The notes beneath the pieces are model-generated. The model saw only the letters and a program-made list of their open reading frames with translations, was not told the DNA's origin and did no database searches. Positions 1 to 64,000 of a stretch of 64,000 nt of DNA are shown piece by piece. The first letter of the stretch is position 1; each line of letters starts with the position of its first letter. Made by a program: the position numbers and the translations under genes. Origin of the DNA: Parashewanella spongiae (lineage in GTDB: Bacteria > Pseudomonadota > Gammaproteobacteria > Enterobacterales > Shewanellaceae); NCBI RefSeq assembly GCF_004358345.1, contig NZ_CP037952.1:1116001-1180000 (forward strand), given 5' to 3'.

Positions 1-22
1 TATACTTTCTTCCGCAACCTTC
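1..22. repeat. Terminal fragment of family F small inverted-repeat element
   Basis: The first bases of the window match the TATACTTTCTTCCGCAAC end that family F copies carry at 12028-12047, 47077-47096, 51273-51292 and 56126-56145. The rest of the copy lies outside the window. The flank TCCTAAC resembles the CTAAG-like sites beside other F copies. Confidence 0.7.
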
Positions 23-86
23 CTAACTAGATTTATGCTTACTAAAAAAGCGCCCTTAGACGTTTTTTTATGCCAAAAGAAACCAT

Positions 87-587
87 TTATTTTTTATGTT
101 CAATGGATTTTTTGATTTGTGGCTCAGCGGTATTTTCTTTCACTAAGGGTTTGGCTTCAGGTCGAAGCTCAGGGTTAAGTGGCGAAGTATCGGCTGTACT
201 GGTCTCTGGTAAAACACTTTGATCAAGAGGTGTTGAGAAATCAGGACTCAATGTATAATCACCCGTGACCTTGGCTAAAACGTCACCATTAAAATGTACG
301 ATTAGTTCTTTATGAATGATGCTTGCATCGCGACCACTTTTATAGTGATACACATAATACCAAGTGTTATCAGCAAAACTGTCTTTTAAAACAGGATGTC
401 CTAAAACGTATTGAACCTGCTCTTTATTCATGTCGATACGAAGCTTTTCTACCTGTTGCTGATCCATATAGTTGCCTTGAGGCACATCAGGTTTATAAAT
501 CAACCAATCAAAAACACTACAAGCACTAAGTGAAACAGACAGCGCAATTGCGCTTAAAAGGGTGAATCCCTGCTTTTTATCGATCAT
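87..587 (-). CDS. bamE: Outer membrane protein assembly factor BamE (SmpA/OmlA lipoprotein)
   Basis: BamE is a small lipoprotein of the BAM complex that inserts beta-barrel proteins into the outer membrane. The 166-aa product starts MIDKKQGF, has a hydrophobic stretch and a lipobox LSAC with the lipidated Cys at residue 23. The SmpA/OmlA fold follows, with the signatures GNYMDQQQVEKLRIDM, VQYVLGHP and DNTWYYVYHY. The C-terminal 40 residues are Pro/Glu/Lys-rich and probably disordered. The frame continues upstream to an ATG at 629, but that start would put 14 residues ahead of the signal peptide, so 587 is preferred. It is monocistronic here, with repeats upstream. Confidence 0.93.
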   Translation of the reverse strand: MIDKKQGFTLLSAIALSVSLSACSVFDWLIYKPDVPQGNYMDQQQVEKLRIDMNKEQVQYVLGHPVLKDSFADNTWYYVYHYKSGRDASIIHKELIVHFNGDVLAKVTGDYTLSPDFSTPLDQSVLPETSTADTSPLNPELRPEAKPLVKENTAEPQIKKSIEHKK

Positions 588-759
588 GTTAACCACTGTT
601 ATGTAATTTCTGCCAGCCATAATACCCAAGCTATCCCTATGATGACAAGAGGGTATCTACGTTCAAATTTAAGATAAAAAAATACAGTTACAATACTTTA
701 AATCTATCTGACACAAAATTTATCAATAAGTTCACAATAGTTAACACAAGTGTGTTTAA
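588..759. other. Intergenic region upstream of bamE
   Basis: AT-rich spacer that should hold the bamE promoter on the minus strand. No confident promoter, RNA or small gene was recognised before the repeat element that begins at 760. Confidence 0.4.
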
Positions 760-1258
760 TCTAAATAAATCGGTTGAACGCACAATTTAACTTTAATTTA
801 TTGAAATTAAGTACAAAACTAAACAACCCGAATTCACCCATCATCCTAGAAACATCAGTTGACTGCGTTCTCAAGCGTAGAAAAAATGGCTGATATTAAG
901 ACGTAGTTTGCAGCAAGTAGTTATTCTACTTGCAAAAGTTACAACGCAGATAGCAGCCATTTTAGCAAGCTTGTGAGCGTAGAGTATTTCACTCATTGGG
1001 TGAAATTCATGATAATAAAATCATCCAATTGCTCAAACAGTTACTCATATACTCAGCGTTCAACTGATGTTTTTAGGATCATGAGTGCTGAACATTCATA
1101 TACTTGCCAAAATCACCACTAGCTGGGTTATAAATTTTGCAAATAGAAACGAAGTAACGACAGTTTTGTATGTCGGTAACCACTAATTGCTGCTATTCAT
1201 GCCTTGCTATCAGTAATTTTTTCTGCGTATATGAACGCTCCCAACCAATTTATTTAGG
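760..1258. repeat. Family A small inverted-repeat element, copy 1, interrupted by a family C element
   Basis: The left end CTAAATAAATCGGTTGAACG and the right end CCCAACCAATTTATTTAGG are the family A termini, also seen at 35615-35877, 36941-37201 and 60477-60903. The element is flanked by a perfect 5-bp direct repeat TTTAA (755-759 and 1259-1263). Without the 233-bp family C insertion it would be about 260 bp, like the other copies. It contains the shared hairpin module at 1147-1179. No coding capacity, so it is presumably mobilised in trans. Confidence 0.85.
845..1077. repeat. Family C small inverted-repeat element, copy 1, nested in family A
   Basis: Bounded by CCTAGAAACATCAGTTGA on the left and TCAACTGATGTTTTTAGG on the right, an inverted repeat. 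Flanked by a perfect 5-bp duplication ATCAT (840-844 and 1078-1082). Copies at 10062-10294 (also 233 bp) and 30102-30230 (internally deleted) confirm the boundaries. The target was the loop of a CACC-CATCA-GGTG hairpin present in intact family A copies. Its termini and centre resemble family A, so A and C are probably related subfamilies. Confidence 0.87.
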
Positions 1259-1303
1259 TTTAAACCAAAAAGTCATTTAATGACTGTTTTATTTAGTAAA
1301 TAC

Positions 1304-1621
1304 TAGGGTCTGTTGAACTTTCAGGATTAAATTTTGTGCTATTTGAGCATTTATCTGTTCAAGGCGTGAGCAGTGATGCTTAGCCATCTAAGTGAGCTGG
1401 TCACAACACAGAACAGTGAATGCTCAAAAGCATCGAAAAAAGAGAGAGCGTAAATTGGTCGCTCTTTCTAAATAAAAGGTGCTGCGTTATCGTTTTCTTA
1501 TTTGGAAACGAAGTAACGACAGTTTTGTATGTCGATAATAACCAAACCTCACAAACTCTGCCTTGCATAAAATAACCAATTTATCGCTGCAAAAACAATC
1601 ACGAAAGATCAACAAACCCTA
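1304..1621. repeat. Family D small inverted-repeat element, copy 1
   Basis: About 315 bp with termini TAGGGTCTGTTGAACTTTC and its inverted form ending CAACAAACCCTA. Close copies lie at 24459-24776, 43875-44192 and 47167-47432, and a chimeric copy starts at 29622. The TA at each end is the probable target duplication, shown directly by the copy at 47167. The centre carries the shared hairpin module (1506-1538). Confidence 0.87.
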
Positions 1622-1818
1622 ATATCTTTCATGACTATTAAGTCAGTTAAAGCTATTAATTATAAAATGATTAATCGGGGTCTATAGAGCCGAAACACTA
1701 ATGTGTCGCGAACTTCGTGCATATTATTGTGTTTTAAATAATTACTCAAATGTTAAATTGTTAGTTAGATATAGGCAAATCACATTGTTTTACAGATTAT
1801 TTCTCTGCAAATTAAGCA

Positions 1819-1847
1819 TTGACTATCAAGCCGTTAGTGTTTAAATT
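1819..1847 (+). promoter_or_regulatory. Predicted sigma-70 promoter of the borosin operon
   Basis: A TTGACT -35 box (1819-1824) and a TAAATT -10 box (1842-1847) are separated by 17 nt, about 46 nt ahead of the TTG start at 1894. The -35 matches consensus at 5 of 6 positions and the -10 at 4 of 6. No operator was recognised. Confidence 0.5.
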
Positions 1848-1893
1848 TCGACACATAACAATAATTCTAAATGTTACATTGAGGTGTTTTTAA

Positions 1894-2685
1894 TTGAGCT
1901 CACTCGTTTGCGTAGGTACTGGCCTACAACTCGCCGGACAAATAAGCGTTAGCAGTAAAAGCTATGTTGAACACGCTGATATCGTATTTTCGTTAATGCC
2001 CGACAGTCTTGCACAAAAATGGCTCGAAGGTTTAAATCCTAATAATGTTGATCTACAACAGTTTTACGCCAAAGAAGGTGAAGTCAAAAACCGCCGCGAT
2101 ACTTATTCTCAAATGGTTGATGTCATTCTTAATGCAGTAAGATCCGGTAAAAAAGTGGTCTGTGCACTGTACGGACACCCCGGTGTATTTGCATGTGTCT
2201 CACACTTGTCAATTAAACAAGCTCGAAAAGAAGGGTTTCGTGCGCATATGGAGCCGGGTATTTCAGCCGAGTCATGTTTGTGGGCTGATGTTGGTATCGA
2301 CCCAGGCAATTCAGGCCACCAAAGTTTCGAAGCCAGCCAGTTTATGTTTTTTAAACATACGCCCGATCCAACAACGCATTTATTATTATGGCAAATTGGC
2401 ATTGCAGGTGAGCATACGCTTACTGAATTTCATACTAATTCTGATCGGCTACAAGTGCTGGTGGAGCAGCTCAATGAGTGGTATCCGCTTGAACACGAAA
2501 TTATTATTTACGAAGGTGCAAACCTGCCTGTTTTCAAGGCACGTATTGAGCGCCTAGCACTAAAAGATTTGCCGCAAGCCGAATTGAGCTGCATAAGTAC
2601 TTTATTAATACCACCTTCAAAAAAACTTGAATACAACTTAGCGGTGCTTAATAAATTAGGGATAACACCTGAAGACTTTGGATGA
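1894..2685 (+). CDS. sonM: Split-borosin peptide backbone alpha-N-methyltransferase (SonM-like)
   Basis: A 263-aa SAM-dependent enzyme of the tetrapyrrole-methylase fold that in split borosin systems methylates backbone amide nitrogens of a separate precursor. The N-terminus LVCVGTGLQLAGQ is the typical first SAM-binding loop, and ALYGHPGVF (91-99) is the second family signature. Tyr58, Arg67, Tyr71 and Tyr93 lie where borosin N-methyltransferases place their catalytic Tyr/Arg cluster. This equivalence is recalled from the family, not aligned. The TTG start at 1894 is supported by GAGGTG 7 nt upstream; no ATG suits the conserved start. The adjacent downstream gene is a matching precursor, which makes a borosin role far likelier than cobalamin methylation. 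Confidence 0.9.
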   Translation: MSSLVCVGTGLQLAGQISVSSKSYVEHADIVFSLMPDSLAQKWLEGLNPNNVDLQQFYAKEGEVKNRRDTYSQMVDVILNAVRSGKKVVCALYGHPGVFACVSHLSIKQARKEGFRAHMEPGISAESCLWADVGIDPGNSGHQSFEASQFMFFKHTPDPTTHLLLWQIGIAGEHTLTEFHTNSDRLQVLVEQLNEWYPLEHEIIIYEGANLPVFKARIERLALKDLPQAELSCISTLLIPPSKKLEYNLAVLNKLGITPEDFG

Positions 2686-2749
2686 TTTGTGTTTAGGCGC
2701 TCAATCATGGCCTAAATTTTTGGGAAAATGCAAAAAAAGGAAAAGAAGA

Positions 2750-2968
2750 ATGTTAACTAAATTTTTAGAAAAATTGGGGCAAGATACTGAGCTATTAGAA
2801 GCTTATAAAAAAGACCCTAAAGGCGTGATGCAAAAACATGGTTTGAGTGATGAAGAAGTGAAAGCTGTGTTGAGTGGTGATGATCAAGCGATAAAAAAAG
2901 TAACCGGTAGCGTTAAAGTTCAATCATATATCTTAGTTGTTATTGGGAATGATGAAGACGCTAAGTAA
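2750..2968 (+). CDS. sonA: Borosin RiPP precursor peptide (SonA-like)
   Basis: A 72-aa precursor. Residues 1-50 form a helical Nif11-like borosin-binding domain: MLTKFLEKLGQD, then LLEAYKKDP, GVMQKHGLSDEEVKAVLSGD. A hydrophobic core follows near the C-terminus (SYILVVIG, residues 59-66) and ends NDEDAK. In the family, branched residues in such a core receive backbone N-methyl groups. The start at 2750 is set by AAGGA 8 nt upstream. A longer in-frame ATG at 2678 overlaps the methyltransferase and adds a lysine-rich stretch unlike the family. The 3' end overlaps the next gene by 20 nt. No protease or exporter gene is adjacent, so leader removal is not explained here. Confidence 0.88.
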   Translation: MLTKFLEKLGQDTELLEAYKKDPKGVMQKHGLSDEEVKAVLSGDDQAIKKVTGSVKVQSYILVVIGNDEDAK

Positions 2969-4802
2969 GTTACTTTTATTAAGTTTTATTATTTCAGGGC
3001 TTTTTTGCCCTGTTTTTGCGCAGGTTACTTATGAGACTGAATTTAAATCAATAAGCTCTTTATTACAGAGTGATTTATCATTAGCGGAGAAAAAAATACA
3101 CGAACTTGAGATTCAAATTGGCGATATGACGTCACATCAAAAAGCCATTTTTTTTCTAGTTAGTGGACACGCTGCAGTTTTTAAAGGAGAGTATAATAAA
3201 GCGGTAAGTTTGTTATCAAAAGCTCAGTTATTGACATTAGATAAGTTATTGCTTTCAAAGATTTACGGCCTTCAAGTCACAACCTATTTATCTACAAGAC
3301 AATACACTAACTCTTTTAAAGCTGCGAAAAATAGTTTATCAACGATAGACTTTATATCTGATAAAAAAATAAAGCGTGAAACTTATATTCGATTGTCAGG
3401 CGTTTTCAATGACTTAAATGCGCATCAATGGGCGAGAAAATATGCTTCAGAAGCGCTGTTAATTGCAAATAATAAAGCTGAAATTGCATGTAGCGCAAAA
3501 ATTTATTTAGCCGTTTCAGATTTAAAACAAAATGATTTTCAGTCCTCATACTCTGGATTTGAACAATCAAAAAAATATTGTGAAAAAAATGAGCTGTATT
3601 TATTGGCTACCATAGCACTAAAAGGAATGGGGCATTCTAAGCTTGAGTCTAAAGACTATATTAATGCCAAAGAGTTGTTAAAAGAGGCATTGAAAGGATA
3701 TAAAGAATTTCAGTATCAACTAGAACTTGTGCATACTCATTCCTTATTAGCTAAAACAAATTATTTTTTGAATAATTTTTCAAGTGCATTAAAACACTCT
3801 TCAGTTGTTGTTTCTCAGCAAGAAAAACCAGCCTTTTACGAAGCCAAACACAACGCTCATCAAACCCTCAGTAAAATCTATCACGCTCAAGGCAATTACA
3901 AGTTGGCGTATGAGCATGGCCAAAAAGAACATTTTTATCAAAATTGGTTGTACGACGACAATAAAATGAAAGCTTTAGCGGTTGAGGCGGCTAAATTTAA
4001 TTTTGATGAATTAGAGCGACTATTGCAGCTTAAAGAAAAGCCCGTATACGCTGGTTTGCTTAGAGAAGATGAAATCGTTGCTGAAAGTAACGCCCGTGAA
4101 TTGCAGCGTTTTTTATGGCAGTCAGCAGCAATTTTAATTACTACTTTTTTTATATCAGCATTATCGGCCATTCAGTTTTTATTAGACAAAATGCGATTTG
4201 ATAAAAACTCTGAAGTCGGTTTACTTAGATTAGACTATATGAATTATGCTGCCAGAGAGCTGATGTATAAAATGCGCTTTTCAGGTGAGCCATATGGCGT
4301 TATCGCTTTTAATTTAGACAGCCTTCCTGCCATTAATGAAACCTTTAACCATACCCGTGGTGATATTGCGATTGAATGTGTTGTCAATGCTATAAGAGAA
4401 GAGTTAAAAGGTAAGCCAAATGTACAGATTGGTCGCCACAGCGATACACTTTTTTATGTTTATGTAACCCATGCATTAACCGATGAGTTAGTGAAGCATT
4501 GCCAAAATTGTTTGGAGGTGATTCACAACTTTACTGAGGACGACTTGGCCTCGAACTATCGTATGCGGGTGACTTTTGGTGTCGGTGTTATTAGCGATTG
4601 CGAAGAAGCGTTTTCAACGGCCGAAGTTTTGAAAAAAGCTGATCTTGCACTAAAAAGGGCGCAAGAGCTTGGTGGTGATACCGTGGTTGGCTATGATGAT
4701 TCAATGGAGGTTGAAGAAGAGGAATCACATCCTCGTCGCCAAGCCCGATTTGTGCATTTTATTAATCCCAAGTTAATGGGTTCACCACGTAAACTTTTAT
4801 AA
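2949..4802 (+). CDS. Membrane TPR protein with degenerate GGDEF domain, borosin operon
   Basis: A 617-aa protein with a signal peptide (MMKTLSKLLL to VFAQ), an extracytoplasmic TPR-like helical array (about residues 30-360), one membrane segment near residues 389-412 (AAILITTFFISALSAI) and a cytoplasmic GGDEF-like domain (about 425-605). The GGDEF fold shows in FNLDSLPAINETFNHTRGD, but the catalytic signature is replaced by RHSDT near residue 494, so diguanylate cyclase activity is unlikely. Tandem ATGs at 2949 and 2952 lie within the precursor gene, suggesting translational coupling. It may sense or signal for the borosin product; that role is inference. It overlaps convergent mtfA by 41 nt. 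Confidence 0.8.
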   Translation: MMKTLSKLLLLSFIISGLFCPVFAQVTYETEFKSISSLLQSDLSLAEKKIHELEIQIGDMTSHQKAIFFLVSGHAAVFKGEYNKAVSLLSKAQLLTLDKLLLSKIYGLQVTTYLSTRQYTNSFKAAKNSLSTIDFISDKKIKRETYIRLSGVFNDLNAHQWARKYASEALLIANNKAEIACSAKIYLAVSDLKQNDFQSSYSGFEQSKKYCEKNELYLLATIALKGMGHSKLESKDYINAKELLKEALKGYKEFQYQLELVHTHSLLAKTNYFLNNFSSALKHSSVVVSQQEKPAFYEAKHNAHQTLSKIYHAQGNYKLAYEHGQKEHFYQNWLYDDNKMKALAVEAAKFNFDELERLLQLKEKPVYAGLLREDEIVAESNARELQRFLWQSAAILITTFFISALSAIQFLLDKMRFDKNSEVGLLRLDYMNYAARELMYKMRFSGEPYGVIAFNLDSLPAINETFNHTRGDIAIECVVNAIREELKGKPNVQIGRHSDTLFYVYVTHALTDELVKHCQNCLEVIHNFTEDDLASNYRMRVTFGVGVISDCEEAFSTAEVLKKADLALKRAQELGGDTVVGYDDSMEVEEEESHPRRQARFVHFINPKLMGSPRKLL

Positions 4803-5583
4803 GTTGCTGATAAAGCTGCGGGTAATCTTGATGCATTGCCTGTGGCTGCTCGAAAAACACTTCTGTTATTACTGCAAAAAATTCCGCCGGATTGGTGGCA
4901 CCATAATAATCGAACAGCGAGGGAATTTGTTGCTCAGCACACTGTTGTAATTTTATAAATTCTTGGTTGAGTATTTTTGACCACATTTCGTAGTCGTCAT
5001 TATTGGGTAAAAATGGTGCGCCATTGGCATTGCCTGATTCTTGATCGAGTTGGTGAGCAAACTCATGAAAAATCAGATTATGGCCGTCGTAAGGATCCTC
5101 GGCTGATATCAGCGTGTCACGCCACGACAATATGACTTGCCCTTGTTGCCATGACTCACCCAGTAACAAACGTCTTTTTTTAGACACAATACCATTATCG
5201 TTTTGCGGTGAGTTGACGTAAAACGCCGCTGGGTAAACCAATATTTGCCTGAGTTTTGGGTAATAATCGGTAGGTTTGTTGAGTAGTAATAAACAGGCTT
5301 GAGCAGCAATGGTGACTTTAACCTCGTCGGTGATCTGCATGCCGTCGCAACCAATGAACTGTTTTTCATCAATAAAGACTTGAATATGACGTTTAAGTTG
5401 CAGCTTTAGGTGATCGGGTAAATGGAGGAAAAACGGCAAGCGCTGCTTAATATAACTCCGCCATTGCTTTGGAAACGGTTGCGACATTACTGCTTTACGG
5501 CGCTTTTGTTTACGCCAATTGCTGCTTAACAACCATGTGCAAACACCAACGCCTACGAGTAATAACAGAATGATTGGAAGCAT
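4762..5583 (-). CDS. mtfA: Zinc-dependent peptidase MtfA (M90 family)
   Basis: A 273-aa protein of the MtfA family. In E. coli, MtfA binds the glucose repressor Mlc and has aminopeptidase activity. The zinc motif HEFAH is at residues 173-177, followed by LDQESG, and the downstream Glu-containing segment AEFFAVITEVFFEQ supplies the likely third ligand. The first 20 residues form a hydrophobic segment (LPIILLLLVGVGVCTWLL), so this form is probably membrane-anchored. It is convergent with, and overlaps by 41 nt, the TPR/GGDEF-like gene. No ptsG or mlc gene is nearby. Confidence 0.9.
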   Translation of the reverse strand: MLPIILLLLVGVGVCTWLLSSNWRKQKRRKAVMSQPFPKQWRSYIKQRLPFFLHLPDHLKLQLKRHIQVFIDEKQFIGCDGMQITDEVKVTIAAQACLLLLNKPTDYYPKLRQILVYPAAFYVNSPQNDNGIVSKKRRLLLGESWQQGQVILSWRDTLISAEDPYDGHNLIFHEFAHQLDQESGNANGAPFLPNNDDYEMWSKILNQEFIKLQQCAEQQIPSLFDYYGATNPAEFFAVITEVFFEQPQAMHQDYPQLYQQLIKVYVVNPLTWD

Positions 5584-5644
5584 ATGTTCTTAATGTTTTG
5601 TTTTTGTTATTTATATACCTTGGGGCGTGTGATTGAAAAATCAA

Positions 5645-6040
5645 CTAACGCAAGCCAGAGCTTTTTAATAGCTGGTTTCTGAGCTTTTTAGATTTATAGA
5701 AATGCTGCTCGATCAGTATCCTTAGTATTCTTGATTTGGCGATCAAGTTTTCAGAAGCCAACTCGGTTAACTGCTCAAAAGCAGATTGGCTTAAACTGAA
5801 AGTCGCGTTACGAAATGGATTGGACTGTTTCTCGTCTACCGATTTTGTCACACGGCCGAGCATGATAAACTGCGGGCGATGCGAGTTAATGTCAACAACA
5901 TTATCGTTGCCTGCACATCGGCTTTCGGCCCTACCCATAGCATAATGTGAAGCTTGGTTTATGAACTCATCAGCAGACACATTTTGTGTTAAAACAGGCT
6001 TATCCGATTGAATTTTTTTCTTGAGATCGAGCATTGGCAT
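5645..6040 (-). CDS. Ribbon-helix-helix-like partner of orphan ParA
   Basis: A 131-aa protein starting MPMLDLKKK, with GAGGA 5 nt upstream of the ATG at 6040; earlier in-frame ATGs lack such a site. The C-terminal half (NATFSLSQSAFEQLTELA through ILRILIEQHFYKS) looks like a ribbon-helix-helix DNA-binding domain. The N-terminal half looks flexible. It overlaps the end of the ParA gene by 41 nt, so the two are probably translationally coupled. It may be the DNA-binding adaptor of this ParA in place of ParB; no ParB-type domain is visible. The exact family was not recognised. Confidence 0.6.
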   Translation of the reverse strand: MPMLDLKKKIQSDKPVLTQNVSADEFINQASHYAMGRAESRCAGNDNVVDINSHRPQFIMLGRVTKSVDEKQSNPFRNATFSLSQSAFEQLTELASENLIAKSRILRILIEQHFYKSKKLRNQLLKSSGLR

Positions 6041-6740
6041 GATTTCCTCGCAAAACATTAGGCTGTTTATTTTGTAACTTATGTTGAAGCTGTTTGACAC
6101 TGGTGACTTGCAGTAACTCTAGGGAAATGTTTTGTATCTCTTGTGTGGCTTTGCCTTTTGGGTCGAGCTCAATGACGGACAAGCCAGACTCTTCACTATC
6201 ATCGTACAAGTTACGGCTGTATGTAATAGCATCAAGCACATCAATTTCGTAAGTTCGGCACACTTCTTTAGCCTCAATAATTCTCTTAGCTTGGCTGGGC
6301 AGACTTGGGCATTGTGTTATCACAAAAGCAGCTCGAAGTTCAGGGTTTATCATCATACAAGTAGCGACAATATCATCCATGTGGCTAACAGTTTTTAAGT
6401 CTCGGCGTTTTGGCCTGAGTGGCATTAATACGTGACTTGCTATAGACATTGTCGCACGCAGTGCAAGGTTATCTTGCCCGCCACAGTCAACTATCACGAA
6501 ATCATAATGTTGCTCTAGGCTCATTAAATCGTTACGGATTTTTCCGTACAATTGCACACAATTGATTGCTGTAAGTTGGTTATTATTTCGCGCTTGGATC
6601 CAGTCAGATGTCGTGCGTTGTGGATCGCAGTCAACCATAATGATTGATGCTTCGCACTCTGTTGTTAAAAACACTGCTATGTTTTGTGCTAGGCAGCTTT
6701 TACCGCTTCCGCCTTTTTCGCCACCAACCAATAAGATCAT
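6000..6740 (-). CDS. Orphan ParA/MinD-type ATPase
   Basis: A 246-aa ATPase with the deviant Walker A loop GGEKGGSGKS (residues 6-15), switch I VDCDPQRTTSDW and Walker B VIVDCGGQD. ParA proteins form ATP-dependent dimers on DNA and position cargo such as plasmids, chromosome origins or protein clusters. AAGGA lies 9 nt upstream of the start. A small DNA-binding protein is encoded downstream in an overlapping frame, but no ParB or replication initiator is present. It may therefore be a remnant of an integrated element or a dedicated positioning system. No parS-like repeats were identified nearby. Confidence 0.85.
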   Translation of the reverse strand: MILLVGGEKGGSGKSCLAQNIAVFLTTECEASIIMVDCDPQRTTSDWIQARNNNQLTAINCVQLYGKIRNDLMSLEQHYDFVIVDCGGQDNLALRATMSIASHVLMPLRPKRRDLKTVSHMDDIVATCMMINPELRAAFVITQCPSLPSQAKRIIEAKEVCRTYEIDVLDAITYSRNLYDDSEESGLSVIELDPKGKATQEIQNISLELLQVTSVKQLQHKLQNKQPNVLRGNHANARSQEKNSIG

Positions 6741-7102
6741 GATACTGTCCTTCCTTGATATGTTCGTTCAGCTCGAAACTCTGTCGTCTTGATATTAAAA
6801 CGTAGACACGAAATGGTATGAGCGCCACTGCTTGATTTTTGGCGTTTATCAGTATTTCGTAACGATGACGGTTTATTGACAAAATCAGTGAAAAGTCATT
6901 TATTTGTCGTGTAACCTTCGAGGCTGTTGCGCTGTAATATGTTGATAAATAAGCTTTATTTGTTTTTGCGTGTTTTTACTTGTTGAATGAATAAATTGTC
7001 CACTAAAATATTGAGCCATTGCGAACCTAAAATTTTTTGAAAATTAACCCTCAGAATGAAACAAGTTACCAATATTGAGACTGTTAGGAATAATAAAGCC
7101 TT
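6741..7102. other. Intergenic region between divergent parA-like and DUF3820 genes
   Basis: AT-rich 362-bp spacer that should hold divergent promoters. The AAGGA site for the ParA gene is at its left edge. No repeat copy, RNA or convincing small ORF was recognised. Confidence 0.4.
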
Positions 7103-7312
7103 ATGAGTCAAGAGTTACTAGAAGCGATTAATCAGACCATGCCATTTGGAAAATATGCTGGTTGTCCTTTGCTAAAATTGCCGGAACCTTACTTGGTATG
7201 GTTTAAGCAAAAAGGGTTTCCCGAAGGCAAACTCGGTAAACAACTAGCATTAATTTATGAAGTGAAATTAAACGGTTTAGAGCCGATGCTCATGCCAATG
7301 TTACGGGAGTAA
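7103..7312 (+). CDS. DUF3820 family small protein
   Basis: A 69-aa protein with the DUF3820 signature MPFGKYAGCPLLKLPEPYLVWF and the ending GFPEGKLGKQLALIYE. The family is widespread in gammaproteobacteria and of unproven function; some members are annotated as quorum-sensing-regulated virulence factors. It is followed 50 bp later by the RraB-like gene on the same strand and may be co-transcribed with it. It has no signal peptide or membrane segment. Confidence 0.8.
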   Translation: MSQELLEAINQTMPFGKYAGCPLLKLPEPYLVWFKQKGFPEGKLGKQLALIYEVKLNGLEPMLMPMLRE

Positions 7313-7362
7313 AATTTTAGTGGGCATGGTATCCTTCGGAAAATTTTTTAAAGAGTTAAATT

Positions 7363-7737
7363 ATGTCTGAAATTACTATTGAACAAATTTCTGAATTCTT
7401 CGAAGAAACGCGTCAGTTTACTCAAGAAGCGAAAGCAGACTTTGATATTGATAAAGTATGTCGTTGGTCTTACTTTTTTGGTGACACCGATGAAGAAAAG
7501 CTAACTAAGTTTGGTAGCTATTTAGAAAGCGATGGTTATGAGCCCATTGGCTTCATTGAAGCTGAAGAAGACGATGAAAACCCTGAGCTGATTTACCTTC
7601 GTGTCGATAAAGAAGAGTTACACACAGTTGAGTCATTAGATGTACTTAATGTTAAGCTCTATGGTTTAGTGAAAGAATACGACATTGAATCCTATGAAGG
7701 CATGGATGTTGGACCTGTTGATGAACCAGTAGAATAA
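7363..7737 (+). CDS. RraB-like regulator of ribonuclease E
   Basis: A 124-aa very acidic protein resembling the RraB family, whose E. coli member binds RNase E and modulates RNA decay. The domain layout matches: a short N-terminal helix, a DTDEEKLTKFGSYLESDGYE segment, then LIYLRVDKEELHTVESLDV and a C-terminal helix LYGLVKEYDIESYEGMD. The C-terminus lacks the long acidic tail of E. coli RraB. A strong terminator follows 9 nt after the stop. The assignment is by pattern and could be a related unnamed family. Confidence 0.65.
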   Translation: MSEITIEQISEFFEETRQFTQEAKADFDIDKVCRWSYFFGDTDEEKLTKFGSYLESDGYEPIGFIEAEEDDENPELIYLRVDKEELHTVESLDVLNVKLYGLVKEYDIESYEGMDVGPVDEPVE

Positions 7738-7746
7738 CGATTTGTT

Positions 7747-7790
7747 AGACTCATTCATAGAGTCAAGAATAAACCATGAATGAGTCTTTT
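7747..7790 (+). terminator. Rho-independent terminator after the RraB-like gene
   Basis: A perfect 12-bp stem AGACTCATTCAT / ATGAATGAGTCT (7747-7758 and 7776-7787) is followed by a T run. Confidence 0.8.
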
Positions 7791-7792
7791 AT

Positions 7793-7812
7793 CCTAAATA
7801 AATTGGTTTATT
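7793..7812. repeat. Solo family A terminus
   Basis: CCTAAATAAATTGGTT matches a family A end and lies directly after the RraB terminator, but no partner end or element body follows before the flippase stop at 7811. It may be a remnant. Confidence 0.4.
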
Positions 7813-9133
7813 AAACCTTTGCTTCAACCATTTCTTTTTTACTGTTAAGTGTCCAGGGTAGAATGTTTAAATGCCTAAACATCAAGATGGATAATGTCAC
7901 TCCAGATAGGATCAATGCGGTTGATGTGGCTATCGCCGCTCCTTCAATATCAAATATCGGAATAAGCAAGGCATTAAGTATGATGTTGATGGTTACAGTA
8001 CACAATAATGTCGCCATTACGGTTTTTTCTTTGCCTGAATACTGCAACCACAATGTTGCAAAGCCTAATAGTGAGCCGACTGCATAGCCTATAAGTAAAG
8101 TTAGCATAGATAAATAGGCGGTTTCGGTATCGTGTCCATAAAATTCCAGTATCGGATGACCAAAGTAACTGATCGTAATGGCGATGGGCAAGACGACTTT
8201 CACCATCATTAAAAAGCCGCGACGATTTAGTTCCACTATTGATAAATGGCCTGAAGCCAGAGAAGTGACAATAAGTGGTGTGACGAGTCCATATAGAGCC
8301 ATTTGAATAGAACTTACTGCTTTGGCTGTTGTTTGTGCAGCTGCAAAATGTCCTACCGCTGTTTCGCCTACCATGTACTCAATCATGTATATGTCTGATT
8401 GCATCATCATCATTTGCATAATAGCGATAAACATCATAGGGGTAGAAACGCGTAGCCATTCTTTGTAATTAGGCTTTTTTTGAGCTCTTTGAAATGGCAT
8501 TAATGAAAGTCGATGGATGAAAAGCAAAGAAAATAGTGCGATAGAGATTGAAGTGATGAGTGTGATTACAATGGCTTGAAAGCTGCTTAATTCACCAAAC
8601 ATCCAAAAATAAAAACTACATATGGTTAGACGCATCAGAGGATCTCCGATACGCCATGGTATAAATGCTAAATCGATGCGTTTTGCCACTTGAAGTATCC
8701 CACCAAGTAATGCAGACATGGCTGCAACGGGAATGGCTAAACTGGCGAGTAATATAGGGTGATAACTATCACCGTCGACAATGCTTAAGTGATACTCGTG
8801 GCCAAAATAAACAGCCATGATTAAAAAAGTAGAGCTTACTAGAATCACTTTAATGTAAAAACGCGTGTAATCCCAAACACCTTCGCCATTTTTGTTGTGA
8901 ATTGGCTCGGGAAGAAATCGCGCGACAGCTTTTGAGCCGCCCATTAAAACCAACATACTTCCTAAATTTAGGAATGCTTCGGCAACTTTGAAATCACCAT
9001 ACTCATGAGGGCCAAGTATTCGAGAGACTACTACGTTAAAAAAATAGAGGGCAATAAAACCACCAATAAAAGTGCTAATGATGAGAATACTGCCACGACT
9101 TAAATAGCTACTTTCTTTTTCAATATCATTCAT
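7811..9133 (-). CDS. Polysaccharide flippase (Wzx/MATE-like, MOP superfamily)
   Basis: A 440-aa integral membrane protein with about 12 hydrophobic helices, beginning SRGSILIISTFIGGFIALYFF and VVSRILGPHEYGDFKVAEAF, the usual N-terminal signature of oligosaccharide flippases that move lipid-linked sugar units across the inner membrane. It stands alone, with no glycosyltransferases nearby, so the substrate cannot be inferred. No strong ribosome binding site precedes the ATG at 9133. The downstream IS1 element begins about 200 bp from its start. Confidence 0.85.
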   Translation of the reverse strand: MNDIEKESSYLSRGSILIISTFIGGFIALYFFNVVVSRILGPHEYGDFKVAEAFLNLGSMLVLMGGSKAVARFLPEPIHNKNGEGVWDYTRFYIKVILVSSTFLIMAVYFGHEYHLSIVDGDSYHPILLASLAIPVAAMSALLGGILQVAKRIDLAFIPWRIGDPLMRLTICSFYFWMFGELSSFQAIVITLITSISIALFSLLFIHRLSLMPFQRAQKKPNYKEWLRVSTPMMFIAIMQMMMMQSDIYMIEYMVGETAVGHFAAAQTTAKAVSSIQMALYGLVTPLIVTSLASGHLSIVELNRRGFLMMVKVVLPIAITISYFGHPILEFYGHDTETAYLSMLTLLIGYAVGSLLGFATLWLQYSGKEKTVMATLLCTVTINIILNALLIPIFDIEGAAIATSTALILSGVTLSILMFRHLNILPWTLNSKKEMVEAKV

Positions 9134-10061
9134 AGTTTTTATTAATCACTGCGGAAAGTTAAAAATGAATTAAGTAGCGCATTAATCTTATTGTTTTTTA
9201 AACATAGCACAGGATTTTGAGTCGATATTTAAGAAGCCATTTTTGTGTAAGGTTTTATAGATATGCAATGAGATGCAGCTACGAGTGTGAATGAAACAGA
9301 TGTTGAAATGGCAGCGCTTTGAATATCGCTAACCCTAATGGGTAGTGGGCTGAAGCAGTGAATTGATCTATCATGGTTGCACTCTAGTTTCATTTATTTT
9401 AGAGAATATCATGCGTCACATCTGTAGATGTTCAATGCCCTCACTGTCAAAGTACTTCAATATCAAAAGCAGGAAAAAGTCCAAAGGGGCAGCAAAGATA
9501 TTTATGTACCAACTCTGAGTGCCCGAAAAAAACATCCCTACTTCATTATGTTAAGCGTGCTTGGGAAGATGGAGTAAAAGAAACAGCCATTGACATGGTA
9601 CTTAATGGTAGTGGAATAAGGGATACAGGTAGAGTGTTAAATATACACAAGAATACAGTGATAAATGCCATTAAAAAAAAGAAAAGAGCATTGTCCACGT
9701 AAATCCTAATTACACTCAAAGAGATAGCAACTCAAACATTGAAATCGATATAGAGTTGGTCTGTGAAGAAGCAGAGATCGATGAGCAATGGTCATTTGTA
9801 GGTAAAAAGGTTAACCAGAGGTGGCTATGGCATGCCATAGACCATAGTACGAATACAGTTGTAGCTTATGTCTTGGGGAAAAGAACAGACGAGGCTTTCA
9901 AAGAGTTACAGACATTGCTCGAGCCACTAGGCATAAAGAAATATTATACCGATGACTGGGGTGCGTATAAGCGAAATTTGCCACCAGAACAGCATGAAGT
10001 AGGAAAAACTAATACCCAAAAGATTGAGAGGAAAAACCTCAATTTTAGAACTTGGATTAAA

Positions 10062-10294
10062 CCTAAAAACATCAGTTGAACGCTGAGTATACGCGTAACT
10101 GTTTGAGCAATATAATGATTTTATCATCATGGCTTTCACCCAATGAGTGAAGTGCTCTACGCTCACAAGCTTGCTAAAATGACTGCTATCTGCGTTGTAA
10201 CTTTTGCAAGTAGAATAACTACTTGCTGCAAGCTACGCCTTACTATCAGCCATTTTTTCTACGCTTGAGAACGCAGTCAACTGATGTTTCTAGG
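10062..10294. repeat. Family C element, copy 2, inside IS1 insB and abutting the group II intron
   Basis: 233 bp bounded by CCTAAAAACATCAGTTGA and TCAACTGATGTTTCTAGG. The left flank TTAAA (10057-10061) reappears only after the intron (TTAAA, 12464-12468). This fits a 5-bp target duplication made when C entered insB, followed by the intron inserting exactly at the right end of C. Removing C, the intron and one TTAAA restores the insB frame TWIKRL. Confidence 0.87.
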
Positions 10295-10909
10295 GAGCGC
10301 CACGAAGCGCTTTATTCTGTTGCGGGATTTGTCTCAACGTATACGCAGCCAAGCGATTACATGGCCATAAACCAGAGACAGCAACGTTATTATTTATAAT
10401 AAGTCCATCAGGTTGAAACGTACCTGACGGGATAATTACCAGTTCATCCCGAAATCTGACGGGCATGCATAATGGGTAACCGCTATGACATGAAGCCCTG
10501 TGACAAAGGCCTTGAATAAAGGTTGAGATGCAATGTAGGCCGCAGCATCAAGCGAATTCAGTTAAGCGTCGTAAATCAAAAAATGAAGATGGGGAGTCTT
10601 TCCTAGTTGACGAACCCTGACACAAACAGAGAAGCAACTGTCTTGCAAAACACCGCTGTTTGATCTTCCGGCGTAATATGAAGTGGCATGTATTGAAGGA
10701 AATAAAGTGAACGTGGGAGAGCCTGAGTGTTGGAAGGTAGTGACTTCCACTATCCGAATATAAGGTAAACCGAAATTTCAGATAGGGCGCTCAGGCAGTC
10801 GGATGAGCCCATAGTACCGTTAACCGTGAAGACAACATAACTTTACATCAGGGAAGGGGCTCAGTGTTACACCCGTTTTTTAACGTAACTTTTGAGGTGA
10901 AATTGCCAT

Positions 10910-12343
10910 ATGGCTAACACTCCAGTAAATATCAGAATATTACAGCGAAAACTTTACTTACGCTCAAAGCTTAACTCGGAGCTTCGATTTTACAGCTTGT
11001 ACGATAAACTCAGTCGCCTAGATATACTCGAAGAAGCCTATCGACGATGCAAAGCCAATAAAGGCGGAGCAGGAATTGATGGCATCACATTCAGTTATCT
11101 AGAGCAGCAAAAGAAAGTCGTTGCGCTGTTAAAAGAAATTCAAACTCAATTACAACAGAAAAACTATCGACCTAGCCCAGTCAAACGAGTAGAAATACTC
11201 AAAGACAACGGCAAAACGCGGAAACTTGGGATCCCGATAATCAGTGACAGAATTGTGCAAATGGCGATGACAATAGTGATGCAACCCGTCTACGAACCTC
11301 ATTTACATGAACACAGTTATGGTTATCGTCCATGTCGAAGCGCCCAGCAAGCGGTAAAAGTCATTGAAATGAGCCTAAAACAAGGCTATCAGCACGTACT
11401 TGATGCTGACTTGAGCGCCTATTTCGATACCATACCGCACGCTAAGTTGATGGCAAAAGTAGAAAGGCGAATAAGCGACAGCAGCTTTCTGAGTTTGCTG
11501 AAAAGCTTTATCAAAGCGCCCATCAGCATAGAGACGGTCAACGGGAAATGGCGAATAGAAGCAAGCCGATGTGGCACTCCGCAAGGCGGAGTTATCTCTC
11601 CACTACTGGCTAACATCTATCTCAACGATTTCTGTTTGAAAATACACGAAAAAACACCGTGTAAAATCGTTACCTATGCAGATGATTTTGTTGTACTTCA
11701 TAAGCAAACCTACACACAAGAGCAACTGGACTGGATAACACAGCAATTAAGTGATGAAGGTCTGAAGCTAAATCAAAGTAAAACCCACTGTGTGGATATG
11801 GGAAAGCTGATGAATGAGTTTGATTTCCTCGGTTTTAACTTTCAACGGATCACAGGCCTCATCAAAGGCACCAGTTACATTAAGATACAGGCGTCTAAGG
11901 GATCTAGCGATTTAGAAAGTACCAATCTTTGTCATACCAGCGAAAGCTGGTATCCAGTGACTTTTTATAGGAAAAAGCAAAGGCACTAGACTCCAGCCTG
12001 CGCTGGAGTGACAAGAACTCATCGGTATACTTTCTTCCGCAACTTTCCTAAGAAGAGCCAAACAAAGCTGAAAAATAAACTCAGAGACATAGTGAAGCAT
12101 CGAACCTCAAATACACTTGGCGTACTAATAAATAAAGTTAATCAAGTTCTAAGGGGATGGAAACACTATTTTGCTGGGATAGGATATCCCAGAGGAGTAT
12201 TTTTCAGAATAAATGGATTTGTAGTAAACCGATTCTATCCATGGCATCGTCGCTTAAGTCAACGTCGAAGCAAGTATCTATCACGAGGTGCTTACGAAAA
12301 ATTACGCCAAGCTGGTCTTGAGTATTTACCCACGACAAGATGA
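10910..12343 (+). pseudogene. Group II intron reverse transcriptase/maturase (LtrA type), interrupted
   Basis: The N-terminal part (10910-11899) contains RT blocks: GGAGIDGITF, RPSPVKRVEI, GKTRKLGIPIISDRIVQMA, YGYRPCRSAQQAV, DADLSAYFDTIPH, TPQGGVISPLLANIYL and the catalytic YADD near residue 258. The frame is interrupted after IKIQASK by a 148-bp family F element. Beyond it the frame resumes as KKSQTKLKNKLRD and the maturase (GIIM) motif QVLRGWKHYFAGIG, ending YLPTTR at 12343. Removing F and one CTAAG restores one continuous ORF of about 425 residues with the order RT then maturase. No C-terminal HNH endonuclease domain is seen. Confidence 0.88.
11900..12047. repeat. Family F element, copy 1, inside the intron RT gene
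   Basis: 148 bp from GGATCTAGCGATTTAG to CCGCAACTTTC, flanked by a perfect 5-bp duplication CTAAG (11895-11899 and 12048-12052). It contains two internal palindromes: CATACCAGC-GAAA-GCTGGTATC and CTCCAGC-CTGC-GCTGGAG. This copy lacks the shared hairpin module. Confidence 0.87.
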
Positions 12344-12595
12344 TAAGCAAAGTGAAGGGGCTGAGAGAAGTGTAACAACAGAGCCGTGTGAGGGAAAACC
12401 TCATGCACGGAATCGAAGAGGGGCTGCTGGATAAGCGATAGCGAAGCCAGTAGCCTACTCTACTTAAAAGATTAGCACGAAGAACGATTTGTTTTTCAAA
12501 GTTAGAAAGTATGCACGATACGGTAATAGGTTTGTTAATCAATCGAGTAGAATTTGGGATTGATATTCATGCCTACCACTAAATTAGCCCACTAC

Positions 12596-13645
12596 TCATC
12601 TTTTCTTATTTTTTCTGGCCAAAATCCCCAAAAAGAACAAACTGCCAATGGCGGCCGTAATAATACCAACGGGCAACTCTTGCGTCGCTAAGGCTGTGCG
12701 AGCAAGCACATCAACCCATATCAGGAAGCTTGCCCCTAAGGTAGCTACCAATAAAAAAGACATTTGATTGGGGAATAATAATCGCACAGTGTGAGGGATC
12801 ATCAAGCCCACAAAAGCAATACCACCACAATGAGCAACAATAGTGGCCGTAACGACTGAGCACAATAGCAATACTCCAAGTCGTAACCTAGCTACGTTAA
12901 TACCGAGTGTATGTGCGGTTTCATCACCTAAAAGTAAGGCTGAAATGTCTCTTCGAAATAGCAACAACATACTCAGCGCAAAACAAACAATTAAGGCCGG
13001 TAGCCATAATGTTTCCCAACTCGCTTTCGTCAAACTGCCCAGCGTCCAAAACAAAACTGCTGAAGCTGCCTGTGCTTTTGCAAAATACAGTAATAAGCTA
13101 CTCATGGCACTAAACATAAAGGAAACCGCTACCCCTGCCAGTAACATTCTCTCTATTTGGCGATTGATACCAAATCCCGCTAATGCCAGCACGAGCACTA
13201 CTGATATTCCAGCGCCAATAAACGCAGCTGTTGATAGTCCGACTGATGACCAAATACTGGTTTGAATCACACTGGACACCAAGACAGTTAAATATAAAAC
13301 CGCACCAAAAGAAGCCCCTGAGCTGATACCTATCAAATATGGATCGGCCAATGGGTTACGCGTAACAGTTTGCAGAGCGTATCCCGAAATGGCTAATCCC
13401 GCACCTGCGATAATAGCCAGCATAATCCTCGGTAATCTCAGTTCAAGTACAATTTGGCTGAGTAAATAATTGGAATCGGTCACTGTCTCAGCTCCTGTAA
13501 GCCAATGAGTTATCACTGTAAATACTTGAGATAAATTAATTTTTGCTGCACCAAAACTGGCCGATAGCACAATGCTCGCCAGCAAGAATAGAACACTAGC
13601 TAACAATGGAATATTTTGTGAAATCACTAACTTTTTTAAAGTCAC
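12596..13645 (-). CDS. FecCD-family ABC transporter permease (BtuC/FhuB-like)
   Basis: A 349-aa permease with about ten membrane helices. Family motifs include LPRIMLAIIAGAGLAISGYALQ and NPLADPYLIGISSGA near the N-terminus, and GGIAFVGLMIPHTVRL near the C-terminus. Such proteins carry vitamin B12 or ferric siderophores across the inner membrane together with an ATPase and a periplasmic binding protein. It overlaps the ATPase gene by 4 nt. The CobC-like gene upstream and divergent metH favour cobalamin. The stop codon coincides with the right end of the IS1 element, so a downstream gene, such as one for the binding protein, could have been displaced. Confidence 0.87.
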   Translation of the reverse strand: MTLKKLVISQNIPLLASVLFLLASIVLSASFGAAKINLSQVFTVITHWLTGAETVTDSNYLLSQIVLELRLPRIMLAIIAGAGLAISGYALQTVTRNPLADPYLIGISSGASFGAVLYLTVLVSSVIQTSIWSSVGLSTAAFIGAGISVVLVLALAGFGINRQIERMLLAGVAVSFMFSAMSSLLLYFAKAQAASAVLFWTLGSLTKASWETLWLPALIVCFALSMLLLFRRDISALLLGDETAHTLGINVARLRLGVLLLCSVVTATIVAHCGGIAFVGLMIPHTVRLLFPNQMSFLLVATLGASFLIWVDVLARTALATQELPVGIITAAIGSLFFLGILARKNKKR

Positions 13646-14538
13646 AGACTCTCCGCTTCTGCAGTCGATTGCATTGTTTCTGGTTCAGTTCCTTGTAACT
13701 CTTTTGTTATTGCAACACTTTGCTCTTGGTATTGATCATAAAAATATTGTATCTGCGGATTGCCATATTGCGAGTGACGTGACACCTGACATCGGACATC
13801 AAACACTTGATCAATTAGGTTTTCTGTCAGCACATTTTCAGGTGTGCTCATTGCGACCAGTTGCCCTTCATTTAACATCAATAATTGATCACACATCGCG
13901 CTGGCTAAATTAAGATCATGAATAGAAGCAATGACAGTGATACCTAAACTTCTTACGAGTTCGAGTATTTGAATTTGATAACGAATATCGAGATGATTAG
14001 TCGGTTCATCAAGGATGAGCAATTTCGGCTGTTGAACAATCGCTCTAGCAATTAATGCTCGCTGCTTTTCACCACCAGACAACAATGTAAACTCTTGCGC
14101 GGCTTTATGACTCAACTCAACTTTAGCGAGCGCACTTGCCACAAACTCTTTATCTTGCGCCGTAGTAGATGACAGTAATGTTTTGTGCGGCGTCAACCCC
14201 ATAAAAACTAATTGCTCGGTTGTGATAGACAATTCGGTAGGCGTATCTTGCTGCACTACCGCAATGATCTTTGCCAGTGAACGTGAAGAATATGATTGCC
14301 CATCTCGGCCAAACAGTTGAATACGGCCTTGGTTTGGGCAAATAAATCCATAAAGGCAACGTAATAAACTCGACTTACCTGAGCCGTTTGGGCCAATAAC
14401 ACCCAGCATTTCACCTTCATTGAGCTGAAAATTAATATCAGTGAGCACATTCGCCTGATATGGCTGCCAATATAAACCTGAGACTTCTACTGCGGTTACT
14501 TGAATATGCTTGCTGTTTGGCAAATGACGTTGGGTCAC
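13642..14538 (-). CDS. ABC transporter ATP-binding protein (BtuD/FecE-like)
   Basis: A 298-aa ATPase with Walker A GPNGSGKSS (about residues 49-57), a Q-loop in VVQQDTPTE, signature LSGGEKQRALIARA, Walker B LLILDEPTNHLD and the switch His in ASIHDLNLA. It pairs with the FecCD-type permease encoded downstream with a 4-nt overlap. The last 50 residues diverge from the compact family core. Substrate specificity is inferred from neighbours (CobC-like phosphatase, metH) to be cobalamin; a siderophore remains possible. Confidence 0.87.
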   Translation of the reverse strand: MTQRHLPNSKHIQVTAVEVSGLYWQPYQANVLTDINFQLNEGEMLGVIGPNGSGKSSLLRCLYGFICPNQGRIQLFGRDGQSYSSRSLAKIIAVVQQDTPTELSITTEQLVFMGLTPHKTLLSSTTAQDKEFVASALAKVELSHKAAQEFTLLSGGEKQRALIARAIVQQPKLLILDEPTNHLDIRYQIQILELVRSLGITVIASIHDLNLASAMCDQLLMLNEGQLVAMSTPENVLTENLIDQVFDVRCQVSRHSQYGNPQIQYFYDQYQEQSVAITKELQGTEPETMQSTAEAESL

Positions 14539-14571
14539 AAGATATGCTCTAATTTTTGATTATTTTTTAGT

Positions 14572-15201
14572 TCAGTCAATGACTGTCGGCCATTGTAACC
14601 GTAAGTGCCGTCGGCCGCTGTCATCTTCGATCAAGTTTATTTCTACCATTGCCGCATATGGTAAATCGAGATCTTTATATAAACCATGTCCAGATTCAAG
14701 ACTCAGAGCTTGCGACATAACATGACGTACCACTCCGGCATGGGTTATCACTAATGCCGTCGGGGTTGTGTCAACACCTTCGCCACAGTGAGTTAAAATA
14801 TCATCGATAATTTGCTCAATAGCCGCCATGACTCGAGTTTCAAAGATCACTAAAGGCTCAGCTTCCGGAGGAGTATTATCCCAAGGCTCATCCCAAAATG
14901 CAGACAAAGCTTCAGGTTGTTTTTCAAGGATTTCTTCAACCGTTTTTCCGTCCCAATCGCCAAAATCCATCTCCATTAATGAGGGCATTACAATACTGTT
15001 TTTCTCATAGGACGAAGCGAATTCTAGACATCTTTTTAGTGGCGAGGTAAAAACTAAATCAGGCTTAGTTTTTAGTCGCTCGACTGCGGTTTGCATTTGC
15101 TTAACACCAATCTCTGACAAAAGCACATTAGTTAAACCCCGAAAAATTTTACCGCCTTTACATTCTCCATGACGCAATAGTATTAGCTTAGCGTTTTTCA
15201 T
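14572..15201 (-). CDS. Histidine phosphatase family protein, CobC-like (alpha-ribazole phosphatase)
   Basis: A 209-aa histidine phosphatase. The catalytic RHG is at residues 10-12 (LILLRHGEC), followed by FTSPLKRCLEFA, the acidic segment MEMDFGDWDGKTVEE and the second His in ALVITHAGVVRHV. This matches CobC, which removes the phosphate of alpha-ribazole-5'-phosphate during nucleotide loop assembly of cobalamin. It lies 33 bp upstream of the transporter ATPase gene and is probably in one operon with it. Its promoter region faces metH across MetJ boxes. Other histidine phosphatases are similar, so the symbol is withheld. Confidence 0.8.
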   Translation of the reverse strand: MKNAKLILLRHGECKGGKIFRGLTNVLLSEIGVKQMQTAVERLKTKPDLVFTSPLKRCLEFASSYEKNSIVMPSLMEMDFGDWDGKTVEEILEKQPEALSAFWDEPWDNTPPEAEPLVIFETRVMAAIEQIIDDILTHCGEGVDTTPTALVITHAGVVRHVMSQALSLESGHGLYKDLDLPYAAMVEINLIEDDSGRRHLRLQWPTVID

Positions 15202-15259
15202 AAATTCCTCACTCGTTTAATTTTTGCACTTGCCTTAAACTGCAAAACTCGACTAATAT

Positions 15260-15283
15260 AGACGTCTAAACGTATAAATGTCT
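15260..15283. promoter_or_regulatory. Three tandem MetJ operator boxes
   Basis: Three contiguous 8-bp boxes AGACGTCT, AAACGTAT and AAATGTCT resemble the MetJ consensus AGACGTCT (8/8, 5/8 and 6/8 matches). They lie 40 nt ahead of the metH start and 59 nt ahead of the divergent cobC-like start. MetJ with SAM as corepressor would repress metH and perhaps the B12 uptake genes. Confidence 0.75.
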
Positions 15284-15322
15284 ACTGTTCATTTTAGAGC
15301 TCTATTAAAAGGTTAACACTTT

Positions 15323-18300
15323 ATGGCAATACCCCAAACTTTCGCGGCGCATATTTATTATCAGCTCCAACAAGATCTTAATCATAGAATCTTGATGCTT
15401 GATGGCGCTATGGGGACCATGATCCAGCAGTACGAACTGGAAGAGGAAGACTATAGAGGGGATGAATTTGCTGACTGGAACAGTGATTTAAAAGGCAATA
15501 ATGACCTTCTAGTGTTAACCCAACCTAACATCATCAAACAAATTCATTTAGATTACCTGAATGCCGGCGCAGACATTATTGAAACCAATACCTTTAATGC
15601 CACCAGCATTGCTATGGCCGACTACCACATGGAGCATTTAGCTGCTGACATCAATTTAGCCGCCGCCAAAATAGCTAGAGCGGCGGCCGATGAAGTCACC
15701 GAAGTGACAGGTATAAAACGCTATGTTGCTGGTGTATTAGGTCCAACGAATCGAACTTGCTCTATCAGCCCTGATGTCAACGATCCCAGTTTTAGAAATA
15801 TCAATTTTGATCAACTCATTGAAGCCTATGAAAACTCAACTAACGCGCTCATTGATGGCGGCAGTGACATTATTTTAGTTGAAACCATTTTTGACACACT
15901 TAACGCCAAAGCCGCACTTTTTGCTATTGATAAAGTGCTTACACAGCGTTTTGGCGACGATCCTAGCCAGCGCTTACCCGTGATGATTTCAGGCACTATT
16001 ACTGATGCATCAGGCCGCACGCTTACAGGGCAAACAACCGAAGCTTTTTATCACTCCTTAAGGCACATAAAACCCATATCTATCGGCCTAAATTGCGCGT
16101 TGGGGCCAAAAGAATTAACACCTTATATTCAAGAACTGTCTCGTATCTGTGAATGCGCCGTATCTGCCCACCCTAATGCGGGATTACCCAACGAGTTTGG
16201 TGGTTACGATGAAACTCCAGAACAAATGGCTAATATTATCGGTGATTGGGCTCAGTCAGGTTTTTTAAACATTATTGGCGGCTGTTGCGGCACTACACCT
16301 CGGCACATAAACGTCATTAAAAATGCCGTTAACCCTTTTCCAGCACGAAAAATTCCTGAGCTTGAGATCGTTTGTCGATTATCTGGATTAGAGCCACTGC
16401 TCATTGCGCCTGATTCATTATTTGTTAACGTGGGTGAACGTACTAATGTAACTGGTTCAGCTCGATTTTTACGTTTGATCAAAGAAGAGCAGTTTGAAAC
16501 TGCACTCAGTGTAGCCCGTGAGCAAGTCGAAAACGGCGCACAGATCATCGACATCAACATGGACGAAGGCATGTTAGATGGCGTTGAAATCATGGCTAAG
16601 TTTCTTAAACTTATTGCTTCCGAGCCAGAGATCAGCCGCGTTCCGATAATGCTCGATTCATCAAAATGGGAAGTCATTGAAGCCGGACTGAAATGCATTC
16701 AAGGTAAAGGGATCGTTAATTCCATATCATTAAAAGAAGGTGAAGCCAGTTTTATTGAACACGCACGATTAGTAAAACGCTATGGTGCAGCCGTTATCGT
16801 AATGGCATTTGACGAACAAGGTCAAGCTGACACTAAAATACGTAAGGTTGAAATTTGCCAGCGCGCATATAAGATTTTAGTTGAACAACTGCACTTTCTT
16901 CCTGAAGACATCATTTTTGATCCCAACATTTTTGCTATCGCTACTGGCATTGAAGAGCACAATAATTACGCGGTAGATTTCATTGAAGCAACCCGTGAGA
17001 TAAAACAAACATGTCCTCATGCAATGATCTCTGGCGGTGTTTCGAACGTATCATTCTCATTTAGAGGTAATAACCCCGTTCGTGAAGCCATTCATGCTGT
17101 GTTTCTATACCACGCCATTAACGCTGGTATGGATATGGGCATTGTGAACGCAGGTCAACTGGCCATTTATGACGACATTGAGCCAGAGCTAAAACTGCAT
17201 GTCGAGCGCATTGTATTAAATCTCCCTTGTCCAATCGAAGACAGTAGCAATACTGAACTATTATTAGAAGTCGCAGAAAAGTTTCGTGGTCATGGACAAC
17301 AAACAACTCAAGATACCCAAGAGTGGCGTGGATTTGAGATCAATAAACGTCTTGCCCATGCTCTTGTTAAAGGCATAACTGACTTTATTGACCAAGATAC
17401 TGAAGCAGCCCGCCAGCAAGCCAACAAACCCTTAGATGTCATAGAGGGACCACTCATGGACGGGATGAACATCGTTGGCGATTTATTTGGCAGCGGTAAG
17501 ATGTTTCTCCCACAAGTGGTCAAGTCGGCTCGAGTCATGAAAAAAGCCGTGGCCTATTTAAATCCATTCATTGAGAAAGAAAAAGTCGCCGGCCAATCCA
17601 ATGGCAAAATTTTAATGCTCACGGTAAAAGGTGATGTACACGATATTGGTAAAAACATCGTAGGCGTAGTATTAGCCTGTAATGGTTATGAAGTGTTCGA
17701 TCTTGGCGTAATGGTGCCAGTTGAAAAGATCATTCAAACCGCAATCGATGAAGACATCGATATTATTGGTATGTCAGGGTTAATTACCCCAAGCCTTGAC
17801 GAGATGGTCCACAATGTAAAAGCCTTTGACAAAGTTGGACTCAAGCTTCCCGCTATTATTGGTGGCGCGACCTGCTCAAAGATCCACACTGCTGTAAAAA
17901 TCGCACCGCATTATCCACATGGTGCCATTTACATTGCCGACGCCTCACGCGCCGTACCTATGGTAAGTAAACTGATTAGTAACAAAACACGCCAACAAGT
18001 GATCGACTCTAGTTATCACGAATACGATGTAATACGACAGAAAAGATTGTCACAAATCAAGCGCAAAACCATTGTCAGCATTAAAGACGCGCGAGAAAAC
18101 CGCTGTAAAATTTACTGGTCACAATACACACCTAAAAAGCCTAATGAATTAGGCATTACTGTTTTTGATGATTATCCTCTTGATGACTTAATTGAGCGTA
18201 TCGACTGGACACCTTTCTTTAGAAGTTGGGAGCTCCACGGGCACTTCCCAAAAATTCTCGATGATAAAATCGTTGGCGCTGAAGCAAGAAAACTGTTCGA

Positions 18301-19054
18301 AGACGCCAAGCACATGCTCAAACAAATCATTGATGAAAAGTGGCTTATCGCGAAAGCCGTGATTGGCTTGTTTCCTGCTAACACGGTCGATCACGATGAT
18401 ATTGAGCTTTACACTGACGATAGCCGACAACAGGTATCACATAAGCTACACCATTTACGAATGCAAATTGAGCGAGTGGATAACGACAATTTTTGCTTAG
18501 CCGATTTCGTTGCCCCAAAAGAGTCTAATATTGCTGATTATACTGGAGGGTTTGCCGTTACTGCAGGACATGGAATAGATGAACATGTTGCGCGTTTTGA
18601 AGCCAATCATGATGATTACAACGCTATCATGCTTAAATGTCTGGCCGATCGTTTAGCTGAAGCCTTAGCAGAAAGAATACACGAGCGAGTCCGCAAAGAG
18701 TTTTGGGGATATGCCTGCGATGAAGTATTAGATAATAAAGCATTAATCAAAGAGAAATATCAAGGGATACGGCCAGCTCCTGGTTACCCAGCCTGCCCCG
18801 ATCACACAGAGAAAGCTACCTTATGGGAGCTGTTAAAACCCGACGAAACCATTGGATTAGACATCACCGAAAATTTTGCCATGTTCCCAACTGCGGCGGT
18901 CAGTGGTTGGTACTTTTCGAATCCAAAAGCCCGTTATTTTGGTGTGACTAATATTGGACGCGATCAAGTTGAAGATTACGCTATTCGTAAAGGTATGAGT
19001 GTTGCTGAAGCGGAAAAATGGTTAATGCCAGTTTTGGGCTATGATACTGAGTAA
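15323..19054 (+). CDS. metH: Cobalamin-dependent methionine synthase MetH
   Basis: A 1243-aa enzyme, full length for the family, that transfers the methyl group of methyltetrahydrofolate to homocysteine via cobalamin. All modules are present. The homocysteine domain begins [12 protein letters not shown], with zinc Cys in GLNCALG (about 254) and GGCCGTTP (about 318). The folate domain starts near [13 protein letters not shown] (about 370). The B12 domain carries the axial His in [11 protein letters not shown] (about 772) and GMSGLITPS. The C-terminal reactivation domain has the SAM motif [12 protein letters not shown] (about 1150). AAAGG lies upstream of the ATG. Three MetJ boxes precede it; no cobalamin riboswitch was recognised. 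Confidence 0.97.
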
Positions 19055-19216
19055 AAGGTTTAATCCTGTTGATAAATTGACCTTGTTAGCAGATTATTTT
19101 ACTGTTTTAAGTTTCGTAGGAACTTCAATTAAGTGGCGTAAGTTGGGATAGTTTCATTTGAGAAAATTAACTTAAAATTACCCCAAAATGCGTCAAAGTT
19201 CTTGTTATCGACAAAC

Positions 19217-19244
19217 AAATAAGCCCACTGGAAAGTGGGCTTAT
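19217..19244 (-). terminator. Terminator hairpin after the flotillin gene
   Basis: A perfect 11-bp stem ATAAGCCCACT / AGTGGGCTTAT with a 4-nt loop (19219-19244). On the minus strand it is followed by a T-rich tail (TTTGTTTG), which suits termination of the flotillin operon. Confidence 0.65.
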
Positions 19245-19262
19245 GGCTTACAAAATAAGCCG

Positions 19263-20999
19263 TTACTCCTGTTTAACCTTAGCGGTTTGAGCTGCACCAA
19301 CTTCAGCCACAGTCGACTGCACGACTTCATTATTACCTGTCAGTAAATCCACTAAGCTACCGTTCTCATTGTTTACTAAGCCAATGTCTTTGAGCATCGA
19401 ATCGACCATTGGCGCGTTGGCGCGATAATCCAATGCTGCAGCGGTGACTTGCTCGGCAAAACTGCCTTGACCAGATGCTGATTTACCGCCAGTTTGGGCT
19501 GAGCTACCTGCTGAGCCAGAATAACCTTGAAGGATTTTAATGCCTTCAATGTTTTCAAGTGGCTTAACAGATTGAGCAATGATTTCAGGTAGGGAATTCA
19601 AAATAGCGATGGATTTTTGCAGCGCTATCTGTTCATCGCTTAAAACGTTTTCAGCTTCGTGTAAGGCTTGCTTACCAGCGGCTTCAACTTCATACACTTT
19701 TTCATCAGCTTCAGCTTTAAGTTTTAATGCATCAGCGTTGGCTTTGGCTTCAATAAGCACGGCAGAAGATTTATCTTCAGCAGCACGTTTTTCGGCTTCA
19801 GCTTGAGTGACAACACCAACGGCTTCGCGCTCAGCTTCTTTACGGGCGTCGATGACTTCAATTTCTTTTTGACGATTTGCTTGAGCCACTTGCTTAGCGG
19901 TGATTACCGCTTCTTCTTTTTCGACTTTAGCTTTTTCAGCTTCAGCGGCTTGGGCACGGGCAGCAGATTCTTCTTCTGATTTTGCCGCTACCGCAATGCG
20001 TTTGTCTTGCTCTGCGACTTCGATTTCACGTTGTTGTTGAATGCGTGATTGCTCAATGGCTTGACGTTTTTCAATTTCGCGGGTTTCAACATCACGACTT
20101 TTTTCAATTTCAGCGGTTTCAATGGCGCGATCTTTCGCGATGACTGCTTCTTGCTCTTCCTGTGATTTTAATTCTTTTTGTTTGGTAATTTCAGCTTGTT
20201 GCTCTGCACGTTTAAACTCTAGGGCTTGTTGCTGAGTCAGTTTCGCTTCTTGCTCGAGTTTTTCAACTTCGAGTGATTGTTTTTCAGCTTCAAGGTTACG
20301 TTGCTCAATTTTGATGCGGTTTTCTTGCTCAATATCATTGGTTTCTTTGCGTTTCTCTTCAATGATTTTCGCAAGTCGTGCCCGACCTTCAGCGTCGAAC
20401 GCATTATTTTCGTTAAAGAACTGCAAGTCTGTTTGATCAAAACCAGTCAACGATACGGACTCTAGTTCGAGACCGTTTTTCTCAAGATCATTGGCGACAT
20501 TGTTCTGCACTCGTTGCACAAAATCAGAGCGTTGCTCATGCATTTCAGTCATGCTCATTTCTGCCGCTACTGCACGTAGAACATCCACGAATTTAGATTC
20601 CATTAACTGCTTAAGCTCTTCTACACGATTGGTACGGTTACCGAGTGTTTGTGCCGCCATTGAAATGCCTTCAGCATTTGGAGCGACTCGTAGATAGAAG
20701 TCCGCCTTGACATCAACGCGCATTCTATCTCGGGTTATTAAGGCATCTTTTTGGGTTTTTTCAACTTCGATACGCAAGGTGTTCATGTTGACGAAAATAG
20801 TCTCGTGAAGCACTGGTAATACGATGGCACCTCCGTCTTTAATGACTTTTTCACCACCAAAACCAGTACGAACAAACGATAATTCTTTTGTGGCACGTCG
20901 GTATAGTTTGGCAAACAACAAACCTATGACTAAAAATGCAAAAATTGCCATACCTATGATGACAAAACTAAAGCTACTTCCCATATCTAAACTTTCCAT
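19263..20999 (-). CDS. yqiK: Flotillin family inner membrane protein YqiK
   Basis: A 578-aa flotillin. One N-terminal membrane helix (about residues 10-30) is followed by an SPFH/band-7 domain (RTGFGGEKVIKDGGAIVLPV, VNMNTLRIEVEKTQKDALITRD), then a long Glu/Lys/Gln/Ala-rich coiled coil (about 200-430) and a flotillin C-terminal part with SLPEIIAQSVKPLENIEGIKILQGYSG split over about residues 465-495. Flotillins form large membrane oligomers that organise microdomains. The gene follows the YqiJ gene by 15 bp, a standard NfeD-like/flotillin pair. Confidence 0.92.
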   Translation of the reverse strand: MESLDMGSSFSFVIIGMAIFAFLVIGLLFAKLYRRATKELSFVRTGFGGEKVIKDGGAIVLPVLHETIFVNMNTLRIEVEKTQKDALITRDRMRVDVKADFYLRVAPNAEGISMAAQTLGNRTNRVEELKQLMESKFVDVLRAVAAEMSMTEMHEQRSDFVQRVQNNVANDLEKNGLELESVSLTGFDQTDLQFFNENNAFDAEGRARLAKIIEEKRKETNDIEQENRIKIEQRNLEAEKQSLEVEKLEQEAKLTQQQALEFKRAEQQAEITKQKELKSQEEQEAVIAKDRAIETAEIEKSRDVETREIEKRQAIEQSRIQQQREIEVAEQDKRIAVAAKSEEESAARAQAAEAEKAKVEKEEAVITAKQVAQANRQKEIEVIDARKEAEREAVGVVTQAEAEKRAAEDKSSAVLIEAKANADALKLKAEADEKVYEVEAAGKQALHEAENVLSDEQIALQKSIAILNSLPEIIAQSVKPLENIEGIKILQGYSGSAGSSAQTGGKSASGQGSFAEQVTAAALDYRANAPMVDSMLKDIGLVNNENGSLVDLLTGNNEVVQSTVAEVGAAQTAKVKQE

Positions 21000-21014
21000 T
21001 AATATTCCTTTTAA

Positions 21015-21650
21015 TTATTTTGTTAAGCGCGCGGCGAACCAAATATTGTTTTTACGTCTGAGCAAGACAATTTGTGTGCCTTGTTCGAATTGTTCTCCTG
21101 CGGTATCAGGCATAACCCGCACATAATGTTTTTGCGTAAAAGCATCTTTAATCATTGCTTCTGCTGGGGTTTCTTGAGTGGCGCGGCCTACGGTTATTGT
21201 ACCAACGCTTCCTGCAAGTTCACTGTGACTAATGGCACTGGTTTCATTTTTCGGCATTTTTTTAGCCAGAGCCCCGCCGACATATCGACAGCTGAACAGC
21301 GTTAAAATAGCCGCTGAAATCAGCGCATAGTGCTCGGGGAAAAAATGAAACATAAAGCTTAAGCTTAAATAGTTAATCGTTAGGCCAAAAATGGCAAAAC
21401 TGGTTAACACAAGCACTAACCAAACCAGTAAGGGAAGTCGCCCTAAACATAGCCAGCCTAAAATTCTTGTAATACCGTCAGCTCCGGATGAAGCGTCTGC
21501 GTCTATATTGATGGGCAATAAGTCATCGAGTGCACTCAATAAACTGAGCCCAACTAGCATTGAAATTAACTCAAATAGGCCAAGAGCGATAACCAGAATA
21601 AAGGCTAAGGTAAACGGCCAATTTTGATGAGCTAACAAATAATCCACCAT
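21015..21650 (-). CDS. yqiJ: YqiJ-type inner membrane protein with C-terminal OB fold
   Basis: A 211-aa NfeD-like partner of flotillin. Three or four membrane helices lie within residues 15-130 (WPFTLAFILVIALGLFELI, LPLLVWLVLVLTSFAIFGL). A soluble C-terminal beta domain contains ELAGSVGTITVGRA and GTQIVLLRRKNNIWFA, as in OB-fold NfeD proteins. The order yqiJ-yqiK with a 15-bp gap indicates one operon. Together they probably form a membrane scaffold complex. Confidence 0.85.
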   Translation of the reverse strand: MVDYLLAHQNWPFTLAFILVIALGLFELISMLVGLSLLSALDDLLPINIDADASSGADGITRILGWLCLGRLPLLVWLVLVLTSFAIFGLTINYLSLSFMFHFFPEHYALISAAILTLFSCRYVGGALAKKMPKNETSAISHSELAGSVGTITVGRATQETPAEAMIKDAFTQKHYVRVMPDTAGEQFEQGTQIVLLRRKNNIWFAARLTK

Positions 21651-21760
21651 ACGTACTCCTTTTGATGGGTAATATTCCTAACGGTTACTTAACCATAATC
21701 GGCGGACAAATAAAACAAATTAGAACGTTTTTAATATCAAAAATACGGAAACAAAATAAT

Positions 21761-21787
21761 CCTAACTAAATCGGTTGAACGCACAAT
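21761..21787. repeat. Solo family A terminus adjoining a family E element
   Basis: CCTAACTAAATCGGTTGAACG matches a family A end, but the element body is absent; a family E element begins 5 nt later. It is probably a remnant left by deletion or by E insertion. Confidence 0.6.
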
Positions 21788-21792
21788 ATAAT

Positions 21793-22151
21793 ACCAATTA
21801 CAGTATTTAACTTCCCACTCAGCAAGAGTTAAAGGATTTCAGTACAAGGCGCAAGTTTGAAGTACTATATTCCCTACGGCCGCCATACAAAACTGGCGTT
21901 CAACGCACTTAGTGCTTTTGTCGGGATAATTCAAGTGCTTGTAACGCAGTAATGGAACCCTTTAGACTTGCCCTTCGGGAGCTTGTATGTGCTCATTTTT
22001 GTTTATAAAGAATACTACTCAAAATTGTCTTGACGTAGCAATGTAATAACGACAGTTTTGTATGTCGGTCATAACTATGTCTTCATCAATTTCACTTGTA
22101 CTTTGAACACATACATAGCTCTGAGCTGGGAATTTAATTACTGTAATTGGT
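21793..22151. repeat. Family E small inverted-repeat element, copy 1
   Basis: 359 bp with termini ACCAATTACAGTATTTAA and its inverted form ending TTACTGTAATTGGT. Flanked by a perfect 5-bp duplication ATAAT (21788-21792 and 22152-22156). A near-identical copy lies at 35900-36257. It contains the shared hairpin module (core 22050-22067). It ends about 30 nt before the DUF2960 start, so it may affect that promoter. Confidence 0.85.
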
Positions 22152-22185
22152 ATAATAGGATTTCTTATGAAGTTTTGGAGTCAAA

Positions 22186-22440
22186 ATGGCGCGTCAAGTT
22201 CGATATACTTTTAAAGGCCAGACAAAAACAATAGCTTTCAGTTACAGCATCCATAATGATATTTATGAAGCGGCTGCAACCGCTGAAGGGATAAATTTAG
22301 ATGCCTTTTATAAAATGGAACAACAAGTTGCTATGACATCAAGGAAAGGGGCTCGAGCTGAACGAAACTTCCATAAAGTTGAATTTGAAAGAATGGGGTT
22401 CAGCAACATTCATTTTGTGCGAGAAGAAGATCAGGAATAA
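22186..22440 (+). CDS. DUF2960 family protein
   Basis: An 84-aa protein starting MARQVRYTFKGQTKTIAFSY and ending RMGFSNIHFVREED, the pattern of DUF2960, a family I associate with Shewanella and Vibrio. It has no membrane segment and its function is unknown. It lies 3 nt upstream of the RDD gene, so the two are co-transcribed. A family E element sits immediately upstream. Confidence 0.75.
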   Translation: MARQVRYTFKGQTKTIAFSYSIHNDIYEAAATAEGINLDAFYKMEQQVAMTSRKGARAERNFHKVEFERMGFSNIHFVREEDQE

Positions 22441-22443
22441 CTC

Positions 22444-22962
22444 ATGGCAAAAATAACTCCAGAACATGCAAACTGTCCACGAGCCAGCTTTTTTCGTCGT
22501 ATCGGTGCGGCTACTTATGATGTGTTGGTCGCAGCGGGGATATTAATTTTTGCGCTGATCTTTGGGTTTATTGTTTTTACTATCATGGTGAAATCAGGTT
22601 TGCTGAGTGATCACGGTTATGAAATTATCTCGGATACTCTTTTGGCCGTTCCTGTATATAAAGCGGTTTGGCAACTGTATCTTACCCTTGTGATTGTGAG
22701 TTTCTACGCTTACTTTTGGAGCCGAGGCGGACAGACTTTGGGTATGCGTGCATGGCGCTTGAAGGTACAACATCCTAATGGTCAAAGTTTAAGTTTGATC
22801 ACCGCTTATGCAAGAGTCCTTTGGTCACTTCTCGGTGTGGGCAATGTGTTTATGCTGCTGTCGCCGGAAAAATTATCTTTACAAGATAAGATGACACGTT
22901 CAGAAGTCGTGATATTAACAAAAGAAGCTAATAACATGACGAGCTGGAAAAAAGCAAAATAA
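22444..22962 (+). CDS. RDD family membrane protein
   Basis: A 172-aa protein with the RDD domain: N-terminal ASFFRRIGAATYDVLVAAGI (Arg, Asp and Asp-like positions), helix ILIFALIFGFIVFTI, a second helix YLTLVIVSFYAYFWSRGGQTLGMR, then WRLKVQHPNGQ and a third helix. RDD proteins are small polytopic proteins, some involved in Na+ or Li+ export, most uncharacterised. It overlaps no gene; DUF2960 is 3 nt upstream. Confidence 0.88.
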   Translation: MAKITPEHANCPRASFFRRIGAATYDVLVAAGILIFALIFGFIVFTIMVKSGLLSDHGYEIISDTLLAVPVYKAVWQLYLTLVIVSFYAYFWSRGGQTLGMRAWRLKVQHPNGQSLSLITAYARVLWSLLGVGNVFMLLSPEKLSLQDKMTRSEVVILTKEANNMTSWKKAK

Positions 22963-22980
22963 AGGTTATACCAATTATGC

Positions 22981-24460
22981 TAGTAGTCCATTCATATGAA
23001 TTCTACAGTTAAAGCTGTTCTGGTAAACCATAGTCATAGGAGAGCTAAGAATCATATATCGATATTTATTGTTTTAAACTCTTACTTAACTTTTGTTCAC
23101 AATCAATTGACAAATAAGTGATATCTGAACAAAACACCTCCTCCCACCCCTTGGCAAGTCAGTAGGATTCTAGCTTTTCATGCTTTGATTAACGAATGTG
23201 TAACTGGATTTCGTTAATCAGTGAACTTCTGTTAAAAGGCTCACTTTACTCTGGGAGTACGGGGTAAAGTTTCTTTAATTTTATACGTGCCTCCTCAGTC
23301 GTGAACTGCCAGTTCATCTTAGCCTTGGACTCATTACGCTCGGTAACCCAGGCTTCGACTTCAGTATTTAGTGTTTCCTGATCGGGTATTCTTCGGTTTA
23401 AGCATTGCCTGCTCAAGATACTTAATTCAATTTCAGCCATATCCAACCAACTTCCGTGCTTTGGCGTGTAATGAAATTCTATTTTATTGATCAACCTACG
23501 AGCTTCTTCTGGTTCGAAGGCCTTATAAAATGAAGCCGGTGTATGAGTATTCAAGTTATCCTCAACTAATACAATTGTCTCAGCGTCCTTATAACGCCCG
23601 TCTACTAAGGCTTTTACTTGATGAGCCCAATCAATGGCCGTTCTGTGTTCAGTGACTTCAACATGTCGCCAGCCCGCTAAAGGCTCAAATATCATGAACA
23701 GGTTGCTGACACCGTTACGCTCATACTCTGTATCGTATCGCTCTGGATAACCTGAAACTAAGGGTAACGGATTGCGAACTTCTTTAACTTGTTGTTTGCT
23801 GGTTTCATCAAGGCATACTAAAGGACGCTTAGGATTGTAAGGAAGTTTATAGAGTTCTAATATATCTTCCATAGCACTCACGAAAGCAGCGTTTTCCTCT
23901 TTAGGTATACACCACTCTTCTTTAAGCCATGGTTTAAGTTCGTTTTTTTTAAAGCATAATGAACAGAAGTTCTTGATATGTTATCGATATATTTGAGTTC
24001 AATCATCTTGTCTCTAAGAAGATTTAATGTCCAACGGCAACGTCCTTCAGGAGGCGTAGAGCAGGCCAGTGCAATTAGGTGGGCTTCGGCTTCGCCATCC
24101 ATTATGCGTCTGCGGCCTTGATGGCTGTGTTTGCTATTCACAGCGACTTCTAATCCTTCTTCGACAAACGCTTTCTAAGGCTCGTTACTGCAAGTGGTGA
24201 GATGTTTAGTGCTTTAGCAATCTGTTGATTGGTCAGTGGCGAATTATTCTCATCAATAGCAAGTAAAATTTGGGCGTGTCGTTTCTTATGTTGAGCAACA
24301 CGTGGTTTCTTCTGCTTTATCAAAGCCTCAAGCATTGAACGTTCTTCATTACTCAAACGAACGTGGTATTTAACCCTCATAACAACTCCAGTGTTTCTTG
24401 TGTTCAGGAGTTGTTAGGATATAACCATTCGGTCATTATTTGTTCTTGAATGGACTACTA
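22981..24460 (-). mobile_element. IS630-family insertion sequence, decayed
   Basis: Inverted termini TAGTAGTCCATTCA (22981-22994) and TGAATGGACTACTA (24447-24460) bound an element of about 1.48 kb. The outermost TA is the expected IS630 target duplication. It encodes an IS630 transposase in three reading-frame pieces. The right-hand TA is shared with the start of a family D element, so D and IS630 sit back to back. Confidence 0.85.
23246..24380 (-). pseudogene. IS630-family transposase in three frames
   Basis: Piece 1 (24150-24380, 76 aa) is the N-terminal helix-turn-helix: LTNQQIAKALNISPLAVTSLRKR. Piece 2 (23878-24141, 87 aa) has the linker MNSKHSHQGRRRIMDGE and a winged-helix part RCRWTLNLLRDKMIEL. 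Piece 3 (23246-23881, 211 aa) is the DDE domain with LVCLDETSKQQ, LVEDNLNTHTPASFYKAF and FHYTPKHGSWLDMAEIE supplying the three acidic residues. The frame changes between pieces imply at least two small indels, although pieces 2 and 3 overlap by 4 nt and a programmed frameshift there cannot be excluded. Confidence 0.85.
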
Positions 24461-24776
24461 GGGTCTGTTGATCTTTCGTGATTGTTTTTGCAGCGATAAA
24501 TTGGTTATTTTATGCAAGGCAGAGTTTGTGAGGTTTGGTTATTATCGACATACAAAACTGTCGTTACTTCGTTTCCAAATAAGAAAACGATAACACAGCA
24601 CCTTTGATTTAGAAAGAGCGACCAATTTACGCTCTCTCTTTTTTCGATGCTTTTGAGCATTCACTGTTCTGTGTTGTGACCAGCTCACTTAGATGGCTAA
24701 GCATCACTGCTCACGCCCTGAACAGATAAATGCTCAAATAGCACAAAATTTAATCCTGAAAGATCAACAGACCCTA
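24459..24776. repeat. Family D element, copy 2
   Basis: Full-length copy from TAGGGTCTGTTGATCTTTC to the inverted end CAACAGACCCTA. It is flanked by TA on both sides, the left TA shared with IS630, and carries the hairpin module (core 24546-24563). Confidence 0.87.
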
Positions 24777-24822
24777 ATTAAATGATCTACTCAGAGCGCT
24801 GTACGTGTTCAAAGTACAATAC

Positions 24823-24848
24823 TTATCAAAGAACTTATCGACAGGTAC
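24823..24848. repeat. Family B terminal fragment
   Basis: TTATCAAAGAACTTATCGAC followed by AGGTACT equals one end of the family B copies at 53425 and 60627. The other end is missing. Flanking sequence up to 24926 includes another short repeat (TACCCGTGTTACCTGAA on the minus strand) shared with 40500-40514. Confidence 0.6.
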
Positions 24849-24948
24849 TTATTACCGCGAATAAGCGCCCTGTTTAAACCGCAATTAATTCTCGCTGAAA
24901 TCATGCACCTTCAGGTAACACGGGTATAATTACTGTAATTGGTATAAG

Positions 24949-27552
24949 TTAACTTTTTAGGGTATGTAAGCCACCATGCCCTTCCGATCGTTTGTGTTTT
25001 CGATGTTGTGCAATTGTGCCGTCAAGATTGTATTGATATGTCATTATCAATCGGTCGGTATAGTTATGTTGAGTTATGTTCAATAAAGTCTGCTTAAATT
25101 CTTCCCTACCTGTTATCCAACTATTATTTCCTTGCCATGAATTAATATGTTTTGTTCCGTTTTGAAATTTTGTATAGGTGGCCGCGAGCACTTCGCCATC
25201 TTCACATACGATAACATTACTCATTGCTGCGGTGAAAAGAGGCCTTCGATTAAACTCGATAAGCATGGTTCGCATCAGCTCCTTAAGAAATGTACCATTT
25301 GTTTTTTTACTGGAGTCTATGCCGCAGTTGCAGGAAGTGAGTGACACTTTTAAATCCCTTTCTTTGCTGATCCGCCAATGGCACAACAAAGACTCTAATT
25401 TTCTGGCGAATTCGCTCCCACTTAAACAGCAAAGATGGGGACCATGACCATGAATAACCACTTTATTTTGTGATACTTTGGATGGATTAGTGGCAGGTTT
25501 CAATTCGTTGAAGTTAATTCGATCCTGAGGTTGGTCTTTTTCTATTGCTGTAATTTGTGCATTGGGATTTTTTAATAAAAAACCGTTCGCTGAAGCGAAG
25601 CGTATCTTATCAGCAGTATCATCAACGAAAATGAAATGAGCTTGTTCATTTAATTTTTCTTCACCTTGTGTTAACGGGCATAAAGGTAATACTAGATTCC
25701 ATACAAACCTCATGGATTGCTCGTCCAAATTGGCAGCCACAGCGATGCTAAAGTGCTTATATTGCTGCGCCGTTAAGCTAAAGTGTTGCTTAATTACCAT
25801 AGAACGAGCTTGCTCTAGAGGCTGATAGAGGAAAGTTTTAGCAAGCCTGTCTATTTCAGTTAATGCTCGATGGAAAAAGCCGATCTCAATCAATATCTGC
25901 AACCCTGTTTTCCCATCGCTGCTCGTTGCACCAAATTGAAGCCCTGCTCTTGTTAATTTTTCTATTTGATAATCGCCGTCAACTCCTTTTAAAAAGTGAT
26001 GCATAACATCCACAGAGACTTTTCTTACTCGGTTTTCACAAATATTATCCCATGCTTGTTTTCGTACACCTGCAATATCGAACCATGAATGACCTTTCAA
26101 AGTAGCCTGCTGGAGAACATCTTGAAACCCCTCATTAGCAGCAATGTGAAGTAAAGATTGGTTTTTATAATCTGTTTCTGTAGGAACCCCTTCAAACTTG
26201 AAAAAAATACGACATGCGTAGTTCAAAAAGCCCTTTGGAGCATAATAAGGAAATGTTCTCATTTTAGTGTCAAGCGCATTTACTTGGCATCCGGCATGGA
26301 TTAAAAACATTGCAGCGTGATTAAATTCAGCCTGATCTGTAAATTCTCTTAACATACAAGTGTGTAGTAACGTGAACATACAATCATTTTGCACGTCTTT
26401 AAGTGCTGGAAAATTATTGAGTAAGTCTTTAACTAGCTCAAAGGGTGCATGTTTAGTTATCCAAAAAATGAGTAACGAATTGTCAAATATAGGCGCGATA
26501 AGATCATCAAAGGAAAGTTGAGGCATGAGTACGTTTAGACATTCAACTTTATTTAATTGGCAGCAGTCTGACCAAAATGTTGCTCGTTCTTGCTCGGTAA
26601 GCAAAGGGAACCATTGGCTAATGTCTTTCGTGTAATTATTGTCTCTTAACCAAGAAATATATTGTGGTAATGAAGACATTGGCTGATTTTTCTCGTAGTG
26701 ACATGCTTTTTGAAAATGGCAACTGTTGAGTCGAGAATGAAGTTGTTCCCAATCGACATTAAGTTGGTAAGCGCTTAGTAATCCAAGTAAATCAAAACGA
26801 GCATATTCAGCAGCGTGACGAGCCGCGTCTTCAGGTATTGGCATTGTGTTTTCGATTGCATTTATTAACATGCCTTCAAAATCCCCAAAGCTTATTTTTG
26901 GGTACAGACTTTTGTTGGTAAATGGCTTAAATATATTGTTTTCAGGCTGGATAGATTGAGGTTTTATTTTTTCTACAGCTTTAGGGTGCTTTGATCGAAT
27001 GGCTTGCTGAATTTTATGATGCTCTATTTTTATTTGTTCAGCTGGTTTTGATTGAGGTACAGCGGATGGGGTGTGAAGCTCAGCTGAGCTAATGTGATCA
27101 GAAAATCGGGTGATATAATTGGTAAGTTGCTCAATAATCAGGGGGGGTAATGCATTGTCAATTGCTAGCTCTAGTGGGAATTGACGCTCTCGGTTGGGAA
27201 TATTTGGGTTTACTTTGAAGTCCAATAATGCCGTTATCGCTGCTTGTTGTTGATTTTTACAAGCGATATGTAATGGCGTCTCGCCATCTGCATTTTTTGC
27301 ATTGATATCTACTCCCAAATCAACAAATTGCTTTAAGTACTTAATGTGCCCAGTGGCACAGGCAATATGAATGATATTACCCTTTGCCCATTGATGTGTT
27401 TTGTCATTTTTTAGGTAAGTTAATAAGGCTTTTGGGGAGTTTGATTCTAGCTGGCGAATGGCAATAGTTTCGAGGTGTAAATAAGGCGTCGCTTTAAGGG
27501 AAGTCAGCGGTTGTTGGCATGCTGTAGTATTAGTGACTCGTGGGAAACTCAT
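24949..27552 (-). CDS. Large ankyrin-repeat protein with C80 cysteine-protease-like C-terminus
   Basis: An 867-aa protein. Ankyrin repeats are clear at about residues 55-135 (IIHIACATGHIKYLKQFVDLG, NADGETPLHIACKNQQQAAIT), and further degenerate helical repeats fill the middle (for example QSLLHIAANEGFQDVLQQA). The C-terminal region resembles the MARTX C80 protease domain: VVIHGHG (698-704), LSGSEFARKLESLL, then VSLTSCNCG (736-744), giving candidate catalytic His703 and Cys741. There is no signal peptide. Ankyrin plus C80-like domains suggest a host- or cell-directed toxin or effector; that is inference. No secretion genes are nearby. It ends 3 nt from an E-family terminus. Confidence 0.75.
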   Translation of the reverse strand: MSFPRVTNTTACQQPLTSLKATPYLHLETIAIRQLESNSPKALLTYLKNDKTHQWAKGNIIHIACATGHIKYLKQFVDLGVDINAKNADGETPLHIACKNQQQAAITALLDFKVNPNIPNRERQFPLELAIDNALPPLIIEQLTNYITRFSDHISSAELHTPSAVPQSKPAEQIKIEHHKIQQAIRSKHPKAVEKIKPQSIQPENNIFKPFTNKSLYPKISFGDFEGMLINAIENTMPIPEDAARHAAEYARFDLLGLLSAYQLNVDWEQLHSRLNSCHFQKACHYEKNQPMSSLPQYISWLRDNNYTKDISQWFPLLTEQERATFWSDCCQLNKVECLNVLMPQLSFDDLIAPIFDNSLLIFWITKHAPFELVKDLLNNFPALKDVQNDCMFTLLHTCMLREFTDQAEFNHAAMFLIHAGCQVNALDTKMRTFPYYAPKGFLNYACRIFFKFEGVPTETDYKNQSLLHIAANEGFQDVLQQATLKGHSWFDIAGVRKQAWDNICENRVRKVSVDVMHHFLKGVDGDYQIEKLTRAGLQFGATSSDGKTGLQILIEIGFFHRALTEIDRLAKTFLYQPLEQARSMVIKQHFSLTAQQYKHFSIAVAANLDEQSMRFVWNLVLPLCPLTQGEEKLNEQAHFIFVDDTADKIRFASANGFLLKNPNAQITAIEKDQPQDRINFNELKPATNPSKVSQNKVVIHGHGPHLCCLSGSEFARKLESLLCHWRISKERDLKVSLTSCNCGIDSSKKTNGTFLKELMRTMLIEFNRRPLFTAAMSNVIVCEDGEVLAATYTKFQNGTKHINSWQGNNSWITGREEFKQTLLNITQHNYTDRLIMTYQYNLDGTIAQHRKHKRSEGHGGLHTLKS

Positions 27553-27659
27553 GTAAACACGATTATTTAAACTAAATGATTTATGAATGCTACCGATTAA
27601 CAGTCAATGATGGAATAAAAGTAAAATAAGATTAACTTCTGAGTAACCCGCATAACCCG

Positions 27660-28190
27660 CTAATCACATAGCAAATAATATCCTTGGTTGTCGAAATCGA
27701 AAAAATCAATTATTTGCATCTGGCCTTTTTTGGTATGGGCAAAATAAGAATGTTGGTTTGCTTCGGCGATAAAGGTCACCATGTGTGAATATTTTTTCCT
27801 GCTTAACTGACGAACTTTATCCACTAATTTTTCAAATATTCCTTGTCCACGATGGATACTGGCAATCCAAATTGGGCCATACTGGCAACTGTTGCTTTCG
27901 TTAAGGTTTACGCCATTAAAGCCAGTATTACTTAGCTGTTTTACTATGTGTTTATAAATAGAGAACTGAGTGAAGAAATGCCAAGAACCAGCGATAACAT
28001 AACCAATAATTCTCGTGTCGATTTCAGCGACAACTATCCAACCCGTGTTTAATATTTTATTAAGATCATTAGCCGAGTAACTTTGTCCCGTCATGGTGGC
28101 TGAATCCCCATCTAATTCATCACTGAGGTGCTGGCGTTCAAGTTGAGCTATTTTTGGGATATCTTGGAGAGTTGCTTGGCGGATCAGCAT
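27660..28190 (-). CDS. GNAT family N-acetyltransferase
   Basis: A 176-aa GNAT protein. The N-terminus MLIRQATLQDIPKIAQLE is a typical first strand and helix. GWIVVAEIDTRIIGYVIAG is the central sheet. WIASIHRGQGIFEKLVDKV is a slightly degenerate acetyl-CoA loop (R/Q-x-x-G-x-G/A). The end FFDFDNQGYYLL fits the final strand. Substrate unknown. It is transcribed alone on the minus strand, upstream of the ankyrin gene with a 107-bp gap. Confidence 0.78.
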   Translation of the reverse strand: MLIRQATLQDIPKIAQLERQHLSDELDGDSATMTGQSYSANDLNKILNTGWIVVAEIDTRIIGYVIAGSWHFFTQFSIYKHIVKQLSNTGFNGVNLNESNSCQYGPIWIASIHRGQGIFEKLVDKVRQLSRKKYSHMVTFIAEANQHSYFAHTKKGQMQIIDFFDFDNQGYYLLCD

Positions 28191-28340
28191 TTAGTCATCA
28201 TTAAGAAAATGGTACCTATTATTATCCTTGATATGAGTAAAATTGGGTAGGAAATTAATCTTTATTTTTTGTTGTTAGTTAAAATATATTTAATTTTAGT
28301 TTAATAAAGAAAAACGTTAAGTTTTACTCAAATTTATAAT

Positions 28341-29624
28341 TTGAGACTTAATATGCAAGCTGCAGCGCTGACCGATGAATCTAGAGTTTATTTCTCTGAA
28401 TGTTATATCATAGAAGTTTCTGAACAGAACGCTTTAGTCTACAAAAGCCATTATGAGTCAGCGACACCAAAATACACTTTTATTATAAGTGGACTGCCGG
28501 ATAAACAATATGCTGTTAAATTAATTTCTGCCACATCACTTAATGGTGGTAGTTTATCGTTAATTATTAATAGGTTGCAAGATAGAAAGGCGGGCGAGGG
28601 GAAACTATTTTTAGCTAATAATTTGAAGAAGCGTTATAAAGTTGAATCCATTACCACAGCTGAAACCGATCTGGTTAAATCTTGGTTTCCTACAGCGTCT
28701 TTTACCACGTCTGAAGTAAATGAAAAATCTGCAGAGTTATTGATGAAAAAATTTGCCGGTTCTGAAACGAAGCTAAAAAGCAAAACCTCTTCTGAAAGAG
28801 ATGCTCTGAGTGAGTTCTATGGTCCTGAAGTGACAAATATAATGATGCTGGAACTGTTTAAGCAATCTAAAGAGGGGGCGAGCAATCAAGCGGAATTAGT
28901 CGCTTATAATGGCTGTATAAGCACTTTAACCAGCTACTTTTTGGAACAAGTGCCTGAACGAGTGGATTCAATTGAAAATATTAGTAAAAAATTGGGTTTA
29001 GAGTTTTCAATTGAAGATGCTCAAAGATTAAGGTGGAAAGGCAATGAAGATAAGGTAAATTTTTTACAGTTATACGCGCGTACTCTTATGAAAGTGTTGG
29101 GTATTCTTGAACCTCACAATCAGGTTTTTTGCCGAGGGGTAAAAGATATTATCCAAAGCTTAAGTCTGCCTGCGGTAGAAGTTTGTTCAGGTAGAGGTTT
29201 GTTTACAGCGGCTCTAAAATCAGTTGGGCAAGAGGTCATAGAAACATCAGATCTTAAAGAGCAAACTCGACCTTGGAATGGGGTGCGTTTGATAAAAAAA
29301 TCAGCAGAGGAAAGTGTCGCCGAGCATAAAACAGATGTTATTTTTTTAACCAGTCTGTTTGATATAAGTGTACTAAAAAAATTGATTGACTCTGGAGAGA
29401 CATTTTTATTGTTTCAAACTGGAGAAAACTATGATGAAAGTTTAGGAAGATTTAAAAAAAGTATTCAGACAATAGGGTTAACTATCAAAGGGTACGCAGG
29501 GGCACATTCAAGTTTTGGTACTCGAATCGTCGGCGTTAATATGCCCAAAGAAAAGTTTTTATCTTATCAATCTAAAATTCCGAGTAAATATGTTATCAAA
29601 GATGATAAAACAACTACTAGTTAG
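28341..29624 (+). CDS. Unrecognised protein with methyltransferase-like segment; stop codon lies in family D terminus
   Basis: A 427-aa protein not assigned to a family. The first 110 residues look like a beta-rich domain (YFSECYIIEVSEQ, YTFIISGLPDKQYAVKLISA). Residues 110-260 are helical. Residues about 275-400 resemble a Rossmann-fold SAM-binding domain: AVEVCSGRGLFTAALKSVG matches a glycine-rich loop, and TDVIFLTSLFDISVLKKLI a later strand. An ATG at 28353 is an alternative start. The UAG stop (29622-29624) is made from the TA target and first G of a family D element, so the native C-terminus may have been different. Base composition is AT-rich, like the ankyrin gene. Confidence 0.6.
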   Translation: MRLNMQAAALTDESRVYFSECYIIEVSEQNALVYKSHYESATPKYTFIISGLPDKQYAVKLISATSLNGGSLSLIINRLQDRKAGEGKLFLANNLKKRYKVESITTAETDLVKSWFPTASFTTSEVNEKSAELLMKKFAGSETKLKSKTSSERDALSEFYGPEVTNIMMLELFKQSKEGASNQAELVAYNGCISTLTSYFLEQVPERVDSIENISKKLGLEFSIEDAQRLRWKGNEDKVNFLQLYARTLMKVLGILEPHNQVFCRGVKDIIQSLSLPAVEVCSGRGLFTAALKSVGQEVIETSDLKEQTRPWNGVRLIKKSAEESVAEHKTDVIFLTSLFDISVLKKLIDSGETFLLFQTGENYDESLGRFKKSIQTIGLTIKGYAGAHSSFGTRIVGVNMPKEKFLSYQSKIPSKYVIKDDKTTTS

Positions 29625-30078
29625 GGTCTGTTGATCTTTTAGGATTAAATTTTGTGCTATTTGAGCATTTATCTGTTCAAGGCGTGAGCAGTGATGCTTA
29701 GCCATCTAAGTGAGCTGATCACAACACAGAACAGTGAATGCTCAAAAGCATCGAAAAAAGAGAGAGCGTAAATTGGTCGCTCTTTCTAAATCAAAGGTGC
29801 TGCGTTATCGTTTTCTTATTTGGAAACTGTCGTTATTACATTGCTACGTTAAGACAATTTTGCGTAGTAATTTGGACACATACAAGCTCCCGAAGGGCAA
29901 GGCTAAAGGATTCCATTACTGCGTTGCAAGTTTTTGAATTATCCCGACAAAAGCACGAAGTGCGTTGAACGCCAGCATTGTATGGCGGCCGTTAGGGTAT
30001 ATAGTACCTCAAACTTGTGCCTTGAACTGAAACCCTTTAGCTCTTGCTGAGTGGGAAGTTAATTACACCATTGATATC
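29622..30078. repeat. Chimera of family D and family E elements
   Basis: The left part (29622-29827) is family D from its TAGGGTCTGTTGATC terminus to TTATTTGGAAAC. It then switches to inverted family E sequence (TGTCGTTATTACATTGCTACG) that runs to a degraded E end near 30078. The switch falls at the hairpin module that both families carry, and the D right half and E left half are missing. Confidence 0.8.
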
Positions 30079-30101
30079 TTCTAACTACTCTTTCATTTGA
30101 A

Positions 30102-30230
30102 CCTAGAAACATCAGTTGACTGCGTTCTCAAGCGTAGAGCGCTTCACTCATTGGGTGAAAGCCATGATGACAAAATCATCGTATTGCTCAAAAAGTTACT
30201 CGTATACTCAGCGTTCAACTGATGTTTAGG
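30102..30230. repeat. Family C element, copy 3, internally deleted
   Basis: Both termini (CCTAGAAACATCAGTTGA and CAACTGATGTTTAGG) are present, but about 104 bp of the middle is missing relative to the 233-bp copies. It ends 11 nt from the stop codon of the peroxiredoxin-like gene. Confidence 0.8.
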
Positions 30231-30241
30231 TTGAACTGACG

Positions 30242-30883
30242 CTATTTGCTTTTTTTCATTACTAGCTCAGCGGCTGTCATTAAGAGTTCTGGTTCAGCAC
30301 GAACTCGGAAGTTAGGATTGACATATTGGAAATGGATTAAGCCTTTTTTATCGGCAACATAGATGGCAGGAACAGGCAGTACTAGACGTTTTTCACCATT
30401 TTCCATAGCGACAAATTTACTGATATAATCTGCTTTTTTAGCGAAACGTTCAGTGGTTCGTGCACTAGTGAAAAAAGCGACACCAAAGGCTTTTGATGCT
30501 TTTAAATCAGCATCAGATAATAATAAGTAATCAAGCTTATTCTTGGTCAATGAGGCTTTTAGTTGCTCAGGCGTGTCAGGTGATATGCCGACAATTTGAA
30601 AACCCATTTTAATCAACTTAGGCTGAATCGCTTGCAGTTGACCCATTTGGGCATTACAAAACGGGCACCATCCACCGCGATAAAAGAAAAAGATGGTTGG
30701 TTTCTTTTGGGTAAGCTCAGTAAGGTTATAGCTTTTACCATCGACTGAAGTCAGGTTTACACTCGGAATGTGATGACCGTTCAGTAGCGGCGCGACGTCG
30801 TTGTCACTTTGGGCAATCGGTTTTGCAAATAGGCTAAAGCAGGTCAATACGGCTGCAAATCCGAATAAAATGCGGCGTAGCAT
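30242..30883 (-). CDS. Exported peroxiredoxin-like protein (AhpC/TSA superfamily)
   Basis: A 213-aa protein with a signal peptide (MLRRILFGFAAVLTCFSLFAKP). A thioredoxin-fold peroxiredoxin-like domain follows, with the redox motif GGWCPFCNAQ at about residues 72-81, then GFQIVGISPDTPEQL and VPAIYVADKKGLIHFQY. The CPFC pair resembles peroxiredoxin-like thiol oxidoreductases, probably acting in the periplasm on peroxides or protein disulfides. It is transcribed toward family C copy 3; upstream is the RhlE-like helicase on the same strand. Confidence 0.85.
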   Translation of the reverse strand: MLRRILFGFAAVLTCFSLFAKPIAQSDNDVAPLLNGHHIPSVNLTSVDGKSYNLTELTQKKPTIFFFYRGGWCPFCNAQMGQLQAIQPKLIKMGFQIVGISPDTPEQLKASLTKNKLDYLLLSDADLKASKAFGVAFFTSARTTERFAKKADYISKFVAMENGEKRLVLPVPAIYVADKKGLIHFQYVNPNFRVRAEPELLMTAAELVMKKSK

Positions 30884-30954
30884 GGGCAGATCCTTTTATT
30901 ATTAAAAATAGTGAGAATTTGATTAGATTCTTACAGACCTGCCTAATGCAAATT

Positions 30955-32247
30955 TTATTTCAATTTTTTTGCTTTATTGGTCGCATTTAATTTCACGCGG
31001 CGACCGGACATGCTTTTTTCAGCGACAATTTGCTCTCGTACATTATCGGTACGTTGTTTGTTTTTGGCAAAACTACGGCGTTTTTGAAGCTGTTTTAGTA
31101 GTAAGTCACGGTTGCTGACTTCGTAACCCGGTACTTCGATTCGACGGATTTTCTGGCCGATTAACTTTTCAATATCTTTTAAAGTACGCTCTTCTTCACG
31201 GCTAACCAGTGAAATGGCGACACCTGATTTCCCCGCGCGTCCAGTACGGCCAATACGGTGTACATAATCTTCAGCAAGGAAAGGTAAATCGTAGTTAACT
31301 ACATATTCAAGATCTTGGATATCCAGACCTCGTGCCGCAATTTCTGTCGATACCAATACTTTGATTTTGCCTTCCATGAACTCACGAAGTGCACGGCGGC
31401 GGTTACCTTGGTTTTTGTCACCATGTACTACTTTTGAAGGGATCCCATCAAGATTTAATTCTTTATTTAAGCGGTCGGCATCTTCACGAGTGGCACTGAA
31501 TACCAGCACTTGTTTCCAGTTTTTCTTACCGATTAATTCAGACAACAGTTCGCGTTTACGGCGTTGTTCAACAGGGTAAACCACTTGGCTAATGGTATCT
31601 GCGGTGGTGTTTTGCTTATCGACGCTTACCACCTGAGGTTTGTTCATCATCTCATTAGCCAGACGATTTACTGCACTTGAGAAGGTCGCAGAAAATAACA
31701 TGCTTTGTTTTTGTTTATTGGTGGCTTGCAATATCTTCTGGATATCGGTGCTAAATCCCATGTCTAACATGCGATCAGCTTCATCTAAAACCAAAAACTC
31801 GATGTTCGAAAGACTTAAGCTGCCGGCGATAAGATGTTCTAGCAGCCGACCAGGTGTGGCGACAACGATATCAACCCCAGCTCGAAGTTTTTCTGCTTGT
31901 GGCGCGACTTTAGTGCCACCATAAATCGATATTACGGAATAGTTTAAATACTTAGAATAAGCCTTAATGTTGTCGGCAACTTGAGAAGCAAGCTCACGGG
32001 TTGGGGCTAAAACTAATGCTCGAGTATTCGCCGCAGCTGTGGTTACGGGCTTATTTGCCATTTTATGTAAAATAGGTAACGCAAAAGCCGCTGTTTTACC
32101 TGTGCCCGTTTGCGCACTGGCAATCACATCATTACCACGACGGATCACAGGAATCGCTTTTTGCTGCACAGGGGTCATGGTTTTGTAACCACAGTCACTA
32201 ATGGCTTGCATTATCTCGGTTGGAAAATTAAACGACTCAAAATTCAT
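30955..32247 (-). CDS. DEAD-box ATP-dependent RNA helicase, RhlE-like
   Basis: A 430-aa helicase with all motifs: Q motif (FESFNFPTEI, TPVQQKAIP), Walker A ASAQTGTGKT, PTRELA, TPGRLLEHL, DEAD in FLVLDEADRMLD, SAT in LFSATFS, and HRIGRTGRAGK. A short basic tail (KLNATNKAKKLK) may bind RNA. The start at 32247 (MNFESF) is supported by AGGA about 9 nt upstream; the longer frame from 32274 lacks a good site. RhlE-type helicases act in ribosome assembly and RNA turnover, often at low temperature. Confidence 0.93.
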   Translation of the reverse strand: MNFESFNFPTEIMQAISDCGYKTMTPVQQKAIPVIRRGNDVIASAQTGTGKTAAFALPILHKMANKPVTTAAANTRALVLAPTRELASQVADNIKAYSKYLNYSVISIYGGTKVAPQAEKLRAGVDIVVATPGRLLEHLIAGSLSLSNIEFLVLDEADRMLDMGFSTDIQKILQATNKQKQSMLFSATFSSAVNRLANEMMNKPQVVSVDKQNTTADTISQVVYPVEQRRKRELLSELIGKKNWKQVLVFSATREDADRLNKELNLDGIPSKVVHGDKNQGNRRRALREFMEGKIKVLVSTEIAARGLDIQDLEYVVNYDLPFLAEDYVHRIGRTGRAGKSGVAISLVSREEERTLKDIEKLIGQKIRRIEVPGYEVSNRDLLLKQLQKRRSFAKNKQRTDNVREQIVAEKSMSGRRVKLNATNKAKKLK

Positions 32248-32411
32248 AACTGTAATCCTGTGAGTACTCAGCACCTTTATAATGTGAAGAGTATATAAAA
32301 AACGACCGACTATTCAGACAGTAGAATAATCGGTCGCGGAGTATACCAAACTCTCAGCAGGCTTACACTTAATCACAATATTTAATAACCTGAGCTTTGG
32401 TTAAATAAGGA

Positions 32412-34208
32412 CTAAATGGTCGCCGTTGCTTGCTGTAGCCATGCTAGATCTTCGCCAGTAAGACTTGGGCTTAATGCATCTTCAACTTGCTTGTGATATT
32501 GATTTAACCATTGAATCTCAGTCTCTGTCATTAAGCTAATATCCAACAAACGAGCATCAATTGGAGCTAGGGTGAGCGCTTCAAATTTGAGGGTTTCACG
32601 TTCAGGCTGAAACAGTGTCGTGCAACGAGTAACGGCCACTAAGTTTTCGATACGAATACCAAATTCATTGGCGCGGTAATAACCGGGCTCGTTTGAAATC
32701 ACCATTCCTTCAAGTAAAGGTACAGCATTACTGTTTTTTCCGACTCGTTGGGGGCCTTCATGAACGCTCAAATAGTGGCCAACACCGTGGCCTGTACCGT
32801 GATCATAGTCATAACCATATTGCCATAAATATTGACGAGCCAAAGGATCAAGTTGTTGACCAGTAGTGCCTTTTGGAAATTTAGCTGAGTCTAACGCAAT
32901 ATGACCTTTAAGGACTAAAGTAAACATTTGCTTTTGCTCTGCGGTCACTTTACCAATGGCCACCGTCCGAGTGATGTCGGTGGTGCCATCAAGGTATTGC
33001 GCGCCAGAGTCAACGAGATAAAGGCTATTCATTGGCATGACGGCAGGAGTGCCATTATTGTGATTGTAATGACACATTGCGGCATTGCCACCGACTGCCG
33101 AGATGGTGTCGAAACTCGGTTGTTGATAAAGCGGATCGTGCTTACGGAAACTTTCCAGTTTCTCGGCCAGCTGACCTTCATCATAAAGCCGATTTTGCTG
33201 GACTTCTTTATCTAACCAAGCAAGAAACCTGCTCACAGCGAGACCGTCGCGAACATGGCAGTCTCTGAATCCGTTTAGCTCAGTAGAATTTTTTTGCGCT
33301 TTTAGTAATGCAATGGGATCATCGCCTGCAATTAACACGGCATTATTCTTTTGGGCGGTGAGCTGGATCCATGCGTTTGAAGCGGTTGGATCGGCTAATA
33401 ATTTTTTTCCAACTAATTGAGCGAGGTGATTAGCTAATTCGGTGTCCGCGAAAAAGGTAACGCCTTGACCCACATGTTGCTCGATGTTGTCTGGGAGCTT
33501 ATTTAAATCAACAAACAGTTTTACGCGTCCTTGTGTGTCGATTAATGCTGTAGACAGTACAACAGGCAAACGTGGAACGTCAGCACCACGAATGTTCAGT
33601 AACCAACAAATTGAGTCGAGCGCAGTAACCAGTGCGAGGTCGGCACCTGGCTGTTTCACTTTTTCGGCAATGAGGTTGCGTTTATCTTGGCTTGTTTGTC
33701 CGGCGCGGTCATCACTGAAGAGTACAATTGGAGAAGTTGGTGCCATCGGGCGAGATTGCCAGCATACATCAACAGGGTTATTGTTGATTGAAACTAGCGT
33801 AATCTCAGCTTTTGTCAGCTCTGCTTCTGCATTTTTAAACCATTCATAAGTGTGCAACTTAGCGTCGACACCCACCCGACTGCCAGCTTTTAATTTTTTT
33901 ACGAGGTAACTGATCTGTGGTGTGTCGTATAAACTTTCAAAATCGAACTGATCAGCATCGACCTGTTGACGCACTTGTACGGTATAGCGGCCATCAGTAA
34001 AAATTGCGGCTGAGTGCTTGAGTATGATGGCGGCACCTGCCGAGCCAGTAAAATCAGTGGCCCATAATAAGCGTTCATTATGAGCAGGAACATATTCACC
34101 TAAATACTCATCAGCACGAGGTATGATGAATGCGTCTAATTTTTGGCTGCGCATTTCGTTACGAACACTGTGTAAACGTTCATTGATGGAGATAGGTGTA
34201 ACTGACAT
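32412..34208 (-). CDS. Aminopeptidase P family protein (M24, PepP-like, three-domain)
   Basis: A 598-aa M24B metallopeptidase that removes N-terminal residues ahead of proline. Two creatinase-like N-terminal domains (about 1-310) are followed by the pita-bread domain with metal ligands in LVDSGAQYLDGTTDITR (two Asp), GHGTGHGVGHYLSVHEGP (His), SNEPGYY (Glu) and IRIENLV (Glu). The C-terminal extension is typical of the long eukaryote-like APP form. The start at 34208 is set by GGAG 7 nt upstream; an upstream extension to 34280 has no such site. It is divergent from another M24 peptidase gene at 34352. Confidence 0.9.
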   Translation of the reverse strand: MSVTPISINERLHSVRNEMRSQKLDAFIIPRADEYLGEYVPAHNERLLWATDFTGSAGAAIILKHSAAIFTDGRYTVQVRQQVDADQFDFESLYDTPQISYLVKKLKAGSRVGVDAKLHTYEWFKNAEAELTKAEITLVSINNNPVDVCWQSRPMAPTSPIVLFSDDRAGQTSQDKRNLIAEKVKQPGADLALVTALDSICWLLNIRGADVPRLPVVLSTALIDTQGRVKLFVDLNKLPDNIEQHVGQGVTFFADTELANHLAQLVGKKLLADPTASNAWIQLTAQKNNAVLIAGDDPIALLKAQKNSTELNGFRDCHVRDGLAVSRFLAWLDKEVQQNRLYDEGQLAEKLESFRKHDPLYQQPSFDTISAVGGNAAMCHYNHNNGTPAVMPMNSLYLVDSGAQYLDGTTDITRTVAIGKVTAEQKQMFTLVLKGHIALDSAKFPKGTTGQQLDPLARQYLWQYGYDYDHGTGHGVGHYLSVHEGPQRVGKNSNAVPLLEGMVISNEPGYYRANEFGIRIENLVAVTRCTTLFQPERETLKFEALTLAPIDARLLDISLMTETEIQWLNQYHKQVEDALSPSLTGEDLAWLQQATATI

Positions 34209-34351
34209 GGTGGCTCCAATGAAGATAGGGTAAAAGATCATTATGTTTCGATTATCGCAACTGCTTTGCAATGAATGCAAGTAGGTATTTAGTGACTTAG
34301 TTGGATAAATTGTATATTTTATTCTTAAATTGCAGGTTAAGGAAAATAATA

Positions 34352-35581
34352 ATGACTATTGGAATCGGTGGTTCAACCGCAGAAGTCGAGTTAGCCAAGC
34401 TTCGAAATATGACTCAACACTTGACTCGAAACTTAGTGCCTATCGGTCTTAATGAGCATCAACAGCGGATCAAAAAAGCGCAACGGTTGATGAAAGCCAA
34501 TCAACTTGATGCTATCTATCTCAATGCAGGTACTAATTTATATTATTTTACAGGCACACAGTGGTATACCAGTGAACGAATGGTAGCCGCTATTTTACCG
34601 GCAGAAGGTGAACTGGTTTATATTGCGCCTGCATTTGAGCTGGGTACCTTGCAAGATTATATGTCTGTGAAAGCCGAAGTCGCGACATGGCATGAAGACG
34701 AAAGCCCGTACGAGCTCTGCGCACAAGTTTTGTCAAAGATGGGCATTACTAAAGGTAAAATAGGCATTGATGAATCTACGTCATTCTTTTTGTTTGATGG
34801 GTTACGTCAGGTGTGTCCTGACATCAATTTTGTCGATGCTAAGCCAATTACGGCTGGTTGCCGCGCTGTGAAATCAGAGGCAGAGCTTTCCATTTTACAA
34901 TGCGCAAAAGATATGACGCTTGAAGTGCATAAAGCCGTAGGACGAATACTTCGAACAGGTATTACTACGGCAGAAGTTGAGAGCTTTATCAATGAAGCAC
35001 ATAAAGCTGTTGGAGCGTCATCAGGCTCGTACTTTTGTATTGTGTTGTTTGGCGAAGACAGTGCCTTTCCTCATGGCGTAAAAACACCGAAAACGTTAGA
35101 TGAAAATGAAATTGTATTAATTGATACAGGTTGTGAATTATTCGGTTATCACTCAGATATTACCAGAACATATGTGTTTGGTGAGCCTAATGATCGCCAA
35201 CGACAACTGTGGCAAGTCGAGCAAGATTCACAACTTGCAGGTTTTGAAGCGGCTCAGCTTGGGCAAACTTGTGCCAGTGTTGATAGGGCGGCTCGAGATG
35301 TTATTGTTGCAGCAGGTTTTGGCCCTGAATACGAATTGCCGGGGCTGCCGCATCGTACGGGTCATGGTATTGGGCTTGATATTCATGAATGGCCATACCT
35401 AGTTGCGAGTGATTCTACGGTGTTAGACGTTGGAATGTGCTTTAGTAATGAACCTATGTTGTGTGTGCAAGGAGAGCTTGGTGTCAGACATGAAGATCAT
35501 TTTTACATGACTGAAACTGGGCCTAAGTGGTTTACAGAACCCGCACATTCGATTGACGATCCTTTTGGTTATGAAAAATAG
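34352..35581 (+). CDS. M24 family Xaa-Pro peptidase
   Basis: A 409-aa two-domain M24 peptidase. The creatinase N-domain (NQLDAIYLNAGTNLYYFTG) is followed by a catalytic domain with ligands in LIDTGCELFGYHSDITRTY, LPHRTGHGIGLDIHE, SNEPML and VRHEDHFYM. AAGGA precedes the ATG at 34352, which is preferred over the upstream frame start at 34301. It is likely a cytosolic Xaa-Pro dipeptidase or aminopeptidase. A strong terminator follows immediately. The head-to-head pair of M24 genes suggests a shared promoter region for proline-peptide use. Confidence 0.9.
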   Translation: MTIGIGGSTAEVELAKLRNMTQHLTRNLVPIGLNEHQQRIKKAQRLMKANQLDAIYLNAGTNLYYFTGTQWYTSERMVAAILPAEGELVYIAPAFELGTLQDYMSVKAEVATWHEDESPYELCAQVLSKMGITKGKIGIDESTSFFLFDGLRQVCPDINFVDAKPITAGCRAVKSEAELSILQCAKDMTLEVHKAVGRILRTGITTAEVESFINEAHKAVGASSGSYFCIVLFGEDSAFPHGVKTPKTLDENEIVLIDTGCELFGYHSDITRTYVFGEPNDRQRQLWQVEQDSQLAGFEAAQLGQTCASVDRAARDVIVAAGFGPEYELPGLPHRTGHGIGLDIHEWPYLVASDSTVLDVGMCFSNEPMLCVQGELGVRHEDHFYMTETGPKWFTEPAHSIDDPFGYEK

Positions 35582-35586
35582 GGTTA

Positions 35587-35612
35587 AAAAGAGCCGCTTA
35601 AGCGGCTCTTTT
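35587..35612. terminator. Bidirectional terminator after the M24 gene
   Basis: A perfect palindrome AAAAGAGCCGCTT / AAGCGGCTCTTTT with flanking A and T runs, 6 nt after the stop. A family A element begins 3 nt beyond it. Confidence 0.88.
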
Positions 35613-35614
35613 AT

Positions 35615-35877
35615 CCTAAATAAATCGGTTGGGAGCGTTCATATACGCAGAAAAAATTACTGATAGCAAGGCATGAATAGCAGCAAGTAGTGGTTACCGA
35701 CATACAAAACTGTCGTTACTTCGTTTCTATTTGCAAAATTTATAACGCAGCTAGCGGTGGTTTTGGCAAGTATATGAATGTTCAGCACTCACCTGATGGG
35801 TGAATTTGGGTTGTTTAGTTTTGTATTTAACTTCAATAGATTAAAGCTAAATTGTGCGTTCAACCGATTTATTTAGG
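35615..35877. repeat. Family A element, copy 2 (intact)
   Basis: 263 bp from CCTAAATAAATCGGTTG to CAACCGATTTATTTAGG, flanked by a perfect 5-bp duplication TTTAT (35610-35614 and 35878-35882). It carries the hairpin module (core 35698-35715). It serves as the reference copy for the family. Confidence 0.9.
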
Positions 35878-35899
35878 TTTATGGTTGGAGAGGTGTTAT

Positions 35900-36257
35900 A
35901 CCAATTACAGTAATTAATCTCTCACTCAGCAAGAGCTAAAGGGTTTCAGTGCAAGGCACAAGCTCGAAGTACTATATACCCTACGGCCGCCATACGAAAC
36001 TGGCGTTCAACGCACTTGTGCTTTTGTCGGGATAATTCAAGTGCTTGTAACACAGTAATGGAACCCTTTAGCCTTGCCCTTCGGGAGCTTGTATGTGCTC
36101 ACTTTGGTTTATAAAGAATACTTCTCAAAATTGTCTTGACGTAGCAATGTAATAACGACAGCTGTGTATGTCGGTAATAACTATGCCTTCATCAATTTCG
36201 ATTGCACTTTGAGCACATATATAGCTCTGAGTTGAGCATTTAATTACTGTAATTGGT
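35900..36257. repeat. Family E element, copy 2 (intact)
   Basis: 358 bp from ACCAATTACAGTAATTAA to TTACTGTAATTGGT, close to the copy at 21793-22151. The module core at 36156-36173 has changes in its loop (CGACAGCTGTGTATGTCG) but keeps the stem. It ends 1 nt from the FKBP stop codon. Confidence 0.87.
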
Positions 36258-36258
36258 A

Positions 36259-36741
36259 TTAATCTTCGTTGATCCCCAATAATTCAACCTCAAAAATCAA
36301 CACTGAATTGCCTTCAAACTTACCAACACTGCGTTTGCCGTAAGCTAATTCACTCGGAATGAAGAATTTAAATTTATCGCCAACGACCATGAGCTGTAAC
36401 CCCTCAGTCCAGCCTTTAATCACACCATTAAGTGGAAATGAAATCGGCTCACCCCGATCGACTGAGCTGTCAAATACAGTACCATCAATCAATGTTCCAT
36501 GATAATGCACTTTAACTTTATCGCTTGCTTTAGGATGCACGCCCCCTTCCGCTTTTAACAGTATTTTATACTGCAAGCCTGAGTCAGTAGTAAACACGTC
36601 TTCTTCAGTTTTATTCATAGCCAGAAACTCTTGTCCTTTGACTAAGTTCTCTGCAGCGGCTTTGCTGTTATTCGATTGAGTGAAAAAATAAAAAATGGCA
36701 CAAGCAATAACAACAATGGCTAGCAATACTTTCATGATCAT
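36259..36741 (-). CDS. FKBP-type peptidyl-prolyl cis-trans isomerase, membrane-anchored
   Basis: A 160-aa protein with an N-terminal membrane anchor or uncleaved signal (VLLAIVVIACAIFYFF) and one FKBP domain: VKVHYHGTLIDGTVFDSS, GEPISFPLNGVIKGWTEGLQ, KFKFFIPSELAYG and VLIFEVELL. It catalyses prolyl isomerisation of exported proteins, probably in the periplasm. GAGGA lies 4-5 nt ahead of the ATG at 36741; a second ATG follows at 36735. The gene ends against the terminus of a family E element. Confidence 0.92.
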   Translation of the reverse strand: MIMKVLLAIVVIACAIFYFFTQSNNSKAAAENLVKGQEFLAMNKTEEDVFTTDSGLQYKILLKAEGGVHPKASDKVKVHYHGTLIDGTVFDSSVDRGEPISFPLNGVIKGWTEGLQLMVVGDKFKFFIPSELAYGKRSVGKFEGNSVLIFEVELLGINED

Positions 36742-36940
36742 GGAGTCCTCTTGAGTAGTTTTAACTCATGGTAGCAATTTTATTTTGTTACTGGCTACAG
36801 CGAATCAACGCCAAAGTTTCATTAATGATTATTAACTAAAAACTTTTTCTTTTTCGGTCATTATTCTTGTGGGGGAAACAGTGAAACATTTCCTTTGGAA
36901 TTGCTTAAGATGAAAGGGCTACTCACCTATTTCCCATTAT

Positions 36941-37201
36941 CCTAAATAAATGGTTGGGAGCGTTCATATACGAAGAAAAAAGTACTGATAGCAAGGCATG
37001 AATAGCAGCAAGTAGTGGTTACTGACATACAAAACTGTCGTTATTTCGTTTCTACTTGCAAAATGTATAACGCAGCTAGCGGTGATTTTGGCAAGTATAT
37101 GAATGTTCAGCACTCACCTTATGGGTGAATTCGGGTTGTTTAATTGTGTATTTAACTTCAAAGGTTAAAGCTAAATTGTGCGTTCAACCGATTTATTTAG
37201 G
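36941..37201. repeat. Family A element, copy 3 (intact)
   Basis: 261 bp with termini CCTAAATAAATGGTTG and CAACCGATTTATTTAGG. The flanks ATTAT and ATTCT differ at one position, consistent with an aged 5-bp duplication. The hairpin module is present (core about 37022-37040) with a changed base in the stem. It ends 60 nt before the next gene. Confidence 0.87.
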
Positions 37202-37261
37202 ATTCTGATATTTGTTGATGTTAAACCTTGAATTGTAAATGCGGTCGATGAGGGAGTCGTA

Positions 37262-39151
37262 ATGATTAGTGAAACAAGACCAAAAGATATAGCTCCAGTT
37301 GCTTTTGACGACCTTTCGTTAGAAAGCCAGATTGAAGCTGAACATCATGAACTGATCGAAAAGCTTAATAAATACACATGTAGCGATAAAGAAGTCGTAA
37401 AAGAATTTATTGAATTGATTAATAAAGATATTAATTACAACAAGACTTGTAGTAGGAGTAGCCATTATTTAGAGCTATTTAAAGTTCTGATCACGGAATT
37501 GTCGAAACCAATCAAGAAAAATTTTTATGTTCAAATGGCGGTGATTTACAGTGATGAAGGTCCAGTATGGGAAGTCAGAACGCTCATGACTAATTGTGAC
37601 GAGGGTCATGTTATTGCCCAATTAGTGAGTCCTCTGGAAGGGGGAATTGGAGTGGGAACCGACGAGTTTAGTCGTTGCCGTGAATTAGTGAGTGAAATAA
37701 ATAAAATCACTAAAACTCCGGGCGTCGATAGGCCTGTAGCACAATTATTAAGAAGTGTAACCCCTAAAATAACATGGGAAGCTACTGAAAAAATTCAATC
37801 AGAACCAGCGGGAACCAGACTAATCTCTCAATTAAGTGATACACAGAGCAAACCTTCGAAAGTTGCCAAAGCCGCAGAGTTTGATTTAGAGCTTGTAGAT
37901 GGTGTTGGACAAATCACTTATTTTGAGAACAAAAGCACTGTCTTTTTGCGAGAGAAGAATGCATCAGGAAATACGATTGCTTTAGTGGATACCATTATTG
38001 AGACTCCTGGAATTTATAATTTTTCATTTATTATTGAAAATGATCAAGGGGCAAGTTGTTGTTTGGGGATCATGCCAAAGCCAACGGCTGGAAAAAGCAA
38101 CCTTAAGCCAATTACTAGAATGGAAGAAAGTTTGTGTATGTCTAAGCAGCTTTCCTTAATACGTTCATATTGTGGGGAAATTTGGACGCATGGCCGTAAA
38201 GATAGAACACGAAATGTAGAAGAATTTTGGGCTATATCTACATTAGTAGAGATGAAAGTTGTGGTGAAAGAAGATAAAAAAGCGGATGTGTATTTTACCA
38301 ATAACGGTGAAGCTCAACTTAATGGTCAAGCTGTCTTTTCAAATGAAAAAGTACCGTTGCAAGCGTTCGTGGGCTTTTATGCGGCTATGGCTAAGCGAGT
38401 GAACTTAATTCATAGCGATTATGAACCCAAAACAGATCTTCATCCGTCAAAAGTGGTAAAACCGGAAAAAATGCCAAGCTCTGAGAGTAAAGCGCTTATG
38501 CCTAGTGCTCAACCTAAACCTAGTGCCAGTTCTTTGCGTTGCATAATTCCAGAATTAACATCTAAGGCTATGGATAAAGTTGAAGATATACAATTTTCTG
38601 CCAAATTGGCATTAGGTTCGGCAAAGGTTCTACATTTTAGTGGAAAAACTAAGCTGGTGAGGGAGTCAGTAGATGAAAATATTGGCATTGGTTTTTTAAA
38701 CTGTGTGTGTAGCAAAAAAGGATATTATCAGTTTACGTTTTCAGTGAAGGACAAGAATAATGGTACCTGCATTGGTTTTTGTACACAAAAGGATCAACAA
38801 GATATCAAGAAAAATTTTAGTACAATAAATACTGAAAGTTTATTTGATTCTACTTGGTCTGTACTATTTAGGTTGTCTGATGGGCGTTTGTTCGATAGGG
38901 GAGATAGCTGCAATATCGATGGATTGCTTATCACAGATATTGAAAGCACAAATTTTGCGTTCGAACTTATAGTGAATGAACAAGGAAACACTCAAATTAC
39001 GGCATTGATAACGCCTGAAACAGGCGACTTAAGAAGTTACCCATTGGTCGATTTTTCTGATGCCGTTATTCCTTTTGTGGCGTTTTTTGGCAAAGGAAAC
39101 CAAGCTGTAGAGTTAAAAGAGCTACCGAGTTACTTCGCAGATGAGGTGTGA
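37262..39151 (+). CDS. Unrecognised protein with two SPRY-like beta-sandwich domains
   Basis: A 629-aa protein, no signal peptide. Residues 1-180 are helical with no recognised family. Two tandem segments (about 205-395 and 445-620) share one pattern: an opening strand with VHF/ITYF-like residues, GIYNFSFIIENDQGASCCLGI or GYYQFTFSVKDKNNGTCIGF, a W and a short RLFDRG or EIWTHGRK turn, then FVGFYA or FVAFFG near the end. This resembles SPRY/B30.2 domains, usual in eukaryotic adaptor proteins. A Pro/Ser/Lys-rich linker separates them. A host-interaction role is inference. Family A copy 3 lies just upstream. Confidence 0.6.
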   Translation: MISETRPKDIAPVAFDDLSLESQIEAEHHELIEKLNKYTCSDKEVVKEFIELINKDINYNKTCSRSSHYLELFKVLITELSKPIKKNFYVQMAVIYSDEGPVWEVRTLMTNCDEGHVIAQLVSPLEGGIGVGTDEFSRCRELVSEINKITKTPGVDRPVAQLLRSVTPKITWEATEKIQSEPAGTRLISQLSDTQSKPSKVAKAAEFDLELVDGVGQITYFENKSTVFLREKNASGNTIALVDTIIETPGIYNFSFIIENDQGASCCLGIMPKPTAGKSNLKPITRMEESLCMSKQLSLIRSYCGEIWTHGRKDRTRNVEEFWAISTLVEMKVVVKEDKKADVYFTNNGEAQLNGQAVFSNEKVPLQAFVGFYAAMAKRVNLIHSDYEPKTDLHPSKVVKPEKMPSSESKALMPSAQPKPSASSLRCIIPELTSKAMDKVEDIQFSAKLALGSAKVLHFSGKTKLVRESVDENIGIGFLNCVCSKKGYYQFTFSVKDKNNGTCIGFCTQKDQQDIKKNFSTINTESLFDSTWSVLFRLSDGRLFDRGDSCNIDGLLITDIESTNFAFELIVNEQGNTQITALITPETGDLRSYPLVDFSDAVIPFVAFFGKGNQAVELKELPSYFADEV

Positions 39152-39306
39152 ACCTTTTGACTAGTCTTTGGTTGGGTTTTGCACTTTCAAGCTTCACGAG
39201 TCCAGAAAGCGGTATTCAAGAGTAATGCAGTGGCTATTTTCACTTAACGCAGGCTGTGTTAACTTAAAATGTAATCCAAATGTTATTATAGGTTTCCAGA
39301 TATTAC

Positions 39307-39753
39307 ATGCTTTCTAGATTGAAACTCAGATCTCCTTTGCCAGATGATGTAGAAATCTTATATCAACAACAAGCTGATCCAGCTGCACATCAAATGGCAC
39401 GCTTTGAACCCCGTGACGTCATTACGTTTTATCAACACTGGCATGATATTACTCATAACCCTGAAATCACAGTATTAGTGATAGAACATGATAACAAAGT
39501 TATTGGTGATCTTGTGTGTTGGACTGAAGAAGGGCAACGAATAGTCGGCTATTGGCTTGGACAAGAATACTGGGGGCAGGGATTTGCTTCTCAAGCCTTG
39601 TCGTTATTCACAGAGCAGCTAGAACATCCCTTGCATGCATACGTGCATCAGGCTAATTTACCATCACAACGTGTGCTGGAAAAGTGCGGTTTTATTCCTT
39701 GCGGACAATTTAGTGTCGATGATGGTATCGAATTACTTTTCCGCTTAGATTAA
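39307..39753 (+). CDS. GNAT family N-acetyltransferase (RimJ/RimL-like)
   Basis: A 148-aa GNAT protein: LKLRSPLPDDVEILYQQQ at the N-terminus, VIEHDNKVIGDLVCW as the central strands, YWLGQEYWGQGFASQAL with the acetyl-CoA loop, and ANLPSQRVLEKCGFIPCGQF at the C-terminus. These match the ribosomal-protein acetyltransferase subgroup, whose members acetylate protein N-termini or small amines. It lies 32 bp upstream of the nitroreductase gene and is probably co-transcribed with it. Confidence 0.85.
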   Translation: MLSRLKLRSPLPDDVEILYQQQADPAAHQMARFEPRDVITFYQHWHDITHNPEITVLVIEHDNKVIGDLVCWTEEGQRIVGYWLGQEYWGQGFASQALSLFTEQLEHPLHAYVHQANLPSQRVLEKCGFIPCGQFSVDDGIELLFRLD

Positions 39754-39785
39754 ACCGCCCCAAATAACAATAAAAGAGGTTAGTT

Positions 39786-40457
39786 ATGTCGGAGCTACAT
39801 CACCCATTAACGGATTTTGTCGAATACCCTGAATCGGAAATGCTGATCCGAGCGAAAGCAAATTATCAAGCGATAAAACGCCGCCATTCTATTCGTAATT
39901 TTTCAGATCGTGCGGTTCCGCAAGAAATTATTGAGCAATGCATTTTAGCGGCAGGCACAGCACCCAATGGTGCCAATCACCAACCTTGGCATTTTGTTGC
40001 TATTAATAGTGCTGAAGTAAAGTCGCAAATTCGTGAACAGGCTGAAGCGATTGAACGTGGATTTTATGAGGGGCGAGCAGGCGAAGAGTGGTTGGATGCT
40101 TTGAAGCCTCTGGGTACAAACGCCAATAAGTCATATTTAGAAACGGCCCCTTGGTTAATTGCGATTTTTACACAAAAGCGCTCAGAAGCAGAAGAAGGTG
40201 AGAAGAACAATTATTATGTCCATGAGTCGGCTGGTATTGCGACTGGATTTTTGATCCAAGCGTTGCATGAAGCTGGTTTAGGTACACTTACTCATACGCC
40301 AAAACCTATGAGCTTTTTAACGAAAGTGTGTCAACGCAACTCAGATAACGAAAGGCCTTATATGTTGCTGGTGGTCGGTTATCCCGCAAAAGAAGCGACG
40401 ATTCCAGATCATGCTATTCACAAAAAGCCGCTTGAAGAGATACTTACAATATTATGA
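39786..40457 (+). CDS. Nitroreductase family protein
   Basis: A 223-aa FMN-dependent nitroreductase. The FMN phosphate-binding signature KRRHSIRNFSDRAVP is at about residues 31-45, followed by AAGTAPNGANHQPWHFVAIN and, near the C-terminus, ATGFLIQALHEAGLGTLTHTP. GAGG lies 7 nt upstream of the ATG. It is probably a cytosolic NAD(P)H oxidoreductase for nitro compounds or quinones. A hairpin terminator-like structure follows at 40463-40494, in the gap before the convergent bufC gene. Confidence 0.9.
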   Translation: MSELHHPLTDFVEYPESEMLIRAKANYQAIKRRHSIRNFSDRAVPQEIIEQCILAAGTAPNGANHQPWHFVAINSAEVKSQIREQAEAIERGFYEGRAGEEWLDALKPLGTNANKSYLETAPWLIAIFTQKRSEAEEGEKNNYYVHESAGIATGFLIQALHEAGLGTLTHTPKPMSFLTKVCQRNSDNERPYMLLVVGYPAKEATIPDHAIHKKPLEEILTIL

Positions 40458-40462
40458 TATTT

Positions 40463-40494
40463 AACTTGAGCAATGTTTACGCAAAGCTCAGGTT
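40463..40494. terminator. Hairpin between convergent nitroreductase and bufC genes
   Basis: Stem AACTTGAGC / GCTCAGGTT (40463-40471 and 40486-40494) with one G-T pair and a 14-nt loop; the T-rich tail is only moderate. Confidence 0.45.
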
Positions 40495-40499
40495 ATTTA

Positions 40500-40553
40500 T
40501 ACCCGTGTTATCTGAAAATGCCCTGAAAGTTGCACCTTTAAGTATCACGGGTA
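40500..40553. repeat. Inverted repeat overlapping the bufC 3' end
   Basis: Arms TACCCGTG and CACGGGTA (40500-40507 and 40546-40553). The left part TACCCGTGTTATCTGAA matches an inverted sequence at 24908-24925, so it is probably a dispersed repeat. The right arm falls in the last codons of bufC. Confidence 0.5.
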
Positions 40554-41377
40554 CTGACAGCTTTTATTGAAGGAGTTTCACCGAGGCTCCTGATCAACCC
40601 CATACTAAACCATGCTTGCAGCGCACCAAGTACTTCAGTTGTCGCTTGCTGTTCATCAAAGTATACCAACATCACATCACACTGAGCTGCTATCGTAGCA
40701 CCATCAATAAAACCACGAATGAGGTCAAACTGATGAGGTGATAAGGAAATAAACTCAGTGAGCCGAGTGTGGCCGCGCCATAATAACCAGTGTCTTTGAT
40801 TGTCAATATCAACATCTGGCGGTGTTTCTTCCGCTTTCACAGCTTGCCAAATTTCTACCGCATTACTGTGGCAACTAAACAGCTGCACGCTGGGATGAAA
40901 TCGAAGTTGGGTTTGAGGCCAATACTCCGCGGGTAGGCTTTGTAATTCTTCAAAAGTAGCACGCTCAGCGTCTTGCGCATCAAAGGCATTCAGTAGTCGA
41001 CGTTCAAAAGTTGCAATGTCAGCAATTTGTGGGAATTCGTTAAAAGGTGCTGTATTAGTTAAGAATGCTGGTAAGGCATCACAGAATTGTCTGAGTGAAC
41101 GAAAATGTGATGGCTGCGATGTCACATATTCTTGAACCATTTTTTCAAACAACTCATCGCCAAGATAATGAGCAAGGGTGTCATGATCGGTTTCTATGGT
41201 TGATCGTAATCGAGCGAAATAGCCGTTTGAGTATATTTGCAAGCGTGTTTCTGGACTAATACCAGACTGCTGAGCAACTTGAGTGTAAAAAGGGTGATCT
41301 TTTGCGTCTACTTCATTGGCACTTGCACGCATAATGTAATCAAAAAAACTATCTTGCAGGGCTTTTAGATTACTCAT
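40538..41377 (-). CDS. bufC: BufC/HvfC-type DUF2063 protein, partner of the bufferin maturase
   Basis: A 279-aa DUF2063 protein. The N-terminal DUF2063 domain is clear: LKALQDSFFDYIMRA, SPETRLQIYSNGYFARLRSTIETDHDTLAHYLG, followed by FRSLRQFCDALPAFL and FPQIADIATFERRLLNAFDA. In MNIO (DUF692) systems this partner delivers the precursor to the enzyme. The gene overlaps the last base of the bufB stop codon, the usual operon order. The C-terminus runs into an inverted repeat and may be altered. Confidence 0.88.
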   Translation of the reverse strand: MSNLKALQDSFFDYIMRASANEVDAKDHPFYTQVAQQSGISPETRLQIYSNGYFARLRSTIETDHDTLAHYLGDELFEKMVQEYVTSQPSHFRSLRQFCDALPAFLTNTAPFNEFPQIADIATFERRLLNAFDAQDAERATFEELQSLPAEYWPQTQLRFHPSVQLFSCHSNAVEIWQAVKAEETPPDVDIDNQRHWLLWRGHTRLTEFISLSPHQFDLIRGFIDGATIAAQCDVMLVYFDEQQATTEVLGALQAWFSMGLIRSLGETPSIKAVSTRDT

Positions 41378-42246
41378 TAAGCCACTCCTACTACGTTCTT
41401 GCTACTAAAAACGTCTTCTGAAATTGCTCGAGCTTGGTTAAGTTCGTTGATAAGCGTTGTGAGATCAGGAATATTGTCGTCACGTTCAATCATGGTGCTG
41501 ACATTACCAAATCGGTTCAATGCGTGGCGGTATAGTTCCCACACACTAGGCGGTACATCGTGATCGTGAGTATCGATAATGTAATCACCAAAATCACTGT
41601 GTCCAGCAAGGTGAAACTGTTGAACTCGACGAGGATCAATATTATTTACGTAGTCTAGACTATTGAAGTCGTGGTTACGGCTGCTGACATAGATATTATT
41701 GATGTCTAATAATATCAAGCAATCGGCGGCCTCAGAGACTTGAGTTAAAAACTCCCACTCAGTCATGGTTGAATCTTTGTAGGATAAATAGCTAGAAACA
41801 TTTTCTATCAGAATGCGTTGCCCAAGAAAATCTTGGACTTGCTGAATGCGTTGTGCCACGTGGTTTATTGTTTCTTCCGTGTAAGGAAGTGGCAATAAAT
41901 CATGACTGTTTACCCCATGAATCGAAGTCCAACAAATGTGATCGGATATCCATTTGGGTTTAACGTCATTAACCAGTTTTTTGAGCGACTTGAGATAATC
42001 CATATCAAGAGGATCGGTGCTACCAATCGACATAGAAACCCCGTGCATGACTAACGGGTACCTTTCACGGATTGCATCAAGATAGTAGCGAGGTTTACCG
42101 CCAGCCACCATATAGTTTTCTGACAGAATTTCGAACCAATCAACGTCAGGAGATTGATTAAGAATATCTTCGAAGTGTGGTGTTCTTAGACCCAGTCCAA
42201 AACCAAGTGGGTCATGTGTAATTATACTATCTGTTTGAATTGTCAT
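41377..42246 (-). CDS. bufB: MNIO (DUF692) multinuclear iron enzyme, bufferin maturase BufB
   Basis: A 289-aa TIM-barrel enzyme of the DUF692/MNIO family, which modifies cysteines of RiPP precursors using a multi-iron site. Signatures: GLGLRTPHFEDIL, VDWFEILSENYM, LVMHGVSMSIGS, WISDHICWTS, ILIENVSSYLS, LLDINNIYVSSRNH, FHLAGHSD, DTHDHDVPPSVWELY and IERDDNIP, which supply His, Glu, Asp and Asn ligands. In characterised systems the products chelate copper through oxazolone-thioamide or thiooxazole groups. It lies between the precursor gene and bufC. Confidence 0.92.
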   Translation of the reverse strand: MTIQTDSIITHDPLGFGLGLRTPHFEDILNQSPDVDWFEILSENYMVAGGKPRYYLDAIRERYPLVMHGVSMSIGSTDPLDMDYLKSLKKLVNDVKPKWISDHICWTSIHGVNSHDLLPLPYTEETINHVAQRIQQVQDFLGQRILIENVSSYLSYKDSTMTEWEFLTQVSEAADCLILLDINNIYVSSRNHDFNSLDYVNNIDPRRVQQFHLAGHSDFGDYIIDTHDHDVPPSVWELYRHALNRFGNVSTMIERDDNIPDLTTLINELNQARAISEDVFSSKNVVGVA

Positions 42247-42310
42247 GAGATGCTATCGCGTAATCAGTAATCTAACAAAAGAAAATAAGTGTAACTAACT
42301 TGAGCTGTGC

Positions 42311-42420
42311 ATAAGTAAACTTCTACAGCACAGCTATTTATTTATGCGAATTTCAGCGTTGTAGTTGTTTAAAACAGCACGCTATTTCTTAACAACTACG
42401 CCTTGAACTTCAAATAACTA
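42311..42420. repeat. Dispersed repeat shared with 56361-56450
   Basis: ATAAGTAAACTTCTACAGCA here and ATAAGCAAACCTCTACAGCA at 56361, both continuing CAGCTATT and later ending CTACGCC or TTACGCC. The two copies differ in the middle. Terminal structure was not resolved. Confidence 0.5.
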
Positions 42421-42516
42421 TCTGCACTGTAGATAGTATTTTGAGTATTTTTCAATCATACTCTTACTAGCACTAGGTTTCGTTACGTAAAGCTTAGGTT
42501 AACTTAAATAATGATT

Positions 42517-42545
42517 AGGCTGGTTGATATCTATCAAACCAGCCT
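42517..42545 (-). terminator. Hairpin downstream of the bufferin precursor gene
   Basis: A strong stem on the minus strand, GGCTGGTTTGATA / TATCAACCAGCC, 22 nt after the precursor stop and without a good T run. It could be a partial terminator or an RNA-stabilising element that raises precursor expression over bufB and bufC. Confidence 0.5.
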
Positions 42546-42567
42546 TAGATTAAACGACTTAACGTTA

Positions 42568-43018
42568 TTAACCTTTTTTACCGCCGATATCAGCACAAGC
42601 TTTTACTGGAGTCAGTACGAAACCAGTGCCTTTACAGCTTGCATGACCCGCACAGGCATTCTTGTCTGTTTTACAGTCATTATGACCTTTACATACGTTC
42701 ACACCTAGACAATGAACAAGCTCAGACTTAGCAACTTTACCCATCCATTCATCGCTTACTTTACCACCAACGTCTTTACAGCTCTTAGATGGCATAGCAA
42801 CGAAACCAGTACCTTTACAGCTCGCGTGTCCGCCGCAAGCATTTTTGTCTGTTTTACAATCATTATGACCTTTACAGACATTTACACCGTAACAATGAAC
42901 TAAATCAGTGCTTGAGCCAGCAGGCCCCAGCAGGTGCGGCTTGAGCTGCAGTGCTCATACCCGCCATTGACATCGCTAGTGCTGCACCAGTTAGTGCGGT
43001 TTGTGTTTTTCTATTCAT
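42568..43018 (-). pseudogene. bufA2: Cys-rich bufferin precursor (BufA2, 12-Cys type), frameshifted
   Basis: From the ATG at 43018 (AAGGA 7 nt upstream) the frame gives a signal peptide MNRKTQTALTGAALAMSMAG to STAAQA, then PAGACWLKH and a stop. One frame over, the sequence continues without break: [35 protein letters not shown], then a near-copy [16 protein letters not shown] and so on to GGKKG. An imperfect 10-bp tandem duplication (42917-42926 and 42927-42936) causes the shift. Removing one unit restores a 146-aa protein with two 6-Cys repeats (12 Cys), the BufA2 layout. As given, only an internal ATG at 42795 would express one repeat, without a signal peptide. Confidence 0.85.
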
Positions 43019-43874
43019 TTCAGATTCCTTACCTTATTCTTGTAGAAAGAGTACGGATTGGTTGTTTGGAAACAAAGCTTGTCAGTGAAGCGGTTTATGG
43101 TGCATGGTCTTACAAACGCTTTGTTACCAGAACAACTTGGCTAAGCCTATCCATGTTCGCGAGAATAGACCAGCAAAGAGTAGTAGATATTTCAGACTAA
43201 CGAAAAAAAATTTTTTAATACAATTGGATACTTGTTAGAAATTAATTTTTGAAGACGATTAGCTATTAAAGTAACGAAAAAATGTCATAACAGTTATGTT
43301 TGTTTAATAATTGCTGGTGTTGGTTGTCTTTATTTGTCACTGTTTTTTTATTTGTTTGTTTTTTTAATGAATGTAATTGTATTAATTACGCCTTTGTTGT
43401 TTCCAAATGTTATTTATTAATATAAGTGTTTTTTATTTCTTATACATTGATGAAACTTACTTTACTCATGAGGTTATGATTCTGTGTAGGCTTTATAGTC
43501 CGTCACACCCATTTTCGTGGGCAATGACGAAATTAACACATGGAGTTGGGCGTATCACTCGTGTGATTGCCATGAAAAGCTATTGGTTTTATATAGTTAA
43601 AAGTAAATAAAACATCAATGCTTACTTGTTATAAATATAAAAGATTAATGTTTTTACTGTTTTTTATATTCTTTTTTTATTTTGACTTATATCACGAAAT
43701 TATCTCGGTCTTGTACGTTATGCTGAATTAAGGCAGCTTTTATTTGTTTGTAAGTTATTTTTAAATATGCTGTTTAGTTATTAAGCTGTGAGAGGTTCCC
43801 TATTGTTTTAACTAATCTTCTCGGGGCAATTTGCTTTAGTGGTAAGAATTAAATGTTTGGCATCTTAAAAATAT
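43019..43874. other. AT-rich region upstream of bufA2
   Basis: 856 bp that must hold the bufferin promoter on the minus strand. The part from 43200 to 43870 is very AT-rich. A 67-codon ORF at 43407-43610 on the plus strand has no recognisable features and was not accepted. No regulator binding site was identified. Confidence 0.4.
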
Positions 43875-44192
43875 TAGGGTCTGTTGATCTTTCGTGATTG
43901 TTTTTGCAGCGATAAATTGGTTATTTTATGCAAGGCAGAGTTTGTGAGGTTTGGTTATTATCGACATACAAAACTGTCGTTAATTCGTTTCCAAATAAGA
44001 AAACGATAACACAGCACCTTTGATTTAGAATGAGCGACCAATTTACGCTCTCTCTTTTTTCGATGCTTTTGAGCATTCACTGTTCTGTGTTGTGACCAGC
44101 TCACTTAGATGGCTAAGCATCACTGCTCACGCCTTGAACAGATAAATGCTCAAATAGCACAAAATTTAATCCTGAAAGATCAACAGATCCTA
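43875..44192. repeat. Family D element, copy 4
   Basis: Full length, TAGGGTCTGTTGATCTTTC to the inverted CAACAGATCCTA, with TA at both ends and the hairpin module (core 43962-43979). It lies 46 nt upstream of the nuclease gene, so that promoter lies in or just after the element. Confidence 0.87.
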
Positions 44193-44238
44193 ATAAAGAA
44201 CATAAATCTAACCAATTATAAAAGATGGGGTTGATGTA

Positions 44239-46503
44239 ATGATTAATATGAACAAACTAACAGCGGTAGCCGCAGCGGTTACTGCTACGTTGTGGTGTGC
44301 AGCAAATGCCGCTGCAGTGATGGATGGCACTAACATTACCGATGTCTACGGTGAAGTATCAACAGCTCAACCCAAAAATACTATTTCTGATTTGGGTTTA
44401 TTTGGCAGTGAAGTTAAGTCTGTAGAATCTTATAGCTGTGAAGGCGTAGAACTGACCTTTATTCATGATGTTCAAGGAAATGGTGGGCGCAGCCCGTTTG
44501 CTACCATTGATATTTCTGATGGCGATGAAAATATTTACGAGTCTGAGAGCACTATTACAGTAAAAGGTATTGTTACCGCTCGTGGTGAAAGCTTACAAAA
44601 AGGCTTTTATCTCCAAGACATCGAACTTGATGGTGACTCATCAACATCTGACGGTATTTTCGTAAACATGAAGACTACGGCGCCAGCAGCTATCCAACCG
44701 GGTGCAGAGGTGTGCGTAACGGCAAAAGTTAGAGAGTTTTATAACCAAACTCAATTAGAACTATCCGCAGATACGACCAAATTTGAAATTATCAATGCCG
44801 AAGGCGCTGTGCCTGCCGCAACACCATTTGTCGTTAATGATGGTGAAACACTTGATCACGCACTTGAGCGTTATGAAGGCATGAAAGTCGTGTTAGATGC
44901 AGGCAGTAAAATGAAAATCACTCGTTCATTCAGTTATGACTTTGATGCTCGCCGCAATAACATGCTGGCTTCGTACAATGCTCCGCTGGTAAAAGCGACT
45001 CAGCTTTTCATGGCGGGTACCGATGAAGCTGTCGCACGTGAAGCCGCAAACCGAAAAAATGAACTTTACTTAGAGTCCGACTTTAGAGCGCCAAATGGTG
45101 TGCTTCCTTATATGTCTGACTTTAATGCTGAAACAGGTTATATACGAATTGGTGATCAAGTGACGAACCTTGAAGGGATGGTTGGGTATTCATTTGGTCA
45201 TTATCGTTTAATTGTAGGCGCGGATGAAAACATCACCGTCGGTGATTTCATTCGTAATGATGATCGTACTGATGTGCCAGCTATTGCGAGTGAGGGCGAT
45301 CTACGGATCGCGAGCTTTAATGTACTGAACTACTTTAATGACTCTGTGGGTGGCGATGCCAGTGCTTCAGGTCAAAATCGTGGTGCTGAAAACCAGTTTG
45401 AATTCCGCCTGCAGCGCGAGAAAATTGTTAATGCTATTGTCAGCATGAATTCTGATATTGTCGGATTAATGGAAATCGAAAATAACGGTTTCGGTGAAAA
45501 GAGTGCGATTCAAGACTTAGTGAATGCGCTGAATGCTGAATTGAGCGATGAAGACGCATATAGCTTTGTGACTATTAATACGGCCGACATGCACAATGAA
45601 AAGTTTTTTGGTAGTGATGCCATTATGGTTGGTTTACTGTACCGAGCGGCTAAAGTAACTCCTGCTGGCGATGCGTTAGTGATTGAAACACCAGAGCAAC
45701 ATGCTGCTGCTGGTGTGGCGACTCGTGGTGAAGGCGACGATGTAGAATCAAGCCCTGCATACGATAAAATTCAACGTCATTCGCTTGCTCAAACCTTTAC
45801 TGTAGAAGGTGGCAAACTCACTGTTGTGGTTAATCACCTTAAGTCGAAAGGCTCTGCGTGTTTAGAAGACTGGTTAGCATTTGAGTCAGAACGATCTGAT
45901 CCAGAGCCTGCCGATCTACAAGGTCACTGTAACAGTTTCCGAGTGAGTGCTGCGGATGCAATTGGTCAAGCGCTTGAAAGTGTCGATGGTGATGTACTTA
46001 TCATTGGTGATTTGAATGCTTATGGTAAGGAAGATCCACTACAGGTATTGACGGATTACAACCCTTTAACTCACGAAGGTAAAGTCATTAAAACAGCGGC
46101 ACATACTACCTTGGGTGGTGAAGCTTTCGATCAACAACAGCGTATCGTTACTGAAAGTTATGGTTATGTTAACTTAAATACAAAGTTACATGGCGCTGAT
46201 ACATTCGGTTATAGCTTCAATGGCGAGTTAGGTAATTTAGATCATGCCTTGGCTAATGCCAGCTTAACCGATAAAGTCGTGGCTATTGAGGATTGGCATA
46301 TCAATGCTGTTGAATCTAATCTATTTGAGTACGAGTCTGGTTTTACCGGTAAATTGGTTAAATCAGATAATGTATTTTCTTCATCAGATCATGATCCTGT
46401 GATTGTCGCTATTGATCTACCTGAATCAAGTAAGAGCAGCAGTGGCTCACTAGGCTTCTTAAGTTTAGCGTTATTGTCATTATTTGGTCTTAGACGTCGT
46501 TAA
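44239..46503 (+). CDS. ExeM/NucH family extracellular endonuclease with GlyGly-CTERM anchor
   Basis: A 754-aa secreted nuclease. A signal peptide (NKLTAVAAAVTATLWCAANA) is followed by an OB-fold region (SPFATIDISDGDENIYE to SADTTKFEIINA) and an endonuclease/exonuclease/phosphatase domain: LRIASFNVLNYFND, GLMEIENNGFGE, VVNHLKSKGS, LIIGDLNAYGKEDP and SSDHDPVIVAI. The C-terminus SSSGSLGFLSLALLSLFGLRRR, read in parts, is a GlyGly-CTERM-like signal: Gly/Ser motif, hydrophobic helix, Arg cluster. It predicts type II secretion and rhombosortase processing. The family degrades extracellular DNA and affects biofilms in Shewanella. A terminator follows. Confidence 0.9.
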   Translation: MINMNKLTAVAAAVTATLWCAANAAAVMDGTNITDVYGEVSTAQPKNTISDLGLFGSEVKSVESYSCEGVELTFIHDVQGNGGRSPFATIDISDGDENIYESESTITVKGIVTARGESLQKGFYLQDIELDGDSSTSDGIFVNMKTTAPAAIQPGAEVCVTAKVREFYNQTQLELSADTTKFEIINAEGAVPAATPFVVNDGETLDHALERYEGMKVVLDAGSKMKITRSFSYDFDARRNNMLASYNAPLVKATQLFMAGTDEAVAREAANRKNELYLESDFRAPNGVLPYMSDFNAETGYIRIGDQVTNLEGMVGYSFGHYRLIVGADENITVGDFIRNDDRTDVPAIASEGDLRIASFNVLNYFNDSVGGDASASGQNRGAENQFEFRLQREKIVNAIVSMNSDIVGLMEIENNGFGEKSAIQDLVNALNAELSDEDAYSFVTINTADMHNEKFFGSDAIMVGLLYRAAKVTPAGDALVIETPEQHAAAGVATRGEGDDVESSPAYDKIQRHSLAQTFTVEGGKLTVVVNHLKSKGSACLEDWLAFESERSDPEPADLQGHCNSFRVSAADAIGQALESVDGDVLIIGDLNAYGKEDPLQVLTDYNPLTHEGKVIKTAAHTTLGGEAFDQQQRIVTESYGYVNLNTKLHGADTFGYSFNGELGNLDHALANASLTDKVVAIEDWHINAVESNLFEYESGFTGKLVKSDNVFSSSDHDPVIVAIDLPESSKSSSGSLGFLSLALLSLFGLRRR

Positions 46504-46521
46504 ATGACTGAGCTTTTGAGT

Positions 46522-46555
46522 AGAAGGGATGGCATTTTGTCATCCCTTCTTCTTT
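46522..46555 (+). terminator. Terminator after the nuclease gene
   Basis: Stem AGAAGGGATG / CATCCCTTCT (46522-46531 and 46541-46550), 9-nt loop, then TCTTT. Confidence 0.75.
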
Positions 46556-46609
46556 ATCAGGTATAATACAAGTAGGATTAACAAAAACCTCAAAGGAATA
46601 ATAATAATT

Positions 46610-47065
46610 ATGAATGCGAATGACAGTATTTGGTTTCGCCAAGTGACCTTAGAAGATTGTAAAAGGCTGGATAAAGGATTACATGGTAAAGGTACTCTCA
46701 TGCAAACATTGGGGATCGAAATTACTGAAATTGGTGATGACTATTTAATCGGGACAATGCCAGCGGATCCATCAGTACATAACCCGATAGGGATTGTACA
46801 TGGCGGGGCTAATGTGGCGCTCGCCGAAACCGTTGCCAGCTATGCGGCGAATTTTGTTGTGGATTTTGAAAACTTTTACTGCGTGGGACAAGAGATTAAT
46901 GCCAATCATCTTAAAGCATCTCGCAATGGTGTATTAACCGCGATAGCAAGACCTATTCACCTCGGAAAACGCAGCTCAGTGTGGGAAATAAAGATCACTA
47001 ACAGTGCTCATGATCTTGTTTGTATTTCTCGGATGACAGCGGCTGTGGTTAAGCGTAATAGCTAA
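46610..47065 (+). CDS. Hotdog-fold acyl-CoA thioesterase (MenI/YdiI-like)
   Basis: A 151-aa hotdog thioesterase. The family motif NPIGIVHGGANVALAETVAS (about 60-79) holds the HGG and the catalytic Glu/Asp position, followed by VGQEINANHLKASRNG and SSVWEIKITN. It most resembles DHNA-CoA thioesterases of menaquinone synthesis and the entH group. The ATG at 46610 is preferred (AAGGA about 12 nt upstream); the frame extends to 46529 through the terminator of the previous gene. No menaquinone genes are adjacent. A family F element begins 11 nt after the stop. Confidence 0.85.
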   Translation: MNANDSIWFRQVTLEDCKRLDKGLHGKGTLMQTLGIEITEIGDDYLIGTMPADPSVHNPIGIVHGGANVALAETVASYAANFVVDFENFYCVGQEINANHLKASRNGVLTAIARPIHLGKRSSVWEIKITNSAHDLVCISRMTAAVVKRNS

Positions 47066-47076
47066 ATCATTATAAG

Positions 47077-47518
47077 GAAAGTTGCGGAAGAAAGTATACC
47101 GATGAGTTCTCGTCACTCCAGCGCAGGCAGGAAACTAAGTAACGACAGTTTTGTATGTCGGTAGTCTAGGGGCTGTTTATCTTTCGTGATTATTTTTGCA
47201 GCGATAAATTGGTCGTTTTATACAAGACAGAGCTTGTGCGGTTTGGTATTCCAAATAAGCAAGCGATAACGCAGTAGAAATGACCAATTTACGCAGTCTT
47301 AGATGCTTTTGAGCGTTCACTGTTCTGTGTTGTAACCCGTTTACTTAGATGACTAAGCTTCACTGCTTACGCCTTGAACAGATAAACGCTCAAATAGCAC
47401 AAAATTTAATCCTGAAAGATAAACAGCCCCTAGTGCCTTTGCTTTTTTCTATAAAAGTCACTGGATACCAGCCTTCGCTGGTATGACAAATATTGGTACT
47501 TTCTAAATCGCTAGATCC
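47077..47518. repeat. Family F element, copy 2, interrupted by family D
   Basis: F sequence runs 47077-47166 (GAAAGTTGCGGAAGAAAG onward) and 47433-47518 (to CTAGATCC). Between them a family D element sits in the CTAG of F. This F copy also has the hairpin module (core 47143-47160), which copies 1 and 4 of F lack. Confidence 0.85.
47167..47432. repeat. Family D element, copy 5, nested in family F
   Basis: 266 bp from TAGGGGCTGTTTATCTTTC to GAAAGATAAACAGCCCCTA. The uninterrupted F copy at 56126 reads AGTCTAGTGCC where this one reads AGTCTA-D-TAGTGCC, which directly shows a TA target duplication. This D copy lacks the hairpin module: its centre reads TTTGGTATTCCAAA. Confidence 0.9.
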
Positions 47519-47570
47519 CTAAACCAGCCTCTACAGAGAGCTCCGAGATCGTCATTTTATATTGAGTTAG

Positions 47571-48125
47571 CTATATCAGTAGCGTACTTATACCTATTAT
47601 GGTAAATAAACAGGCACAGCTAATTCTGATCCATTTCAGTGGTAATTTCTCGGCACTAAAATGACCAATAAAAACAACTGGAACGTTTGCCAATAACACC
47701 CCAATTGTAGTGCCTGTAATGACAGGCGCTAATTGTTGATATTTAGCGGCTAATAACACGGTGGCGACTTGAGTTTTGTCGCCCATTTCGGCGATAAAAA
47801 ACAGTAACAATGTCGCCAAAAAAGGCCCGTAGCGATACCATTTAGATTCTTCACTCTCAAGCTTATCGGGTATGAGTATCCATGCCGCAACCCCAAAGAA
47901 ACTTAACGCAATAATATACTTTACGTATAGAGGGTTAAACCACCCAGAGATCCATTCACCAACAATCGCAGCGAGAAAGTGATTCATAACGGTTGCCACA
48001 AGCATTCCTGAAATAATGGCGGTTCGATTACTGAATCTGGCTGCAAGTAACAGGGCGAGCAGCTGCGTTTTATCACCTATTTCAGCGATGGCAACGCTAA
48101 AGGCGGATATGAATAAAGCTTCCAT
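47571..48125 (-). CDS. TMEM165/GDT1 (UPF0016) family manganese/calcium transporter
   Basis: A 184-aa six-helix membrane protein with the two family motifs E-x-G-D-K-T: AEIGDKTQLLALLLAARF (about residues 14-31) and AEMGDKTQVATVLLAAKY (about 111-128). Bacterial members such as MneA export Mn2+. It is divergent from the AA10-like gene. No yybP-ykoY manganese riboswitch was recognised in the 277-bp spacer, but a 20-bp palindrome lies there. Confidence 0.9.
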   Translation of the reverse strand: MEALFISAFSVAIAEIGDKTQLLALLLAARFSNRTAIISGMLVATVMNHFLAAIVGEWISGWFNPLYVKYIIALSFFGVAAWILIPDKLESEESKWYRYGPFLATLLLFFIAEMGDKTQVATVLLAAKYQQLAPVITGTTIGVLLANVPVVFIGHFSAEKLPLKWIRISCACLFTIIGISTLLI

Positions 48126-48306
48126 TTGATGCTCATGGGGTTTAGGTGCGGATATTCTTCATCAAATCAATCTTATGGGCAAGAAAATAACGATTAAACG
48201 CTCTAACAATGTTAATAGGTTTAACTTGTTGTTTATCAGGAGATTAACTTTTTTATTTGTAGTGAGAATGATTAGTATTAATAATTATTAATGATATAGC
48301 GTCTTT

Positions 48307-48326
48307 TCTAAGGTGTTCACCTTAGA
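48307..48326. promoter_or_regulatory. Candidate operator palindrome between divergent genes
   Basis: TCTAAGGTG-TT-CACCTTAGA has perfect 9-bp arms with a 2-nt spacer. It lies 77 nt before the AA10-like start and 182 nt before the transporter start. The shape fits a dimeric repressor site; no named consensus was matched. Confidence 0.4.
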
Positions 48327-48402
48327 GCCAATACGGCATTTCAGCGGATAAACTTAACTTTAATGTTCATGATATTAATCCTCATTCACGAGGAGCAGGA
48401 GA

Positions 48403-49653
48403 ATGACTCTGATGAGTGACGCGCATTCAATATTATTCAGACGGATAGCTTGTTGGTTTTTCATGCTTGGTGCCGGATTATTTTTTTCTATAGATATGGC
48501 TCAAGCCCAAGGCTATGTAGTTCAACCCGAATCGAGATCTTACGCTTGTAAACTTAACCATAACGCATTTTGTGGTGAAGCAAAGTCACTGCCTGGAAAA
48601 ATCATAGGCCTAGGAGGATTCCCTGACAGTGAAAATGGACCAAAAGATGCGCACCTAGCCAGTGGTGGCAATATTTTATTTTCTGATTTAGATGAGCAAA
48701 GCCCAGACCGATGGTGTAAAAAAACTGAGGTAAATACGGGCAAACAAACCTTCAGATGGAAATTTGATCAACCAGAAGCTACGCAAGATTGGCGTTACTA
48801 CCTAACAAAAGCGAATTGGGATCTTTATAGCCCATTAACACGTGCAAGCTTTGAACTTAAGCCGTTTTGTAAATACAACGGTGGTATGACAGCTCCAACG
48901 GGTTTCGTTGAACATACCTGTAATATTCCGAAAAATAGAGTCGGCTATCAAGTCGTATTAGCTGTTTGGGATACTGCCGATACCCACAAAAGTTATTATC
49001 AAGCGATTGATTTAACTGTTATGGATCCGTCACTCGCGAAATCTGATAGGCGCCTAATAGGCGTGATTAATCCAGTTAAAAATTTAGATGTCGGTGATAA
49101 AGTGACTGCAAAACTTTATGATAAAGAAGACAACTTGATCCCTGAACAAGTCAGTATTGAGATTAATGATACAGAACAAGGCAACGCCAAAAGATGGTCA
49201 TATACTTTGGCGGATGCGATAAACCACAATTTAGCAGGGTTGCGTTCAGGCCAGCGTAATGCTCAGGGGATTGTTAGCCCAATGTACAGTTGTAACTCTG
49301 TTTATGCATCAAAACAAAGTGTTGTAAGTCGTATAGAAACTTTGGTGTCAAAGGTGAAAGAAAACGAAACCGCGAGCATATCAGGCTTAACCGATAATAT
49401 AACGCTTACTGATCAAGGCGCAGAGGTCAGCTTTGATGTTGAATCGGGTAATGGAGTCATGGTTACCGCAAAATTATTCAACCAGAATGATATGGCTTCA
49501 GGGTTTGCTGAAAAAACAGTATCCGAGGGCAATGACAATATTTCAATGCACATCCATGCTGCTACTGCAGGTGAATATCGCTTACAGGTGATGTTTAAAA
49601 TGACAGATGGATCGCTCATTCAACAACAACGAAAAATCACTGTGGTAAATTAA
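48403..49653 (+). CDS. GbpA/AA10-like chitin-binding protein with Gln at the expected N-terminal His
   Basis: A 416-aa secreted protein. The AA10 domain resembles Vibrio GbpA: GYVVQPESRSYACKLN, HNAFCGEAKSLPGK, GGFPDSENGPKDAHLASGG, DEQSPDRWCKK, WRYYLTKANWDLYSPLTRASFEL, VEHTCNIPKNRVGYQVVLAVWD. In active LPMOs the mature protein begins with His, the first ligand of the copper site. Here the predicted signal peptide ends AQA and is followed by QGYV, so His is replaced by Gln (codon CAA). The second His (VEHTC) is kept. Two further beta domains follow; no CBM5/12 is seen at the C-terminus. It may bind chitin or glycans without oxidising them. A GAGGAGCAGGAGA-type RBS precedes the ATG. Confidence 0.85.
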   Translation: MTLMSDAHSILFRRIACWFFMLGAGLFFSIDMAQAQGYVVQPESRSYACKLNHNAFCGEAKSLPGKIIGLGGFPDSENGPKDAHLASGGNILFSDLDEQSPDRWCKKTEVNTGKQTFRWKFDQPEATQDWRYYLTKANWDLYSPLTRASFELKPFCKYNGGMTAPTGFVEHTCNIPKNRVGYQVVLAVWDTADTHKSYYQAIDLTVMDPSLAKSDRRLIGVINPVKNLDVGDKVTAKLYDKEDNLIPEQVSIEINDTEQGNAKRWSYTLADAINHNLAGLRSGQRNAQGIVSPMYSCNSVYASKQSVVSRIETLVSKVKENETASISGLTDNITLTDQGAEVSFDVESGNGVMVTAKLFNQNDMASGFAEKTVSEGNDNISMHIHAATAGEYRLQVMFKMTDGSLIQQQRKITVVN

Positions 49654-49862
49654 TCTAAGGTATTCAGGGGAAGTTCATCATTAGACTTGCCGAGGTTAGT
49701 TAGTTTTGATAGGTTCGATAACAGCTTGCACGTTTGCAAGCTTTTTTATGCGTACCTTATGACGTTTTAAGCTGTGTTATCCCAACCGGATAAATTACAT
49801 CGGTTTGGTGAGCTTTCAGGGGATGCCAATGTAAAAAGTACCAATAATTAGGATAATTTTCA

Positions 49863-51071
49863 GTGAATTCAAAAATGCTTGGCTCAATTGCCATTGTATC
49901 AGGAACCGCGATTGGTGGTGGAATGCTTGCCTTACCACTAGCCACCGCTGGGTTGGGCACCTTACCAGCATTAGCAATGTTAGTCGTGATTTGGGTGATT
50001 TCAGCTTATACGGCGCTATTAATGTTAGAAATAAACCTAAAGTCTGGTGTGGGCGAAAATGTTCATGTCATTACAGGTAAATCATTAGGCAAAGTCGGGC
50101 AATTTCTACAAGGGGGATCATTTTTAAGTTTATTGTATGCGTTAACCATGGTGTATTTATTGGGTGGCTCGTCGCTGCTGAATGCTAAATATGAATTAAT
50201 AACGGGACATGAATTAGATTCAAAAACTGCCATTGGTTTGTTCACACTGATTTTTGGCGGTTTAATTGCAGTCGGTGTATCTTGGGTTGACAGAGCTTCC
50301 CGCTTACTTTTCCCAATAATGATAGTGTTGCTGATTGTACTGGTCATGTTTTTACTGCCAGAAGTCAGTTTATCGAGCATCGTTGGTGAAGGGATCCGCA
50401 GTGGTCTAGCAGAAGGCGGCTTTTCTGGTGTCTTTATGGCAGCGATTCCTGTTGTGTTTACCTCTTTTGGCTTCCATGTTTGTATCGCTACTTTAGTGGG
50501 CTACCTAGATGGCGACGCTAAGAGCTTACGAAAAGTCTTATTGATTGGCTCTACCTTGCCGCTAATTTGTTATGTCTTTTGGTTATTGGTGACCCTTGGC
50601 ACTGTTGGTGGTGACACTATCAGCGCATTTGGTGGTTCATTACCAGCGTTAGTAAAAGCTTTGCAAGATATTGCACAACTCTCATTCATCGACCAATGCA
50701 TCAGTTTCTTTGCTGACTTAGCATTAGTAACGTCATTTTTAGGCGTCACCATGAGCTTATTTGATTTCCTTGCAGAATTAACCCGAGCTAGGAATACCCT
50801 AACAGGCAGAGCAAAAACTTGGCTGCTGACTTTTATACCGCCATTATTGTGTGCCTTATTTTACCCTGACGGCTTTGTAAAAATATTGGGATATGCAGCT
50901 GTGCCGCTCGTTATGATGGTGATCTTTCTACCGATAGCGATGGCAATAGTTCAGCGGAAACAAAGTAAAGAAGGTTATCAAGTATCAGGTGGTACGCCAG
51001 CGCTAGCATTACTTGGGTTAGCTGGTTTTGGTATAATTGTTGCTCAGTTCATAGTAGCAAGTGCGAGCTAG
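49863..51071 (+). CDS. Tyrosine/tryptophan permease family (TyrP-like)
   Basis: A 402-aa aromatic amino acid permease with about 11 membrane helices. The start MLGSIAIVSGTAIGGGMLALPL is the family signature, and SFGFHVCIATLVGYLDGD and FLGVTMSLFDFLAEL are also conserved. The protein takes up tyrosine or tryptophan by proton symport. The GTG at 49863 has AGGA upstream at a long distance; an ATG at 49875 is also possible. A palindrome just downstream, probably its terminator, is split by a family F element. Confidence 0.9.
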   Translation: MNSKMLGSIAIVSGTAIGGGMLALPLATAGLGTLPALAMLVVIWVISAYTALLMLEINLKSGVGENVHVITGKSLGKVGQFLQGGSFLSLLYALTMVYLLGGSSLLNAKYELITGHELDSKTAIGLFTLIFGGLIAVGVSWVDRASRLLFPIMIVLLIVLVMFLLPEVSLSSIVGEGIRSGLAEGGFSGVFMAAIPVVFTSFGFHVCIATLVGYLDGDAKSLRKVLLIGSTLPLICYVFWLLVTLGTVGGDTISAFGGSLPALVKALQDIAQLSFIDQCISFFADLALVTSFLGVTMSLFDFLAELTRARNTLTGRAKTWLLTFIPPLLCALFYPDGFVKILGYAAVPLVMMVIFLPIAMAIVQRKQSKEGYQVSGGTPALALLGLAGFGIIVAQFIVASAS

Positions 51072-51097
51072 TAGTATTTTGATACTAGCGCTGTTAT

Positions 51098-51317
51098 TAC
51101 GAGAAAATAACACCTTAGGGATCTAGCGATTTAGAAAGTACCAATCTTTGTCATACCAGCGAAGGCTGGTATCCAGTGGTTTTTATAGAAAAAAGAAAAG
51201 GCACTAGACTCCCGACAAAAACTGTCTTTACTTCGTTTCCAGCCTACGCTGGAGTGATGAGAACTCATCGGTATACTTTCTTCTGCAACTTTCCTTAAAA
51301 GGTGTTATTTTCTCGTA
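51098..51317. terminator. Terminator-like palindrome after the permease, split by family F
   Basis: The left arm ACGAGAAAATAACACCTT (51099-51116) and the right arm AAGGTGTTATTTTCTCGT (51299-51316) are perfect inverted repeats. With the family F element and one CCTTA removed they would form a hairpin with a 2-nt loop, 27 nt after the permease stop. The insertion lies in the loop. Confidence 0.75.
51118..51292. repeat. Family F element, copy 3
   Basis: From GGGATCTAGCGATTTAG to CTGCAACTTT, flanked by a perfect 5-bp duplication CCTTA (51113-51117 and 51293-51297). It contains a diverged hairpin module (CCGACAAAAACTGTC, 51212-51226). Confidence 0.85.
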
Positions 51318-51845
51318 CTCATCGCTCTCTCTTCAACCAAATTTCATTTGATTTTTACAAATAGTCAATATCGCCCTCTTGTGAATTTAAAAAGCTGCAG
51401 CTGACATTACGCACACGGATAGTTATGTAACTAAGGTTGAATAAGAAATCACTTTTTATCTATGTTTTACTTAAAATTAACCGATATGAACATTTTCACA
51501 ACGCAAAAATGAGTAACCATTCATTAATTTTGGGTTTTTAATAGATGTGCTCAATGTCGGCTGCAGTTGATTAAGAGCGCTTATACCATTTGTACCAATT
51601 AACTATGTTATAGATTGAGCATTTGCTTTGCTAATGCTCCCTAATATCCATAGTTAATAAGTGTGAATGGTATTATTCGCTATCACCATTTTGTTTTCAC
51701 TTTTCCTAACTAGCTGCATTGAAGCCAACACTTTGCGTCCATTTATCAATTCTAATTGATTTTGTTACAAAAAAGGTAGAGCAAATCTCTATAATCTTTA
51801 CGTGTACTATAATTGAGCTATTACAATAGCTTAAGGTTACTTTTG
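51298..51845. other. Intergenic region upstream of the coiled-coil protein
   Basis: AT-rich. It contains a 92-bp imperfect palindrome at 51582-51673 and no convincing small gene. The promoter of the next gene must lie between about 51700 and 51840. Confidence 0.4.
51582..51673. repeat. Imperfect palindrome, possible solitary small inverted-repeat element
   Basis: Outer arms TATACCATT and AATGGTAT, inner arms AATTAACTATG and CATAGTTAAT, and a central GAGCATT-TGCTTTGCT-AATGCTC hairpin. No second copy was seen in this window. Confidence 0.5.
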
Positions 51846-53420
51846 ATGAGTATTTTATCTGCAGCACAACTTGAACAATTTATTACTGCTAGAGGGGCTG
51901 ATTGCATCAATCCTGACAGCTTATTTCCTGAGAGTTTTTTTGAAATAGATTTAGACGGAAATGGTATTTACCGTGTTGAATTTAAAAGAAGTAACCAAGA
52001 AATTGAAGTCTCGCCTATGTGCTCTTGCGCAAATACTGCTGTTGATCAGGAATCACAGGCTAAAGCGCTCAGCACATTATTTAAGAGTCAGTTACCAACG
52101 TGGTTTGCAAGTACAAAATCGACAGGCGGTAAAACTGGTAAATTAAAATTATACCTGCTACCGAATGAAAGGCATAGCGACAACGCAAATGCGGATAATT
52201 TGATAAAGGAATATGGTTTTGTTGCAGTTGATTGTCCATGTCTTAAAAAATATAGGCTATCGCTGCCTGTCGTTACAGCATTCAAGCGATTCATGGTAGG
52301 AGAACTTGAAGAGAATACAGTCGTTAAAGTGGCTGGCAATCATGGGTTTGATCCTGTAACACCATATCTGAATATCGCCAGACAGAAAAAAGCACATAAT
52401 AAAGAAAAACGAGAAAAAGATGAATTGGAACGTGTCGCACAAATCAAAGCCGCATTAAAGCGCAAAGCTCAACAGTTACAGCGTCAGTCCACGTCGCTCG
52501 AATTTGACTCAAATTTGCCTGTAAAACTGAAATCGGCACTAGAACGTCTTGTTATTGATGAAGTTGATGAAACCTTTGTAATGGAAATGGCTTTACGGAT
52601 GAACATTTCTGAGATCGCAATTGTTGCCGCATTAGAAACGGTAGAAAAGAAAAAAGCACATAATGAGAAGTGTGCACAAGAGAAACAAATTCTGCTTGAT
52701 AAGCAAATAGCCCAGCGTAAAGCAGACGAAGAATTAAAGGAGTTAGAAAAACAAAAAATGGCAAAATGGTTATTGGAAAAAAGAGCCAAAGAAGCCGAAG
52801 AAATAAAAAATAATCAGGAGTATGTAGAAAAGGCGCTCGCGCTTTTAGAAACCACAACGAAAGGTAGGGGGCACGCGTTATTAGTTGAGGCAGCAGGCCG
52901 CTTACAAAAAAACCAAATTACTATTGAAGCGTTTGAGTTTATGAGACAAAAATATTCTGAATCACAAAGTTTTCGAATATTTCCAATGGAAAATAATATT
53001 GAAGCTGAAACTGAAGTTGAAGCCGAAACTGAAACAGGGAATGAAACTGAAACTGAAACAGGAATTGAAACAGAAACAGAAGCCTTTACAGGAAAAGAAA
53101 CAGCTTCAGCCTCAGATGAAAAAAATTGGGAAGCATTAGCTCCTCAACTTAATATTAATGACTTGGAATTATCAGAGGAAGCACGCGGCGATAAAATACT
53201 TACTATGCTTATGGATATGGATATAAATCAGCATGTTGATGAATCGGCAAATATCAGTTTTGAAGAACAAGGCTACAAGCAAAGAGCGGCGGAATTTAAT
53301 GCTTTGACTAATGAGCACGAGGAACAACAGATAGAAAGCCTAGAATTATTTTCAAAAGAAGAATGGGCAAGTTTCAGTGAGAAAGTCACCCCATTAATGA
53401 AAGGTGAAGAGGCGCTTTAA
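51846..53420 (+). CDS. Unrecognised coiled-coil protein with Glu/Thr-rich repeat tract
   Basis: A 524-aa protein without a recognised family. The N-terminal 170 residues look globular (LEQFITARGADCINPDSLFPES, FEIDLDGNGIYRVEF). Residues about 190-330 form a charged coiled coil rich in Lys/Glu/Ala. A low-complexity tract of repeated ETETE-type units lies at about 385-420 (DNA GAAACTGAAAC-like repeats, 53000-53100) and an acidic C-terminus follows. The ATG at 51846 has AAGG 9 nt upstream; an in-frame ATG at 51813 does not. No signal peptide. The stop is 2 nt from the TA target of a family B element. Confidence 0.6.
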   Translation: MSILSAAQLEQFITARGADCINPDSLFPESFFEIDLDGNGIYRVEFKRSNQEIEVSPMCSCANTAVDQESQAKALSTLFKSQLPTWFASTKSTGGKTGKLKLYLLPNERHSDNANADNLIKEYGFVAVDCPCLKKYRLSLPVVTAFKRFMVGELEENTVVKVAGNHGFDPVTPYLNIARQKKAHNKEKREKDELERVAQIKAALKRKAQQLQRQSTSLEFDSNLPVKLKSALERLVIDEVDETFVMEMALRMNISEIAIVAALETVEKKKAHNEKCAQEKQILLDKQIAQRKADEELKELEKQKMAKWLLEKRAKEAEEIKNNQEYVEKALALLETTTKGRGHALLVEAAGRLQKNQITIEAFEFMRQKYSESQSFRIFPMENNIEAETEVEAETETGNETETETGIETETEAFTGKETASASDEKNWEALAPQLNINDLELSEEARGDKILTMLMDMDINQHVDESANISFEEQGYKQRAAEFNALTNEHEEQQIESLELFSKEEWASFSEKVTPLMKGEEAL

Positions 53421-53424
53421 TTTA

Positions 53425-53586
53425 AGTACCTGTCGATAAGTTCTTTGATAATTATTGTGTTCAGGTATAGTGCTATACAAGACGCAATGTAGGGCGCATA
53501 GCCGTAGCTATGTAACCGAAGTTGCAACACCGTAGAGTGCTGAAACTGGGCACTAGAAAATCTTAAGAAACTTATGGTCAGGTACT
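53425..53586. repeat. Family B small inverted-repeat element, copy 1
   Basis: 162 bp from AGTACCTGTCGATAAG to GTCAGGTACT, flanked by TA (53423-53424 and 53587-53588). A full-length inverted copy lies at 60627-60788. Internal palindromes CATAGCCGTAGCTATG and GCAACACCG are conserved. Confidence 0.88.
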
Positions 53587-53785
53587 TATGAATAGAAAAA
53601 TGAACGTAACTCATAGAGAACGCTCTCTGGATCTTAAGTGCTCTTTAGCTGATTTGGTATAAACATCTTCAAGTAAAAAATTATTTTTATGTTACATTTT
53701 TGTATTAAGTCAGGCTATGCGCCTGACTTTTTTTCATGTATTTTCGTAGCTGAAAAAACATTTAATAAAAAAGACGGACAACAAT

Positions 53786-55942
53786 ATGAAAAAATGGTTA
53801 CTTACTGCAGCCGTTGCTGCAAGTTTTGGTAGCGTTGCAGATGAAGGAATGTGGCAGCCATATCAGCTTCCAGCAATGGCTGATGAACTGAAGGCAAAAG
53901 GGTTAGAGATCAGTGCTGATTCTATTTCTAAGCTAACAGAATTCCCGATGAATGCAGTGATCAGTCTTGGTGGTTGTACTGCATCATTTGTATCACCAAA
54001 AGGCTTAGTGGTTACCAATCATCATTGTGCCTACGGTTCAATTCAATATAACTCAACGGCTGATAATAACTTACTTAAAGATGGTTTTTTAGCAAAATCA
54101 TTTAAAGATGAATTACCAGCAGCACCAGGTTCACGAGTTTATGTAACTTCAGAAGTCACTAACGTAACGGACAATGTAAAATTTGGTCTTGAAAGCAAGA
54201 CAGGTAATGATTTTTATAAAGGCATAGAAAAACAAGAAAAAGCACTGGTTGCAGAGTGTGAAAAAGAAGCCGGATATCGTTGTAATGTCTATAGCTTCCA
54301 CGGTGGATTAGAGTATTACCTGATCAAACAAATGGAAATTCGTGATGTGCGTCTTGTGTATAACCCTGCAGGAAGCGTAGGCAAATACGGCGGCGACATC
54401 GACAACTGGATGTGGCCTCGTCATACAGGTGACTTCTCATTCTATCGCGCTTACGTCAATAAAGATGGGCAGCCAGCGGATTACAGTGAAGACAACGTTC
54501 CATATGAGCCAAAAAGCTTCTTGAAAGTGTCAGCGAAAGGCGTTCAAAATGGTGATTTTGTCATGGTAACGGGCTACCCAGGTCGTACCAACCGTTATCG
54601 CACCTCTGCTGAAGTTGAAAATCAATTTGAATGGAATTACCCATACAGTAAAGAATTACGCGAAACCATCATTGATATCATTAAAGAAACAGCGCCAGCA
54701 GGTAGCGAAGACCGCATTAAGTATGAAAGCACCTTGGCAGGTCTAGCTAATTATGCGAAAAACTTTACTTCAATGATTGAGTTCTACGGTAAATCAACCA
54801 TGTTGCAAGATAGACAAGCGAGAGAGCAAGCGCTTGCCGATTGGATTGCAGCAAATTCTGAGCGCAGTGCTAAATATGGAAAGACATTGGCTGAGCTGAC
54901 AGATCTAGTGAAACAAGGTGAAGCGCATCAAGAACGTAAATTGATCACAGGTTATATGGGCTACAGTTCAATGATGTCGAGTGCTGAGCGCTTATATCGT
55001 CTGGCGCACGAGAGAGAGCTTCCAGACATGCAACGTGAGCCGGGTTACCAAGACCGTGATATGAAACGATTTACTTCTGGTCTTGAGCGCATTGATAAAC
55101 GTTTTGCGCCAAAAGTAGAGAAAGCCATTGTATTTGATTTGCTCAAACGCTATGCCAAATTAGCAAAATCTGAACGCTTAGCGGCAATGGATAAGGTATT
55201 CGGTATCAATGGTAAAGCTAATGATGCTGCAATTTTAGCTCGCCTTGATGAAATGTACGCCAAAACAAGCTTGAATGACAAAGCTACTCGCCTAGGCTGG
55301 ATGAAAAAGTCAGTGGCGGATTTTAAAGCATCGAATGATCCATTCATTCAATACGCAGTAGCTATGTTTGACACCGATATGGCCGCAGAGAAAAAAGCCA
55401 AAGAGCGTGCAGGTAAGTTGATGAAAGTACGCCCGCAATACATGGATGCCATCATTGCCTACAATCGTGAGCAAGGTAAACCAGTATATGCGGATGCGAA
55501 CTCAAGCCTACGTGTAAGCGTGGGCCATGTGAAAGGTTATTCGCCAGAAGATGGTTTAATTGCTGAGCCATTTACTCGTCTTGAAGGTATTTTAGCGAAA
55601 GATACAAGTGTTGACCCATTTGATGCTCCGAAGAAGCAGTTAGAGCTCATTAAGCAGAAACAATACGGTGATTATTACATGAAAGAAATTGGTTCTGTGC
55701 CAGTTAACTTCTTGTCGACACTCGATACCACAGGCGGTAATTCAGGTTCACCAACCTTAAACGGTCGTGCTGAATTGGTCGGTTTGTTGTTTGATGGTGT
55801 GTACGAGTCAATCATTGGTGATTGGGGTTACGATCCACAAACGAATCGCTCAATTCAAGTAGACAGTCGTTATATGTTGTGGGTGATGAAGTATTTAGAT
55901 AATGCAGATAACCTATTAGAAGAAATGGAAATCGTAAGGTAA
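53786..55942 (+). CDS. S46 family dipeptidyl peptidase (DPP7/DPP11 type)
   Basis: A 718-aa exported serine peptidase that releases dipeptides from peptide N-termini in the periplasm. A signal peptide (MKKWLLTAAVAASFGSVA) precedes DEGMWQPYQLP. The catalytic His is in VVTNHHCAYGSIQ (about residue 77), the conserved block YGGDIDNWMWPRHTGDFSFYRAY follows in parts, the N-anchor region is present, and the catalytic Ser is in TGGNSGSPTLNGR (about 651). Length and domains are complete. The P1 preference (hydrophobic or acidic) cannot be fixed by eye. A strong terminator follows. Confidence 0.93.
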   Translation: MKKWLLTAAVAASFGSVADEGMWQPYQLPAMADELKAKGLEISADSISKLTEFPMNAVISLGGCTASFVSPKGLVVTNHHCAYGSIQYNSTADNNLLKDGFLAKSFKDELPAAPGSRVYVTSEVTNVTDNVKFGLESKTGNDFYKGIEKQEKALVAECEKEAGYRCNVYSFHGGLEYYLIKQMEIRDVRLVYNPAGSVGKYGGDIDNWMWPRHTGDFSFYRAYVNKDGQPADYSEDNVPYEPKSFLKVSAKGVQNGDFVMVTGYPGRTNRYRTSAEVENQFEWNYPYSKELRETIIDIIKETAPAGSEDRIKYESTLAGLANYAKNFTSMIEFYGKSTMLQDRQAREQALADWIAANSERSAKYGKTLAELTDLVKQGEAHQERKLITGYMGYSSMMSSAERLYRLAHERELPDMQREPGYQDRDMKRFTSGLERIDKRFAPKVEKAIVFDLLKRYAKLAKSERLAAMDKVFGINGKANDAAILARLDEMYAKTSLNDKATRLGWMKKSVADFKASNDPFIQYAVAMFDTDMAAEKKAKERAGKLMKVRPQYMDAIIAYNREQGKPVYADANSSLRVSVGHVKGYSPEDGLIAEPFTRLEGILAKDTSVDPFDAPKKQLELIKQKQYGDYYMKEIGSVPVNFLSTLDTTGGNSGSPTLNGRAELVGLLFDGVYESIIGDWGYDPQTNRSIQVDSRYMLWVMKYLDNADNLLEEMEIVR

Positions 55943-55958
55943 TACGATTTTAATTATC

Positions 55959-55986
55959 AAAAAGCGACCAGAAGGTCGCTTTTTTT
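55959..55986 (+). terminator. Terminator after the S46 peptidase gene
   Basis: Stem AAAAAGCGACC / GGTCGCTTTTT with an AGAA loop and a run of seven T. Confidence 0.9.
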
Positions 55987-56125
55987 GTGTAATGTTATTA
56001 ATCGTTCTTGATATTTGAGGTTTAAACTAAATCCTGAACTAAGTTGCAAGCCCTCTAGCTTCGAAGATAAGGTGCTCAAATTGGCATTTTATCCCTAACC
56101 CTGAAGCCAACATCCTTCTTTTAAG

Positions 56126-56273
56126 GAAAGTTGCGGAAGAAAGTATACCGATGAGTTCTTGTCACTCCAGCGCAGGCTGGAGTCTAGTGCCTTTGCTTTT
56201 TCCTATAAAAAGTCACTGGATACCAGCTTTCGCTGGTATGACAAAGATTGGTACTTTCTAAATCGCTAGTTCC
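56126..56273. repeat. Family F element, copy 4
   Basis: 148 bp, inverted relative to copy 1 (GAAAGTTGCGGAAG to GCTAGTTCC) and nearly identical to it. It lacks the hairpin module. Target duplication is unclear (TTAAG and CTAAA). Confidence 0.85.
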
Positions 56274-56360
56274 CTAAAATACCCACGATATTACAACATT
56301 ACAGAAGTTTTGGTGGTGAGTGCTACTTTGTGTTATTTCATTAATCAACCTGAACTCAGG

Positions 56361-56450
56361 ATAAGCAAACCTCTACAGCACAGCTATTGTCGGCTATTAC
56401 AGAGTTGTAACTCTCTGAAAAAGATTCGCTATTACAGAAAATTACGCCTC
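56361..56450. repeat. Dispersed repeat shared with 42311-42420
   Basis: ATAAGCAAACCTCTACAGCA and CAGCTATT match 42311. The region downstream contains CAGAGTTGTAACTCTCTG, a local palindrome. The rest of 56274-56541 shows no gene. Confidence 0.5.
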
Positions 56451-56541
56451 GTACTAGACGAAACTAGCCGCTCTGTAGATTGAATTTAAATTTATTGCTT
56501 ATAAAAAATTGGTTTATAGGTTTCATTATTCCGATATCAGG

Positions 56542-57195
56542 TTATTCAGCACCAAAAACAACATCTTCTTTTGAATCCAACCACATTGGATATTGCGCCA
56601 TTACCTTGCTGAACATTTTGCTTTGTAGATAGCCGTTAAGCCACTGCCTGAGGTTTGGATAAGGTGATTGTAAATACCATTGTCGCTCGACTCGGGCAAA
56701 CTGACGGATGAAGGGCATTAAGGCGAGATCCGTTAAGCTTGGTTTGTCAGACATCAAATATTGATGCTGGCTCAGTCGTGACTCTAAATCCGCCAGATAA
56801 CGCTCACATTGCTGCCTATCTTCAAGCAATGATGGTTCATGATAGCGTTTTGAGCAGCGATACTTTTCAAGATGCCCTTTAAATTCGTTATCAAATAGTG
56901 CAATAACTGACAACATTTCAACCAAAGCAGAAGTGTGTGCTTTATTAAGGTAATCATCAGGATCAGTTTGAGAAAATGCCCACTTCATGATTGATAGGCT
57001 TTCATCAATCACTTGCTTATCCGCTGTGACGAGTACTGGCACCGTTCCTTTGGGGGATACGATGAGCATTTCAGCGGGCTTGTTGCTAAGCACTATGTCA
57101 CGTAATAGTACCTGTTGGCCAGACGCATAAAGCGCCAATCTTGCTCGCATTGCATAAGGGCAATTTCTTAAAGAATACAGTATCGGTAATGCCAT
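56542..57195 (-). CDS. Glutathione S-transferase family protein
   Basis: A 217-aa GST-like protein. The thioredoxin-fold N-domain LPILYSLRNCPYAMRARLAL has a CPYA motif (Cys at about 13), followed by SPKGTVPVLV with the cis-Pro and ESLSIMKWAF. The all-helical C-domain contains SDKPSLTDLALMPFIRQFARV. The catalytic-type Cys suggests a glutaredoxin-like or omega-like transferase. It is transcribed divergently from the U32/RlhA gene, with a 113-bp shared spacer. Confidence 0.88.
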   Translation of the reverse strand: MALPILYSLRNCPYAMRARLALYASGQQVLLRDIVLSNKPAEMLIVSPKGTVPVLVTADKQVIDESLSIMKWAFSQTDPDDYLNKAHTSALVEMLSVIALFDNEFKGHLEKYRCSKRYHEPSLLEDRQQCERYLADLESRLSQHQYLMSDKPSLTDLALMPFIRQFARVERQWYLQSPYPNLRQWLNGYLQSKMFSKVMAQYPMWLDSKEDVVFGAE

Positions 57196-57308
57196 GATTT
57201 AATTCATTGTCAGGTAACGGGTTTAGGAATAATTTACTTTAACGATATTCATTAGCAAAATATACGGGTAACATCCCCCCAATTAATTATTAAAGGCAAG
57301 TTGTAACC

Positions 57309-59600
57309 ATGGATCCAAAGATTGAATTATTAGCACCAGGCGGAGATATTGATGCGATTAAGGCGGCTATCATCGCCGGAGCCGATGCGGTCTACTGCGG
57401 CTTAGATAACTTTAATGCTCGTAATCGTGCCTCTAATATTTCCTTTGATGAATTGGTTGGGATCATTCGGTTAGCGCATCAATACGAATGCCAGATATTT
57501 CTTACCTTGAACATTGTTATTTTAGAAAACGAATTTAAGTCGTTAGCCAAGTTGCTGAGTCGATTGGTGAACACAACGCTTGATGGTGTGATTGTTCAAG
57601 ATATTGGTATGTTTCATTTGCTTAGAAAACATTTTCCAACTTTGGACATTCACGCATCGACACAGCTTACGACTCACAATGCTGGACAAATTTCTTTTTT
57701 GAAAAAGCTGGGTGCCTCGCGAGTGAATTTATCACGAGAGCTCAATTTACGTGAGATAACGGCATTAACCGCAACCGGCCACGAGCATGGTATTACCACT
57801 GAAGTGTTTGTGCATGGTTCATTGTGTATTGCGTTTTCGGGTTTGTGTTACTCTACTTCCGCGAGTGTGGGTAACTCGGGGAATCGAGGCCGTTGTAGCC
57901 AAGCGTGCCGAGAAGAATATGAAACTACCGAGTCTGGTCATAATTTCCCGCTTAATATTAAAGATAATTCGGCATTTTTCGATTTACCGGCATTAATCGA
58001 AGCTGGTGTGCACTCGTTTAAAGTTGAAGGCCGAATTAAAGGGGCTGAATATGTTCATACGGTCATCGACAGTTTCCGAAAACAAATCGATGGCTATCTT
58101 AAAACGGGTGAGCTGCTTGAAGATGGTGAACGCCTTTACAAAGTTTTCAATCGCGATTTAACTAACTCTTTTTTAAAGGGTGATTTGAATCAGTCGATGT
58201 TTATTGATAATCCACGGGATAACTCAAAACATCATCTAAAAGATAAACTCACTCAAAATGGCACTCAATCTATTTCCATTGTTCAAATTCATGATGCTGA
58301 GAAAGAGTTAAAGCTCGAAAAACGACAAATTCAAGCTACTGTAAAAGACAAAATACAACACTTGAGTGTCGGCAAACTGCCATTGACTTTAGCTTTTTCA
58401 GGGCAACAAGGACAACCACTGACGATTACAGTGACTACCCAAGATTTTGTTGTGGCACAAACTCAGTTAGAGGATAAAGTGTTTACTTTTCAGTCACAAC
58501 ATTTGCTCGCTCCAAGCGATGAAGCAAGCATTGACTTAAGCGCGATAGAAAAACGCTTTAAAGGCTTAAATAATGCTGAATTTGATTTAAAACCATACAA
58601 TATAGACGGCTTAGCGTCTGGGCTGAGTATTCCTTTTAAGGAATTGACGACCCTTAAAAAACAAATTTCATTGGAGTTGAACCACGGCGTTTCCGTAAAG
58701 CCTGCGGTTGAATTACCAAAACTTATTAACCACCCAAAAGCTGAAACTGGAGTAGCGCAGTTATCCGTTTTAATTTGTGATAAAGCCGATATTAGTTTTG
58801 TAGAACACACTAAAGCTGACGTTTACTTTAAATTGCCGGATGCTTATAAGCGTGGCTGCACTCAGTATGTTGACTTTTTTAAGCAAAACCCGCGACTGAT
58901 CCCTTGGTTCCCGTCAGTGCTTATCGGTAAAGACTATGATGTGGCGCTCAATGTTTTAGAGCAAGTGCGGCCAGAACTTATTGTCACCAACAATACCGGT
59001 ATTGCACATCGTGCTTATGAACTCGGAGTTAAGTGGATTGCAGGGCCCTTTTTAAATACCACCAACTCTTATGCTTTACTGGCGATGCAAGAGCAATTTG
59101 ACTGTCACGGCGCCTTTATTTCTAATGAAATTAACCGTCAACAAATTAGGCATATTGCACGGCCTGCTAATTTTAAAATGATGTACAGCGTCTATCATCC
59201 TATTTTGTTGATGGCGAGCAGACAATGTTTCTTCCAACAAAGTGTTGGCTGTGAAAAACCGCGTATAGATAATGGTTGTATGCTGTCTTGTGATAAGAAA
59301 ACTAGTATCACTAATTTGAAAGGCGATGAGTTTGCAATCGATAAACAAAAAGGCGGTTATCCAAGCATTTATAACCAAGATCAATTTTTAAATACTGAGA
59401 TCATTGATGACTTAGCACATCTGTTTGATGGCTTTATGATTGATTTAACCAATATCGGTGCTGGAGATAAACCGTCCCCCGATAAGCTGCAGCTTATCAA
59501 AGAGTTTGAGCTGCTTTTAGCTGGGCAGCCTTCTTCGGCGGAAAGGCTCGATAATATGGTGACTCAATCCACTGTGCTGCAATATCACAACGGTTTATAA
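57309..59600 (+). CDS. rlhA: U32 family peptidase-like protein, RlhA/YdcP type
   Basis: A 763-aa U32 protein. E. coli RlhA (YdcP) is needed for 5-hydroxylation of C2501 in 23S rRNA. Features: ELLAPGGDIDAIKAAIIAGADAVYCG, FNARNRASNIS, GVIVQDIGMFHLLR, the U32 signature VFVHGSLCIAFSGLCYSTSA followed by NRGRCSQACRE, and IKVEGRIK-like SFKVEGRIKGAEY. A C-terminal extension beyond the U32 core contains further Cys (QSVGCEKPRIDNGCMLSCDKK). The Cys set may bind a metal cluster. AAGG precedes the ATG. It is monocistronic with a terminator shared with the convergent barrel gene. Confidence 0.88.
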   Translation: MDPKIELLAPGGDIDAIKAAIIAGADAVYCGLDNFNARNRASNISFDELVGIIRLAHQYECQIFLTLNIVILENEFKSLAKLLSRLVNTTLDGVIVQDIGMFHLLRKHFPTLDIHASTQLTTHNAGQISFLKKLGASRVNLSRELNLREITALTATGHEHGITTEVFVHGSLCIAFSGLCYSTSASVGNSGNRGRCSQACREEYETTESGHNFPLNIKDNSAFFDLPALIEAGVHSFKVEGRIKGAEYVHTVIDSFRKQIDGYLKTGELLEDGERLYKVFNRDLTNSFLKGDLNQSMFIDNPRDNSKHHLKDKLTQNGTQSISIVQIHDAEKELKLEKRQIQATVKDKIQHLSVGKLPLTLAFSGQQGQPLTITVTTQDFVVAQTQLEDKVFTFQSQHLLAPSDEASIDLSAIEKRFKGLNNAEFDLKPYNIDGLASGLSIPFKELTTLKKQISLELNHGVSVKPAVELPKLINHPKAETGVAQLSVLICDKADISFVEHTKADVYFKLPDAYKRGCTQYVDFFKQNPRLIPWFPSVLIGKDYDVALNVLEQVRPELIVTNNTGIAHRAYELGVKWIAGPFLNTTNSYALLAMQEQFDCHGAFISNEINRQQIRHIARPANFKMMYSVYHPILLMASRQCFFQQSVGCEKPRIDNGCMLSCDKKTSITNLKGDEFAIDKQKGGYPSIYNQDQFLNTEIIDDLAHLFDGFMIDLTNIGAGDKPSPDKLQLIKEFELLLAGQPSSAERLDNMVTQSTVLQYHNGL

Positions 59601-59609
59601 GAGTATAAA

Positions 59610-59635
59610 AAAACGGCAAACTTTGTTGCCGTTTT
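59610..59635. terminator. Bidirectional terminator between rlhA and the barrel gene
   Basis: Stem AAAACGGCAA / TTGCCGTTTT with a 6-nt loop, A run on one side and T-rich tail on the other. Confidence 0.87.
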
Positions 59636-59650
59636 AATTTTGCGTAGCGA

Positions 59651-60331
59651 TTAGAAACGGTACAATACGCCCAGTGTAACAACTGGATACCATTTGTATT
59701 CTTGAATGTCTTCTTCTAGCTTATCTTGCTCGATTCGTACATCGGCGAGTAATTGATCACATAAGGTTTGTTCAAGTGCAGCACCACAGGTGACATTAAG
59801 TTGTGATTCTGGAGTGTCTTGATAAAACGCACCAATATCGAGGTTAAATGCCCAACTCGAAGTACTGGTTGGCGAGGCCGACCAGCCAAAACCAATGTAC
59901 GGGGCTACTTTTTTAAACTCGATTTTACCATCAGCAGACGCGACATCTTCCACTTGATAAACATCACCATTAAACTCGTATTCACCATCAATTGCCTGCG
60001 CAGCGGCATTGACTTTATTACCGTTGTAATAAGCGCCAGCGCTTAAGCGGAAGCTCGATGAATCCCAAGGATGATAATCGAATACCACTGAGGCACTACG
60101 CAGCTGTATTTCTGCTTCGTAGGTAATATCATTTTCAGTAAAATCGTCATCGTAATTGAAACCGTTGATCCCGAAACGGAGATTAACGTTATCTGAAATT
60201 CCAGTGTAGTACTCGATACCAGCTCCCGCGGATCCCGCTTTAATGGCAACACCATTAGCTGAGTCCGCTTGAGCCTGAGAAGAAAGTAAAACAGAAGAAA
60301 TGATTAATGCTACGGCAGTTAAAGATTTCAT
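59651..60331 (-). CDS. Outer membrane beta-barrel protein
   Basis: A 226-aa protein with a signal peptide (MKSLTAVALIISSVLLSSQAQA) and alternating hydrophobic strands (GVAIKAGSAGAGIEYYTG, VNLRFGINGFNYDD, SFRLSAGAYYNGNK, WYPVVTLGVLYRF), ending in Phe as usual for BAM substrates. It resembles small 8-stranded barrels annotated as OmpW- or opacity-like. The function is unknown. The ATG at 60331 has AAGGA 6 nt upstream; an in-frame ATG at 60349 does not. Confidence 0.8.
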   Translation of the reverse strand: MKSLTAVALIISSVLLSSQAQADSANGVAIKAGSAGAGIEYYTGISDNVNLRFGINGFNYDDDFTENDITYEAEIQLRSASVVFDYHPWDSSSFRLSAGAYYNGNKVNAAAQAIDGEYEFNGDVYQVEDVASADGKIEFKKVAPYIGFGWSASPTSTSSWAFNLDIGAFYQDTPESQLNVTCGAALEQTLCDQLLADVRIEQDKLEEDIQEYKWYPVVTLGVLYRF

Positions 60332-60476
60332 TTTTATCCTTAAAAACATTATTTATTGTAAACAATCACTGAATTATAGACGGATAAGGAAGTGTATGCG
60401 TTGTATTGGTGATACTTTTACTCAAAATAGAGCGACCCAATGTGAGCTTTCTGAAACTTTTTAGCCGTTCATTTAA

Positions 60477-60903
60477 CCTAAAAATATCAGTTGAACGCAT
60501 AATTTAACTTTAATTTATTGAAATTAGGTACAAAATTAAACAAGCCGGATTCACCTATCAGGTGAGTGCTGAACATTCATATACTTGCCAAAATCACCGA
60601 TAGCTGCGTTATAAATTTTACAAGTAAGTACCTGGCCATAAGTTTCTTAAGATTTTCTAGTGCCCAGTTTCAGCACTCTACGGTGTTGCAACTTCGGTTA
60701 CATAGCTACGGCTATGCGCCCTACATTGCGTCTTGTATAGCACTAAACCTGAACACAATAATTATCAAAGAACTTATCGACAGGTACTTAGAAACGAAGT
60801 AACGACAGTTTTGTATGTCGGTAACCACTACTTGCTGCTATTCATGCCTTGCTATCAATAATTTTTTCTGCGTATATGAACGCTCCCAACCGATTTATTC
60901 AGG
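60477..60903. repeat. Family A element, copy 4, interrupted by family B
   Basis: Left end CCTAAAAATATCAGTTGAAC, right end CAACCGATTTATTCAGG, flanked by perfect TTTAA duplications (60472-60476 and 60904-60908). The left terminus is intermediate between families A and C. A family B element occupies 60627-60788. The hairpin module core is at 60803-60820. Confidence 0.88.
60627..60788. repeat. Family B element, copy 2, nested in family A
   Basis: 162 bp, inverted relative to copy 1, with TA on both sides (60625-60626 and 60789-60790). Intact A copies read CAAGTAGAAACG or CAAATAGAAACG where this reads CAAGTA-B-TAGAAACG, which shows TA duplication directly. Confidence 0.9.
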
Positions 60904-61097
60904 TTTAAACAACCTTATTGTCAATTAGCGGACTTCTAGCCATCTAGATTGACATTGAGTGGCATCATATTTACACTCCATGTCACTTTTAAATAATCAC
61001 TAAGCCGTTGTTCGAGTCTTGTATCAGCCGTAATAGGTGTAACATCTAAGTAACAGTTGCTATGGTGAGTAATAATGTCACCAAATAGAGAAATACA

Positions 61098-62423
61098 GTG
61101 AATCAGAATTCCGATCAAAAAACGGCAGCCAGTTCTGCACTTGCGCTATTACCGCTCATTTTATTCATAACTCTTTTTGTTGGAGCAGGGCTTTACTATC
61201 AAAGCATTAATGTCGAATTTGCTTTTTATCAGTTACCGGGGCCTGTTGCGGTGCTTCCCGCTATTGTTTTAGCGGTTATTCTCTCGAAGCAAAAAATTAA
61301 TCAAGCCATTGAAACATTTATTGGAGGTGTGGGACACAGCAATATTGTCGCTATGTGTATGATTTATCTGCTGGCGGGAGCTTTTGCTGCGGTAGCGAAG
61401 GCTACTGGCGGCGTGGATGCAACGGTTGCATTAGGGTTATCTCTCATACCTGCTGATTTTCTCCTGCCCGGCTTGTTTATTATTTCAGCATTTATTGCGA
61501 CGGCGATGGGTACGTCAATGGGAACCGTTGCCGCTGTCGCACCTGTTGCTTTTGGGATTGTGGATCAAACGAGTATTCCTGCAGCGTTGATGGCAGGCGC
61601 AGTGATCTCTGGCGCGCTTTTTGGGGACAATTTGTCGATCATTTCGGATACCACTATTGCAGCAACCCGTACTCAGGGTTGTGAAATGAAAGATAAATTT
61701 CGTGAAAATCTTATCTTTTCTGTTCCTGCAGCATTGATTGCTTTGGTGTGTTTTGCGCTAAGTAGTCAGCAGACGGTTGAGTTAGCTCAAAATGATTTTG
61801 AGTTGATGAATGTGATTCCTTATCTTGCAATACTTGCTTTAGCGGTTGCTGGTTTAAATGTGTTTGTGGTACTGACTCTAGGGATACTACTGGCGGGAGG
61901 AACAGGTGCGATAATTACAGATTACTCACTGCTCCAATTTGGCAAAGATATTTATGTCGGATTTGGCAACATGCAAGAAATATTTATTCTTTCTATGCTA
62001 GTCGGTGGGCTTGCCGCATTAATACAACAGCAAGGTGGGTTGACTTTTGTCAGTCAAAAAATAGAAACACTTTGCCATAAGTTTAGCCGCTCAGCACACA
62101 GCCAAGTCCCTAGGGCTGCAGAGTTTAGTATGGCGTCTATCGTTGCTTTGACTAACAGCTGTGTTGCCAATAATACGGTATCTATTGTTGTCACTGGAGA
62201 TATCGCTAAAGACTTAGCAACTAAACACGGTGTCAGTTCAAAACGTGCGGCCAGTATTTTGGATATATTTTCTTGTGTGGTTCAAGGTCTAGTACCTTAT
62301 GGTGCACAAGCCTTATTAATCGCCTCTATTTTTTTAATCAGTCCGATTGAAGCTATTTCTTATGCTTGGTATTGCATGATTTTGGCGGTAGTTTCCGTTG
62401 TAGTGATTGCGATAAGGAAGTAG
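61098..62423 (+). CDS. NhaC-family Na+/H+ antiporter
   Basis: A 441-aa polytopic membrane protein of the NhaC family, exchanging Na+ for protons. Signatures: GAFAAVAKATGGVDATVALGL, FIATAMGTSMGTVAAVAPVAFGI, GAVISGALFGDNLSIISDTT with the membrane Asp/Asn pair, and ALTNSCVANNTVSIVVTGDIAKDL. The start is GTG at 61098, because no ATG lies ahead of the first helix. The ribosome binding site is weak. It stands alone downstream of family A copy 4. Confidence 0.88.
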   Translation: MNQNSDQKTAASSALALLPLILFITLFVGAGLYYQSINVEFAFYQLPGPVAVLPAIVLAVILSKQKINQAIETFIGGVGHSNIVAMCMIYLLAGAFAAVAKATGGVDATVALGLSLIPADFLLPGLFIISAFIATAMGTSMGTVAAVAPVAFGIVDQTSIPAALMAGAVISGALFGDNLSIISDTTIAATRTQGCEMKDKFRENLIFSVPAALIALVCFALSSQQTVELAQNDFELMNVIPYLAILALAVAGLNVFVVLTLGILLAGGTGAIITDYSLLQFGKDIYVGFGNMQEIFILSMLVGGLAALIQQQGGLTFVSQKIETLCHKFSRSAHSQVPRAAEFSMASIVALTNSCVANNTVSIVVTGDIAKDLATKHGVSSKRAASILDIFSCVVQGLVPYGAQALLIASIFLISPIEAISYAWYCMILAVVSVVVIAIRK

Positions 62424-62574
62424 TGATTTTTGATTAACATCTCCTTTATGTTATCAAGGCCGTAAAGATGTTCAGGTAGTGAAAGCTCCTTAAAAAACGA
62501 TTATTTTCACAATCACAGTTATTTTTTATGAGCTTCATAGCAGTTTCGGCAGGGCGGGATTATTCTTTGATGAA

Positions 62575-62757
62575 TTATTCACCAAACAAAATCTCAGCCC
62601 TAAATTTTTCATCCCAGCTGGTTCGCTGCATCTTGCCAGCAACACTGTCTTTTGAAGTGTGACTTTTCACCAAGTTCAAAATTTTTCGCCTAATGGTTGC
62701 TAAATTTCTTGCGTCATCATCAGCATAAATTTTACAGTCATCACTCTTTAAAAGTGA
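62575..62757 (-). pseudogene. C-terminal fragment of ISAs1-family transposase (3' exon of group II intron)
   Basis: Reads SLLKSDDCKIYADDDARNLA, then TIRRKILNLVKSHTSKDS and RTSWDEKFRAEILFGE before the stop. This resembles the C-terminus of ISAs1 transposases (NLA-x-IRR-x-x-LN). Upstream the frame runs into the domain V and VI region of a group II intron at 62758, so the 5' part of the transposase must lie beyond the window. The continuous 82-codon frame to 62823 is not a real gene. Confidence 0.7.
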
Positions 62758-64000
62758 GTAGAGTAGACCGCTGGAACCTCCCAGCAGCCCCTCGCAGAAC
62801 GGTACGTGAGCCTCTCGACTCATACCGCTCCCATTAAACCATCGATCCTTTCATTCCTGCTCGCCAATGGGCAAACAAGTAGCGATGAGAGTTTGCAATA
62901 TTTTCCATAAACTTACCCGCTCTCGTTTTACGTCGCTGGAGTTTCTTGTATTTGTGCCTAGCCCACCAGATTAATGCTTTATTTACCTCGCGGAAAACCC
63001 TATACAGCTCTGAACGACAGAAGCTACCATAATAATTAATCCAACCATTAATGATCGGATTTATCCATTTGGCTATTTGCTCAAGACTTAAATCGGTTCG
63101 CTTTCGGATACCTAACATTCTGATCCTCTTTATCATCCCCTTTTGAGCAACTCTGCTCGCTGCGGGCGTAAAGCTGACAAATATACCCTGTGTTTGCCTA
63201 TTACGACAAAGCCGTGGTCTGAAGGTATATCCTAAAAAGTCGAAACTTATATTCTCGTACTTGCCTTTTCGAGTGCCATCTTTGCAATATGCAATATGCA
63301 ATATGCAATTTTGGTTTTCGTTGGGTGAAGTTCTAGTCCACAGGCTTCAAATCTTTCTTTAAGCTCGATTAACAATTGCTGAGCTTGCTTTTCACTATCA
63401 CAGTGAACAAGCCCATCATCGGCATAACGACACCATTTCACATTCGAATGATTTCTTTGCATCCATTTGTCAAAAACATAATGAAAAAATAAGTTGGCTA
63501 ACACAGGACTCACGACACCACCTTGCGGTGTCCCTTGTGTGCGCCCTATTATTTCACCGTCCGCTTTTATCATCGGCGCTTTTAACCAACGCTCAATATA
63601 CAGCAGCAACCATTTACAATCTGTATGTTTGCGTACTGCTTTCATTAGCAATTCATGTGAAATGTTGTCAAACAATCCTTTTATATCAAATTCCAGAACC
63701 CAATCTTGATACCAACAGCGCTTTCTTGTCACTCGCAGTGCATCTATTGCTGACTTCCTTGGACGATAACCATAGGAATCTTTTAGAAACTCAGGCTCAA
63801 CCAAGGGTTCAAATGAAAGCCTTGCTATCATTTGAGCGATACGATCTTGGATCGTAGGGATACCTAGTATCCTCTCTCCTCCTGATTTCTTTGGTATCGC
63901 CACAGCTTTAACTGCAGGTGGGAAGTAGCAGCCAGAAGACATTCGATTCCATATTTTATAAAGGTTGTTCTTTAAGTCTTTTTCAAAATCCAGCATTGAT
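62758..64000 (-). mobile_element. Group II intron, 3' part, running off the window
   Basis: On the minus strand the 3' end carries a domain V-like stem (GAGCGGTATGAGTCGAGAGG, then GCTCACGTACCGTTC) and a domain VI-like stem ending CTACTCTAC, as in the intron at 10295. The RT ORF lies just upstream, and its 5' part and the intron 5' end are beyond 64000. It is inserted in an ISAs1 transposase gene. Confidence 0.83.
62834..64000 (-). pseudogene. Group II intron reverse transcriptase/maturase, partial and frameshifted
   Basis: RT blocks: AVAIPKKSGGERILGIPTIQDRI, DSYGYRPRKSAIDAL, WVLEFDIKGLFDNISHELL, RTQGTPQGGVVSPVLANLF and YADDGLVHCDSE with catalytic YADD. The frame then runs through KTKIAYCILHIAKMALEKASTRI to a stop at 63247. 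The correct frame, starting KDGTRKGKYENISFDFLGY, is open to 62834 with the maturase part WINPIINGWINYYGSF. The shift is caused by a 7-bp unit (ATTGCAT on the minus strand, 63290-63313) present three times where one is expected, a net gain of 14 bp. The N-terminus is cut by the window edge. Confidence 0.87.

Follow-up and report, generated by a model that had tools for sequence, protein, structure and literature searches.

The hairpin module in the window

The window, a 64,000-nucleotide stretch of Parashewanella spongiae DNA, carries one short hairpin module within several repeat families, here designated by letters. The module is 31 bp long, which corrects the 32–33 bp given by a first-pass annotation of this DNA, and consists of an 11-nt tail whose last bases are mostly RTAA, then a hairpin (5-bp stem, 8-nt loop), and lastly GT or AT in most copies. 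All 11 sites listed by that annotation are present, one of them (near 51212) in degenerate form. On the plus strand, the module lies in A elements at 1147–1177 and 60792–60822 (the A left arm of the latter is interrupted by a G element), in a D element at 1506–1536, where it ends in GAT, in E elements at 22039–22069, with a CAATGTAATAA tail, and at 36145–36175, with two loop changes, and in an F (REP-type) element at 47132–47162. On the minus strand, it lies in A elements at 35696–35726 and 37021–37051 (one stem change) and in D elements at 24544–24574 and 43960–43990, and the degenerate copy in F at 51205–51238 keeps its AAACGAAGTAA tail next to a damaged hairpin. The 18-nt core maps to 1158, 1517, 22050, 36156 (2 mismatches), 47143 and 60803 on the plus strand and to 24546, 35698, 37023 (1 mismatch) and 43962 on the minus strand, giving eight exact cores. 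The F element filled at 47132–47162 also contains an empty D element, inserted at CTAG.

Among 140 distinct modules, a lower bound because the best-match pattern passes over imperfect copies lying before better ones, the four bases 5' of the stem are mainly GTAA, ATAA or TGAA, and the left tail takes the variant forms CAATGTAATAA and AAATGTAATAA in E and G. The loop GTTTTGTA is enclosed by a stem in 78 of its 144 occurrences, compared with 0–2 for each of the shuffled loops tried. A covariation check on the stem, proposed by the annotation, reveals one covarying pair: pair 3 is A–T in 119 and C–G in 16 of the 140 modules, a count made without a shuffle control and in which the majority of the C–G cases are a second hairpin of E. 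This second hairpin, CGCCA-GTTTTGTA-TGGCG, combines a compensatory stem pair with an unchanged loop, and is found on the minus strand at 21879–21909 (hairpin from 21881) and, as an 18-nt core only, at 35988–36005 in the other E copy, and on the plus strand at 29959–29989 in an inverted E to which a D left arm is attached.

Abundance, placement and distribution

A genome-wide search, as the annotation had suggested, recovers 578 module copies at up to 2 mismatches in the P. spongiae genome and none of the reversed pattern, indicating that the module is real and not a product of chance. In a 1.264-Mb sample comprising the window and 60 stretches of 20 kb, 153 copies are found at the same threshold, with no match to the reversed control (one at 3 mismatches). 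None of these 153 has its midpoint inside an ATG-started ORF of at least 150 aa, though such ORFs make up 73% of the sample; with a looser, flawed ORF list, two midpoints fall inside. No overall replication-strand bias is seen in the sample (71 versus 82), and the F family alone splits 7 versus 15, again a lower bound.

The module is present in all five Parashewanella genomes, at lower counts in the sister species than the hundreds in this marine genome, and only at background level in 147 other genomes of the same family. On sequence grounds, it is restricted to this one genus in the collections searched; the horizontal sharing proposed by the annotation is not seen beyond the genus there. 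Searches for a phage or plasmid origin gave no match to the module, and at gathering score Rfam returned three matches in the window, all group II introns and none at a module.

Most filled and empty copies differ by one 31-bp unit

Direct comparison of filled and empty copies, which covers two genomes (G000, that of P. spongiae, and G003), reveals that, within a repeat family, the filled form is mostly 31 bp longer than the empty one, and 32 bp longer in one D subfamily and part of E. Apart from single outliers, the arm-to-arm gap is 36 nt filled and 5 nt empty in A, 36 nt filled and 5 nt (three copies) or 4 nt (ten copies) empty in D, 31 nt filled and 0 empty in F, and 30 nt filled and –1 or –2 empty in E. 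No target duplication is visible in the filled/empty pairs of A, D, E, F or X. In the window, the module is indeed absent from the sites in D, F and C that had been annotated as empty: the D apex at 47242–47255, which reads TTTGG-TATT-CCAAA on the plus strand, the F sites at 11986–11998 (minus strand) and 56175–56187 (plus strand), and the C apices at 913–933 and 10206–10226 (no strand assigned).

These pairs could also have arisen by loss, with the module as the apex of one ancestral palindrome behind A, C, D, E and their sister families, the empty copies as precise slippage losses at the hairpin, and the F copies as products of recombination. Some empty D copies are indeed losses, because two of them (L060 and L063) nest within a filled clade (SH-aLRT 96), and short AA repeats flank the 31 nt at both ends in filled A and D apices. 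Kinship around the apex points partly the same way. A clear relationship links A and C (z 31), and same-strand apex similarity is found for D–I (z 7.7), D–J (z 6.2), C–J (z 5.7) and E–I (z 5.2) and is low for A–D (z 1.2) and A–E (z –1.1), all family z scores being computed from copy lists that are lower bounds. A weak apex skeleton is thus common to A/C, D, E and the sister palindromes I and J, and descent may therefore account for some of the shared occupancy. By comparison, F, X and Z show no such apex similarity to A, C, D and E, and none of the 47 junctions that have both C arms is filled. The claim that the families are alike only in the module therefore holds for F versus A, D and E, but not throughout, since A and C are related and D and E weakly resemble sister palindromes; descent of A, D, E and F from one ancestor, which the annotation had named as the refuting case, has the weak skeleton of A/C, D and E on its side and nothing comparable in F. 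The branching of the F tree is not resolved.

Independent insertions and target sites

The unrelated family X in G003 contains an exact 31-bp insert, with an empty X copy in the same genome; it is filled once, and none of the other matches listed (up to 40 candidates per genome scored) spans the element into the module. In the J/K palindrome family, the module occupies two positions in opposite orientations. The queA–tgt interval carries the module in G003 and lacks it in G004 with a conserved left flank, and is probably a filled/empty orthologous site. Tandem module units are spaced 31 bp apart. Together, these observations indicate independent insertion, and at the level of sequence comparison X and J/K account for at least two such events. 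The common-ancestor palindrome is already weakened by X and J/K, and we regard it as rather unlikely.

In most copies of the A, D, E, H, I and J palindromes the module sits at the apical loop, and A, D and E resemble MITEs on inspection. In F, its position is the 3' foot of a REP-like hairpin. The earlier picture of a mobile hairpin occupying the apical loops of larger palindromes is thus borne out in its mobile part by the 31-bp filled/empty pairs, the opposite J/K insertions and the tandem units, and in its placement by most copies of those six families, but the apical loop is not universal. Counted copy by copy, a flank stem of at least 5 bp is found at 35 of 115 relatives' sites versus 9.7% in shuffled flanks. 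After grouping by flank, a step that lost 34 non-canonical copies and merged several families into a single chained group of 107, the figures are 3 of 45 groups versus 4.5% in the control, and 10 of 45 versus 14.7% for stems of at least 4 bp; both the 115 sites and the 45 groups are lower bounds. General targeting of hairpin apices was rejected, the preference being not significant over the 45 flank groups.

The module as a site of arm exchange

In ten cases in the 1.264-Mb sample, the module connects arms that belong to different families, which, as far as sequence can tell, identifies it as a site of arm exchange. All ten involve F, compared with about 31% expected from filled copy numbers; random homologous recombination was rejected on this ground, and a better fit is local deletion between copies that are nested or lie close together. 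Consistent with this, three of the four F–D joins look as if the stretch between two modules, one in F and the other in a D element nested within it, had been deleted. In L074 and L075, two right arms meet head to head at the stem. In the window, a D left arm joins an inverted E left arm within a damaged module at 29823–29840 (plus strand). Chimeras are found at 10 of 116 filled versus 1 of 98 empty junctions (Fisher p = 0.013), counts that are lower bounds and a p value that is optimistic, as two module-less joins exist (window 29823 and L254) and A/C hybrids were not scored as chimeras. The junction census used short windows and is free of the undercount noted above, as are the sample count of 153 and the genome-wide figure of 578.

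Such joins could be taken to mean that no dedicated enzyme is involved and that the module passes from one palindrome to another during replication, by template switching or short ectopic recombination. The ten chimeras, the nested F–D deletions and the head-to-head arms all speak for this. That process would be expected to leave ragged lengths, whereas inserts of 31 or 32 nt are seen in most copies across five families and two genomes, and the arm exchanges are mostly local and all with F. We consider it improbable as the source of the insertions.

Search for a mobilizing enzyme or a long form

The annotation had proposed a linked transposase of REP or IS200 type; this was looked for in five genomes, and none is clearly linked. 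The Y1 profile PF01797 gives 39 matches in the five genomes, and all ten proteins tested are of IS200 type, with the RAYT model absent or below cut-off. Among the 32 of 39 loci scanned, a canonical module lies near three (L088, L089 and L094), as an ordinary A or E repeat, and none lies at IS ends. Two more hairpins, at 3 mismatches, occur near Y1 loci (L154 and L155), that of L155 being module-like. RAYT- or IS200-linked mobilization was rejected on these observations. A long autonomous version with cargo between the module halves was likewise searched for, and none was found in 1.37 Mb; three half-only matches trace to a sequence that resembles coding DNA, to a tandem unit in decay and to the damaged junction at window position 29827. 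Clustering of 591 ORFs near modules, a lower bound, reveals no shared neighbour gene that stands out in the 14 clusters shown, which resemble housekeeping genes, hypothetical proteins and intron reverse transcriptase. An integron attC or tyrosine-recombinase site was set aside, judged by eye only.

The reverse transcriptases suggest one further source, copying of the hairpin through RNA by the enzyme of a group II intron. The P. spongiae genome has 85 reverse transcriptase matches, and nine ORFs of this kind, forming one cluster, are found no more than 1.2 kb from modules. Two of the five genomes, G001 and G003, give no such match but still contain modules, among them the X insertion of G003. 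The absence describes the present-day genomes and leaves room for an enzyme since lost. This source appears very improbable.

A probable nested mobile hairpin and its closest parallels

We favour, as the probable reading of these sequences, a tiny, non-autonomous and REP-like mobile element, a 31-nt unit that is nested in MITEs and REP-type repeats and rides on them. Several families in two genomes occur both with and without it, and three other genomes add filled contexts, the insert length being constant within one base in most copies. The unit would insert into its hosts' hairpins or next to them, leaving no visible target duplication, and the near-identical host arms suggest that it multiplies mainly by hitch-hiking when host repeats copy. 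The unit may move while folded as a single strand, with an enzyme supplied in trans doing the cutting and joining, much as for REP or IS200/IS605 elements; the tetranucleotide on the 5' side of the stem could guide cleavage. In one system, a conserved tetranucleotide beside the REP stem helps to choose the cleavage site, as described in PMC8266576. A more specific and distinctly tentative version is a hyperparasitic transposon made of a 31-nt single-strand hairpin, which would be one of the smallest known. It would enter and leave other palindromic elements at their loops or feet, precise to nearly a single base, and would rely on a host-encoded enzyme from a class with no link so far to REP-like repeats. 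The module makes the spread of REP-like hairpins without an associated transposase testable, since the substrate, target sites and controls are all defined by sequence. In these repeats nested in repeats, a tiny element seems to gain copies through MITEs and to seed exchange between them.

As in REP/REPIN systems (in which RAYT is TnpA-REP), the module is a short extragenic palindrome at high copy: REPs span 20–40 bp, and the module combines its 578 copies with the absence of all 153 sampled copies from ORFs of at least 150 aa. REPs inside larger palindromes are reported from A. variabilis, T. roseum and H. neapolitanus in PMC3733652, which also describes a CGTC-tagged REP with an 8–9 bp stem, a 4–5 nt loop and a CCA tail, distinct from the 5-bp stem and 8-nt loop of the module. 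The module differs from GTAG-tagged REPs in having an RTAA-type tag at the stem foot; these flank a RAYT gene, and no RAYT was found, the ten PF01797 proteins tested being of IS200 type. REPINs are doublets, whereas the module is a single 31-nt hairpin. In contrast to REP/REPIN systems, it occupies hosts of several MITE and REP families, and within one family filled copies occur alongside empty ones. For elements derived from IS200/IS605, which have two subterminal hairpins matching those of an IS in the genome, the signs are mixed: the module forms one hairpin and its canonical form is missing from IS ends in the 32 of 39 loci scanned, but the hairpin of L155, 3 mismatches away, is module-like.

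Yeast mitochondrial GC clusters (GC42) are described in PMC4478555 as tiny palindromic mobile DNA with no known enzyme, with merger and shuffling and a putative AG target duplication. The module is likewise tiny, palindromic and without a known enzyme, but it shows no target duplication and lies in a bacterial chromosome, nested in MITEs. MITEs share with the module a non-autonomous nature and high copy number; the module differs from them in that its ends lack terminal inverted repeats and that the A, D, E, F and X pairs show no visible target duplication. The small dispersed repeats of cyanobacteria, reportedly described by Elhai in 2008, are said to be mobile sequences of 20–30 bp with no known enzyme, nested in repeats; set against the module by description only, they belong to another phylum and have another sequence.

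The module in the window and its hairpin

The 18-nt core CGACAGTTTTGTATGTCG of the 31-nt module, together with its left tail, is found at every site in families A, D, E and F at which the first-pass annotation placed it. Eight of these cores are exact, whereas the core at 36156 differs from the consensus at two loop positions and that at 37023 at one stem position; a further copy, at 51205–51238, is damaged. On inspection, the sites named as empty indeed lack the module. In the whole 5.47-Mb genome, a single contig, the consensus matches 578 cores at up to two mismatches and the reversed pattern none.

The loop GTTTTGTA is flanked by a stem of at least 4 bp in 78 of 144 occurrences across 864 kb, as compared with 0–2 for each of the shuffled loops tried. 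Covariation is apparent at stem pair 3, which is A–T in 119 and C–G in 16 of 140 distinct modules (counts without a shuffle control), but not at the remaining four pairs, which vary little or largely on one side. Most of the 16 C–G modules represent the second hairpin of E; the C–G pair is also seen at two loci outside the window, L216, where the tail is normal, and L143, where it is a variant. By eye, the loop centre is most variable in the relative G004.

Filled and empty sites

Gaps between paired arms of the same family were measured in the window and 60 further stretches of its genome (1.264 Mb), in a census that omits junctions with an unrecognised partner arm. Filled A gaps are 36 nt in 19 of 20 cases (one is 29 nt), and all five empty ones are 5 nt. 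Filled D gaps are 36 nt in 29 of 30 cases (one is 37 nt), and the 13 empty ones are 4 nt (10) or 5 nt (3), the 4-nt gap being a property of another D subfamily. For E, all 43 filled gaps are 30 nt and the five empty ones are −2 (2), −1 (2) and 3 nt (1). In F, nine of 13 filled gaps are 31 nt (the others 27, 28, 30 and 37) and 13 of 14 empty ones are 0, the exception of 17 nt being a partial module. Family C yielded 47 empty gaps and no filled gap with both C arms, and three filled junctions pair a C-like left arm with an A right arm; G yielded 13 empty gaps, and one filled copy was identified separately. From these gaps, the usual filled–empty difference is taken as 31 nt (32 nt in the D subfamily and in some E copies). 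Examples are TTTGG-AATAA-CCAAA (empty) versus TTTGG-AAACGAAGTAA[18]ATAATAA-CCAAA (filled) in D, and CTGG-AGTCTAG versus CTGG-AAACGAAGTAA[18]GTAGTCTAG in F. No target duplication is visible in the filled/empty comparisons.

Independent insertions and their sites

The four relatives of the genus Parashewanella (G001–G004) carry the module in further sequence contexts. When 233 canonical copies, the own-genome sample among them, were clustered by flank and 34 non-canonical copies were set aside, 45 groups resulted, of which some are chimeras or truncations and one merges several palindrome families. Judged from sequence, four cases stand out as candidates for independent insertion. Family X of G003 shows filled ..ACACAGTT[31]AATTGATG.. 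beside empty ..ACACAATTAATTGATG.. within one genome; among the matches listed, with at most 40 candidates scored per genome, no other spans the element into the module. J/K is one palindrome with two alternative, oppositely oriented module positions, as seen when two J copies were aligned with two K copies across ~130 nt. Between queA and tgt, as we take the neighbouring genes to be from their protein sequences, an intergenic site is filled in G003 and lacks the module in G004, where the left flank is kept and the right flank has diverged, so that the exact insert length is unreadable. Finally, loci L127 and L128 contain tandem units exactly 31 bp apart with differing loops.

Four G004 loci (L126, L129, L131 and L210) present module-like hairpins paired at 84–85 bp spacing, with the right flank CAATCAAAAATCTAATT following the module behind at least five different left flanks.

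The module had been proposed to occupy the apical loop of larger palindromes. This describes the majority of A, D, H, I and J copies, in which the module is placed where the 5′ stem arm meets the loop, with 5 nt of loop remaining 3′ of it, but not F, whose copies carry it at the 3′ foot of a REP-like hairpin. In E, the stem at the insertion site is just 3 bp. Counted per copy in the relatives, 35 of 115 sites have a stem of at least 5 bp (9.7% in shuffled flanks). Per flank group, such stems occur in 3 of 45 (control 4.5%) and stems of at least 4 bp in 10 of 45 (control 14.7%), and a general apex rule is not claimed.

Arm exchange through the module

Within the 1.264 Mb, the module links arms from two different families at ten junctions, F being one partner in every case; an eleventh, recognised by eye in L049, joins E to a variant F arm. 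Two joins have no intact module (D–E at window 29823 and E–F in L254). Three of the four F–D joins are ordered F-left, module, D-right, CTAG, F-right, matching what would be left by a deletion between the F module and the module of a D nested at the F CTAG. In the head-to-head right-arm joins of L074 and L075, the breakpoint is at the stem itself.

Nested repeats were also observed. A D element lies within an F CTAG at window 47166–47432, with an apparent CTAG duplication, and MITE-in-REP nesting recurs at several loci. At 60625–60790, a G element (ends TAAGTACCTG..CAGGTACTTA) lies in an A left arm, adjoining the module.

Descent versus movement

Descent of the families from a single module-bearing ancestor, with losses producing the empty copies, is the alternative to movement considered here. 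Apices of A/C, D, E, I and J retain residual same-strand similarity (z of 7.7 for D–I, 6.2 for D–J and 5.7 for C–J; weak for A–D at 1.2 and A–E at −1.1), and since this is so their common module site may be inherited. No such similarity was found when F, X and Z were compared with A, C, D and E. The initial statement that the families share no obvious sequence thus holds for F against A, D and E, though not for all pairs. When 41 D copies were placed in a tree, two empties fell within a filled clade (SH-aLRT 96), as loss would produce, and the other ten empties group with two filled copies. The five empties of the A tree are scattered among filled copies with unresolved branching, and the F tree is not resolved. 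The apex similarity and the two nested D empties speak for single ancestry, the dissimilar F, X and Z against it; gain and precise loss of the module both seem to occur.

Distribution and transposase candidates

Named genomes were scanned for an exact 23-base match, and the 25 stretches recovered all belong to Parashewanella curva, P. hymeniacidonis or Shewanella sp. OPT22. In the family-wide search, all five genomes belonging to the genus carry the module; outside it, three of 147 genomes contain one two-mismatch match each, and the reversed control likewise matches in three of those 147. At one mismatch, a 60-genome set (four of the genus) gave no match in 55 genomes outside the genus (0 of 56 with the own genome set apart). 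The module matched nothing in the phage and plasmid collections searched.

A linked transposase of REP/IS200 type, as initially envisaged, is not supported. PF01797 matches number 18 in the own genome (G000) and 1, 10, 1 and 9 in G001–G004. All ten proteins tested are IS200 transposases, for which the RAYT model is below cut-off in nine and absent in one. The canonical module occurs at three of 32 scanned loci (39 matches in total), each time belonging to an ordinary repeat of family A or E. In G004, locus L155 combines a fragment of a Y1 transposase with a hairpin at 1033–1050 that resembles the module at three mismatches and has a GCCA/TGGC stem.

Comparison with known systems

Among known systems, the module appears to work most like a REP, with the small dispersed repeats of cyanobacteria as a further system for comparison. 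Like REPs, it is a short palindrome whose foot bears a conserved tetranucleotide; however, it lacks the GTAG tag, no RAYT was found with it, and it is therefore not classed as a REP. A foot motif of this kind is described as contributing to cleavage-site choice in one TnpA-REP system (PMC8266576), REPs within larger palindromes are reported from three species (PMC3733652), and tiny mobile palindromes of yeast mitochondria are reported to merge and shuffle (PMC4478555). A literature search of limited extent, covering the module sequence and repeats of Parashewanella, Shewanella or Colwellia, found nothing on the module.

Reverse transcriptases, group II introns and other repeats

Reverse transcriptase matches number 85, 0, 1, 0 and 3 in G000–G004; G001 and G003 carry the module with none, so a present-day reverse transcriptase is not required for this. 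A search of 1.37 Mb for a half module with cargo was negative, and copies show no overall replication-strand bias (71 to 82, with the terminus set near 2.75 Mb from GC skew).

The 85 matches, fragments included, reflect a group II intron that is very abundant in the own genome as compared with the four relatives (0–3), and that occurs in the window at 10406–12463 and 62758–62832. By eye, introns lie mostly on the plus strand in the first chromosome half and on the minus strand in the second, as if their orientation followed replication. Those at L049 16180–16270, L056 5229–5320 and L075 2286–2370 end directly within E/F arms (by eye); MITE and REP arms may thus serve as intron targets. Introns of L074 and at window 12463 end outside such arms. 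Separately, a 109-nt stretch occurs twice at window 42617–42908 (83% alike, 183 nt start to start) and possibly encodes a cysteine-containing protein repeat.
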